DNA from: Utricularia gibba
Lineage: Eukaryota; Streptophyta; Magnoliopsida; Lamiales; Lentibulariaceae
DNA: 64,000 nucleotides
Reading direction: 5' to 3'
NCBI GenBank assembly: GCA_002189035.1
Contig: CM007989.1
Coordinates: 2,604,001 to 2,668,000 of the forward strand
In this document: positions 1-64,000 of the stretch, one piece after another
Position numbering within the stretch: the first letter of the stretch is position 1
Layout of the letters: every line of letters begins with the position of its first letter
The notes under the pieces: generated by a model
What the model saw: the letters and a program-made list of their open reading frames with translations, nothing else
What the model was told of the DNA's origin: nothing
Database searches by the model: none
Program-made: the position numbers and the translations under genes

Positions 1-217
1 TCTATGTCCTAAACGGTATTTATTTTAATGCGCAAATTATGTCAAATATGCGAAATCGGTAGGATGGGAACTAATAAAACCTTCAGCCCTCCGCCCTTCT
101 CTGGCCGGTGAGTGAACCACGGCGCCGCCGAATTTCACATCAGTCCGCCGTTGTCTTCTATTACGTTCCGACGGCCGGATTTGGGGATTGAATTTATCTC
201 ATCGCGGTTGACGGAGG
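1..217 (+). promoter_or_regulatory. Promoter and 5' leader of the FGAM synthase gene
   Basis: The window opens in AT-rich DNA that becomes GC-rich just ahead of the start codon at 218. The stretch from about 100 to 217 looks like a 5' untranslated leader. I see no unambiguous TATA box. The rest of the promoter lies outside the window or cannot be told apart. Confidence 0.4.
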
Positions 218-3200
218 ATGGCTGCCACTTCTGAACTCCTAGCGGCTCAGTTGTTGAATGTATGTCGGGTTCATTTTTTGGATACAGCACCATCCATGAA
301 GTGGATCCCTATAGAATTTTGTGTGTTTTCGTGCAGGGTTCTTGCAGGCGGAAGCTGGTTTTGCCGAGGTATTCGTTGAAGCAGAACTGCAGTCCCGTAC
401 TGTATCGAAAATCTTCTTCATCATTCGTTTTTCGCGGGAATGTGAAGATTAAAGCAACTGTCTACAAGGATGAGAGCAGAGTCGTCAGCGTTGTGCCAGA
501 ATTGGAGGGGAGAGAATTAGAAAAAGTTCTACATTTATATCGTATTCCATTTTTACAGAAGAGTGCCGAGGAAGAGCTTCTTAAGCTTATTCAGACAAAG
601 GTATCAAATCAAATTACGGGTTTGCAAACCGAGCAGTGTTTCAACGTTGGGTTGTTTGGAGACATCTCGGCCGAGAAGTTTTCAGTACTGAAGTGGCTTC
701 TGGGGGAAACTTATGAGCCTGATAATCTTAGTTCTGGAAGCTTTTTTGATGAAGAGATGAAAAGGAGGGAAAATTCTGTTGTTGTAGAAGTTGGGCCTCG
801 ACTGTCTTTTACAACGGCATGGTCTTCCAATGCCGTATCAGTATGCCGAGCATGTGGCCTGACTGAAATAAGCAGGCTTGAGCGATCACGAAGGTACTTG
901 CTGTCCTTAGCACCTGGAAGTGCACCGCTGAGTGGCTCTCAGATTAGGGAGTTTGAGGCTTTAGTACATGACAGGATGACAGAGTGCATTTATCATGAAA
1001 AGCTCTCATCTTTTCAGACGGATGTGATCCCTGAGGAAATTATTTACATACCAGTCATGGAGAAGGGCCGAAAAGCACTGGAGGAAATAAATGAAAAAAT
1101 GGGATTAGCTTTTGATGAGCAAGATTTAGACTATTACACCAAACTGTTCATGGAGGATATCCAGCGTGATCCTACAAATGTTGAGTTATTCGACATTGCA
1201 CAGTCCAACAGTGAACACAGCAGGCATTGGTTTTTTACCGGGAAGATTATTATAGATGGCCAGCCAGTGGATACGACCCTCATGCAAATCGTCAAGAGCA
1301 CCTTGATGGCGAATCCGAACAATTCAGTTATAGGATTCAAGGATAATTCCAGTGCCATTAAGGGATTTCCTGTTAATCAGTTGCGGCCGATCCACCCTGG
1401 TTCCACCTCTCGTTTGGATATGATTGCTCGTGATCTTGATATCCTTTTTACTGCTGAGACTCATAACTTTCCTTGTGCAGTGGCACCGTACCCTGGTGCT
1501 GAGACAGGGGCAGGAGGTAGAATCCGAGACACACATGCAACTGGTAGAGGCTCATATGTTGTAGCATCTACTGCTGGATACTGTGTAGGGAATCTTAACA
1601 TTGATGGTTCATATGCTCCATGGGAGGATCCAACTTTCACATATCCTGTAAACTTGGCTTCTCCGCTTCAAATTCTTATTGATGCTAGCAATGGTGCATC
1701 AGACTACGGCAACAAATTTGGGGAGCCACTAATTCAGGGATATACAAGAACATTTGGGATGAGGCTCCCAAGTGGGGAGAGGCGGGAGTGGTTGAAACCA
1801 ATCATGTTCAGTGGAGGTATTGGCCAGATCGATCACAACCATATAGTGAAGGGAGAGCCTGAAATTGGGATGTTTGTTGTGAAGATTGGAGGGCCAGCTT
1901 ACCGTATCGGAATGGGAGGTGGTGCTGCATCCAGCATGGTAAGTGGTCAAAATGATGCAGACCTGGATTTCAATGCTGTGCAGCGTGGAGATGCAGAGAT
2001 GGCACAGAAGTTATATCGTGTTGTTCGTGCGTGTATTGAAATGGGAGAAAGCAACCCTATCATCAGCATTCATGACCAAGGTGCTGGTGGAAATTGTAAT
2101 GTTGTCAAAGAAATTATTTATCCACAAGGCGCTGTTATTGACATCAGGGCAGTTATACTTGGTGATTATACAATGTCAGTATTGGAAATATGGGGAGCTG
2201 AATACCAGGAACAAGATGCAATTTTAGTGAAACCAGAAAGTCGTGATACTCTGCAGTCAATATGTGAAAGAGAGAGAGTCTCAATGGCTGTCATCGGCAC
2301 TATTAATGGAGGAGGGAGGATTGTTCTTGTAGACAGTGAGGCTACAGAAAGATTGAGCTCAAATGGTCTACCTCCTCCACCACCTGCTGTAAATCTTGAG
2401 CTTGAAAAGGTTCTCGGTGACATGCCGCAAAAGAAGTTTGAATTCCACCGTGCTGTTAATGTGACAGAGCCCCTTGATATAGCTCCTGGTGTTACTGTTA
2501 TGGATTCTTTGAAAAGGGTTTTGAGACTTCCTTCTGTTGGTTCTAAGAGGTTTTTGACGACCAAGGTTGATAGGTGTGTCACAGGCCTAGTTGCACAGCA
2601 GCAAACTGTGGGTCCTCTTCAAATTACCCTTGCTGATGTTGCAGTAATTGCTCAGAGTTATACTGGAATCACCGGCGGCGCTTGTTCTATTGGAGAACAA
2701 CCAATAAAAGGTCTTTTGGATCCAAAAGCTATGGCAAGATTAGCTGTAGGTGAAGCTCTGACTAATCTTGTATGGGCTAGAGTTACTTCTTTGTCTGATG
2801 TTAAAGCGAGTGGCAATTGGATGTATGCAGCCAAACTAAATGGTGAGGGAGCAGCCATGTACGATGCTGCAACAGCCCTTTCAGAAGCCATGATTGAACT
2901 TGGAATTGCAATTGATGGGGAAAGGACAGTCTTTCTATGGCAGCTCATTCATCTGGGGAAGTTGTCAAGGCCCCTGGGAATCTGGTAATCAGTACTTATG
3001 TCACTTGTCCTGACATAACCAAAACCGTGACACCTGATTTGAAACTTGGTGATGATGGAGTTCTCCTTCACATTGATTTATCCAAAGGGAAGCGACGCCT
3101 TGGTGGATCTGCCCTTGCCCAAGTATTTGGCCAAGTTGGTGATGAGTGTCCTGATCTTGATGATGTTGGTTATCTTAAAAAAACTTTCAATGCTGTTCAA

Positions 3201-4508
3201 AGTTTAATTGAGGAAGGCTTGATCTCCGCCGGGCATGACATCAGTGATGGAGGCTTGGTTGTATGTGTGCTTGAGATGGCATTTGCTGGGAATTGCGGAA
3301 TTAACCTGAATCTGATCTCCCCAGATGGTTGTAGTGAGTTTCAAACACTGTTTGCTGAGGAACTTGGTCTTGTCCTTGAGGTCAGCAAAAAGAATTTGGA
3401 TGTATTGCTTGAGAAGCTCGTAGACGCTGGAATACATGCGGAGCAGATTGGTGAAGTTTGCAGCTCACAGGTTGTTGAACTGAAGGTTGATGGTATCTCT
3501 CACCTTACAGCAAAAACATCTCTCCTCAGGGATTTGTGGGAAGAAACAAGCTTTGAACTGGAAAAATTCCAAAGGCTCTCAGCTTGCGTGGAGCTGGAGA
3601 AGGAAGGTTTGAGAAGTCGAACAGAGCCATTATGGAAATTATCGTTCACTCCTTCATGTACAGATGATAAGTACATGACTGGTACAAAACCGAGAGTTGC
3701 CATCATTCGTGAAGAAGGCAGCAATGGTGACAGGGAAATGGCTGCGGCTTTCTATGCTGCAGGCTTTGAACCATGGGATGTCACCATGTCTGATCTCTTA
3801 AACGGTGTAGTCTTACTGAGTAAGTTTCATGGTATTGCCTTTGTTGGAGGATTCAGCTATGCAGATGTGCTTGACTCAGCCAAAGGTTGGGCTGCATCAA
3901 TAAGATTCAACAAGCCTCTGGTCAACCAATTTCAAGAGTTCTATGAGCGGCAAGATACATTCAGTTTGGGGGTTTGCAATGGCTGCCAACTCATGGCTCT
4001 TTTAGGATGGATTCCAGGTCCCATGGTTGGAGGTGCTCTTGGTCCATCTGGGGATCCATCTCAGCCCAGATTCATACACAACGAATCAGGGCGATTCGAG
4101 TGCCGTTTCACTAGTGTGAAAATCGAAAATTCACCAGCTGTGATGTTCAAGGGAATGGAAGGGAGTACATTAGGTGTGTGGGCAGCTCATGGTGAGGGAA
4201 GAGCTTATTTCCCTGATGATGACATCCTTGCAACTGTACTGCAGTCGAATTTAGCCCCAGTAAAGTACTGTGATGATTCTGGTAATCCCACAGAAGTCTA
4301 TCCATTTAATCCCAATGGTTCTCCTCTTGGTGTCGCTGCTATATGTTCTCCTGATGGAAGGCATCTCGCCATGATGCCTCATCCTGAACGCTGCTTCCTG
4401 ATGTGGCAGTATCCCTGGTATCCCAAACACTGGAACCTAGAGAAGAAGGACCCCAGCCCCTGGTTACGCATGTTCCAAAATGCTCGGGAGTGGTGTTCAT
4501 CACAGTGA
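218..4508 (+). CDS. Phosphoribosylformylglycinamidine synthase (FGAM synthase), organelle-targeted, with one frameshift
   Basis: Large single-chain FGAM synthase of de novo purine synthesis. It converts FGAR, glutamine and ATP to FGAM, in plastids and mitochondria in plants. Exons are 218..259 and 337..4508; the 77-base intron has a GTATGT donor and a TGCAG acceptor. This gives a start reading MAATSELLAAQLLN followed by GSCRRKL, as in other plant homologues. An ATG at 262 lies inside that intron and is not the start. The basic N-terminus suits a transit peptide. AIRS-like synthetase halves are followed by a C-terminal glutaminase domain with nucleophile motif GVCNGCQ (Cys about residue 1228) and the MMPHPERCF His-Glu motif. 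The length would be 1404 residues, normal for the family. The frame is broken at a G run, 2917-2920, where one G is missing; everything after continues in the next frame to the TGA at 4506-4508. Either a consensus error or a null allele. Confidence 0.93.
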
Positions 4509-5155
4509 CCCTGATCTTCCTTTCTTCCTCCTTCCATATCAGTGATCAGACTTTTAAAGCTCAGCTGTTCACCCTTCTGCAGATGGTTTCCCTAGTGCGA
4601 GTTTGCTGTTTCATCTGCTGTCATTACCTTCTTGTTTTTTGTCATAACAGCGATCGTAGACAAGCCCAATAACAGAATTAGTAGCTTCGATGCTACCCTG
4701 GTGGAAAAAAGGTCTTTTCCATCAAGTTGCTAATGAGGATGCCTTCAATGCACTAATTCAAAATGATACGACTAAATTGGCATCAAATCTAGTTATGCAT
4801 AAAGGCGATGCTGGAGGCATGCCACCGAACTTTTTTGTTTTTTGAGTTGTAGTTACAAACTGTGTTTTTTGAGTTTGGGATGATCGACTGAACACTGTTT
4901 ACTCAATGAACACAAATTTCTAGCCTACAACAAGAAAATCGTCTTTGGGGCTGCGCAGACTCATCCAACTATCATACATATTAGCAACCATATATGATGG
5001 ATACTATCGCTTACCTGCCCCTATGCATACACCTAAAAAGACCCTCATGTACAATAATCAGCTGATAGAATGTAATTAATGCCTTACAACTGATGATGCA
5101 TCTTATTCTTGTGTTTGAGGAGGGAAGCATGGCACAGGTTTGGCGGCTGGTGACT
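4509..5155. other. Intergenic: 3' ends of FGAM synthase (+) and the BED gene (-)
   Basis: These 647 bases separate two convergent genes. The first part is probably the 3' untranslated region of the purine gene and the last part that of the BED-finger gene. No supportable coding sequence or repeat was seen. Confidence 0.5.
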
Positions 5156-7770
5156 CTATTGAGTGTCTGTGTACTCCCCGCCAGGTTGCTCTCCACCTTC
5201 TTTGATCCCGTCGAATATTTCATTATCATCAAACCCTATAAAGCAGGGAAGAGCCTTAAATGACATTGGAATGCTAAGCACGAATACCTGTATGGAGCAC
5301 AGAAGAATTGCTGAGGTTGATTACCTGCTCCTAAGTCTTCAGTATAGTCACATGCATCCAGACCCGACTGCATAGCTTCAGCATATGGTGGATCAATTTT
5401 CATCCATTCAGAAGGAGAGAGGCTTTCTATGCATACTCCGTTATCAACCACCCAATCTGCAACATCACTGTGTTCTGAAAAAATGGGATCCACAATTTCC
5501 ACTTCCTTGTTTGCTGAAACCCTGTGAGGCAGAAGAAATGTAAAGCTTGTTTTACTTCAGAGATTCAGTCTATGAAAAAGGAGAAGATTTCACACTTACA
5601 TTTGCTTCATCTGCATGTTGTGGCGAACATAGGCAATGTCATCAAGCCTTTGGCGCTGGAAGACGTTTTTTCTCCCGGATGTATTTTTGACAGGAATTTT
5701 ATCCAGCTTATGCTGTAACAAGCTGCAAGTTTGACTAAGAATTCGGATGGCCAGACGAGCCAAGTTGGGGCAAGCCCCACCATATGCAAGCCACCAGTCA
5801 ACTGAAAGAATCAAATTTTGAAAAACAGTGAGCTGATTACAGCTTCATTGCATTTGAAAAAAATATACAAACTGGACCAAGACATCAACTCAATGATTAT
5901 CATGTTTTAAGTGGAAGGAAGCGACATTCAAAGCATAAGGCTGCAGAAAATTCATTTTAAAAGTTATGTCAAAAAGGAACTCACTAGGAGGCAGAGTATC
6001 TCGAGCTCTGATAGCCATTTTCCGCCCAAAATCTCCCGAGCAGCCATGGTAAGATGCAGTTTCTTTCATAAGTTTATCTTGGATCTTAGGGTCAGGGACC
6101 AATTTCTCTATGCAATCATATACCAACGATCGTGTGTACAGATGAGCATCTCCTTCAAGGCTGTAAAAGAATTTGGGATTCAAGTAGAATCCAGCAGCAT
6201 GAAGAGGATTTCTCTTAAGCTGTTCCCACCTACGATCTATGATATCCCAATAGGCTAAATATTCCTTAGTAATAAGTTCTTTCTTAATAGCTTCCTTGGC
6301 TCGATATAACCCTGCATAAACAAACCCCATGGCAGGCTTCCTTTCACTACCAACTATTTTCAACAAACGCAGTAGAGGAGATGTTAAATTTGTTACTGAG
6401 GTACATGCAGACCAGAAAGATTGGCTAGTGATACAATCTAATAACGCAAACCCTTCTGCTTTCTTCGAGTACGGACTTTCCATCCACTCCTCTGATGTAA
6501 TCATCAACTGCAGTTTATGCCTAAGATTTAACATTCTTCTCAAAATAATGAAATCAGTAGATGACGGAGTAATTCCCCTATCAGGTAAATCAACACCAAG
6601 GGTGTGTTTCCTAAACATGTTCAAGATACCACTGTTTGAATAGATGCATCTTGAGATTGATTTCGCCTGGTCAAGTATCACCTTCACCACCGGAAGCTCT
6701 CGCATGTCTTGAAGCATCAAATCAATGCAATGACTAGCACAAGGACTCCAAAATATAGATGGATAAGTATCAGCAAGTTTTTTCCCAGCAATGGAATATC
6801 GATCACCACCTCTGGTTATAACTTGAAGAACATTCTTTAGCCCAACCTGCTCCACTGTTTCCTTAAGCAATTCATATAGCTCATCCGTGGAAACTGTTCC
6901 AACTGATATATTAGCCGACCTAAAAAATATTGTGCCTTCTGAGCAATAGACAAAAAAGTTGACAACACTTACATTATCTCCAGAATTGCGCTCATCTACC
7001 AACACCGTGCAACCAGTTCTTTCCCAAACTCCTTTAAATTGATCAACATCATTTCTAGATTCATGAACAATATTCTTCAAAACCCAACTACTAAGATCAT
7101 GGTACGAAGGAACAACAGCATCAGTTCCACTAGAAGCAATTGCATCAACCATTGGCTGAAAATAAGGAGAATTTACAGCTTCCGCAGGCAATCCAACATC
7201 AATGAAAAACCGACCGACTGCCATATGAACTGAATCACTGATCATGTTCGAGTTTGGATCCAACGTAGACAAGGGTGCAGCATCAGATGCAACTACACCA
7301 ATAGCTTTCCTAACTCTCGCTTTCTTCTTTCTGTAGCCCGTTTTAAACGTAGACTCATCTTCTCTATCAGCATTGGCATCAACATCATGTTCAACCCTTT
7401 CTGGTAGAGGAAGCAACTCTTCCTCGTTACAGATATTGTTTATTCTTTCAATAGCATTTGCACCAGCGTTACCATAGCTAGTCATCTCGCCAGAAGATTT
7501 TTGCTTTCTCCTCTTTCTTACAGAAACCCCATTTAAACTCTCCAGCATTTGCATCCTCACGTCAGATTGAACTCTCAAACAAGTGGCTGCATTCCCTTTT
7601 TGGCCCGCAAGATGTTCTTTAATCCTATGAATCCCACCGCCCTTGAATATCTTCCCACAGTACTTACATTTGAGCTGAACCCGATCCCCATTTTTAAACA
7701 TATCGCAATGTTGCCATGCAGGATCATGCTTATGTGAAGTCAAGGGCACAGGCTCCATATTAGAATCCAT
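5156..7770 (-). CDS. hAT transposase-derived BED zinc-finger protein with DUF659 (domesticated)
   Basis: Four exons on the minus strand: 7770..5985, 5801..5600, 5521..5325 and 5235..5156, giving 754 residues. Junctions are GTGAGT/TTTCAG, GTAAGT/CACAG and GTAATC/TATAG, and every phase closes. A BED-type C2H2 finger lies near residues 18-60 (CKYCGKIF, then HRIKEHLAG). A basic patch follows (KRRKQK and KKKARVRK, possible nuclear signals), then a DUF659 transposase core (CASHCIDLMLQD) and a C-terminal hAT dimerisation region across exons 2 and 3 (DWWLAYGGACPNLARLA, SEHSDVADW). The product resembles plant 'hAT transposon superfamily' proteins such as Arabidopsis At3g22220/At4g15020. I infer a domesticated DNA-binding protein because the frame is intact, there are conserved-looking introns, and I see no terminal inverted repeats. 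Its cellular role is not known to me. Confidence 0.82.
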
Positions 7771-8585
7771 ATATTCTCCACCTTACCCTTCAAAAAAAAC
7801 ACGAAACAGATACATTATTACATCCTTCACCTTGAGCAAAACAGTGTCTTTAGGAAAAAACTTCCACATGAAGACCCAGAACACGATAATTGAAGTAACA
7901 CATAGAAGAACAAACTTCCTCAATTCCAGGAATGCCGAAAATTGTTCTTTCAGCAGCCCACATATTGAAACACCGCACAGAGTATTCTTCCTCAAGCAAA
8001 CTCTAAATTCGAAGAAATTGAACATGGCTTTCAACAATTATACAAACAGTCTTTCTCTAGCATCCAATGAATTAAATACATCAATCTTATAGAAAAAGCA
8101 ATTCGATTCGATACCGAAACAAATTCTCGCCCGGTACTCGAGTTTTTTTTCCCTCCGGCCGAAAAGTCGAGGGCGAGCCGGATAAACCGGTCAGCGAGCG
8201 GCCAAGACGAAGGACAGAAACGAAAAGTTGTACCCCTAGTCCGTACGAGTTCTTTTACCCCAGGCCCCCGAACCAACACGGCCAAGGGCGGAAATTAAAA
8301 TATATTTTTCTTTTTTATTTTATTTTTTAAAAAGAGGAAACCGAGTTCCCTTGACACGTATGCTCAGTCGGACACGTCTAGACTATTTAACTAATTTCTC
8401 ATCCGCGGCAAATTCACAGAAGCAAAGTTTACAATTGAATACCCCCTTCCCTGAATATTACAGTTCATACCCCCGAGTTCCCGTGGCGGAGAAGATTCCC
8501 CGAAGGTTCGCCAGCGCGTTTCCAAATCTCAACCACAAGGCTCCCGCCGGAGGTGCGTTTTCTAATCGTCGATTGGATCGGGTGG
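7771..8585. promoter_or_regulatory. Divergent promoter region between the BED gene and ELC
   Basis: This 815-base spacer separates divergent start codons at 7770 (-) and 8586 (+). It includes a GC-rich block near 8140-8290, an A/T-rich block near 8295-8335 and the probable ELC leader, from about 8400. The open frame at 8351-8884 overlaps ELC in another frame and has no family resemblance. Core promoter elements could not be assigned with confidence. Confidence 0.4.
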
Positions 8586-9794
8586 ATGGCGCAGTATACG
8601 CAGCAATTTCTCAGCAGCGTTCTATCGCAGCGGGGACCGGCGGCGTTGCCGTACGCGGAGGAGATGAAGTGGCACATCCGCCAACACTTGTTGCATCTCA
8701 CAGAAACCTATCCTTCTCTGCAGCCGAAAACGGCGGTATTTACGCACAACGACGGCCGCACCGTGAATCTTTTGCAGGCGGACGGTACCGTTCCGATGCC
8801 TTACCAAGGCGTTACCTACAACATTCCGGTTATTATCTGGCTGATGGAATCGTATCCGACTCACGCGCCGCTTGTTTTCGTTAACCCTACCCGCGACATG
8901 GTCATCAAGCGCCCCCATCCCTTCGTTTCACCAAACGGCGTGGTATCCATGCCTTACATTCATTCCTGGGTCTTTCCGGCTTCCAATCTTGTTGAATTGG
9001 TTCGGAATTTGAGTGCTTACTTCTCTCGTGATCCGCCCCTGTACTCTCAGCGCAAGTCTTCGAACCCTAACCCAAGTCCCCAAGGACCCCAACCCGTTCC
9101 TAGCCCCAGCCCTAGCCCCCGCCCCAGTTATGGTAGTGTGAATTCTTCAGTGGGATCAGCGGCGCCTCGGCCGGCGATTCCCCTGAACAATCCTACTCCG
9201 CCGCCGCCGTATGGGAGGATGACGGAGGATACTGTTGATGTTTTCAAGAGAAACGCAATAAATAAACTTGTGGAAAGTATGAATGATCATATCAGGGAGT
9301 TAAGAAAAGCAAGGGAGGAAGAAATGGAAGGGCTTTTTGGTGTGCAGGCGATGCTCAGGAGGCGTGAGGAGGAGCTTAGGAAAGGGTTAAAGGAAATGAA
9401 CGATGAAAAGGAAGCTCTGGAGCAGCAGCTTCAAATAATTTTGATGAATAGCGATCTTTTAGAAGGATGGTTAGGGGAGAATGAAGAGACATTGGGGAAC
9501 AGTGATTTAAGTGGAGTTGATGCAGCTGAAGCATTTGAGACTAGTGATGCACTGTCAAAGCAAATGTTGGATTGTACAGCTTCTGATTTCGGTGCTGAAG
9601 ATGCAATATATGCTTTGGATAAAGCTATGCAGGAGGGAGTCATTCCCTTTGATCAGTACATGAGGAATGTGAGGCTTTTGTCACGCGAGCAGTTTTTCCA
9701 TCGTGCCACAGCTTCCAAAGTGAGAGCAGTTCAGATGCAAGCACATGTTGCAAATATGGCTGCTCGAGCGACATCCCAGCAGTACACGTTCTGA
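8586..9794 (+). CDS. ELC: ESCRT-I subunit VPS23/TSG101 homologue, ELC-like
   Basis: Single-exon gene of 402 residues. The product is the plant TSG101/VPS23 (ELCH) subunit of ESCRT-I, which binds ubiquitinated cargo on endosomes for sorting into multivesicular bodies; loss of Arabidopsis ELC also affects cytokinesis. An N-terminal UEV domain spans about residues 15-145 ([35 protein letters not shown]). A Pro/Ser-rich linker of about 70 residues follows, with [10 protein letters not shown]. Next come a coiled coil ([13 protein letters not shown]... REEELRKGL) and a C-terminal steadiness box ([20 protein letters not shown]). The start at 8586 ([11 protein letters not shown]) was preferred to the in-frame ATG at 8553, because the UEV domain follows at the usual distance and the extra residues match no homologue I recall. 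The intronless structure agrees with Arabidopsis ELC. Confidence 0.93.
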
Positions 9795-10575
9795 CGAGTT
9801 CGAGGCTTCTCCGTCCGTGCAAATTATATGTTTGTCTAATGAAATTGATTGTTTGCTTTATGCACACACTTCATTGCCTTTGCATTCTACATTTTCATTT
9901 ATAAGACTAGCCCGGATGACAATATTTTTAGAATTCTGGTATCTGTTTGTATATAGTTCAGTTTTTCTGCCTTTCGCGGTCTAGTTTCATACCACATGGG
10001 GAACTCACTTGTTTGTTTGAATTTTGAATGCTATTATGGATTCAATATTGCCTAGCTTGAATGAAGGTTCGATTAGCACAAACACAATGCTCACGCATTC
10101 ATCTTTCTGTGCTGCTCTGCGTGATATGCAGTAGTTTCCATTCTTCAGCTACGAAGCTATCTCCCACTTTAACATCTTTCTGTGCTACAATGCGTGATAT
10201 GCTGTAGTTTCCATAGCTTAACAATGGAAACTACATCACCCCACTTTGATATCACCCCAAGTCATTTCTCGTAGTGCTGATCATTATCTATGCTTGGAAG
10301 CAGTTACACTGACATATTGCAGTATTCTTCCATATGTTCTCTCTATTTTCTGACTTTGAGTTGCTCTGATGCGGTGATGGCACAAGGCTTTACTTGCTTC
10401 CAGGTTCACATTGCAGGTTCATTGATTTCGTTTAACAGGGACTGTGTAGCTGCTCTTTGTTTAAGAAGACAGCAGGAATGGGAGCGAGCAGTGCAATCAA
10501 AATGCAGGCATGATTTCGTTTAAATAGGAATGAGAACAATAAAAAATGTCAAAGACAACCACCAGAAGCACAGTT
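9795..10575. other. Intergenic: 3' ends of ELC and the thaumatin-like gene
   Basis: These 781 bases lie between convergent genes, mostly 3' untranslated and spacer DNA. They contain one imperfect direct repeat, listed separately. Open frames such as 10290-10523 have no recognisable family and are probably chance. Confidence 0.5.
10100..10214. repeat. Imperfect direct repeat, two 42-base copies
   Basis: Copy 1 is 10100-10141 and copy 2 is 10173-10214. Both begin CATCTTTCTGTGCT and end GTAGTTTCCAT. By eye they agree at 38 of 42 positions with no gaps. They are separated by 31 unrelated bases. No known element was recognised; a local duplication is the simplest reading. Confidence 0.85.
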
Positions 10576-11391
10576 TCAATTTGGTGGGCAGAATGAGACG
10601 ACATATTCCTTAGCTCTGCAGCTCTTGAGCCCAGTTGGTTCGTCGAAGGCGTAACTGTAAGCTCTAGGGCACATCTTCTTGAAGAAGTTCTCATAAACTG
10701 TGGGTCTGCATGTTCTGGGACTCGCATACTCTCCGGTGCAGCAGTACTTTCCTTCCCCGGTGGCCAGGCACGCGCTCTTGCACCCCACCGTCCTTCCGCC
10801 GCCCACCACCGTGAGATTCTTCGGGCAGCAGGCATTCACGTCCGCCTCGCACGCCGCCACGCCACAACCGCCACTCCCACCGACAGGTACCACGGAAACG
10901 GGAACATTGAAGCCATCAACCAGACTCACATCGTAGAAATGCATCGGATTCGAGGGCGTCCCAAGTGTCATCTCCACCAGAGTCGCGGGAGGCCGGCCAC
11001 CAGCACCGTCGCAGCGCAGGAGCCCGCCGCAGTCGCCGGTCAAGCACCACCCCTTCCCATGGGAGTCGAAGCAGCAGTCCTGCCTCGCCCATATCCTCCC
11101 CGACCACCACAAAGGTGCTTCCACCATCACCTGCTTCCCACTCGGAAGCACGAACCCGCCCTCCGCAGGAGTCTCCTGCCCCGCCGTGCCGAGAATCGCC
11201 GGCCACAGCGTGTCTTTGCAGTCGTTGACGATCAAGAGACGAATCCCATCCACACCTGAAACAGTTAACAAAACCAATGCGATACAAGGTAACCAGCATT
11301 TCATCAACCAACAAATGCACACCAAACCTGATGAGGTAACGCTGATGAGCAGAAGAAGCACCAAAAACAGAGAAGACTCCGGCGCCGGCAT
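10576..11391 (-). CDS. Thaumatin-like protein (PR-5 family), secreted
   Basis: Two exons on the minus strand, 11391..11328 and 11255..10576, joined across a 72-base intron (GTTTGG donor, TTTCAG acceptor). Splicing gives 247 residues. Without it the frame would run through the intron. The N-terminus ([18 protein letters not shown]) is a signal peptide, and the mature chain starts near [12 protein letters not shown]. The thaumatin domain is Cys-rich. I count 18 cysteines where 16 are typical, with an extra Cys in the DCCFD segment. It contains [24 protein letters not shown] (part of the acidic-cleft REDDD signature), [18 protein letters not shown] and a C-terminal SFCPPN. Family members are extracellular and many are induced by pathogens or expressed in development. 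No C-terminal GPI or membrane extension is present. Confidence 0.9.
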
Positions 11392-12678
11392 TGCTGTTCT
11401 CCGAGGAGGACGACGACACCAACTTGCTGTATTGCAAGAGGAGTTTGGCCTGAAGAGACCCCTTTATATGAGCAGTTGCTGTGGACAAGTCCTTCGTGGT
11501 GGAGGAGTGTCAAGTAGTGAGTGCATTGAGGGAAGAAACGGCCGTAACTGCTTCAGCGTCACCTCGCAGGTTTTCGGTCCTTTTCTTTTTCTTTATTACC
11601 AGAAAAATGAAAAAAAACGTATTATAAATGCAAAATTATATTTATTTCTTATTTCTGGAAAAGTCAATATAAATAGTATAAAAACACGTGTCTCGGGTAC
11701 CTAAAAAGTAAATTAAATAGTTCATAAGCTATGTTTAGTAGAGTCGCTACAAGGGTCTTTTTCTTTTTGTGCGTATTGCGGCAGCACGGGGAGGAGGGAA
11801 GGAAGAGAGCTTCGGAATTGAGGGAGAAAAAGTTGTGGCGTGGAGGAGACCTAGCCATCCCTGTCAATTGCCTTCGTCTTTGGTCGAACGAGATTCACGT
11901 CGTGGCAGATTCTCTCTATTTATTTTTTTTTCTTCAAAAATTCTGTCCGCCCGGATACAGGGTTTGCGATTTCGAAATCAATTTGTTTTTAGCTGAAGGT
12001 AACCTGCGATTCTCTTTTCTGGAAGCGGATTTTCAAGGAGATTTTCCAGCCTGAGGTTGATTTTGTCTGTCTTTTCTTAACTGGATTTGGCGCCGTGTGG
12101 ATCTTAAATTTATGTTTCCCATTTGAAGGTTTATGGGAAATTTTAGCCTTTTAGTAGGATAATTTGACACATTTAGGAGTAGAGGAAGCTGATAAATTTA
12201 TGGGTGTGTCTGATTTGGAATTTATGTCCTTGTTGACGATGAAATCGGAGGGGCGGCAAAGTTCTTGCTTTGTGTGCAGCTTTGTTCGTATAATTTGTCA
12301 GTTGATCTCTGAGGGCTGCATTAATGCATTGAGGGGTTTGAGCTTGAGCTGTTCGTATTGCTTGAATCATCTCGTGCCTCCCAGACTTCGTCCCGTTACT
12401 TTTCGTGTTGGATGTAACCCCTTTATATGATACCATGATGATTAATGTGAAGAATAGCATGATCATGATATTGAATTAAAAACTGCCGAGTAGTTTATAT
12501 TGGGTTGTTAAGTGTGAATGTGACTTTTAGGGCCTTTAGTGGAGACTTGGCACTTTTTTAGTTATAATATCTCCACATCTTCTTTTCAGTATAGCTCATA
12601 TTGGAGTTGCAGCTGGTGGCCTTTTGGTGAAAATATAGTGTTCTCTAGACTGTAAGTTAATTCTGGTAGTTGGAAGTC
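11392..12678. promoter_or_regulatory. Divergent promoters of the thaumatin-like gene and SDIR1
   Basis: A 1.29 kb spacer lies between start codons pointing away from each other. The part from about 11750 to 12678 is probably SDIR1 leader. A plausible 5'-UTR intron donor (GAAG|GTAACC) lies near 11996, which would fit an untranslated first exon. The AT-rich section near 11590-11720 contains CACGTG at about 11686. No other gene could be supported here. Confidence 0.4.
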
Positions 12679-14225
12679 ATGAGTTTTGTGTTCCGAGGCA
12701 CTAGAGGTGACATAGAAACTGGGTTCCCCGGATTCATTCATGAGAGACATTCCATGGTAAGTGTTTCTTCTTTCATATTACAATTGTCTTTGTGTCAAAA
12801 TTTGCTGCCACTCATTTCTTGTAGTAGCACTGATATTTGAGTGCAATGTGTAGCGTGTTCACACAGCTCGGCCTGTCAATAATAACTCATTGGCTTTCCT
12901 AGTTACAGGTACGTACAATCTGTTCCTTTTGTGTGTATTTTTTTTTTGTCACATTATCTTATTTTTTATCCAACCACAACAGTTCTTCTGCTGTTCATGA
13001 TTTTGAATTCGCACCAGATCTCTTCAAATTTTCTGGTTAGTCATATTCTAGTGAAATTATTCTTAAAGTCCTATTCAATATGGAGTATCTCTATTTAAGC
13101 GTCTTTGTCTTGCTTTTTTTGGTAAGCTGTGGCTGGTTCTTGGCGTGTTTTTTATGGCAACAACTTTGAGGATGTATGCAACATGCCAGCAACTTCAAGC
13201 TCAAGCTCAGGCGCAGGCCCATGCAGTTGCAACTAGTGGTCTTCTTGGCCATACAGAAGTAAGAGTTCACATGCCTCCATCAACAACACTTGCAACCAGA
13301 GGAAGATTGCAGGGCCTTAGACTGCAGCTTGCACTTCTGGACCGGGAGTTTGATGATTTGGGTAAGCATTGCATGCTTCACATTCATTTCAATTTTAGGA
13401 ACGTGTGAATGTCGCATTGATCTTTATAAGAGTATTTTCTTTGCTTCTATAGATTATGAAACTTTAAGAGCACTGGATGCCGACAATGTTCCGACTGCTT
13501 CCATGTCCGAGCAAGAGATCAACGCTCTTCCTGTGCACAAGTACAAGGTACCCGGTCCAGAGAGGTGAGTATGGTTGGAGAATTTCTTTCTGTAAGCGGT
13601 ACTAAGTTTACTAGCGCATACCCCTCTCCTGAACTCACCTCTATGGCATATTTTTATGACTCAGCGTGGGCTCATCAAAGGTTCATCAAGCCTCCTCGTC
13701 GAGCCCAGATCAGGTTTTCTTGTGCCTTTATGAATCTCAATCATTTTAACACTAGTTTCTCACATGTTAAACCTCCCTTCACAACACCAACTTAAACCTC
13801 TTGAAAAATGAGATCAATTGAAGAGGGGAAAATGGCCTATTGATATGAAGTTCTTCTTATGAACCCCTGGAGCAGGACCCAAACATTGTGAACGAACAAG
13901 CAGGAAAGAAGACCTCCGAGGATGATTTGACTTGCAGCGTTTGCTTGGAGCAAGTTAACGTGGGAGAACGCATTCGGAGCTTGCCTTGCTTGCACCAGGT
14001 ATCGCATCATCCCTGTAGTAGCATACTCCTTTCAATATTGCTTTTTCGACTCACTGCCTTTCATCTCAACACTTGGTGCTTGGTTTATCTTGTTTGCAGT
14101 TCCATGTAACCTGCATCGACCCCTGGCTGCGGCAGCAAGGCACTTGCCCAGTTTGCAAATTTCGAGTTAGTTCCCGATGGCTGGGGATCACACAGGAAGA
14201 ACTGGATGATGTAGACTTGGTTTAG
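12679..14225 (+). CDS. SDIR1: RING-H2 E3 ubiquitin ligase SDIR1
   Basis: Eight exons: 12679..12756, 12854..12908, 12983..13035, 13127..13361, 13453..13564, 13665..13713, 13876..13998 and 14100..14225. All junctions are GT-AG and phases close to give 276 residues. The protein matches SDIR1 (salt- and drought-induced RING finger 1), an endoplasmic reticulum membrane ubiquitin ligase that promotes abscisic acid signalling. Diagnostic segments are the start MSFVFRGTRGDIE, two hydrophobic helices (about residues 37-73), ATTLRMYATCQQLQAQAQ, LALLDREFDDLDYETLRALD, EEINALPVHKYKV-like text and the RING. The RING is CSVCLEQVNVGERIRSLPC, then HQFHVTCIDPWL, then CPVCKF. The small 49-base exon 6 (Ser-rich) is needed to keep frame; skipping it hits a stop at once. 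Confidence 0.94.
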
Positions 14226-14604
14226 CTTTCAAACCATTACAAAGTTGGCCATTTCTAGTTGAACAGGCGCTTTATTTGACATTCACCCCTTAGTGTAAGA
14301 TGGTTGTGGCATTAAACATTATCCTTGCCTAAGTCTTCCCTTCTTGTCTCCGAGTTTGGCTCCTGCTGCTTTTGCTTCTTCCCTCATGAAATAAGCTATC
14401 CATCTTCGAGTTAATACATCGAATCTCATGGATGCGCCATGTTGTGAAACAATTCAGACTTTGATCCTTGCGGAACCACTCAAAAAAGAAAGTGAAACTG
14501 AGGGCATACACCAAGTTTACATATGGTTAACACATCCAGCATATGATGCTCATTGCCTATCTCTGAAATTATGCACATATAGGCGAGTTTGATGCTACTC
14601 GTAC

Positions 14605-15383
14605 TCAGGAATGCGAGGAGGTGCTACCCCCACTACGCTTAGCTGCTGCTTCTGAGCTGCTCATCGTCATAAATGATTCTCCACAGCCACACTGCCCAGT
14701 TGAATTAGGATTGATGAATATGAACTCCGATCTGTTTGTGAAAAAAAAATTCTTAGAGAAGCAATGAAAAATTCCACCAGAATCAAAGTCAGCCAACATG
14801 GTATAACACAGAGAGGGAACATTCTGCAAAGAAGTAAACGCAACTTTGTCTTCCCAGAATTTTCGATGAGCAAAAAGGCAAGAACACCATTTAACATAAG
14901 CCCAAAAGTATTTTTGCATCAGGCACTCTCCATATTTTACCTTAGTTTATCGTCCACAAAATCCATCTTAGTTCCAATGACATGCATCAAGGCCTTTGGA
15001 TCAATCAAAATCTTCACTCCCTTGTCCTCAACCAACTCATCAAACTTACCTTTCTCATCTGCAAACAGCAAGCGCATCTATCAGCAATAAATAGAACAAA
15101 TTGGAAAAAGAATCATACCAACATAATTCAATCAATCTATGCCCATGTAGACGCAGCTGCTAAAACAAAAGTTTTGAATAAAAGGGGGCAAGAACAAGCC
15201 CTATCCCTAGGAAGAACGAAAAATGAAATTTGAAAGGTTACCCGCGTAGTTAAGGGTGTAGGATAATCCATTGCAACCACGAGATTTGACGCCAAGCTTC
15301 AGAAAGGAGCGTTGGCGCCTTTCAAGAAGTTGGCGTATCCTAGAGGCGGCGGTTTCCGTCAACGACAATACTTGCTTTCGCAT
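14605..15383 (-). CDS. Iron-sulfur cluster assembly protein, IscA-like (A-type carrier)
   Basis: Three exons on the minus strand: 15383..15242, 15058..14941 and 14731..14605, giving 128 residues. Junctions are GTAACC/TTGCAG and GTAAAA/AACAG. The product is an A-type Fe-S carrier/scaffold of the HesB/IscA family. It starts [20 protein letters not shown] and has the three conserved cysteines, one in GCNGLSY and two in CGCGES. The core includes [17 protein letters not shown] and [11 protein letters not shown]. It most resembles the mitochondrial plant type, such as Arabidopsis At2g16710. The C-terminal tail after CGCGES is longer and Ser/Ala-rich. No separate presequence is obvious, so localisation is inferred from homologues. 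The exon that would be read as a 104-residue frame at 14605-14919 includes intron 2 and is not the full protein. Confidence 0.9.
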
Positions 15384-15861
15384 GGTGATTCCCTTTTCAC
15401 TCCCGAGGGTGATTCATCTACAACAGAAGCAAAATCAATACGAATAAAGCTTACGAATCAGAAGATCAAAAGTAATACCGCAGCGCAGTTCATTTCAGAT
15501 CCACCATTGCGAAGAATAAATCTCACCGGCTCCTTGAACCAAGCCCGTAGGCCTTGCCCAGGCCCCTTATCTTCTACGGCGGCGGCCTACCCATTCACAA
15601 TAATCCCGCACATTTTGGGACCTAATATAATAATACATTTTTTAAATTGATAATGTAAAGAGCATGGCCCACGTACACAGGCCCACAACGTCCCCTCCCT
15701 CCCCAATATTCTAAAACTCCATTTGATTTAATTTATCGAAAATCATTTTTTAAAAAATGATTTTGATAAATTATAAGGGTTTGTTTGATTGAATTTTTCA
15801 TATTTATATTTATGAGTTTAAAATAAAAATTATGCGTAATAGATAGATTTTGTTTATTTAC

Positions 15862-15897
<36 letters not shown>

Positions 15898-16871
15898 GAA
15901 TTTTTAATTATTAAAAGAAAATAACATTATTATCGTTCATAATTTTTTCATTAATTGTGTGAAAAAAGTTGAATTGAAAATAATTAATATACCAAATCTG
16001 GCTAAAAAGTGGTCATTTAGAATATTGACCATTAGACCTTTATTTTTCAGATACTAAAAAACACATTTAAAAGAGCATGACCACTTTTGTAATATATGCA
16101 CATAAAAAGTAAGCTTTTATACAATTTACATGTGCTTAATTATAAATTTAAGAAAATATGTATCATATATATTACATAGATACCAAACAAGGGTTAAATT
16201 GAGATTTTACAACTTGCTTCTAGATTTATAAATTTTATGGAATAAAAATTGTTTTTTATTTAATAATAAAATTGATTCATAATTGTTTTTATAGAGAAGA
16301 AGAAGTAATGTGGTTTCTGCTCCATGGCCTGCATTAATTTCAAGTTTGTGTTCCTCAAGCCTCCATTCTGGAAGTGGTCCACAGGTTCTTGATGCCATCG
16401 GTTTCTGTTTCACCTTCTCTTGCTTCTCTTTTACTGCTCCTCCTTTCAAATGCTCAGATGTTTCCCTTTCTCTCCACAGTAAAATCTCACTACCATCAGC
16501 CGCAGTTACCCACCCACATGCCCTGCTTCTCCACACGCCTTTTCCCCCTGCAAGTCTCGACCATGCACCCAGCTCCGGTAGCAAAAGGAGTGCGGGTGCG
16601 GTGGAGGTGGGAGAAGCTAGTAAGGAAAGTGATTCGGTTTCAAGTTTCCGCGAGCGGAGGAGAACTGGTGGGTGTTTGAACTGTTTGGATCTACACAAAA
16701 AGGACAGAGCAGAATTGGATCGATGCAATGAACAAGAGAAAATTGAGTCCGGACTAACACCGCCTGCTAGAAATCCCCAAAAGAAAAAACAACAGGCGGA
16801 CGGACATTTGCATTTCTTGTTTCTATACCGATCAATCGGAGAGGAAAACAGAGGCGGCGCCGTTTGCGAGG
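15384..16871. other. Intergenic, AT-rich, between the IscA gene and the RTFL peptide gene
   Basis: The first 250 bases are promoter and leader of the IscA gene. From about 15650 to 16300 the DNA is very AT-rich and has an (AT)14 microsatellite. The segment 16300-16871 is less AT-rich and is probably 3' untranslated sequence of the minus-strand RTFL gene. Overlapping open frames there (16310-16909 + and 16207-17004 -) have low-complexity Ser/Leu composition and match no family I know. Confidence 0.45.
15865..15892. repeat. (AT)14 microsatellite
   Basis: Uninterrupted alternating AT dinucleotides, 28 bases, in AT-rich intergenic DNA. Likely polymorphic in length. Confidence 0.95.
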
Positions 16872-17090
16872 TCAGCAATCGGAGTAATCTCTCCAGCAAA
16901 CGAGCATAATCACACACCTGCGCACGATGTAGAATCTCGCCCTTTGCTCCTTGATTAGGGCAGCGCATTTTCGGACGAAACCGCATTTCCTCGGGGAAGA
17001 GCATCTCCTGATCAACGAGGATGACCGAGGGCGCTTCTCTTTCCCAGCGAATCCAGCATGCTGCGGCAGCGATACGGCGGCGGGTGCCAT
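16872..17090 (-). CDS. DVL/ROTUNDIFOLIA-like (RTFL) small polypeptide
   Basis: Intronless small gene of 72 residues from the ATG at 17090. An upstream in-frame ATG at 17153 would give 93. The C-terminus carries the DVL/RTFL signature, [21 protein letters not shown] followed by DYSDC, matching the family pattern R-x-R-FY-x-x-R-x-C-x-x-ML-x-CW. Upstream are two Cys/Arg/Ser-rich patches ([18 protein letters not shown]). Family members are plant-specific, plasma-membrane-associated peptides that restrict polar cell proliferation in lateral organs when overexpressed. The short N-terminal start [10 protein letters not shown] was preferred since homologues are mostly 40-140 residues and variable there. 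The gene is easily missed because longer spurious frames overlap it on both strands. Confidence 0.85.
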
Positions 17091-18548
17091 GGCGGAGGAG
17101 AGGTATTCGGCAGTGCGTTGGGAATTCGGGTTAAATTGGTGCAGAGTGTTCATTTATTCAAGGCGCATGAGACGAGAAGAGACACGTTGCGTTTGGGTCC
17201 GCTGCATCTTTGACTCCATTTATGATGTCATCCCTCTCTGGGTCTATCATATCTTAATTCCCTCCCATATTCTTGTTTTACAATTTCAAAATAATCCAAA
17301 TTGGCATGCATTTCCATATCAGAGAGAAACCATGTGAAACATGAAAAAAATGACATTAAATATAAATACAAGAAGAAACATGTGAGAAAAGTGAGTACTA
17401 TCTTTTAAATGTGTGAGAAAATTGGCAACCATATTTGTAAAACTTTAATCTTGATATGTGAGATAAAAGTTCCATTACCATTTTTTACAATAATTCTGAA
17501 AAATATAGTCATTTTATCTACATAATTCCAAGTGAATTAGCAATGGAATTAAAGCTCTACATCTAGATTTTACCCATACATGCTTAGAGGAATTGTTTGA
17601 GAAAATTTAAAAATAGAATTCGGTATATGTTATTCCGATGGTTTTAAAATATGTGTATTTAAAAGCAGTTTAAGATAAATTAAAATTACATATGTAGTTT
17701 TATCAAGAATTAAGGGAATGATATGTTTTACATTAAACCATGTGTTTATTCCTAATTTATCATTATTTTTCTTAACTTTTAAATAATTAATGAAATCAAT
17801 TATTTAAAATTACAATCCAAATATTTTTTTCATTATAAAATATAATATATTTGAATCAATCTATCAAATACATTCTAAATTTAAAACTATAAAATATATT
17901 TTTTATTATTATAATGTTGCTCTTCTATCTTTATATTAATTACTCACACTTTCGTAGATAAGTTCAATTGATATTATTTCAATAACAATATCTGATTGAA
18001 TTCTTCAAATTCTCTAATTTAGAATTGATCATTTCAAGCCCATAATATGTATTGGGCCCATATCCAGATTCATTTGGTTATCGGCTCATATATTTAAAGC
18101 CCAATTAACCATTTAGGGCCCACGGCCCGGCTCAGTAGCTGGGGAACCGTGTGGGCTGGTACTGTCTTACCATTTCGGACAGTTCAATTTGATTTTAAAA
18201 TTAATTAATAATTAATTTCGGACTAAACTATTGAAATTTCGACTTTTGATAAGCTTATTTTCTATGGTAATTAAATGAATAAAATAAGTATATATTGTAT
18301 TAAAAATGAAATTATTTCCTAAAATAATTGATTCTTTTATAACGGCTAGTTGTGGTTGACATAAAGAACGGAACCCTTGATCGGTTCTTCCACAAGTGAC
18401 CGTTACTACTCTCTCCCCATTCGAAATATACAACTCTTCACATCTCGGCGGCCGTAAAACCCTCTCTCCGCCGTGGAAGAGATTTGCGACCGTCAGTTAG
18501 GTGGTGCCTGAAAACACAGAGAGGCATTTCTCTGTCACGAAGAAAAGA
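17091..18548. other. Intergenic, AT-rich; promoters of RTFL (-) and CCS52B (+)
   Basis: This 1.46 kb spacer separates divergent genes. The part from 17340 to 18040 is strongly AT-rich and seems non-coding. The segment 18380-18548 is the CCS52B leader. No repeat longer than a few bases and no RNA gene was recognised. Confidence 0.4.
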
Positions 18549-20903
18549 ATGGATCCCCAGCAAAGAAGAAATAGCGGCATTAATCTGCCGGCCTCCATGT
18601 CGGAGACATCCTTACGCCTCGAAACTTTTTCCTCTCCGACTAAGAATTTGATATCGCCGCTGAAATCGATGTCGCCGAGGACCATATCGAACTTATCGGC
18701 CTCACCGTCGAAGTCTGCTTCCAGCTGTAGTGATAGGTTTATTCCCTGCAGATCTTCGTCGAGGTTTCACACATTTGGCCTGATCGAGAAGGCGTCGCCG
18801 GTGAAGGACGGAGGATTGTCCGGAAATGAGGTGTATACGAGGTTGTTGAAATCTGAGCTTTTTGGCACTGATTTTGGGTTTTCTGATGTCTCTGCAGGTA
18901 CTTCAAGAGTTGGCTCACCTATGAGCCCGAGTAGAAATATGCTGAGGTTCAAGACAGAGCAGCCCTCATCCGGTGCCACTTCTCCTTTTTCACCATCGAT
19001 TTTGGGGCCGGAAAGTGGGATCTCTTTAGATGGTGTAACACCCACAAAACCACCTAGGAAGGTGCCCAAGACACCTCATAAGGTTTGGACCCTTGACTTT
19101 CCAATATGCTTACGAGTCCTGGATTATCAGAGCACAAATCTGCAGCTGTTATCCTTGCACCTGCACTCAAAATCTGAATTTTGATAATTTCAAGGAATAG
19201 TTTTATAAGATATAGAGTATCTAAGTTACTCCGCAGCTCAAAGAAAGTTAATGTTTACAGGTTTTGGACGCTCCAGCGCTTCAAGATGATTTTTACCTGA
19301 ATCTCGTGGATTGGTCTTCACAGAATGTCCTTGCTGTTGGTCTGGGTACTTGTGTTTACCTATGGAGTGCCTCAAACAGCAAAGTGAGTTGAAAATGCTG
19401 CACAAAACTCAATCCATAACTGCGATAATGATCTTAGTGATCATTCATTGACAGGTAACAAAGCTGTGTGACTTGGGACCGAATGATGGTGTCTGCTCCG
19501 TTCAATGGACAAGAGAGGGTTCCTACATATCGGTTGGAACCAATGTTGGCCATGTTCAAGTGAGCTTCTTTTTACTCTGTGAACCTGAAAATTTATCTTT
19601 CCGCTGAAAATGAAGCTTCCCATAAGGTCATCCGAGCTTCCATTTTTTAGGTTTGGGATACGACTAAATGCAAGTGCATCAGAACAATGGGTGGTCATGG
19701 AACGAGAGCTGGGATTTTGGCATGGAGTTCTCGAATCTTAGCCTCCGGAAGCAGGGACCGAAACATTCTTCTTCATGATCTACGTGTTCAGAATGACTAT
19801 ATCAGCAAGCTTGCTGGACATAGATCGGAAGTAAATACTTATTCCTCTTACAAGAAGAACCCGTTTCCTTGCTATTAGGGATTGTGGTCGCTAGTTTTTA
19901 CTTCCTCCTCCACAGGTGTGTGGGCTCAAATGGTCCTTCGATGATCGAGAACTTGCATCTGGTGGCAATGATAATCAGGTACTTTTCCACCATTTGCATG
20001 AAAAGTACATGAGGCTGAATAACACTAACACATTTTTGTTGAAATCAACATTTGAGGTATTCAGCTGTTGGTTTGGAATCAACATTCGCAAAATCCGGTT
20101 TTGAAACTAACAGAACATACGGCAGCAGTGAAAGCGATTGCTTGGTCACCTCACCAGAATGGTCTTCTTGCATCTGGGGGCGGCACGGCCGATCGCTGTA
20201 TTCGTTTCTGGAACACTGGAAATGGGAATCAGCTGAATAAAATAGATACTGGAAGCCAGGTAAACAATGAAGCTCTTAACAGCAACATTCCAAAGTCAAA
20301 AAAGAACCAACTCATAAGCCTGCCAATTTTTTTTTTTTTTTTTTTTTGCAGGTGTGCAATCTAGCATGGAGCAAAAATGTGAACGAAATTGTCAGCACTC
20401 ATGGATATTCACAGAACCAAATTATGTTGTGGAAGTATCCCTCCATGGCAAAAGTAAAACAAGTGCAGAATCTCTTAACCTCTCTTTCCCATTATAAGTT
20501 TCTCATTTGTATTTTCCTTGATCAGGTCGCCACTCTGACTGGGCACAGTCTGCGGGTACTCTATCTAGCAATGTCTCCTGATGGACAGGTATTCATTCTA
20601 CTAACACCTGACTCAACCCAAATACGTTTACATGGCCCTCTATGTAATCCCACGACACTATCTAATTGCAATGCAACTCGTTGCCTACAGACAATAGTGA
20701 CAGGGGCCGGAGACGAGACACTAAGGTTCTGGAGCGTCTTTCCATCTGCAAAGGCACCTGTAAGTTGAGCTTGCTAATACTTTTCTATGGAGGACAATTC
20801 TGAAAAAAGCTGTTGTGTGGAACCGAACCCTTTGATTTGCCCTTTTCAGGCATCCATCAAGGAGTCCAGTCTTTGGTCATCTTCGAGATCACAAATCAGA
20901 TGA
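18549..20903 (+). CDS. CCS52B: APC/C activator CCS52B / FIZZY-RELATED 3 (CDH1-type WD40)
   Basis: Ten exons: 18549..19082, 19261..19383, 19455..19559, 19651..19830, 19916..19978, 20065..20259, 20352..20453, 20526..20588, 20691..20759 and 20850..20903. All introns are phase 0 and GT-AG; the product has 495 residues. CDH1-type activators recruit substrates to the anaphase-promoting complex for ubiquitination. Visible signatures are the C-box DRFIPCR (about 62-68), the RLLKSELFG region, the [21 protein letters not shown] motif ahead of the propeller, seven WD40 repeats and the C-terminal Ile-Arg tail. The N-terminus ([19 protein letters not shown]) and the conserved MGGHGTR and [13 protein letters not shown] text match FZR3/CCS52B rather than the CCS52A/FZR2 type. 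Start 18549 was preferred to the ATG at 18501 because homologues begin close to the GINLPA segment. Intron 6 ends in a 21-base T run just before the acceptor. Confidence 0.94.
20327..20347. repeat. Poly-T run (21 T) at an intron acceptor of CCS52B
   Basis: An unbroken T run ends two bases before the CAG acceptor of intron 6 and serves as its polypyrimidine tract. Its exact length is likely uncertain in any assembly. Confidence 0.9.
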
Positions 20904-21321
20904 TAAATTTGTGTGGAAGCTCTTTGTTTAGCCAGGCACCACCAGGGGATTTGCACATTTGATGAAATATAGCAAAAGCTTTGTTTGGATGACTTTCAAC
21001 TTTTAAGAAACATGGCTATATTGTAATGACCAACTTTGCTATCAGTGATCGCATAACCATACACGTCTCGCATGTCACACACATCAGCTATCGGCATCGC
21101 CAGATCAATGGCAATGCTTTGTGGGGAACTAGGCATGAAACAGCCATTGGCTGGAAACAGCAGATAAGGCGATACAGAGGCATTCTTCAGGTAAAGAAAG
21201 AAGAAAAGCACAGATAAGAATCAACAAAGAGCAAGCTGCAAAACCGTGTATGTGTATAAGAGCATAAAGGGGCAGTATCAAAGAAGACTGTACTCACAAT
21301 ACAACAACACCATGTAAACAT
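20904..21321. other. Intergenic: 3' ends of CCS52B and the HERK1-like gene
   Basis: A 418-base spacer lies between convergent genes and is probably shared by their 3' untranslated regions. Nothing else was recognised. Confidence 0.5.
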
Positions 21322-23820
21322 TCATTCATTCATATCATCTCCTTCTGATTTCACTAGTTGGGAGAAAACCCGGCTCATCGAAACACCTGAAAGATCATCA
21401 ACACTCGAGGTTTCGAATTGTTCAACGGATGCGCTTGTGCCAGCATGGTTGAACTCACTCACTTGGGGTGAAAGTTCACCGATCACGTTCGTGCTGTTTT
21501 CCTCAGGATCATTGAGGATCACGGCCTCTTGGAGCTGAAGGGCGTACTCAAGATTCCACAGGACATCTCCCATGGAGGGCCGATCGACACCAAACTCAGA
21601 TAAACATTTCTCTGCTGTTTCTCCGAACTTTCGAAGTGAATCTGGTTTTATTTTTCCAATGAGGTTTGAGTCTATGATCTGATCTATCTGGCCCTTCTTC
21701 TGCCATTTCATTGCCCATTCGGCTAGATTAACCATTTCTCGAGGAAGCGTGGGATCAATCACTGGTCTGGCACAAAGAACTTCAAACAGCACAACACCAA
21801 ATGAGTAAACATCTGATTTTTCTGTAAGCTGCTGTCTTCTGAAGTATTCAGGATCGAGATATCCAAAGCTCCCTTTGACTGCAGTACTGACATGTGTTTG
21901 ATCAATCTCAGGCCCTGTTTTTGAGAGTCCGAAATCAGCAACCTTGGCCATGAAATTCTCATCAAGCAATATGTTAGCCGATTTTACATCACGGTGAATT
22001 ACTGCTTTTGCATAGCCTGTGTGCAGATAATGCAGTCCTCTTGCTGCACCAATGCATATCTCCAGTCTCTCCTTCCAACTAAGACTTGGGAGATCCGAGC
22101 CGTATAGATGACTTTTTAGAGTTCCCTTTTCCATGTATTCGTAAACCAGGATCATTTCATTCCTCTCGTCACAGTAGCCTATCAAAGAGACCAGGTGTCG
22201 ATGGCGGAACTGTGAAAGCATTTCAATTTCAGTTCTGAACTCTGCTAGGCCTTGTTGAGACCTGGGATTGCCTCTTTTGACTGCTACGGTTGTACCATCA
22301 TGCAAAGTCCCCTTGTAAACCTTCCCGAATCCACCAGCTCCAATAACCAAACTCTCATCGAAGTTGTTGGTTGCTTCCAGCATTGCCACAAAGGGTATGC
22401 GGTAGCTCAAGTTGGATCCAAAACTAACAGTCGTTCCTGTCGAATATCGACTCCCCAAAGTGTGAGAAGTTCCACCATTGACTGATATCGGGATCCAGGC
22501 TTTTGAGTCTCGAAGACGTTCTTGTTTCCTTTTCCTGTGGACAAGAAAGAGAATCACTACAGCAACCAAAGCCAGTGGAATCCCAACACTCACACCAACA
22601 ATCATTCCAATGTTCTGCCTTGATCGGAATGCTGGTAATGCGGACACCCCAGCAAGGCTATTTGCAGAATTGTTCATTTTCATGATTTCCAACCCATTCA
22701 GAAGCGCATCAGGGTAGGAACCCTGTGGAGATGGACCAATGCTGACCCTAAGGCTATTTCTGTTGATTGTTGGGGTGACGAAATCCAGGAAGAATGCTGA
22801 GGCCACCTGTCTTGGAGTTCTTGTACTCGGTTCCAGGTCTGGTGCAACAAGAGAAGTATCAATAAAAACATCAAACACCAGCTGATTAGCAGAGGTGCTT
22901 ATGATATCACAAAAATGCATACGGATCAGGTACTGAAATCCTGGATCCAATGGAAACTGCCAAGTGACATTGAAGTTGCTACTAGGATCATTAGCAGAAT
23001 TCATTTCTGTGCAAGTTCCATAAACCGTAGGGGGAGCACTGTCCGTAGTTGCACCACCAACAGGGTACTGAACTGCTCCTATATTGGACCGATTGGTTGC
23101 AAGATTAGGCTGCAACAAAAAACTGCTATCCGGAATCCATGTTCGCCCCAACGAGTCATTCAAGAAGGATACAAAGGGTCCACCCATATTCAGTCTATAC
23201 ACCGTCTCCAGAGATAAAGCTGCAACTCGGTCTAATTGCCCAGTTGGGTTATAAAGGGAGGCTCCAGGAACGATCAGATTATCAGGAACTGAGGCAACCT
23301 CAATTGCATTAACATAAGCAAAGGAATTACTAGAAGGAGAAAATGTGATCACCAGATCTCCATTTGTTACATTCATACTGTATTCCCTCAGAGTAACAGT
23401 TTGTGGACTGAAGTTGCTGAGCAGTGTAGTCCTCTGGGCAAAAACTGAGAAACTAGCAGAACTCATGTTGTAATTCTGATAAACAAAGGGGAAGAAATGC
23501 AATCGGATCCAGTGTCTCCCAGCCTGATTGATCGAGAAAGTATATCTTGAAGGACCAGCAAAAATTCTGGCGGAATTTAAAACTGGTGCATATGCAGATG
23601 AGGCTACAGAATTCAAATTGCTAGTCGCCAAAATCTCTTGCGGAGTTGAAATAGCTACTGAAGAAGACGTATCAGCAATAAAAGTGATATTGCCCAAAAC
23701 AACATCAGACGATGATCCACAATCTATGTAATAACGATCAGATCCAACAGAACAACAAGCTAGATCCAGTATCAGCAGAACCCAGAAACACAATCTTAAA
23801 CCCCAGCACCCCATAATCAC
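21322..23820 (-). CDS. CrRLK1L receptor-like kinase, HERK1-like
   Basis: Intronless gene of 832 residues. The protein is a Catharanthus roseus RLK1-like receptor kinase of the HERKULES1/At5g59700 type, acting at the plasma membrane in cell-wall sensing, elongation and fertilisation, where partners include RALF peptides and LLG co-receptors. A signal peptide covers about residues 1-26. Two malectin-like domains span about 28-385 (DRYYIDCGS, RHWIRLHFFPF, YVNAIEVASVPD, TVYGTCTEMN, LLNGLEIMKMN). A transmembrane helix lies at about 404-428, followed by a basic stop (HRKRKQ). The kinase domain covers about 488-765, with G-loop GAGGFG at 494-499, Lys515 (VAVKRG), HRD at 609-611 (HRDVKSANILLDENF) and DFG at 629-631. 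The C-terminal tail (DDLSGVSMSRVFSQLVKSEGD) is the hallmark of HERK1 and its close relatives. Catalytic residues are intact. MIM start accepted; Met3 is an alternative. Confidence 0.93.
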   Translation of the reverse strand: MIMGCWGLRLCFWVLLILDLACCSVGSDRYYIDCGSSSDVVLGNITFIADTSSSVAISTPQEILATSNLNSVASSAYAPVLNSARIFAGPSRYTFSINQAGRHWIRLHFFPFVYQNYNMSSASFSVFAQRTTLLSNFSPQTVTLREYSMNVTNGDLVITFSPSSNSFAYVNAIEVASVPDNLIVPGASLYNPTGQLDRVAALSLETVYRLNMGGPFVSFLNDSLGRTWIPDSSFLLQPNLATNRSNIGAVQYPVGGATTDSAPPTVYGTCTEMNSANDPSSNFNVTWQFPLDPGFQYLIRMHFCDIISTSANQLVFDVFIDTSLVAPDLEPSTRTPRQVASAFFLDFVTPTINRNSLRVSIGPSPQGSYPDALLNGLEIMKMNNSANSLAGVSALPAFRSRQNIGMIVGVSVGIPLALVAVVILFLVHRKRKQERLRDSKAWIPISVNGGTSHTLGSRYSTGTTVSFGSNLSYRIPFVAMLEATNNFDESLVIGAGGFGKVYKGTLHDGTTVAVKRGNPRSQQGLAEFRTEIEMLSQFRHRHLVSLIGYCDERNEMILVYEYMEKGTLKSHLYGSDLPSLSWKERLEICIGAARGLHYLHTGYAKAVIHRDVKSANILLDENFMAKVADFGLSKTGPEIDQTHVSTAVKGSFGYLDPEYFRRQQLTEKSDVYSFGVVLFEVLCARPVIDPTLPREMVNLAEWAMKWQKKGQIDQIIDSNLIGKIKPDSLRKFGETAEKCLSEFGVDRPSMGDVLWNLEYALQLQEAVILNDPEENSTNVIGELSPQVSEFNHAGTSASVEQFETSSVDDLSGVSMSRVFSQLVKSEGDDMNE

Positions 23821-25457
23821 TAAAACCTTAACTTTTCCTCACATATTGCTGCGCAAATATCCAAAAATGCTCACATAAGCAACCCCAACACGGTGTTCAC
23901 GATTGGAAGCTACACAAAGCCGAGATTCAGGCAACAGAGCTAGAAATAGCAAACATAGACAAGCGGAAGCCGGAAACGGAAGAGAAACGACAAACCCAGA
24001 TCAAAATCGCGGAACCCACAAAGCATCCCTTAGAATAAAACCATTTTAACAGAGCGTTCACAGTTCACATAAAAGGCGCGATTCATTCAATTCACATGCC
24101 CCAGCTCTTCAATGCTGTATATAGAGACGAACAAAAAGGCACGAGGCCAAAAGTGACGAATATAAGCACACAAAACACAGTTGTCTAGGGAGATCAGGTT
24201 GCAGAGAGAATGGGAAATAGCTAGCTAGGCTACACGCTCGCTCCCAACATCAAACGTGGGTCAGTCTCAGATTACAGGCGGTGGTAAAAAGAGAGTCAAG
24301 TTGGAAACCGTCCACATTGATTCAGCTCGAATCAATGGATGGCAGTTTTTTAGATTACAGAAGAGCATTTATTTATTGGACTCCAGTTCTGAACCAGCAC
24401 AGAATTTGTAAGGAACCAGTAGACTAGAAGAATTCCTGTCTGATTGAACTTCCCACCACTAATGTTTCCTAAACCCAACAGAAGAAAACACAAAACCGCA
24501 GGCAAATAAATACTAGGAAATTCATGCTTGTGTTTTCACTAGCAAAACTTCATACATGGACACATTTAAAAGCAATATCCTTGTACCTTAACCCAGCACA
24601 ATAGAATTCTAAACACCACGCCACTAGCCTTGGGGGCGCATGGCGGATTATTCAATATTATATTTAAATAATAATAATAATAACAATAACAATAATGCAA
24701 CGTGTCGAAAATTATGGGTGGAAACCAAAACTGTAGTAATTTGTGGCCGAAGTTGAATTAATTTTGGGGCCCCAGGAGCGACGCTCTCCACTAGATACGA
24801 ATAATTAATTCACGGCGGATACCCTTCGTTATCAAATTCATTGGCAGCAGCAATGCCAGCTGGGACCCGCAATTTGACTAGTGACATGACCCACCACCAC
24901 CTCATCCCCATCTGGAATGTCAACACTGCCGCCGTGTCAGCTTACCAAATTGCACCTCAAATTTATTTTTAACTGAAGCTGTTTTTAGGAAAAATATTTG
25001 TTTTCCAAATAAAAAAAAGGTTCGAGAAGCATGGGAAAATACCTCATGGCGAACACTCGATGCATCTCTCAAGCATTTCATCGAACACCTCCATGGTATT
25101 CTCCTTCTCATTTTTTATCATCCTCATTTTTTTTCATGATGACATGTTTCAGACGTCTCTGTATCCTCATGAAGCAGTCCTCGATCAACCAAATCAACAC
25201 AAATGGTGTGGACGGGCTGACGCGTGCGAGCGCAGTCTATGGACCTTCCCACCTGACGAGGAGACTTTCGTGGATCAGATATGCCTTCACGCAGAGACGA
25301 GTCAGTCCAATACACTTCGTCGAAGTTGCAGGGCGCGGCGGGGGCATGCTTGTTGACCGGAGAAGCAAAACATAGCTACTGGTGCTTGCAGCCCTAAATG
25401 CGCAGGTTTCTCTTTTTAACAACAAAACCTCTTACTGTTCAGCGTCTGCACAGTTTG
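23821..25457. promoter_or_regulatory. Upstream region of the HERK1-like gene, then spacer to RAD51D
   Basis: The interval 23821 to about 24600 is the likely leader and promoter of the minus-strand kinase gene. AT-rich DNA with an (AAT)n tract follows. The part from 25000 to 25457 is partly GC-rich and includes overlapping short open frames on both strands, none recognised. It may include the 3' untranslated region of RAD51D. Confidence 0.4.
24666..24696. repeat. Imperfect (AAT)n / (AAC) microsatellite
   Basis: About ten trinucleotide units, first AAT and then alternating AAC and AAT, in AT-rich spacer DNA. Confidence 0.9.
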
Positions 25458-27452
25458 CTATGGAACCCTAAATTCTACCACCTTTCCTGTAGCCTGTGGA
25501 TAGATCAAGAATCCCACTAAAAAAGATGCAATTTTGCGAACAGAATTTCGATTAGGAGTACGTATATGCATACCATATACGGGTGTTTGAGTAGTGTGAT
25601 GCAGCTTCCCTTAAGAGAATTGGATTTGGATAAAAGAACTCTAACATGGGGTATGCTTTTCCAGTGCTCTCCCAATGCAGGTTTCGAGGTGCCAGCCTCT
25701 CCAGCCACCATATGGTTCGTGAACTACAGCATTGAAGTCACAAGCCCCGGTTATTGAAGAGCATGATCTCATTGGGCACTGGGCATCAAGTACCATGACT
25801 GAAATGTTATGCTCATGGGCAAGCTCCTTCAACAGGTAGCTGACTGTGATCATTAGCGCGTGGCCTGAATAGGGTATTATGGAAAAGAAGTCGTGAAGCC
25901 TTGAAGCGCATGCATGATCAACTAGCACAAACACTCAAGAATGGGATACCGTCTGCACTGCCACCTCCAAGGATGGGGGCTATGAGTGATGAAAGGGAGT
26001 CGATGATAAGCATCTTCACATGGGAATGAATCTGCATTCTGGAGTTATGAATTGTCTCGGGAGAATAAAATTCTTGAGAAAAGTTCAAACACACTAACTT
26101 GAGACTTAAGTCGGTTCTTCAACAGATGGAGCATATCCAAGAGGCTGAAGATGTCGAAGATACGATGGCATGCAATGCTTCTCAGGACTTGCTCAACGGT
26201 TTTCTTGACATGTAAAAAACAGGGGATTAGTAAATGGTTGAATCAATGAAGAAATTCACCAGCGGACTGCAAAGCCAAAACTTGCAGCTCATCAGACATC
26301 AAATATACCATCACAGAATGGAAGGGTTAAAGGAAGAGCTACAAGAAAAACGATCTTCCCAAATACCCTCCTCAAAATAAGATTCATGGCACGACAATGA
26401 CCAGGCATTGGAATCAAATTGATGTACCTCAGTTTTTACAGGAGTAGATGACTGAGTGAGGAATCCCACAACTTGTTTTGGTGAAAACGAGTTGCTGGTG
26501 TCCACATACAACACAGTGCTAGAATACTCTTGAGCCACATGTGAAGCAGTTTTCAGGCAAACCTATTTGAAAAAAAAACCATGATCTCAGTTTTCAAATA
26601 TGAAAGAGAATTGGTCTTCAGCTTGAGTGATTGAAGCAAGAGACACCTACTTGAGTTTTACCAGAAGAGGGTGGGCCAACTAGTTCTGTTAACTGCCCAA
26701 TTCGAACGCCTCCTTGAAGAAGGGTGTCAATCCTAACAACAAGGAATCATGAAACCTCGTTTAAAGGCTCGTGAACAGCATCAAATCTTATGCAGGAGAG
26801 TACCCTTCACATCCGGTGGATATGAGAAACTTGTTCTGTTCAACATCTTCCAACAACTCTAAGCCATTTAACCACGGCCTGTGGTAACTCTCCACCACCG
26901 AATACAACTGCAGCATTCCCTAAATATCCATTGAAACAACCAGAAGTATAAAATCATTTCTAGATAAAAAGTAGGTCCATAAAAATCTAGTATCTCGATA
27001 ACACTAGATGCTAAACCTGCTTGAACTTCTCTGGTGCGCGTTCCAGTCGATCTTCTAACGCATGGGAATCGTACAAAAGAAAATCTTCAACTGCCCAAAT
27101 GACAAGGAGCAACTCAGCCTCATCAATATTCCACTTACAAATATACCACAAATTTGACACAGAACTTGACAAAATCCTGAAATTATCTAAGCCAATTCTA
27201 AAAGATCCATCCAAAACAAAATGAGCTTGCAAGAAAAGATACTCCGTTAGGCTCCAAAATCCAATAAAAAAGATACCATATTCCTTGAAATCATCAGCTG
27301 GAATCGACATTAACCATCCGAAGATGTCCTTATTACAGAATCCCAACAGCAAAGGAAAACAAACCGCTGAAAATTCCCAAGGAGGAACAGAATCCCCGGA
27401 ATGCGGAGTCGATGAGGGGGTAATCACGCTCCAGTGTCTCAAGAGCTGCCAT
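25458..27452 (-). CDS. RAD51D: DNA repair protein RAD51D (RAD51 paralogue)
   Basis: Ten exons on the minus strand: 27452..27365, 27090..27017, 26919..26804, 26732..26651, 26562..26428, 26203..26099, 26031..25950, 25864..25794, 25723..25574 and 25493..25458. Phases close to give 312 residues. The protein is a RecA/RAD51-fold ATPase of the RAD51 paralogue complex, acting in homologous recombination and, in Arabidopsis, also in defence-gene regulation. The N-terminal domain includes [13 protein letters not shown] and [14 protein letters not shown]. Walker A is GPPSSGKT (about 112-119). [14 protein letters not shown] and [12 protein letters not shown] follow. Walker B is LIID (208-211) in [11 protein letters not shown], then [38 protein letters not shown] and a short last exon ending EFRVP. 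Exon 6 uses the weak acceptor GTCAAG. The frame and motifs show no defect. Confidence 0.93.
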
Positions 27453-28718
27453 CTCCAATTTCACCGTCTTCAGATCAGAACAAAACCCCTTCGCGTCTTT
27501 CCCGCCATTTATGTAGAATTCGGGTCTTACCCGAACCGATTTGAAAGTAAAATCGATAGAAACTTAAAATCATGCAATGCTGGTAAAATATATTACTCAC
27601 CATCGAGTGCCGAAGTTACCACAACACAAGACAAGAAATGCAACTCCCTGAACAAGCTGCTCTATCTGCCTCCTCCATCCAGGTTTGGGGTCGCGATTCA
27701 GATGGAGTCTGCTCTAAACCATCAGAGGTGCAAGCGAGTGTTGTACGTACAACTCCGCCGGGAGAAAGCGTAGGAGATCGTAATTTTGGAGGACGGCCCA
27801 TATTTGTTAATTTGTTGGCCCAATCAAGAGACGAAACGTGGCAGGCTCAGGCCCATTCATGACTTGAGAAGTATCCAGGTCCTTTGTAACTACTAAAAAA
27901 TAAATTCTATTATGTACTATTTCACTTTTAAAAAAAGTATTTTTGTGTTATAAATACATTATACAATAATCATTAAAAAACAGATTTAAATTTTTTTATT
28001 TTTAGTAATATTTTATATTGAATATAATAAAAAAATAAAGCAATTCTCACCACACACGCAACGAATATTCGACGAGAGATATACGCCTACGTATATATCT
28101 AGGGATGCTGATGTATTTACAGAAGTCAACATGATTAAAAATTCCTCTGGGTGGCGTCGGAGTGACACAATCGGTTATACATAAAGACAAAGGTGCGTCC
28201 GTACACGCCAGGTTATGGTTTGATCGGATTCTGAGGTTATCACGCCATAGCCACTGACACCACTATCGTTGTCGTCGGACTCAGCGGACTGAAATCATCC
28301 ACGAATACTTCCGATACTTCGAACTCGTGTCAAATCCTAGCTATATTTCCAGAAGGTATGCAGAGTTTTCTCCAATCCGACGTTCTGTTGCGAAAGTGTG
28401 TTCGTGTGCTTGAGGTCTCTGATTTCTCCTTGTCGAATGTGGAAAATTGGATTTTGTATTTTAGAATTTGACTGGATTTGGAGATTGGGTTTTCAGTTGT
28501 GGATGTTGGATCAGTTCAATTTGCTTCGGATTGGGTATTAATGATGGGAATGTCTTGGGATCCGCATTTCTGTTTGATTGTGGCTTTGTTTAATGATGAT
28601 TTTGCTCGATTTCCATTTAGCTGTTGAGCACTGAATCAGATCTAGACTTTTGAGTGGATCTTTTTCGTGATGTTTCTGTATGTGTTTTATGTGGATGAAG
28701 GAACTCCTGAGATTCAAG
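27453..28718. promoter_or_regulatory. Head-to-head promoter region of RAD51D and GMPP
   Basis: A 1.27 kb spacer lies between divergent start codons. The AT-rich centre is near 27890-28050. The interval from about 28080 to 28718 is probably GMPP leader. A GTATGC donor near 28356 and an AG shortly before the ATG would allow a 5'-UTR intron. Short open frames such as 27638-27862 look like chance. Confidence 0.4.
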
Positions 28719-30047
28719 ATGAAGGCACTAATTCTTGTTGGAGGGTTTGGGACCAGACTCAGGCCTTTGACATTAAGTGTACCAAAGCCGCTTGTTGATT
28801 TTGCTAACAAGCCCATGATTTTGCACCAAGTACGTCGTTTCATCTCTTGTTTTGCATGCGAAAGATCTATCAGCTACGATTCTGATCGTGTTATTTGACA
28901 TGAATCAGATCGAAGCTCTCAAAGCTGCCGGGGTAACTGAAGTTGTTCTTGCTATCAACTATCGACCTGAGGTGAATGAATTACACAGATTGACTTAAAA
29001 ATACACGGATCTGCTGTTTTCTTTACCAATATGTAACTTCTTTCAGGTTATGATGAACTTTCTCAAAGACTTCGAGACAAAGATTGGTATAAAGATCTCT
29101 TGTTCACAAGAGACTGAGCCTCTTGGGACAGCAGGGCCTCTTGCTTTAGCAAGGGACAAGCTGGTTGACAGCTCTATGGAGCCATTTTTCGTACTGAACA
29201 GCGATGTTATCAGCGAATACCCTCTGAAGGAAATGATTGAATTTCATAAGGCGCATGGAGGTGAAGCTTCTATCATGGTGACTAAGGTATGCAAAACACG
29301 TGCAGATACATGGTTTACTGTTTAATAATTATGATGCAGAGAGGCAGGCTGAAAGCTTAAACATTACCGCTCTTAGGTGGATGAGCCTTCAAAGTATGGG
29401 GTTGTTGTTATGGAAGAGGGCACTGGACTGGTTGAAAGGTTCGTTGAGAAGCCCAAGATATTTGTTGGTAACAAGATCAATGCCGGGATTTACCTGTTGA
29501 ATCCGTCCGTCCTTGATCGAATTGAGTTGCGTCCAACATCAATTGAGAAGGAAGTGTTCCCCAAAATTGCTGCAGAGAAACAACTCTTCGCCATGGTGTT
29601 GCCTGGTTTTTGGATGGATATTGGGCAACCAAAAGACTACATCACTGGTTTGAGGCTTTATTTGGATTCCCTTAGGAAAAAAGCATCCCCAAGCTGGCTT
29701 TTGGAGCTCACATACTAGGAAACGTTTTGGTTGATGAGACTGCAACAATTGGTGAAGGGTGCTTGATCGGCCCTGATGTTGCCATTGGACCAGGTTGTAT
29801 CATCGAGGGCGGTGTGAGACTGTCACGCTGCACCATTATGCGTGCAGCCCGGATCAAAAAACACTCCTGTGTTTCAAGTAGCATCGTCGGCTGGCATTCA
29901 ACTGTCGGGCAATGGGCTCGCGTCGAGAACATGACAATACTTGGAGAAGATGTTCATGTTGGTGATGAAATATATACCAATGGAGGCGTGGTCTTACCTC
30001 ACAAAGAGATCAAGACAAACATCGTGAAGCCAGAGATAGTCATGTGA
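28719..30047 (+). CDS. GDP-mannose pyrophosphorylase (mannose-1-phosphate guanylyltransferase), with one frameshift
   Basis: Four exons: 28719..28829, 28909..28971, 29047..29286 and 29377..30047. The enzyme (VTC1/CYT1 in Arabidopsis) makes GDP-mannose from mannose-1-phosphate and GTP in the cytosol, for ascorbate, wall polysaccharides, N-glycans and GPI anchors. The start [20 protein letters not shown] holds the nucleotide-binding signature. [52 protein letters not shown] and [12 protein letters not shown] follow. A left-handed beta-helix C-terminus comes next ([39 protein letters not shown]) and ends KPEIVM. With one base restored the length is 361, exactly the plant norm. As written, the frame breaks after KKASP at 29687-29692, where one C or A is missing, and the sugar-nucleotide beta-helix part continues in another frame. 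A consensus error is more likely than loss of an essential gene. Confidence 0.93.
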
Positions 30048-30290
30048 AGCTATACCAAAGAAAACCACATCTGTGATGCTGTACTTGTACTTTTTCCTTC
30101 ACAGTGGACGGTGAACCAGAACAAAAAAGAAATTGTTTGCATTCTGTCTTTCTCATTTCAGTGTGCTGAAATTTCAAACTACAGTCAGATGTATGCTTTT
30201 GATATTGATACCTCTCAACAATGCAGCTTTCCTCTCCCCCTCTTCTCACTTACAGTCATCTTACAACCTGATGCCATTGGTGGCTCTGAG
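30048..30290. other. Short spacer between convergent GMPP and CASP-like genes
   Basis: 243 bases, probably both 3' untranslated regions. No other signal was recognised. Confidence 0.5.
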
Positions 30291-31508
30291 TCAAAATGCA
30301 CGCGCAGCTCTAGATGCGAGCCTAGATGTGTTATACGAGGATATGGAAAGAAGAAGCCATGCTATGGAAGCAAGAAAAACGGAGATCCTAAGCTTCCCAC
30401 AAGACAGATGAGGACTCAAACTACATAACTTGGTGTCTATGCAAAGGAGAGCCACTGCACCAGAAGAAGAGCATACTGCTCCTAAAGAAAATGAAGCTAT
30501 CGCCTGGGATGAGAAAACCAGAAGGGATAATGGAATCTGAGCACACCAGAATTTGATTAGATTTGAAAGAGAGAGAGATACTGTTACCCAGTCACCAATA
30601 ACAGAGATGGCAAGAGCAGTGCGATTCTCTTCATCAGTAAAGTTGAGTTGCATGGCTCGCAGATCGTAGCAGGCAAGTGAGAAGCTCCATACACACAGGA
30701 ACCCCATCACAGCAATCAACAAGCTGAAAAAAGGGAAACAAAAGCACATTAGCTGCAAATTTAAGCTCTCTCGAGTAAACTAAACAACACAGAGATCTTG
30801 GAGGCACATTTCATGGATGGATGAGGAACAGCACACCAAATAAAAATCATGGTTTGAGTTCTCAACTGCGTTCCAGAGCATAGGCTTGAAAGGCTCAAAA
30901 GCTGAAGCTAAATGCCAAGAAACAGTAGAACATACAGGACACTCCTAAATTTCGTAAAGAAACAGAGACGTATAAAGGATCCGGGAGCCGAATCTTTTGA
31001 TGAAAGGAGAGAATCAAAGAAAAATAACAACATGCAAGAACAGAAGAACAGAGAGCAGGCATGTAGGAAGTTTATGATCTGAGACAACTACACGATGAAG
31101 AACAGACCATGTTCACAAGTAGCGATTGCTAGTAACAGATAATGAACTTCACAATGCAGAACGCAGACTATGTAAGAAGTTCATGATCGGTGAGTACGCT
31201 CCTATAAAGAAACGAACATATTTACAAGCGGAAACTGCACAAAGCGAATGAATTACAAACAAGAAGCAAACAATGGATACTACGTACACTACAATAACAT
31301 GGGCTTGATTTCCAAATTTCAATGCAGAATAGAGGCGATAATCCAAGAAAGGGTATGCATTTACGCGAAGAAATCGAGTGAAGTACCGAAATGCTGAAGA
31401 ATAATAAGATCCAGGGGTGGACGCCATGATTCCCATCGAAGCACCAGCAAACAAGAACTGCCCAGTTCTCAACATCAACCCACTCTTTTTCCCAGGAGCC
31501 CCAAACAT
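30291..31508 (-). CDS. CASP-like membrane protein, CASPL5 group
   Basis: Three exons on the minus strand: 31508..31387, 30723..30588 and 30503..30291, giving 156 residues. Introns are GTACTT/TTTCAG (663 bases) and GTAACA/CCCAG (84 bases). The MARVEL-like four-helix plasma-membrane protein belongs to the Casparian-strip-domain-like family. It starts MFGAPGKKSGLMLRTGQ, as CASPL5 members do with a short basic N-terminus. Helix 1 holds FLFAGASMGIMAS, helix 2 LLIAVMGFLCVWSFSLACYD, helix 3 SLGAVCSSSGAVALL and helix 4 ISVFLASIAWLLLSISS. VIGDW marks the second splice junction. The ATG at 31541 (MLRYAHKLERK) is upstream and in frame but was not chosen, since homologues start at the MFG or MKG residues. 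Its precise function is not known; some relatives organise membrane domains. Confidence 0.83.
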
Positions 31509-32014
31509 CTTCCTCTCCAGTTTATGCGCATACCTGAGCATACAAGCAGTTTATAATCAGATTTATAGGTCCAAGAAAGCGAAGAGTGAAATGCACTCAA
31601 ACAATCAATGGAAAAATAGAAAAACTGCCACCCAACCGCCCCTTTACCGGGACCAAAATTCGTTATCGCTCAAAATTCACTTTGATTTCCGAGAAGGAAG
31701 TCGGTTATAGGGCATCTCCGCTGCCCCATCGCTGCCCGACAAAACAAGAAGAAGCCAAGGTTGGCCACCGGAGCTTCAAAGTGCCAACTGCCACCAAGCG
31801 TCAACCCAAATTAGTAAGCAAACCTTTATTTTAATTAAATATATATTATTAAATTATTGTAAACTAATACTTAATAAATAATTTTGTGTCGACGGGATCT
31901 AGGAATTGTCCGCTTTGCATGGATATAACGACTAGATCTCCGACTTGTAGCTTTTTTGAACGTTTCGGTTACCATAAATAAATACGCGATATGTTTATCT
32001 ATAGACGGGGGAGA
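31509..32014. promoter_or_regulatory. Divergent promoter region of the CASP-like and PBL genes
   Basis: A 506-base spacer lies between divergent start codons. It is AT-rich around 31830-31890. Leaders of both genes are presumably inside it, and no clear core element could be assigned. Confidence 0.4.
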
Positions 32015-33696
32015 ATGGGGTGTTTTTCTTGGGCTGGAAGATCATCATCCAGCGAAAAGCCGTTCAGGAAACGATGCAATGATCGGTGTGAAGGAGATGA
32101 AGATGTTAACGTTCACCCCGAGAAGTCGCAAGGTAAGAGATTTTGTGTCCAACGAAACGTTTGATCGAAAGATGAGCGATAGACATGGGAGACCGTTTCT
32201 GGGCTTTTTACTTGTTTGGGGAGATGAAAAGGAATTTGTGTTGGAATGTTTTTATCATTTTCATGATGGTTTTCCTTTGTTGTCTGATTTGTATGAAAGG
32301 TGTTTGATAGAATGTCTGCATGCATGGATATGCAGATATGGAATGTGGATGGATTTGGACAATGTTGTCACCGTCTTTCTTTTTATGGTTTTTACAGAGA
32401 CGACTAAATTGATGAATGGCCATCAAGAATCTACGTCTCAATATTCGTTTCTTGATAAAGATGTGAAACAGGGGGATGGAAATCCGAATCCTAATGGAAA
32501 CTGTGACACATATGACTCCAAGTCCAAGAAATTCACCTTAGCGGAAATGGTTGCTGCTACAGATGATTTCAGGGGTGATTATTTCCTGGGAGAAGGTGGT
32601 TTTGGGAAGGTTTATAAGGGGATATTTCATGATTCTGGTGAGGTAAACGTGTTTTGGGTTCTCCTGTCTTGCTCTACTCTGTTTTTTAACTTTGAGGCTT
32701 CTCATATATGTAACTGTGGATTGGGCAGATCGTAGCGATTAAGCAACTGGATCGCAACGGATGCCAGGGGGTGAAGGAACTAATCATGGAAGTTTCAACA
32801 TTAGGAAACGCAGAGCATCCAAATCTAGTTAAACTTTTAGGTTATTGCATTGAAGAAGATCAGAGTTTGTTGGTTTATGAATACATGCCACTTGGTTCAT
32901 TAGAAGATCATTTGCAGGGTAAGTCTTCTGATCCTCCATGTGAGTATGATTCTATCTGCCATGTGAATGAATGCATTTTCTCTTTTGTTTTGCTCTAGGC
33001 CCTGTGTGGAAAAGAAAAGCAATGGATTGGAACACCAGAATGAAGATAGTTGCAGGAGCAGCAAGAGGATTAGAATACCTGCATAACAAAATGAACCCAC
33101 CTGTGATCTATCGTGACCTCAAATGTTCCAACATTTTGCTGGGTGAAGGATATCATCCGAAGCTCTCTGATTTCGGGTTAGCGAAAGAAGGCCCCTCGGG
33201 AGACCGAACCCATGTCTCAACTCGAGTAATGGGCACGTACGGTTACTGTGCCCCTGACTACGCCTTGACAGGTCAACTCAACTTCAAGTCAGATATCTAT
33301 AGCTTTGGAGTTGTTCTCCTTGAGATAATCACCGGTAGGAAGGCTATCGATCACATGAGAGAGCCCCGGGAACAGAACCTTGTCGATTGGGTCAGCATCT
33401 TTCTTGCTCCATGCAATCAAAACCGTGGAACTTGAACTGAACTGCGGTTTTTGGTGCAGGCTAAGCCAATGTTCAAGGACAGGAACAAATTCCATCAAAT
33501 GGTGGATCCAGCACTGGAGGGCCGGTACCCTGTTCGAGGACTATACCAAGCATTGGCGATCGCTGCAATGTGCACACAGGAGCAGCCAAGTCTCCGGCCG
33601 CAGATCTCCGATGTGGTGAATGCGCTCAACTTCCTAGCGGCACACAAGTACGATCCTAACATCCACCCTGCTAAAGCTCCTAGAGTCATTGTTTGA
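32015..33696 (+). CDS. Receptor-like cytoplasmic kinase VII, PBL family
   Basis: Five exons: 32015..32132, 32398..32642, 32729..32918, 32999..33390 and 33460..33696, giving 393 residues. The N-terminus [12 protein letters not shown] is the N-myristoylation/palmitoylation signal typical of PBS1-like kinases, so the protein should sit on the inner face of the plasma membrane and relay signals from receptor kinases. The kinase domain begins after [16 protein letters not shown]-loop [11 protein letters not shown] is at 104-114 and the catalytic Lys is 126 (VAIKQ). [39 protein letters not shown] and [22 protein letters not shown] follow. The APD triplet in place of APE is common in this subgroup and not a defect. 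The C-terminus ends KAPRVIV. The open frame starting at 31956 reads through the first intron and should be ignored. The exact PBL number cannot be assigned. Confidence 0.92.
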
Positions 33697-35814
33697 GTTG
33701 GTGGCCTTCTCATCTTCTAAACTTACAAATACTCTGAATAACATTAAAATAAGTATAATACTTCTTAATAAATGTAGTTCATGTCAGTAACGAGTATCAC
33801 TTTTAATGTCATTCCGACACATTCTTATAGATCGAGTCAAATGAAAACAGATAATATTGTGTGGCATGGGGCTTTCCACATGGGTGGGTCTTACACACAA
33901 TGTACCTGGATCAAGATCAAGTCTTGATGATCTTAGACTCGACTCACAGATCTCCAACTGCTGTAGTCTGACGAATTGAACAGAAATGCAATAAATGGCA
34001 ATTCCTAGTGATGTAGAGTAGGCCCTGGCAGCTTAGACTACATTTTTTTTGTATAGTCTAACAGGAGAACCATGGAAGATGAAGCTTTTGGGATTGTAGC
34101 AAAATTTTTCTGCTAATTTTTTTTTTTCACATGGGTTGAAGTTACTTTGGTTTTCACACCTTGTTGTGGCGCCATAACTGCTGAGTGATTGTGGAAGGAG
34201 TTGCTGAGAGTATCCGGAGTTTGGGGTGTTGATTGGGTGCTTAGTTTGCGGTTTACTGATTCCGTTTTACGATATTTGGTGACTTGCATTGTGTATAAGA
34301 CCGTTCAGGCACTTGTATGACTTTGGAACTGTTTAGTTCTGTTGTTGGATTCAAGCTGAAGTTCTTGTCGTTAATTGCTGGAGAATTTGTGAGTTGCTCA
34401 TTCTGAATATTTCAGTCTTGTTTCTGAAAGACAGGGTGCATCACCGCCTTCATGCCAGATGTACGTTCAGTATGTTGCACTGAGCGAGAGAAGGAGACAC
34501 CTTGGGGCAAACCGCACATGAGATGGCTCCGGTCGACAGCAACCAAGAGGATGAGCTGCGCAGAGTCACTCACGCAGAGTGTTTTATGAGACAGATGCAG
34601 AGCAAACCGTCCACGTGGGGCGCTACGTGGGAGCGGCGTACGGATAAGATTAATGTCTGAATAGCAGTCCACATGCCCCCATGGACAACAAGGCACCCAT
34701 ATCGGAGCCCCACCACATTCCCAAGCTCCATACTCTTTCACTGAGCAGAAATGATGAATTCTTCGGGCATCAATTACCCGGCAGCGAAACTTCGAACCGA
34801 GAACTACCAGACGCAGAAAACGCAAGATCCTTAGTTTTGGATATGAACTGCATGTTTCATGAACACAAGAGTCCAAGTTGGATGAATAATTGGAACAGGA
34901 CAAGCAGAGAAGGGAGTGTAGGGACAGGAGTTATCTGGAGATGGGAGGGGAGCGAATGAACCCACGCCCCATTGGATCCGAAATCCGACCACATCTAGCC
35001 TTATCCACCACCCATCCCATCATTTCTCTGTCACCCATCCGACTACGAATTCCGATCAAATAGTATCAGATCTCTCAGCCCATTTCGAACTCCTTTTTTC
35101 CCATTTCCGAGCACACAATGCCCGATACAGAAAATTTGATTCCTGCTAATCTGTACATACAAATATATGATTCTTTGAATGGTTTCTCTGGGAACCCATG
35201 ATCGGACTAGGCGGTGGCTCTGTCTCTGGAGCCATGGGAATGGGAATTGTGTAGAATTGAAAAATGGGTGGCTAAAGAACAAGTCCGGGCCAGGAATGGC
35301 AGGAGCCGCATCGCTTATCCACAACATGGGACTGAATTCGACTGTGCAGAGCATCATTCTTCACCAAAACAACCCCCGTCATATGTTCTACCCGGGTCAG
35401 GTGTGCGTTGTGCAATCTCTGTTTTGTCCCAGGCTTTTGTTTTATTCACGATAATGCCCCCACATCTTTTTGCCTGTGGAGGAAGTAGCCACACGACAGA
35501 CCAACATTTGCCCGAATAAATCCCCACTAAATGGATTTTTCTTTCTTTTTTTAATTAATTAATGCTCATGCGTGGCTAATTTTGAACAAACCAAAGTATT
35601 TAAATAATTGTAAAAAGTATATTTTTATATTATAAAATGGGTTCTATTAAGATATCTCATTGTGGAACAGCCTTATCATGTCTCATTTTAATTAAAAAAT
35701 TGGGAAGATATTATGAGGGAAAATTTTGAGCCACATTTTTAAATAAATTGTGATTTATTTAAAAAATGTTGGATCGGATCAGATATCTAATACGGGAAAC
35801 CACATTTTGGTGTT
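33697..35814. other. Long intergenic region upstream of phototropin 1
   Basis: This 2.1 kb region holds no recognised gene. The stretch 34430-35460 has higher GC than typical spacer DNA here and several open frames of 70-160 codons on both strands, none resembling a known family. A palindromic CCACGTGG (G-box) is at 34611-34618, with a second ACGTGG at 34625-34630. The last 300 bases before the PHOT1 start are AT-rich. A non-coding transcript or an upstream PHOT1 leader exon is possible but unsupported. Confidence 0.4.
34611..34618. promoter_or_regulatory. G-box palindrome CCACGTGG
   Basis: A perfect CACGTG core inside CCACGTGG, about 1.2 kb upstream of the PHOT1 start codon, with another ACGTGG seven bases further on. 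bZIP, bHLH and PIF factors bind such sites. The link to PHOT1 is only positional. Confidence 0.35.
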
Positions 35815-41803
<5,989 letters not shown>

Positions 41804-42078
41804 AGGTGCATTTGCGCGCACTGTCAGAGCAATAGCGCATTATTCTCCAGCATGATCAGAACCACGATGCGCTCAATGCCTTTTTGGCTATGCAGTCTAC
41901 TTTATTGCATACAAATGCATCACTCAGATGTACCTATCCTGACTTAACTCATTCGGTTCAAGTAACATGTTGGCTTGTATTTGCTCAAGGATGGTTACTG
42001 GTTTCATTCTGATGCCTTGCCTTTCTCTTGATCTTTCCCCTTCCCAGTTGCGCTCCATTAACAATTTTACATTTCCTT
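41804..42078. other. Spacer between convergent PHOT1 and RBOH genes
   Basis: 275 bases, tail to tail, presumably both 3' untranslated regions. Confidence 0.5.
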
Positions 42079-45000
42079 CTAAAAATTTTCCTTGTGAAAT
42101 TGAAATCGTGTAGATGAGTTCATGCTGAACTCTTGGCACAGAGACTTCAAAGATTTTGTTAGCATAGGACTCCCACAGTAGAACACACCTGCAGAGAAGA
42201 ACCCACTAAGATGGATTAAAACCCAACTTTCCTGATATTCTGAAAGGAAGGGAGGACTACCTATTCGGCTAGACGGATGAGTAACTGATAAGTCATCCAA
42301 AACTTTCCTCCAGTTGGGCCTCGCGAAGTGGGTTCGAATCTGTTTCAGTTTGTCAGAATGAAAAACCTTGTTGATGATGAGAATTTTCAAGAAAATTCAG
42401 CTTACTCTGGTTTCTGAAACGACATCAATGCCGTTCTTCGCATGTTGCAGGGATTGAACCATGGCGATCAGCGCTGATCGAGCATCACCTTCCGCATACA
42501 TGCTTGTTAGGTAGTTATGCATTTCTATCACTTGCTGCATAAACCACAGAAATAACCATGTAAACATTTGTCATCTTATTTTTTTTGTTGCTGAAAGCTG
42601 TGGTGCAACGTTTACGTTATGATCATACTCGGCGATATCGTCCATTACACCTTTGAACCATTCGAAGGAATCTTGTTCCCTAGTCACCCAGTAGAAATAT
42701 GCTCTGTCTGGACATTTCTTGTCTCCCCATGAATCGTCTGCAGTAGACTGTGGTAAATATCAATCATCATCTCTGTTTCTATCTGTCTTTTTTTCATGCT
42801 TTAAACGGATTTTGCATTGTCCCAGAGATTTACTCACAGACAGGGATTCATTGTTCACAATGTCCTTTATGATGCTGATAAATGGTGTAGCTCCGATTCC
42901 CAGCCCGATCAGCAGCAAAATATCATATTTCTTGTAGTTTTGTGCCGGTGCTCCATATGGTCCCTTGATCATAATTCTAGGTAGCCTGCTTCAAAGGTGA
43001 CGAGAATACATAAAAAGCATGGTCTATTTAGTCTCATGGGGAAGTAAACATACTGTATATGGTTTTCTGAATAGGCTTTGGTCTCCATTCTCACTAAACT
43101 CCCCATTCTTGGCTTTATTGTTGGAGCTTCACATGCCTGTTTGATGCATACAGTTGGAATTATCAGCACCTTTGTTCTCTTTGTTCGTTTAGTGAATGAA
43201 ACCAAACCTTGGCGAAATGATTCCTGAGCGCTGTTGTCCAATCCCCTAAAGTTCGAATATGGACACTCAAGAATTCGTCATCAGGAGCTGAGGTGATCGA
43301 AAACGGGTGCCTGTGAGGTGAATTCAACACTACGTGTCATGCAGTAGGAATGTGGTTTTGGGGGAAGAAGAGGTGCAGTTACCACTCAAATGCTGATATA
43401 TCAGGGCATTTAACAAAGAGGTACATTCCACTCTTGTACTTGAACTCTGGAGGTTTGCTCATATACAATGCCAAAACATTTCCTGTGTAGGTTACAGCCT
43501 GCATAAACAGGACAAATGAGGAGAAAAGAAACCCCAGATGGGCTCAACAGACAGCAAGCATACGGAATGCATGTAAGTGACCTTGATGATATCTACTGTG
43601 TGGTTGTGATCATATAGAGTGTGGATCCTTTCAATGGTGTAGATCAGCATTGGGACTGCAACATACATCCATGTCTAGCAAATATGTATATTTCTTTAGT
43701 CGTTTTACAGAACAGATGTTGTGACAAAGCAGTTAACTCACCGTTTTCTTGTACCATTGTCTGGTGAGGAATAAGAAGTATCCATGTATGATGAAAAGGA
43801 TGTAGACGAAGACGAGCAAATGGTGCGCATACCAAAAGGCATTAAACCCCGCCAAATGGTGCAGAGGCCATGGTAACTTAACAACATTCCTCCGGAATGA
43901 GTGTGTAGCTAATGTGAATGAAAATGTGATGAGGATGATCATGAGAGTTCCTGTGATTCCAGGTATACTTCTCACCAAATCCATGTAAGAAGGTTGATGA
44001 TGATGAAATGCTTCCCGAGAATTGGCTCAAATGTATCATTTGGACATGAGGCGATTCGTATGAGATCACAACTCAAGTGCATCATGGTGTGGATGACAAC
44101 TCCTGTAAGAACACCAGCAGCTATGAGTTTGTGGAAGTTGATGTTATCATCAAATGGAATAATTGTTCCAGAAATGTGTCTCTGAGCTTTGTGAGGCTTC
44201 TTCTACAGACAGGAAGCAGAATGAGAGCCATATTGAACTTTGTTGTCTCTGCTGCACCTTTGGCAAAGCACAAACAGTACCCCATGATCTGAAATGCGGC
44301 CCGGTGTCTATACTGATAGAATTTCCACGCAAAGAGTGAAAGATTTATACTGATCCACAATGTTACCAGCCAAATCCTCTTCCAATTATCGAAGAATTTA
44401 TCTCTGGAGATCGACAGGCACTTGCTGACTGTTGTTCTGTACTCTTTGGGAATCATTGTTAGAGCTAAAGTTCTAGCTTTCTCGACAGATTTTTCGCATC
44501 CATCCACCGAAACCATCCCTCTTAAAAGTGTCTCAAGTTGCCACATCTGTTTCAAGTACAGCAGGATGTAGTGGGAGGACTTGATAGAAGTTACTGATGA
44601 AGAAATGAAAAGAGGAACCTCTATGTATCCTTTGTGGTCAGGATCCAGCTCTTCCATGATTAGTGAAGCATATGTTGCAGCATGTTGCTTAAATTTGGAC
44701 AGTTTGTTTGCCGAAGCACTTAGAACTAGAACCTTGAACATGGCAGAGAATGCAGATATTCAGGCAAGTTGAATCTGAAACAACTGCTTTTGTTCACTCT
44801 CACCTCTCTGACCTCTTCCTCTGATAACCTTCCATCTCCATTCTTGTCACACCTGCAGAAAATCCAGTTCATCATCTATCAGCAAACGGTTTCTACAATC
44901 CAAGAAGCGGATTGCTTACATGTCGAAGAATATCTGAAGCCTCATATCAAGGTCCTGGCTTGTCATATCTTCCCAGAACTCCCTCAACTGATGTATGTTA

Positions 45001-45424
45001 ACCCCATCTCCTGCAATGATTCTCCTGCGCCTCGCCAATGCATCGAACAACTCAGCTGCAAATTCCTTACTATCTCCCAACCCTGCAACACATGAAATCA
45101 TGGTACTCAATACTTCTCCTTCTGATTCTTTGGTGAACATGAGTGATAGAGGGATCCATGAAGATCTAAAGAGGGAAGAAGAAACAGATATCAACCTGTA
45201 CAAACTCCAAATTTATCTCTGAAGAGTCTCCCATCGATGGCATTCTCATGAAAGCGTCTCTCTATTGCTTTCCATGCATCAGCCTCCTTCCCTGTTTTTG
45301 CTCTGTCGAGGAACCGCAGCCCCATCAATCCATTTCTTGCTCCAGATTCAACCCGTCGCAATGATAATGGAACACCTTCTGCATTATTCTCCATGCTTCT
45401 GTGACCATCCTCAATTCCCATCAT
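42079..45424 (-). CDS. Respiratory burst oxidase homologue (NADPH oxidase), short N-terminus, two frameshifts
   Basis: Fourteen minus-strand exons: 45424..45196, 45082..44920, 44852..44804, 44732..44619, 44546..43742, 43674..43582, 43498..43383, 43310..43208, 43136..43054, 42985..42838, 42747..42616, 42534..42406, 42339..42261, 42188..42079. With two bases restored the product has 784 residues. RBOHs pass electrons from cytosolic NADPH through FAD and two haems to apoplastic oxygen, making superoxide. Visible parts are the LRGLRFLD-like region, EF-hand [12 protein letters not shown] (133-144), the degenerate EF-hand DPDHKGYIE, six membrane helices in the large fifth exon with haem-ligand His regions, [42 protein letters not shown] and the terminal FHKENF. 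Exon 5 has single-base losses at 44168-44169 and 44006-44008. The protein starts only about 30 residues before the GLRFLD segment; the usual basic N-terminal extension of 100 or more residues was not found upstream. Subgroup uncertain. Confidence 0.9.
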
Positions 45425-46013
45425 TCTTCACTGTTGTGATCCTGATCTGCCAGACTAAGCGATGCTGTCCATCATCTCCTGGCTCCTCTTACATTTTTAT
45501 TCGATGCAGGATTCAACAGGCATTCTCAACAATGAAATGAGGGTAGTTTCGAACATGAAAATAGCAGAGTTAGGTAAATTGGTTGGTTTCCCGTTTCCTA
45601 TTTTTTGTCAATTTTTATACAACAGATCCAGTAATGTGCCAATGTGATGTTGGATTTTTCTGCACTGTATTTTACCATGTAGTCATTTCTCATCACCTCG
45701 AAACTTACCAACAGAAGTATTGGCTAATGTCGATCTTGATCATACATACTACAGTTTGATTAGATCCGATCAACACCAAATCCACTTGGACCATCACACA
45801 ACCACAGGAGAACTAGTCTTCATATGGTATTAAAAGGGGTTATATAACAAGTTTGTGCAAAGAAAGTGAGTATTCCCATTCTCCGTCAAATTGAAAACAC
45901 GGCTGACGTGAGAGAGGCAACAAATGTTGATTGGTTTCTGTTGTACAACAGCACATGTTGTAACTGCAGCATCACCCTATCTTTGTATCATCCTATCCTG
46001 TTCACTGCTATGT
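45425..46013. promoter_or_regulatory. Upstream region of RBOH and 3' flank of KIN-5C
   Basis: A 589-base spacer between two minus-strand genes in tandem. It was searched in three frames for a missing RBOH N-terminal exon and none was recognised. An in-frame TGA lies two codons before the chosen ATG pair at 45424. Confidence 0.45.
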
Positions 46014-49000
46014 TCAGTTGATAGCAGTAAGAGGAACACGGGGATCTCGCAGTGAGACAGATGCCTCGTGGGGATGCTTGACATCTCCATTTTCCTGCTG
46101 CTTTGGTGGTTTTGCTTCCCAAAATGACTTCAGCAGTTCATCGAAGGATTGTGTTCTGATTTCCTCGATGGAGGCTATGCTTGGAGGGTTAACAGGTCGC
46201 TTCTTCGGCGTCGAGCATGACGGTTGATCAATCTGCAATCAATTTTATACGATGCTGAAATTCAATCTCTTCCAGCAAGTAATCCAGTAGTATGGTTTCT
46301 TTCTTACCATGTACTGCTCAAGGAGGCATGTGCCAGCATTTTCTTTGATTTCTGCAATCTTGTGGTGATGCCCATTATTCAGATCTCTCAAATCATCACA
46401 GCAAGGAACAATCAGTGAGTCCAGGTTGCTAGATGCTTCATGGTCCAGTTGTAGCGACCCTGCAGGCGGCGGTGGTTTTTAACAATCTGGAAAGCTGGCG
46501 ATAAGATAAGATAAGAACTTACTGTTAATGGATGATCTGAGACTCTCGGTTCCAATATTTGCATCTTCCATGGCAGAAGATACAGCTGAGGAGAATTTCC
46601 CACGTAGGTGGTCGATGGTGTTCGTACCTTTCCTGTATCATACAAAACAGGTGTTGGATGAACCAAAAAAATAATCGCATGACTGGTGTATTTTTCTATG
46701 TAAATGTCGTAAACTGACCTGGCTATTCCTTCAACAGATGCGACGTTGCTCCTCTCTAAAGTAAGCAGGGAGTCTTGAGCATCTTTCCAATGTGTTGCAC
46801 CCAGTTTTGCTTGCTCCATGCTGCATGATTTCAAATAAAAGTTTTAACGATGTGAGTGAACCCAGAAATCCTTGGAAATGAAGGCAATCATGCTTACCAC
46901 TTCGAGAGAATGGATTCCATATCTTTTCTTCCAGTTTCCACTGAAGCTGTGTTCTCTTCATATTGCGATTCAGAGTTCTGCGCAAAACTTGTCCATTCAG
47001 CTTTAACAGAGCACGTAGCCTCATGCATCACTGCCATCTCCTTCTGGAGTATGTTTGTTCTGCTGGTTTCACTATCCCGAATGCCATCAATGGTGGACTT
47101 AACCTAGTTCCATCATCAGTTATTCATTATGTTCAAAAACCCAGTTGATAATTTTCACGGACAAGGAACTGGAAAAAAAAAATTTGCTAAAAAGGAAGGA
47201 CTCAAGAAACGGAATCCTCCTAGACATGATCTTCTCAATGTGAAACACAAGAAGAAGAATCAGATTAACAAGAAGACCAACAGAATTCCAAGACGTACCA
47301 ATTTTCTCTTCCTAGCGTTTGAATCAGCAAGCAGCTCTGCCACTTTTTCTAGCAGTTGTTTTTCTTCATTAGCAGCGCATTCCTGCACATGGCACTCACG
47401 AAAATTCAGAGTCAATTTAAAATTATATACCTTTATGTAGCAGCTTTGTTACCTCAAACTTCTGTTCAAGTTCAGATAGCTTCCGATCATTAATCATCTG
47501 TGACTCTCTTACAATTTGGCCAAACATGGAGGCATGGCCGTCTAAGGTATTGAAGAAACTCATAATTATTTGAGAAATTGACCAAGTTGATTCAATAGCC
47601 CTTTGATGAGCCTGTATATATTCATGTAAACATTCAGTACTATTTCTATATGTAATACCTGAGACAAAAACAGAGTGGTTCGTTTACAAATGAACGTATT
47701 TAATAGCATATTCTACCAACCTGTCGCTGCTTTTGTGCGTATGTGGTCAATTTCTCTTCCTGTATGCGTAGACCGTCTTGAAGACCAACAAGTAAACTAT
47801 CAGCCTCTGAAGTAACTCTTCCGAGAAGCTGAAAAAGTATTAAGGACCATCAAAAATCATGCCAGCAGAGGTTGCTAAGCTGTGAGTACAAACCTCCTCT
47901 ACAGATGATGAGTGTGTGGAAACTTCTGCATTCAGCAGATGAAAAGTTTTCTGTGAATTCTGCATCAGTTCCGCATCTAAATCATCTAAGGCCTTGATTC
48001 CACATTCATACATATTCCTCAAGTTCTCAACATGACCTTGAAGGACTTCAGTAGACTAAAAGTAAATGCAAGTATTAATATCCAAGGCGTGTAAAATATT
48101 TGCTATATTGAAAATATGTACCTCTATCTTTGTAGATACAAATGCATGCATATCCGCTTGCATATCGTTTAGCTGCTTCTCTTGGTGAGAAGTTGAAGAT
48201 GCAACAGCTTTATGCAAGATTTCAAGCTGCTGAATCAACTGGGTTTGGAACTTTTGTATCAAAGTTCTATTTTCGTTTTCAATCATGTCCTTGCGTTCTG
48301 TAAACATTGGAAATACTTTAGATTACCAGGGCACGGCTTCAGAAAAAAACGTGAAAAACTGAAGTTAGGAAGAATATAGTCTGACCTATCTTATTGAAGA
48401 GATTAGTGATTTCAAATGATGTTTTCTCCAGTTCTGCGCGGAGATCGAATGCGCAATTGACAAGAGCATTTTCTGGCAGAATGCAGAAATGGTAGCTCAT
48501 TACATGATACATGAAGACAATATGAAAGAAATGGTAGGGAAAAAGTCATTGAAATGCTGAAGATATAATTTGGAAGAACCACAAAATCCAGATTTAAAAG
48601 GTACAACGATTGCAAAATTATGGAGCGTCGGAGCAAAAGATGCCCACTCACCAGATTTAAGAAGATTTGATATTATGTACTCCTTTTCCTTTATTGTTGC
48701 ATTTGCTTGCCTGTGTTTTTCCTCAAGATCTAGCAATGAATGCTCAGTTGCATGAAGCTTTTTCTGAAGTACATCAATGAGCGTGATTAGAGAATACCAT
48801 CATAGATTTGACTAGAAATTCAGTGTTTCTTTAATCTATTTAAAAATTCTTACCTCCGTCTTTTCAAGCTTATCACTAAGTTCACTAGTCAGTTGCTGCT
48901 GAGAACCATACAATTCCCGGAGCTCTGCTAGTTGCTGTACAGAAAGTGAAATTACAATTTCATGAGATTATGCTTTATTTTAGCACCAAAAAATATTAAC

Positions 49001-51293
49001 TAAAAGGTTTATTAAAACATTCTACCTTGTCCCTGGATTCAAAGTCGAGTTCCATGCGCTCTATCTTTTCTGTCATTGCCTATAAAATGAAAAGACAAAG
49101 CATGTAAAAAGAACGAAAGCCTCGCACTAATTTCATAAACTTCATAGTATAACCACACCTTTTTTTCTGCCTCTTCTTGGAGAAAACGATCTCTTGGTAT
49201 GTATATTCCATTCTTCTCTCTAGCAGCATACACCTCTAAAGAAATACGTGTTCAGCATTCAATAACCCCGCAGAAGGATATTCTGCTAATGAATGCATTT
49301 AAAATAAATTATGCAAAAAAACACTCTTTTTTACCTTGCTTTAGGCGATCAATTTCAGAGTAAAGATCCTTGATGAGCGCAGATTTCATCATTTTCTGAT
49401 TGATCTATGATCATACGATTTGCTCAGTAACCTTATAAACAGGTCAACGAAAATTATATCAGAGAAGCAATTCTAACAATCTAACCTCAGGTTTGTTCTT
49501 TATGTTTTTGGCACGATGAGCATAGTCAAGCGTACTCAGAGTTTCTTCCAGAGAAAGGATAGAAGGGGATATTGTGGCAATTATGCATGTCTTCGTTTTT
49601 CCTCCAAGGGAATCTCTTAGTAGCCTTGTTATCTTGCTATCCCTGAGATAAACCACATGTTAACCATACGACGATTCTTGACCATAGTACAAAAGATGAT
49701 TTAAATGATATAAACCTGTAAGGCACGTGGCCAGAATGCTCAACCAAAGCATTTATCACTCTTCCGAGAGTTAGCAAGCTCTTATTGATTTCACCTGCTT
49801 CCCTTGCTCTGCCCTGCATAAGTGAAAGGAGCTTGTAGTGTTTCTATCACAATCTGAATAGAGAATCAGGTCATAAAATGCCAATCCTAATTTCATATAA
49901 CCCTGTATCAGTTTCATAGGTACTTTTTAACACCTCTTTCAGTAAAATAGCTGCAGTTGCCCATGGCTAATGTCATTCTATAATCTTACCTCTCTAGCAC
50001 CAGACCGTGAAATGTTCTCAGAGCCCGCTAGGTCAACAAGATTCAGCTTCCCACATTTGATCATTTCTTCTCCTTCTGGTGTGCACTCTTTAATGTGAAT
50101 GGTGATTGAAAAAATAGAGTGAGAACGGCTACTCTGTTTGTTTAGAAGAGTTTCAGCTGTTCTTCTTTTGGCAGAACCTTTTTCTAGGATCTTATATATT
50201 TCATTAGCAGTGGTTACAATCTCTTCTTCCAGACCCCTAACAAAAACTCCACCTTTTCCATCCTCCATGAGCGCTATTGGCTTTTTGGTCTTATCATCGA
50301 CGAACTTTGAACATTCTTCTGGTGCCAAAAGATCAGTTATTTCCTCATTATACAGCTCTATAAATGTAACCTTCATGCTATACTCCGCATGCTGGGCCTC
50401 CAAAATGTCAAAAATTTGTTTAACGGCTCTTGGAATGACGCCTGCATCACTTGGGAATTCGCCATTCTTCACAAGAAAATGTCAAATCATCAAGAGGAAT
50501 AACGACCAAAAAAAAGGGGAAATTTGCAATCAGTAGAAAATAAACCTTCTTCCTTGCCCCGCCTTCCATGGTGTACGTTTTCCCAGTTCCTGTTTGCCCA
50601 TAAGCAAATATCGTGCAGTTGTAGCCCTCGAGAACTTCAAACACTATTGGCCAAACTGCTTGGTCATATACATCCTTTTGCTGGGATGCTGGACCAAAAA
50701 CCTACAGGCGAGAAATAATCATAACATGAACGTAATCAAGGAGTAAAACTGCACTGCGCCATACTTTACACCACAAACTTCGAATGATAACAAACACTTC
50801 TGCCAACAACAAGCCACGATACTGCATTCAACCTATTCTATAACCAAGTTTCATCGGTTCTAGAATTATGGCTAAAAGGCTAAACAGTATAGCAAGGAAA
50901 TGGGTACCTTGTCAAAAACAAAAGTCCTATCGATCTGCTTGTTTGCAATATTTTGAACCGCACAAACTTCTCTTCGGTTCTCATTGCAGGAAATCACCAC
51001 TGGAGTGTTCAGCCTCCGCTCATCATCACTCAACGGTCTGAAAATTCAACATACCCATAAAACTCACTTCCCAAACAAAATAAAAAAACCTTGAGAGGAT
51101 AAGAAAATGGCTGCTTAACCTGCAACGAAGAATGACCTGGACATTGACTCCTTTATCCTTATCATGTTTACCACTAAAGGCCCCTCCCCCGATCGCAGAT
51201 CTCGCTCACCCTTATCAGTCGATCGAGGCGTCTGCGATGGTGAAATCGGCACCATCCCCCACCGCATCTCCTCTGAGCAGCAGCACCCTCCAT
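46014..51293 (-). CDS. Kinesin-5 motor (KIN-5C type), two frameshifts in exon 1
   Basis: Plus-end-directed homotetrameric kinesin that cross-links and slides spindle and phragmoplast microtubules. Twenty-two minus-strand exons: 51293..51120, 51037..50908, 50701..50546, 50466..49990, 49813..49716, 49642..49486, 49404..49335, 49235..49159, 49079..49026, 48934..48854, 48763..48652, 48472..48386, 48297..48122, 48055..47894, 47828..47721, 47611..47453, 47382..47299, 47103..46898, 46820..46719, 46632..46523, 46459..46308, 46232..46014. With two bases restored it has 1050 residues, normal for KIN-5C. Motor motifs: GQTGTGKT (about 137-144), [37 protein letters not shown] long coiled-coil stalk follows, then a BimC-box-like tail ([20 protein letters not shown]) and the terminal VPLTAIN. 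Exon 1 lacks one G at 51256-51260 and one base between 51176 and 51190; its text ([33 protein letters not shown]) matches KIN-5C in three frames. Confidence 0.93.
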
Positions 51294-54200
51294 TTTAACC
51301 AAACCCTTCTTTTACCTGTTACCGAATCTCGTGAGCTTCAACGACAACACACATTCCATCCGAAACTCAATCATAACAAAATCTCATCAAATCAAATCCA
51401 AAAACACCCATCAATCTCACCAATGAACAGCTCAAAAAACCGAACCCGAATAACCTAGAAGCCACAAACACAAGCAATGTGCAACTCTGAAGCAGAATCC
51501 GGCAAAACTCGTGCTGTGTTTTGGATGCTTTTGACTTATGACTGAAGAAAGGAAACAGCTTGGAGAGAGAGAGAGAGTGAAGAAGAAATGCGTGTCTTTC
51601 AAGTGTTTAAAAAAAAAGAAAGAAAAAAAATTGGTCCGTTGAGGAAGAAGAGATCTGGGTTTTGAATTGGAGTAGAACGTTGATTTGTGACCGTTATTCT
51701 CGGTGATATTTAATTTCGAGTGGGGCCTCGGGAATATAATAATTAAATAACTGCCCCTTTCTATTCCAATTTTCAAAACAAATGGGGCAATAATCATAAT
51801 TTTAGCCTTTTATTTCAACCAGCAACCAGGTATCGACTCCGACACCGACACCGACACGCGCAATTCGAACTCTCCACTACGAAACTAATATTTTTTCCAA
51901 GTTCAAAATGAGCATGAGAAACCCCCATTTCTGAAATAATACAGAGAGTGGTTTGGAAATAATGGGGGGCGCATTTAACCAACTAACAGTACATGGGGCA
52001 GAAAAAGAAGTATGGAAAGAAAATAGGGGCGCAGATGCAAATTCATGAAAAAGGCGTGGTCCATTTGAGTCACCCTCATAGTGTGGGGGTGCGTCAGTTA
52101 TTTGGGGTGGGATCAAAGTTGCCGGCTAGGCGCTACCGAGGGATATCTACGAACCCGGACACTCGGAAATGCTCATTGTTGAATTTCCAGAATTGGAATT
52201 ACACTAAATAAATATTTCCCTTTTTAAGATATATTTATTTGAAAAGCCAATAATAATTTGAGAAAACTGTACAAAATTGGTCGTTGAGTTTCAATAAAAT
52301 GAGGCATTAAATTGACTGTTTTGAAAATTAAAATTACCAAAATCGGATTTCCCACTATATAAATTGTATGCTGAGAAAATTAAAAGTAATGATATAATAA
52401 ATTTTAATGAAATTAAAATTAATGCAGATGAAATTTAATAAAAATAGGATACGTGCAAGCCGGAGTCGCCAAATGTGGAATAATATCTCAAATTTATCAT
52501 TTTGAATTTTTTTTTATAATGGTTTAATTGTGTTTAATGTATTATAGATATATTATGAAAAATAAAAATAATTATCTGATTTTAAATTTTTTTTATAAAA
52601 AGTATTAATTTTAATCCAAAAAATACGGTTGCGCATTTGGTCCGACAATGCAACTTTAGGATTATTTAAAAAAAGTAATCAACCTGGTTTTCTTTTTCAC
52701 TTATTAAAATCATTTTTTTATATATATGATGATTATTTTTATTATACATTTAAAATAAGATGATTACTTTTCTAATATATCATGTAACTCTAAGGAGGTT
52801 TTGCAGCAAAGTATTTTAACATCTGAGTTAAATTCGAACTTAGATTCGCTTTAATTTGAAGTCATAATTTTTATAAAAATTTTGAAATTTAAAAATATTA
52901 AATTGAACTAATTATTTTTATTTTATATTAGGTCTCGTTTTAAAAAGAGTTACATCCAATTGAACTCGATTTTAATCTAAAAATCAATGAGAAATTCAAG
53001 TGCATGTCTATCAAGAGTAAGTGCAAGTGTGATGGGCAGGAGAGACAATGTGTGGTTCCCGAGATTTAAATTTTGGATGGATTGGGTCACTCTCACTCAA
53101 ATTGCATTAAATTGGTTCTAAATCTCACTTCCCAAGAACCCAAGGCTGTGGGATGCCATTGGCATTTGCAGCGTAGAGTGATTTCAGGATATGGACTCGT
53201 AACAGCAGCTATAATGTCAAGGAGTACGCGCAGTAGAATCAAATCGGCAACCCCTCGTGAGCGCGACTTCCATGTGATCACCACGTGGGCGATGGTCACC
53301 CGTGATCGCACCGCCATCGGTCTCTCAGACAAGCTTTCAACCCAATCACTTTGCTTCTATTCTCAGATGTGTCATCCCTTCTCCAATGGCTGCTTCTGAA
53401 CCTTTATATTTGTTTCAGGCGCCCCATTTGATGATAATTCACTGTAGTTTTAAAGCTTGGAGGAATGGCTTCAATCCAACAAGGAAGGCGGTTGGAGGGA
53501 GTGGAAAAAGTTGGTTGAAGGTTGATGTAATAAATGAACTCTTATCTGGTGTGGGTTGCCAACTCTGGTTGGCCACATCTTCTGTTCTGCATGCGAAGAT
53601 GAGACGAGATCTCGCTTTTGCACGACAGATGTGCCGCTGCATCATCCAAGCATCGATGCGTTTCCCTGACATGAAGACAAAAATACAGGTTGTTTGTCCC
53701 GGTTCAATCAGCTTATCAAACAAGAATCTGTGGAAACAAGAGCTGCTTCGTGCTGAGGTGATTGGTTCCACAAGACTTGGATATGTGATTTTGTAATTGA
53801 ACTGAAGGTTGGGTCTCAAACTGGGGCATCTTAAGAGAACTAGACTGAGCCAGGAGGGTAAATACTAAATAGTGTGCACCCATCTGGTTGGTTTTCTTTT
53901 AGCCTCAAGGCCCGAATCCATGAATCTGGTCGGTACGTATCATTGATTACAGGAACGGAACGGAATTGTTCCAATGAGTGTTTTCGAAACCGTTCCTTTT
54001 TCGTTTTCTAAAGCAACTAAATATTCAAACAAGATGTTGAAAGACTGCAAGATGCTCTAACGTGCAGAAAAAAGCTGTTTCGAACACAACTTGTAATGGA
54101 TGTCAAACTGGGAAATGGAGATGCGAACAACTGGTGTAATAAGCAATTTGATGACAGCTAAATTCGTGTCAAGAAACGTTTCCCGCAGCTCCAATGGCAG

Positions 54201-54970
54201 CTAACCATGGCACTTCCTGAAGCAACATATCTGCTTCCTTGCTCGTCTCTGTGGAATCATCACCCCTTTTTCTTGTTTCTGTTACGGAAGGAAACATATG
54301 TGTGGAAAACTTCGATGCCGACTTCAACGCTTTCGGAGGCTGGAAAAGTTCCAACTTCTGGCAACACTGTTACAGCATTAATGTAGCTGATTGGCCAGGA
54401 TTCTCATGTAAGTTACTGACTGATCAAGCATTCTGCTTTCGCTCCATTGTCAGAGTCTTCCAGCTCCACTGCTTCGTTCGCTTTTTCATGCTTCATCAGC
54501 AAGCCATTGATTTTAGGGCAGATAACCTCGATCGCTGATTCCCTCCACAAAATTCCGCAGCATTTACATGATTTTTTACACACAATCACTCGACCAATTG
54601 GATTGACGCAGTTCTTCATTTCAAAAATATGTCAAGATTCACTTTTTTTTTGTTCAGAATCAGTTATTACAAGTATTAGTACTTTTACCAAGTTTTTTGT
54701 CATGTATTGTTTCATAAATATATTGGATGCAATACTTTTCTAGCAGAATATTATGTTTATTTATTTATCTATAATAGAACATTATGATTATTTATTTATT
54801 ATATATATATTTATAATATTTGTAAAAATTAAAAATAAAAATATGTGGATAAACATAGAAAAAAAATAACCATTTTTTTAATTTATGGAGAGTCATTTAA
54901 AAATGCCTGCCTTTCACGTTCACATTTCAGTTGCACCCAAGAAGCCCGCCCTTGCCACCATTTTCCGGCC
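51294..54970. other. Gene-poor 3.7 kb region between KIN-5C and the tetraspanin gene
   Basis: The first 400 bases are KIN-5C promoter and leader. The interval 52200-53040 is strongly AT-rich. At 53040-53820 composition is more balanced, with an unrecognised plus-strand frame (53302-53796, 164 codons) and overlapping minus-strand frames. A possible gene remnant at 54169-54619 is listed separately. From 54640 to 54900 the sequence is AT-rich again, then gives way to the tetraspanin leader. No transposon termini were recognised by eye. Confidence 0.4.
54169..54619 (-). other. Possible coding remnant or unrecognised gene, minus strand
   Basis: Two open segments lie close together on the minus strand. 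The upstream one (54619-54413) encodes a Cys-containing stretch (KSCKCCGILW, then LLMKHEKANEAVELEDSD). The downstream one (54354-54169) encodes LELFQPPKALKSASKF and ends PWLAAIGAAGNVS with a stop. A GTAACT donor and a TGCCAG acceptor lie between them, but that junction does not keep both frames. I do not recognise the family. It could be a decayed gene, an untranslated region, or a gene with another single-base sequence error. Confidence 0.2.
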
Positions 54971-56137
54971 ATGAGAACCGCCAACCACGTTACAGGCTTT
55001 CTCAATTTCCTCAGCTTCCTTCTCTCCATACCCGTGATCGGCGGCGCGATCTGGCTGAGCAGCCGCGCCGCGAATACTGATTGCATGAAGTTTCTCCAGT
55101 GGCCCCTAATCGTTATCGGCGCCAGCCTCATGCTGGTCTCCCTTGCCGGCTTCGCGGGTGCATGCTACCGCAACACTGTTCTCATGTACTTCTACCTCTG
55201 GGCCATGTTTCTCATCATCGCAGCGCTCATCGGCCTCACCATCTTCGCCTTCGCCGCCATAGGAAAAGGCTCCGGCCACCCGGTCCTCGACCGCGTCTAC
55301 CTCGAGTATCGACTTCATGACTTCTCCGGCTGGCTCGCTAGCCGCGTCGCGGATCAGAATTATTGGGCACAAATTGGCTCCTGCATCAGGGATTCCGGCG
55401 TCTGTCCTAAGCTCGCCAGGAGCCACGAGACGGCAGAGATGTTTTACCTCAAGAAGCTCTCTCCCGTTGAGGTAATCACACTCCCGTTTTGCATCATACT
55501 AAATTTTAAAATTTTTTTAAAACTCAAATTGGTCATGTTAATTTCAACACAATTTATAATGAAAAATTGTATTTTAAAATTTAAAACTCCAAATCATTTA
55601 ATCTCCAACTTTTCTTCTTGAAGAATATTCATGTTTATCCTCTAGAAGAATATTCGGAAAAAAAAATTGCCTTTTTCTTCTTCTTTTGCTATTCCCTTCC
55701 CATTGGCGAATCTTCTCACTTTATGTTGTTCTTATCCAATAGATGTTTTTTTTGTTTATAAAGAATTAATCGTTTTTTAATGTTAATTTATGTACATGCA
55801 GTCGGGATGTTGCAAACCTCCGGCGTCGTGCGGCTACACGTACATAAATGACATCTTTTGGGTCCCCGGAGACGGGTTCCCGGACGGCGATCCGGACTGC
55901 GCACGGTGGAGCAACGACGAGGGACAGCTCTGCTACGGCTGCGACTCGTGCAAAGCGGGAATTGTGGCTGCCGTGAAGTCCAGCTGGACGAAGGTTTCGG
56001 TCGTGAATGTGGTGGTTCTCATCATCTTCGTCTTGCTCTACGTGGTGGCTTACAAGGCGTTCAGGCATAACAAGAAGCTTGACAACGATGAAGCGTACGG
56101 AGAGACCCGGATGCAGAAGGCCCGACCCAGAGGCTAA
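54971..56137 (+). CDS. Tetraspanin, TET3-like
   Basis: Two exons, 54971..55471 and 55802..56137 (GTAATC donor, CATGCAG acceptor), encode 278 residues. Tetraspanins organise plasma-membrane microdomains; TET3 relatives also occur at plasmodesmata and on vesicles. The start MRTANHVTGFLNFLSFLLSIP and the segments GAIWLSSRA, FLQWPLIVIGASLM and SLAGFAGACYRN match TET3. Helices lie near residues 8-30, 45-67, 75-98 and 232-256. The large extracellular loop carries the plant signature GCCKPP at about 169-174 plus further cysteines (CSSCKAG-like CDSCKAG). The intron falls just before GCCKPP, as in related genes. The C-terminus ends QKARPRG and is cytosolic. Confidence 0.93.
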
Positions 56138-56496
56138 CGTACGCCGCACGTGTGCAACAAACCGAAGGAAAACTTGTGCTCTAGTGCTCTCTCAATGTAA
56201 TGTCTCTCTGTGTGCATTTTCACTCGTGCATGTATCAACCTTAAATAAAATTATTGAAAATTAAATTAAAATTAAAACTATTTTATTTGAAATAGATATT
56301 AAAGAATAAATTTGTTATGTCACTACTACAAAATATTTGACAACTTTTATTCTACCTAAGAAAGTTGTGAATAGATGAAATATACATTTTTTGTTTTGCA
56401 TTGAAACGGTGTCGTATGCTGGATCATCACTCTCAGTGCTCTTGTTTGTCCGCCTCGGTGAATCTGAACTTGTGGCAGCACTCAGCAGCCGAGGAA
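56138..56496. other. Spacer and leader ahead of the ATP synthase d gene
   Basis: These 359 bases separate two plus-strand genes. They are AT-rich at 56230-56400 and then become the short leader of the ATP synthase subunit gene. In-frame ATGs upstream of 56497 (at 56401) would extend the protein without a family match. Confidence 0.4.
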
Positions 56497-58020
56497 ATGA
56501 GCGGAACGGCGAAGAAGGTCGCGGATGTCGCCTTCAAGGCGGGAAAAAACATCGATTGGGAAGGCATGGCGAAGCTGCTCGTCGCCGATGATGCCCGCCG
56601 TGAATTCGCTACTCTTCGCCGCGCTTTCGATGACGTCAATGCACAGCTTCAGACCAAGTTTAGCCAGGTCATTTGCTGCGGATGATTTTTTCATGCCCCT
56701 TCTCCAATGTCGATTGATTGATCTGTTCTCTGTGTATGGGGAGAGATATGTGGATTTTCATGTTTTTTTCTTAATCAATGATTTTTCATTAAATTGTTTA
56801 CCCTAATCTGTACCTGTGTTGGTGGGCATCCATGGAATCCCTGTACTTATATGAACTTAATAATTGCTTCCTGAATGAGACCCTTATTCTTCATTCTTTT
56901 TGTTGCATAAAAATTGCTGCTTTGACTTTCAGTGGTGTTGATCGCCTACATTGAAGTAGATGCGTATGCTGGTTGCAGGGAAGTATGACTTTGCGTATGT
57001 TCTTCTTTTTCAAAAATTTAGGATGATGGATTAGAAATTGCCAGTCCATGGAATTGTGTAGTCTGGGGTTGCCAGTAATAGGAGGAAGTACACGTTTTCG
57101 TCTTTCTCTCTGGAGTTCAAGGGCTGAGAAAGCTCATATCGTTGGAACTTTTCTGTAAATTGCAGGAGCCAGAGCCTATTGATTGGGAGTATTACCGGAA
57201 AGGAATTGGCTCTCGCCTTGTTGATATGTACAAACAAGCTTATGACGGTAGGCACGGAGTTTTGCTTGCTGGTCACTTACTACTTTATTATTAGTTCCAG
57301 ATGATATCCCTGTATTGTGTGATTCGGAAGACAGGTTCGTGTTTCTATAGGATTTCACAAAATTTACACAGGGATGGCTTTAATAGTACCATCTTAAAAT
57401 TTCCATCTTTCTGATTCGAGATCTGTTTATTCGCCACACAATGGATTACGTTTGTAATTATCCCTGCCTATTGTTCTAAGCTTGTTTTGCGTCTGATTTT
57501 GAGCTTTTATTCCCAGAAATTAAAATCCCGCAGTATGTTGACACTGTGACTCCCCAATACAAGCCCAAGTTCGAGTCCCTGGTAAGATAATCAGCTGTTT
57601 CCCATGTAGAATGTTTTTTTATCTTGATGTTGTTTGTCAATGGAACTTATCCACTTTTTGTCAATTTTGGTTGATGCAATCACACTATGTGGAATATTAG
57701 CATTTTTGTCTTTTTCTGTGGATTTCAGTTGGTAGAACTAAAGGAGGCAGAAGAGCAGTCTCTGAAAGAGTCTGAAAGGCTAGAAAAGGAAATTGCAGAC
57801 GTTCAAGAGTTGAAGGCGCGACTTTTTTGAGCTTGCTCTAATATTCTTTCTCAAGCGTCATCCCATATCTAAAAAATGTTTTCTGTGCCTCCTCGATGCT
57901 TTTTGTTTGCTGCAACAGAAGAAGCTTAGTACGATGACGGCTGATGAATACTTTGAGAAGTATCCTGAGCTGAAAAAGAAGTTTGATGACGAAATTCGCA
58001 ATGACCAGTGGGGCTACTGA
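56497..58020 (+). CDS. ATP synthase subunit d, mitochondrial
   Basis: Five exons: 56497..56667, 57166..57247, 57517..57581, 57729..57815 and 57919..58020, giving 168 residues, the same length as the Arabidopsis protein. Subunit d is part of the peripheral stalk of mitochondrial F1Fo-ATP synthase. Key text is MSGTAKKVADVAFKAGKNIDW, LRRAFDDVNAQL, PIDWEYYRKGIG, DTVTPQYKPKFESL, the charged helix LKEAEEQSLKESERLEKEI and the end DDEIRNDQWGY. Intron 4 (57816-57918) joins QELK to KKLSTM and starts with GCGCGA rather than GT. The only nearby GT donor (57801, GTTCAA) would delete five conserved residues in frame. The start at 56497 was preferred since homologues begin MSG. Confidence 0.92.
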
Positions 58021-58784
58021 ACTTCCCTGTTTGCTTCCCCCTACCATTTTTGGGCAGCTTTCTGAAGGTGAATGCTCAGCTGCAGCGTGTAATAAAGGGA
58101 AGACAAAACTCTGATCAGGGAAACCTTACTTCCATGCGCTGTTTTTTGAGTTGTTTTTCAGTAGTATAAAAACGACAGTAGATTCCTTCCAATTGCTACT
58201 TCTATGGAAAATATCAACTTTATACGAAGGTCAGGTATTTGTGCATATTTACAGTAAGGTCCCCTATTTACAAAATTTACCGGGTGACCTATATAAACCC
58301 GATCACGTCTCATGGTTCATTCTTTGCATGCAGATCTAGATCACGTCTCATAGTTTCACGTAGAGCTCTAGGGATTTTATTTATGTGTTCTGTGGGGTTT
58401 TCTCTCGAGATTTAGGGTTCTCGGAAAGATTAGTTTCATCTATGTATTCTGTTATTTCAGTTTCTTTTTCCTTTCGTTTCGGCAGACGCAAGCATTTCGT
58501 TTTCACTCTCTTGTTTTTCCGTGTGTGTTTGTCACTTTTTGCCTCGTTATGTTGTTTTTTTCGTTCTTGGCGATTCTGGCCTTTTATTGATGTGCCTTGT
58601 TTTTGAATGAACCGCTGATGATCGAAATGAACGAAATGCTTTTATTTCACAAATGTTGCATGTGTATGTTGCTGCTGATTTTTTTTGGCGCTGTGCGAAG
58701 AATGTTGTGCGTTTTAATTGTTCGTCCTATTTCATCTGCAGGAACGGTGCCATGGTTGCGATCGATCTCCATTCATCCGAAAAA

Positions 58785-59015
58785 AAGAAGAAAAAAAGGC
58801 CAAAAGAAGAAAAAGAAAATTATTGCCAGCCTACCCCGCGATCGATATCAACCGCCATCTCTCTCTCACTCAAATCGCTCTAGTGATTTATTACCACCAT
58901 TGACATTCGATCGCTGTTAAAGAAAAGAAATGCCATAAAAAAAAGAAAAAGGCCAGAAAAAAAGAAGAAGAAAAAAAGGCCGGAAAGAAAAAAAAAAAAA
59001 AAGGCCAGAAAAGAG
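58785..59015. repeat. Purine-rich repeat with (A)nGGCC spacing
   Basis: Runs of A and AAG are interrupted by GGCC at 58798-58801, 58951-58954, 58978-58981 and 59003-59006, each preceded by five or more A residues and followed by C/G/A-GAAA-like text. The last three are 27 and 25 bases apart. This is a low-complexity, slippage-prone tract rather than a known element. Confidence 0.7.
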
Positions 59016-59783
59016 GGGGTTTTATCGCAGTACATATCACTCCTGTGATTATTCTGTATCTGCAAGGCTCGGCATCCATCCTCTATCATCCTTTATCTTT
59101 CGCAATCATTGGCTGTCTTGCAATTTAGGTAATGTAGATGTAAGTTATTGGTTTAGGCCCTGGAACTGCATGTGGAGATAATTTATTTTTGTAGTTTCAT
59201 TAGTTTGGTTATCAGTTTAGAAATTGCTCATTAGTTATTAATGTAGACCGTTGCATGTAGGGCCAAGTTATTGTTTTAGGTGCGTTGCAGGGGAGGGTAG
59301 GATACACCGTTTTTAACTCCGCCTGTGCCAAATCGCACTGCCAGTCCCCAGCCCGGAGAAAGGAGGAGGGAAGACTTGATATCTAGTGTTTAGGGAGTTG
59401 CATTTCTTCTCTTTCAGTTGATAACTTCACACTTGTTGTGATGCTAATAGGTGTACCTGGTGTCGTCAGTAGTCTGTCTATATTTGATTTTTCGTTGTGT
59501 GTTGTATTCTAAGATCAATGGAATCTGGTTATTAATTTGCTAGTCATTGGTTTGATGGTGGAGAAGAGATGATCATTTTGGCATTATTGAGAGATCGCCA
59601 TTTTGGTATTATTTAAGTTTGCATTTCAGTATTATTGGATTTTATGGATCTCTAAGGTTAAGCAATTATGAGACTCTGCTGCTTAGGAGGCTGTAAACTG
59701 TGATGTGAAAATTGTGTTTTCCACATGTAATATTAAGCCAATTGTCTGTAGCAGAGATTGCCACCAACAGTTGAGGCATGACT

Positions 59784-59804
59784 GCCACGTCGAGCACCAT
59801 GCAT
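59784..59804 (+). promoter_or_regulatory. ABRE-like and RY (seed) motifs of the vicilin-like gene
   Basis: GCCACGTC (ACGT core) at 59784-59791 is followed by the RY element CATGCAT at 59798-59804, about 60-80 bases ahead of the start codon. Paired ABRE and RY elements are the classic ABI3/FUS3/LEC2 and bZIP binding arrangement in seed storage protein promoters. The match is by sequence and position only. Confidence 0.6.
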
Positions 59805-59865
59805 ATACTCTCTACTTAAGCACCTGAGTCCACCTCTCCATGTCTCATCTTGTTACACTCCATCG

Positions 59866-61623
59866 ATGGCATCAAGATCGAAGCTTTTCATTCTGGCCGT
59901 GGTGGTTCTGGCCACCGCCGTCAGGTGCTACGAGGGTGAGGAGCGGCGTTGGGAACCTGAGGAGGAGAAGGAGCAGCAGCCGGAATTTCTACTGCCGGAA
60001 GCAAAGGAGGTGGTGAGAACAGAAGCTGGGGTAGTGAAGGTGGTGAGGGGCATTGCTGGAAGATATGTGAGGAATCCATTGCATATTGGGTTTATCACAA
60101 TGGAACCCAGCAGTTTTTTCATCCTCAGTATCTTGATTCTAGTCTCATTCTCTTCATCAGGAGAGGTATATTTACAGTTGAGGCCCTTGCAGTATCATAT
60201 AGCATGCACATCGTAGATTCAGCTGAAGCCATTAAATTCATTGCACTGAGATTGAAAGCAACTGCTTTGAATGCAGGGGAGGCAAGAGTTGGACATATAC
60301 ACAAGGATGAGCTTGTGGAGACATCTCTGAAGATTGGAGATGTTTATAGGATAGAAGCCGGCTCAACTTTCTACCTGATCAACACAGCAGAGGGGCAGCG
60401 ACTCCATGTCATCTGCGGCATTGCAAAGTCAGAGGCCATCGGTTGGAAACCATTTCAGGTGGTTTTCATCCCACAAAGTCTGTTAACTTTGGTTAGTTTC
60501 TGACATGTAATTGAGCTGCTTCCATCGTTAGTCTTTCTACGTTGCTGGAGGAAGTGATCCTGCCTCTGTGTTTTCCGGGTTCGATCCTATGACGCTGTCG
60601 ACTGCTTTCAATGTAAGCAAGCCATCACCTTATGAACACAGCCAGCTTGTGTTGGTCCAAGTTTCATGAGCAAGGCTATTGTGACGTTGGAATTACTTTC
60701 TTGGCAGGTTTCTGAAGCAGAAATGGTGGGCATAATAAGAAGCCAACAGCGTGGGCCGATCATTTACTACTCGGATTCGCATCCACCGAGTGTCTGGTCT
60801 AAGTTTTTGGAGATGGATAAGCATCGAAAGCTGGCAAGCTTAAAGGGGATGATGGCCTCTACGAATGAAGACACCGACTTTGAAGAGGAGGAGGAGCAAT
60901 CAGCTTGGTCCATCAGCAACCTCTTGCCGTACTTCCTTGGAGTAGGAAGTAAGAGAGGTGATAAGCGGACCGGATCAAAGAAGGGTGATGCTTATAACCT
61001 CTATGATCACACCCCGGGCTTCAGAAACAAATACGGATGGAGCATTGCGGTGTATCAGTCCGATTACAGGCCTCTTCGGCACGATGATATCAGCGTCTAC
61101 CTCGTCAACCTTACGGCGGTAAAAGGACAACTCTTTTATGCCTTATGGATTGGTGCTTGGTTAGTAGTTGTACGTTTCTGGATCAATGCAGGGGGCGATG
61201 ATGGCGCCGCACATCAACCGTAAAGCGCACGAGTATGGTGTGGTGATCGGAGGATCCGGCCGCGTGCAGATTGTATATCCCAACGGAACCTTAGCCATGG
61301 ATGAGCAAGTGTCTGAGGGGGATGTCTTCTGGGTGCCCCGGTTCTTCCCCTTCTGCCAGATCGCGTCAAGGACCGGTCCGTTCGAGTTTTTCGGGTTCAG
61401 CACATCGGCTAAGAACAACAGGCCACAGTTCCTTGCCGGGTCGGGATCGCTGCTGCAAGCCCTGAGAGGGCCTGAACTGGCGGCTGCATTTGGAGTGAGC
61501 GAGCAGAAGTTGAAGGAGATCATCGATGCCCAGCGGGAGTCGACCATCCTGCCATCAGCAACCGTTGCTCCGCCGGATGTTGTTATGCAGGGAGCCAAGG
61601 AAAAGGGTTTGGGAAGGGACTAG
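59866..61623 (+). CDS. Vicilin-like 7S seed storage protein (bicupin), with one frameshift
   Basis: Five exons: 59866..60165, 60277..60458, 60532..60612, 60708..61118 and 61192..61623. With one base restored the length is 468 residues. The product is a secretory-pathway 7S globulin deposited in protein storage vacuoles. The signal peptide is residues 1 to about 21 (FILAVVVLATAV), then an acidic stretch EEEKEQQPEF. Cupin 1 covers about 45-200 (HIGFITMEPSSFF, RVGHIHKDEL, GDVYRIEAGSTFYLINT). A linker with an acidic EEEEEQ tract follows. Cupin 2 covers about 290-440 (MMAPHINRKAHEYGVVIGGSGRVQIVYPNG, split by HIN and HEY motifs; EGDVFWVPRFFPF). It resembles At2g28490-type vicilin-like proteins. The frame breaks at 60123-60124, where one C of the Ile-Pro-Gln-Tyr codons is missing; the first exon then reads out of frame until its donor. 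Either consensus error or a null allele. Confidence 0.9.
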
Positions 61624-61960
61624 GTGCAACTTTGCTACATTGTCTTCCCTTGTAGCAATCGCCGTTTGTTGAAGTAAAGCAACAAATAAGAAGAGGCATG
61701 GATCATGTGACTGCAGCATTATGTGGGTAACTCGGGACAGGTCATGTATGATCCTGAAAACCAGAATTTGGAGACAAATACTTGAAAATCCGGTAGAAAC
61801 CGCAAGTCTACTAACTCTCTGGACGCGGACAAACAAGACACCAATGAGCCGGAAAAATGCGCAGATAAAGAGTACAGAACAACAAACGCAAAATTGAAAA
61901 GTAGACAAGAACTTGCTTCATGAACGCCGAGAACTGTTGGAATCTCACTGAAGGCTGAAT
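61624..61960. other. Spacer between convergent vicilin-like and EF-1alpha genes
   Basis: 337 bases tail to tail, taken up by the two 3' untranslated regions. Nothing else was recognised. Confidence 0.5.
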
Positions 61961-63387
61961 TTACTTGGCGCCTTTCTTGGCGGCCGCCTTGGTCACCTTG
62001 GCGCCGGTTGGGTCCTTCTTCTCCACGCTCTTGATGACACCCACCGCCACCGTTTGACGCATGTCACGCACTGCGAAACGCCCCAGAGGAGGGTACTCGG
62101 AGAACGTCTCCACGACCATGGGTTTGGTGGGAATCATCTTCACGAGGCCGGCGTCGCCGTTCTTCAGGAACTTGGGCTCCTTCTCCAGCTCCTTTCCAGA
62201 CCGTCTGTCGATCTTGGTCAGGATCTCCGCGAACTTCACGGCAATGTGGGAGGTGTGGCAATCCAGCACGGGGGCGTATCCGTTCCCGATCTGCCCGGGG
62301 TGGTTCATGATGATCACCTGGGAGGTGAAGTTGGCGGCTTCCTTGGCGGGGTCATCCTTGGAGTTGGACGCCACATACCCACGCTTCAGGTCCTTCACCG
62401 CCACGTTCTTCACGTTGAAACCCACGTTGTCACCCGGCAGAGCCTCCAGCAGCGCTTCGTGGTGCATCTCCACGGACTTTACTTCAGTCGTCAACCCAGA
62501 GGGACCGAAGGTGACCACCATACCCGGCTTCAGGACACCCGTCTCGACACGCCCCACAGGCACAGTGCCGATACCACCGATCTTGTACACGTCCTGAAGC
62601 GGGAGCCGGAGGGGCTTATCCGAGGGCCTCTTTGGCTCGTTGATCAGATCAAGAGCCTCAAGAAGGGTCGGCCCCTTGTACCAGTCCAGGTTGTTGGACC
62701 TCTCGATCATGTTGTCTCCCTCGAAACCAGAAATTGGCACGAAGGGGATCTTTTCAGGATTGTAACCGACCTTCTTCAGATAGGAGGACACCTCCTTCAC
62801 AATTTCATCGTACCTGGCCTTGGAGTATTTTGGTGTCGTGGCGTCCATCTGCACAGCAAGATCAGCGCAGGGTAAGATGACTGAACAGGCAATTGAGTAA
62901 AAAAAAAATCGAAAGATCTGAGGACCTTGTTGCAGCAGCAGATCATTTGCTTCACGCCAAGGGTGAACGCAAGCAGAGCATGCTCTCGGGTCTGCCCATC
63001 CTTGGAGATACCAGCTTCGAAACCACCAGTGGTGGAATCGATGATCAGCACAGCGCAGTCGGCTTGTGAGGTACCAGTAATCATATTCTTGATGAAATCA
63101 CGATGCCCAGGAGCATCAATGACGGTGCAGTAGTACTTTGTGGTCTCGAACTTCCATAGAGCAATATCGATGGTGATACCACGCTCGCGCTCAGCCTTCA
63201 GCTTGTCGAGCACCCACGCATACTTGAATGACCTCTTGTTCATCTCAGCAGCTTCTTTCTCGAACCTTTCGATCACACGCTTGTCGATACCGCCAAGCTT
63301 GTAGATCAAGTGACCGGTGGTGGTGGATTTTCCAGAGTCGACATGGCCAATGACCACGATGTTGATGTGAACCTTCTCTTTACCCAT
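61961..63387 (-). CDS. Translation elongation factor 1-alpha (eEF1A)
   Basis: Two coding exons on the minus strand, 63387..62926 and 62848..61961, encode 449 residues. eEF1A carries aminoacyl-tRNA to the ribosome as a GTP complex in the cytosol. The GTPase has P-loop GHVDSGKS near the N-terminus, [17 protein letters not shown] and the NKMD motif, which is formed across the intron (CCCNK joined to MDATTP). Domain 2 ([13 protein letters not shown]) and domain 3 ([24 protein letters not shown]) are complete, and the tail is KAAAKKGAK. The coding intron is GTCCTC/GTGCAG, 77 bases. The coding sequence is GC-rich with a strong preference for C/G-ending codons, as expected for a highly expressed gene. 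A leader intron lies upstream. Confidence 0.97.
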
Positions 63388-63406
63388 GTCGAGTTTTCAA
63401 GCAACC

Positions 63407-63869
63407 CTGGTCATAAAAAAAATCATAGAAGTGTTCGGATGAGAAACAAGCATGTAAAAGTTAAATATTCGAATGCAAGCCGATCAACATAATATTCCCT
63501 ATCATCAAACAAGCAAGATATATGAAGAAACACCAGCCAGTAGACCAGGAGAAAACAAGCCACTTAAGAAAGAGTTGCTGAAATTCCAAAACCGAAACAT
63601 ATGCATAGAAACAAGAGTATGCTTCTCCATATTTGGGCAAGATCACAGAGACTGAAAAAACAAAGCTCTGTTACCAAAAAGCACGCATAAATTCACCATG
63701 ATAAAATTCAAACTACCTAATCGTAATCTACTAACATCAGCAAATACAATTCACACGAGCAATCAGAAACCAAGATCGACTAGCTGATCAAAAAAAATAC
63801 AGAGATCGACTTGACAATTACAAAAGCATACAAAGGCTGCCAGAAAGAACGTCGGAGAGGATTGCTTAC
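63407..63869 (-). other. 5'-UTR leader intron of EF-1alpha
   Basis: On the minus strand a GTAAGC donor at 63869 and a GACCAG acceptor at 63407 enclose about 463 bases, 19 bases before the start codon. Plant EF-1alpha genes characteristically have such an enhancing leader intron. Splice sites were assigned by eye. Confidence 0.7.
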
Positions 63870-63963
63870 GTGAACGTCAAATTCGCTGGCACAGAAAATA
63901 CTGTCCAATCGATCGACGTGCGCGTGAGCTGCCAATGGAAGCGACGTCCCTAATCGAGCGCCC

Positions 63964-63998
63964 TTTTATAGCAAGCAAATAGACGGCAATTAGGGTTT
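63964..63998 (-). promoter_or_regulatory. TATA box and telo-box of the EF-1alpha promoter
   Basis: On the minus strand AAACCCTAA (63998-63990) is a perfect telo-box, and TATAAAAG (about 63969-63962) is a TATA box lying downstream of it, roughly 90 bases before the leader intron. Telo-boxes are typical of plant translation-machinery genes. The first exon is the short stretch between the TATA box and 63870. Confidence 0.65.
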
Positions 63999-64000
63999 CT

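Follow-up and report, generated by a model that had tools for sequence, protein, structure and literature searches.

One-Base Losses in Five Genes of a Utricularia gibba Contig Are Very Probably Consensus Errors of the Long-Read Assembly

INTRODUCTION

Polishing with Quiver does not remove all errors from assemblies of PacBio CLR reads. A bacterial genome of about 3.2 Mb still contained 561 single-base homopolymer deletions after three rounds of Quiver (PMC4888979), and 40,784 homopolymer indels of 1–2 bp remained after Quiver in the 390 Mb genome of rice (PMC5418594). The consequences of such errors for annotation have also been described. Long-read indel errors are reported to fragment genes, such that intact genes are annotated as split or truncated (Watson and Warr 2019, cited in PMC8306402; Kastor, PMC12007338). 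Frameshifted genes have a second well-known origin in the pseudogenes that arise from duplicate genes after whole-genome duplication, where broken copies are found beside intact homeologues.

The published PacBio assembly of U. gibba was produced with HGAP at 88x and has a contig N50 of 3.4 Mb (PMC5793159); it contains Unitig_8 of 6.8 Mb (PMC8333044). Here, we describe seven frame breaks in five genes of one contig. They resemble the errors of the Quiver-polished assemblies in that one base is lost in or beside a run, and that such losses recur assembly-wide at about one per several kb. The evidence is of a different kind, since the published errors were found by short-read alignment and the present ones by reading frames, paralogues and redundant contigs. 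The annotation problem is the same as in the fragmentation reports, which concern other genomes and other platforms.

RESULTS AND DISCUSSION

The window, meaning the whole stretch of 64,000 nucleotides that was analysed (positions 2,604,001 to 2,668,000 of contig CM007989.1, assembly GCA_002189035.1), lies on the contig that we call C1. The affected genes and the sites of loss are as follows.

262..4505, + strand: FGAM synthase (PurL/PFAS type), a single long exon that reads in two frames, with Pfam FGAR-AT and GATase_5
2914..2925, + strand: loss in FGAM synthase, GATGGGGAAAGG; G4 present, G5 needed
28719..30047, + strand: GMPP (GDP-mannose pyrophosphorylase, VTC1/CYT1 type), best PDB matches 8yre/7x8j over 361 aa
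29687..29690, + strand: loss in GMPP; C4 here, C5 in the homeologue on contig C321
43742..44546, − strand: RBOH (NADPH oxidase), 805-b exon that lacks one base at each of two sites
44156..44169, − strand: RBOH loss 1, in or beside an AA/TT run, ...LEQ/IIPFDDN...
43999..44020, − strand: RBOH loss 2, in a T3 or G3 run, exact base uncertain, ...GKHF/HHHQPS...
51120..51293, − strand: first coding exon of KIN-5C (kinesin-5), 174 b, with two one-base losses in G5 runs
51252..51265, − strand: loss in KIN-5C; G5 present, G6 needed
51179..51194, − strand: loss in KIN-5C, G5 run one base short (GGGGGAGGGG)
59866..61620, + strand: vicilin-like 7S globulin, best PDB match 4lej vicilin
60118..60132, + strand: loss in exon 1 of vicilin, ATCCTCAG at 60121–60128; C2 present, C3 needed

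A first-pass annotation of this DNA had proposed that seven single-base deletions, and no gains, break these five genes. Reading all frames confirmed every one of them. Compared with the protein family or with paralogues, each site lacks one base (gains, 0/7), the family sequence resumes in the next frame, and the frames are open on both sides. In FGAM synthase the frames 235–2985 and 2916–4505 join as ...IAIDGGKDSLSMAAH..., which matches solved FGAM synthases, and the gene is otherwise open across more than 1,400 codons. GMPP in the window reads GCATCCCCAAG at 29683 where the C321 homeologue reads GCATCCCCCAAG; the joined product aligns with solved plant GMPP from end to end. RBOH paralogues spanning each of the two sites call one lost base there, except that for loss 2 one paralogue locus (L003, with its overlap L007) places the change as +2, which is the same frame change. 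The motor domain of KIN-5C matches kinesin-5, and the losses in the N-terminal part were called from frame continuity and exon phase rather than by comparison with a relative. Restoring the base in vicilin yields FFIPQYLD, in agreement with vicilins.

The restored exon lengths also agree with the splice sites, as had been claimed: 805+2 for RBOH, where the exon is flanked by an AG acceptor and a GT donor, 174+2 for KIN-5C, and 671+1 for exon 4 of GMPP, the 671 including the stop codon. The further claim that the losses lie in or beside short runs holds as well. The longest run within 6 b of the seven sites averages 4.4 against an expectation of 2.8 (P about 0.0002), though at three of them, namely the vicilin site and the two in RBOH, the run that contains the lost base is just two or three bases long. 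Frame breaks are absent from the genes for a phototropin-like kinase, a CrRLK1L kinase, VPS23, EF1-alpha, a thaumatin, a tetraspanin and a fizzy-related protein in the same window, with exon joins in intron-rich genes judged by eye. We saw no stops or larger indels in FGAM synthase, GMPP or the RBOH exon; KIN-5C and vicilin were judged by eye.

Are these genes broken in the plant? The strongest alternative to an assembly error, which we nonetheless consider very unlikely, is that some or all of the breaks are real and recent pseudogenising frameshifts, tolerated owing to copies left by whole-genome duplication. A search of the assembly (516 contigs, 100,091,633 bases) lends this reading some plausibility. 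GMPP has a homeologue at C321:862004–863321, whose exon 4 is 91% identical, and a third, more divergent copy lies on C142, so that the plant could tolerate losing one of them. Paralogues of RBOH and kinesin-5 are present too, and for any of the four genes with paralogues (GMPP, RBOH, KIN-5C and vicilin) the loss of one copy is not impossible. FGAM synthase, on the other hand, is single copy, as its only matches in the assembly are its own two halves in the window. A functional replacement elsewhere thus exists for GMPP and is absent for FGAM synthase, with vicilin and KIN-5C partly checked. The first-pass argument that essential single-copy functions would hardly be lost side by side does not hold for GMPP.

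The GMPP homeologue makes it possible to compare the two sides of a break. Following the frame across it, exon 4 of the window copy and the C321 copy differ with dS 0.73 and dN 0.03, and omega is 0.034 before the break and 0.049 after it. Relative to the C142 copy, dN is 0.126 for the window gene and 0.138 for the C321 gene. The window gene is evolving no faster than its homeologue, and so shows no sign of decay. In this gene, the one of the five in which selection was tested, strong purifying selection acts on both sides of the break, and the relaxed selection expected of a pseudogene is not observed. We rejected pseudogenisation as a general explanation on the basis of this homeologue comparison.

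Frame breaks elsewhere in the assembly lead in the same direction. GRAS genes were chosen for this survey because they are mostly single-exon; 43 loci were aligned, allowing for frameshifts, to relatives within the same genome, and removal of three redundant loci left 40 loci and 61 kb. A break was counted as supported if similarity on both sides exceeded a set cut-off. Loci without in-frame stops contain 22 supported breaks, a few of them less sure because the references are distant (L028, L029, L032). Twenty-one are loss-type, and the only gain-type break (L025) mirrors a loss called in its homeologue L026. These breaks, too, sit at longer runs (mean longest run 3.8 against 2.8 at random positions, P 0.0002). 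The four gap-free splits examined in the KCS and UGT families are all loss-type, and each is found within or next to a G run; L082 and several KCS splits resemble introns and were left uncounted. Across the three families, loss-type breaks occur assembly-wide, on many contigs, and are not gene-specific. The seven losses in the window, in about 27 kb of coding sequence by our own estimate, are in line with the GRAS density of 21 in 61 kb.

Four GRAS paralogues (L034, L035, L036 and L083) are all broken in the run-rich DNA of the conserved GGPP motif, and L011, the homeologue of L034, is unbroken there. The DNA of this motif in GRAS genes is a hotspot of run-length miscalling.

Real decay does occur in this assembly, as three GRAS loci show (L074, L079 and L081). 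These loci carry stops and mixed shifts and look unlike the breaks under discussion. The seven sites likewise differ from duplicate-gene pseudogenes in having no stops and no larger indels; only one-base losses are seen, with no second kind of lesion alongside, and the nearly loss-only spectrum is not expected of real indels. For FGAM synthase in particular, a real break would mean that de novo purine synthesis disappeared very recently in a carnivorous plant that takes up breakdown products of nucleic acids from its prey, a scenario to which we attach very little credence.

Consensus errors are also indicated by loci that the assembly holds twice. Four redundant pairs, C316/C412 (4.1 kb), C377/C321 (2.9 kb), C422/C414-end (1.3 kb) and C422/C416-start (1.0 kb), amount to about 9.3 kb and differ by 3 mismatches versus 24 indels, 18 of them single-base. 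All losses fall on the small contig or the contig end. Judged by these alignments, such indel-only discordance is the pattern of consensus error and unlike divergence. Coverage is probably lower on small contigs and contig ends than on C1, and hence these show the type of error but not its rate on C1. The redundant pairs are limited to such sequence; the argument for large contigs is carried by the GRAS result.

A diverged repeat, the pair L084/L085, was kept out of this set. Between C316:14001–23000 and C412:836300–845500, compared as further redundant sequence, only 2.5 kb of diverged repeat aligns, with 42 mismatches, and this was not counted. Since C316 is not collinear with C412 throughout, it may not be a plain duplicate contig but a piece that was misassembled or duplicated. 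The end of C414, the start of C416 and C422 have one GRAS locus in common at their ends (L072, L080 and L029), and these three are probably unjoined overlapping or redundant contigs.

The existence of small redundant contigs (C316, C377, C422) could also suggest that the plant is heterozygous, or that haplotypes were mixed, with the shorter runs belonging to one allele and the longer functional allele missing from the assembly. We regard this as highly improbable, as the redundant contigs show many indels but hardly any substitutions against the main contig, unlike allelic divergence, and as seven null alleles would be needed within 64 kb. Where the frames overlap at the breaks, the genes might be read through by programmed frameshifting or by means of unannotated micro-introns, but a signal common to the seven sites is not apparent and the GMPP homeologue lies in one frame, which leaves this idea with practically no likelihood.

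The difference between C5 and C4 in GMPP, purifying selection across that break, the loss-only GRAS breaks, the indel-only redundant contigs and the published error rates together argue that the seven losses are, with high probability, errors left in the consensus of a long-read (PacBio CLR) assembly, and that the genes would be intact in the plant. The first-pass annotation had drawn the same conclusion, and the support for it now comes mainly from this other evidence. Against it, spontaneous frameshift mutations likewise favour runs, and three of the seven lost bases are in very short runs. Consensus calling would have shortened homopolymers, mostly those of G or C, by one base. The reads would carry the longer runs, and the source would be the HGAP/Quiver assembly of U. 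gibba. The window would not be special, since a gene family sampled assembly-wide suggests roughly one such error in every 3 kb of coding sequence.

The losses themselves are very probably ordinary assembly errors. Their rate is what matters: with a frame break in roughly every 3 kb of coding sequence, a sizeable fraction of the gene models in this assembly would be split or truncated. With such an error rate across the assembly, claims of gene loss, truncation or pseudogenisation that are based on it need support from reads or transcripts.

One published claim of this kind is the truncation of U. gibba DCL3. We considered it as a case of the same error and checked it at the fourth Dicer locus (C213:2761967), where this explanation was not supported. 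Positions 5008–7845 of locus L086 (C213:2755300–2763300) encode a Dicer-like protein that has two RNase III domains and matches PAZ weakly. The locus has no Dicer_dimer match, and the upstream open frames that were tested gave no match to a helicase or Dicer-dimer domain. Upstream, on the opposite strand, are RRM and zinc-knuckle frames of another gene. These domain gaps, together with the neighbouring gene, make the DCL3 truncation look real rather than a frame-break artefact, and L086 fits the published truncated DCL3.

The segment C321:862004–876880 is the probable whole-genome-duplication partner of the window from 28 to 61 kb. It retains GMPP and parts near vicilin; close copies of RBOH or KIN-5C were not found in C321:862–877 kb. 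Window positions 56483–58113, between the tetraspanin and vicilin genes, share 77–88% DNA identity with C321:874704–876270. No gene is assigned to this stretch; either a gene was missed here or the block may be conserved non-coding DNA. Upstream of vicilin, positions 58288–59397 match C1:2559190–2560384, 45 kb outside the window, with 74% identity over 1.1 kb. Shorter related pieces are found on C321 and C377, and this sequence is possibly a repeat.
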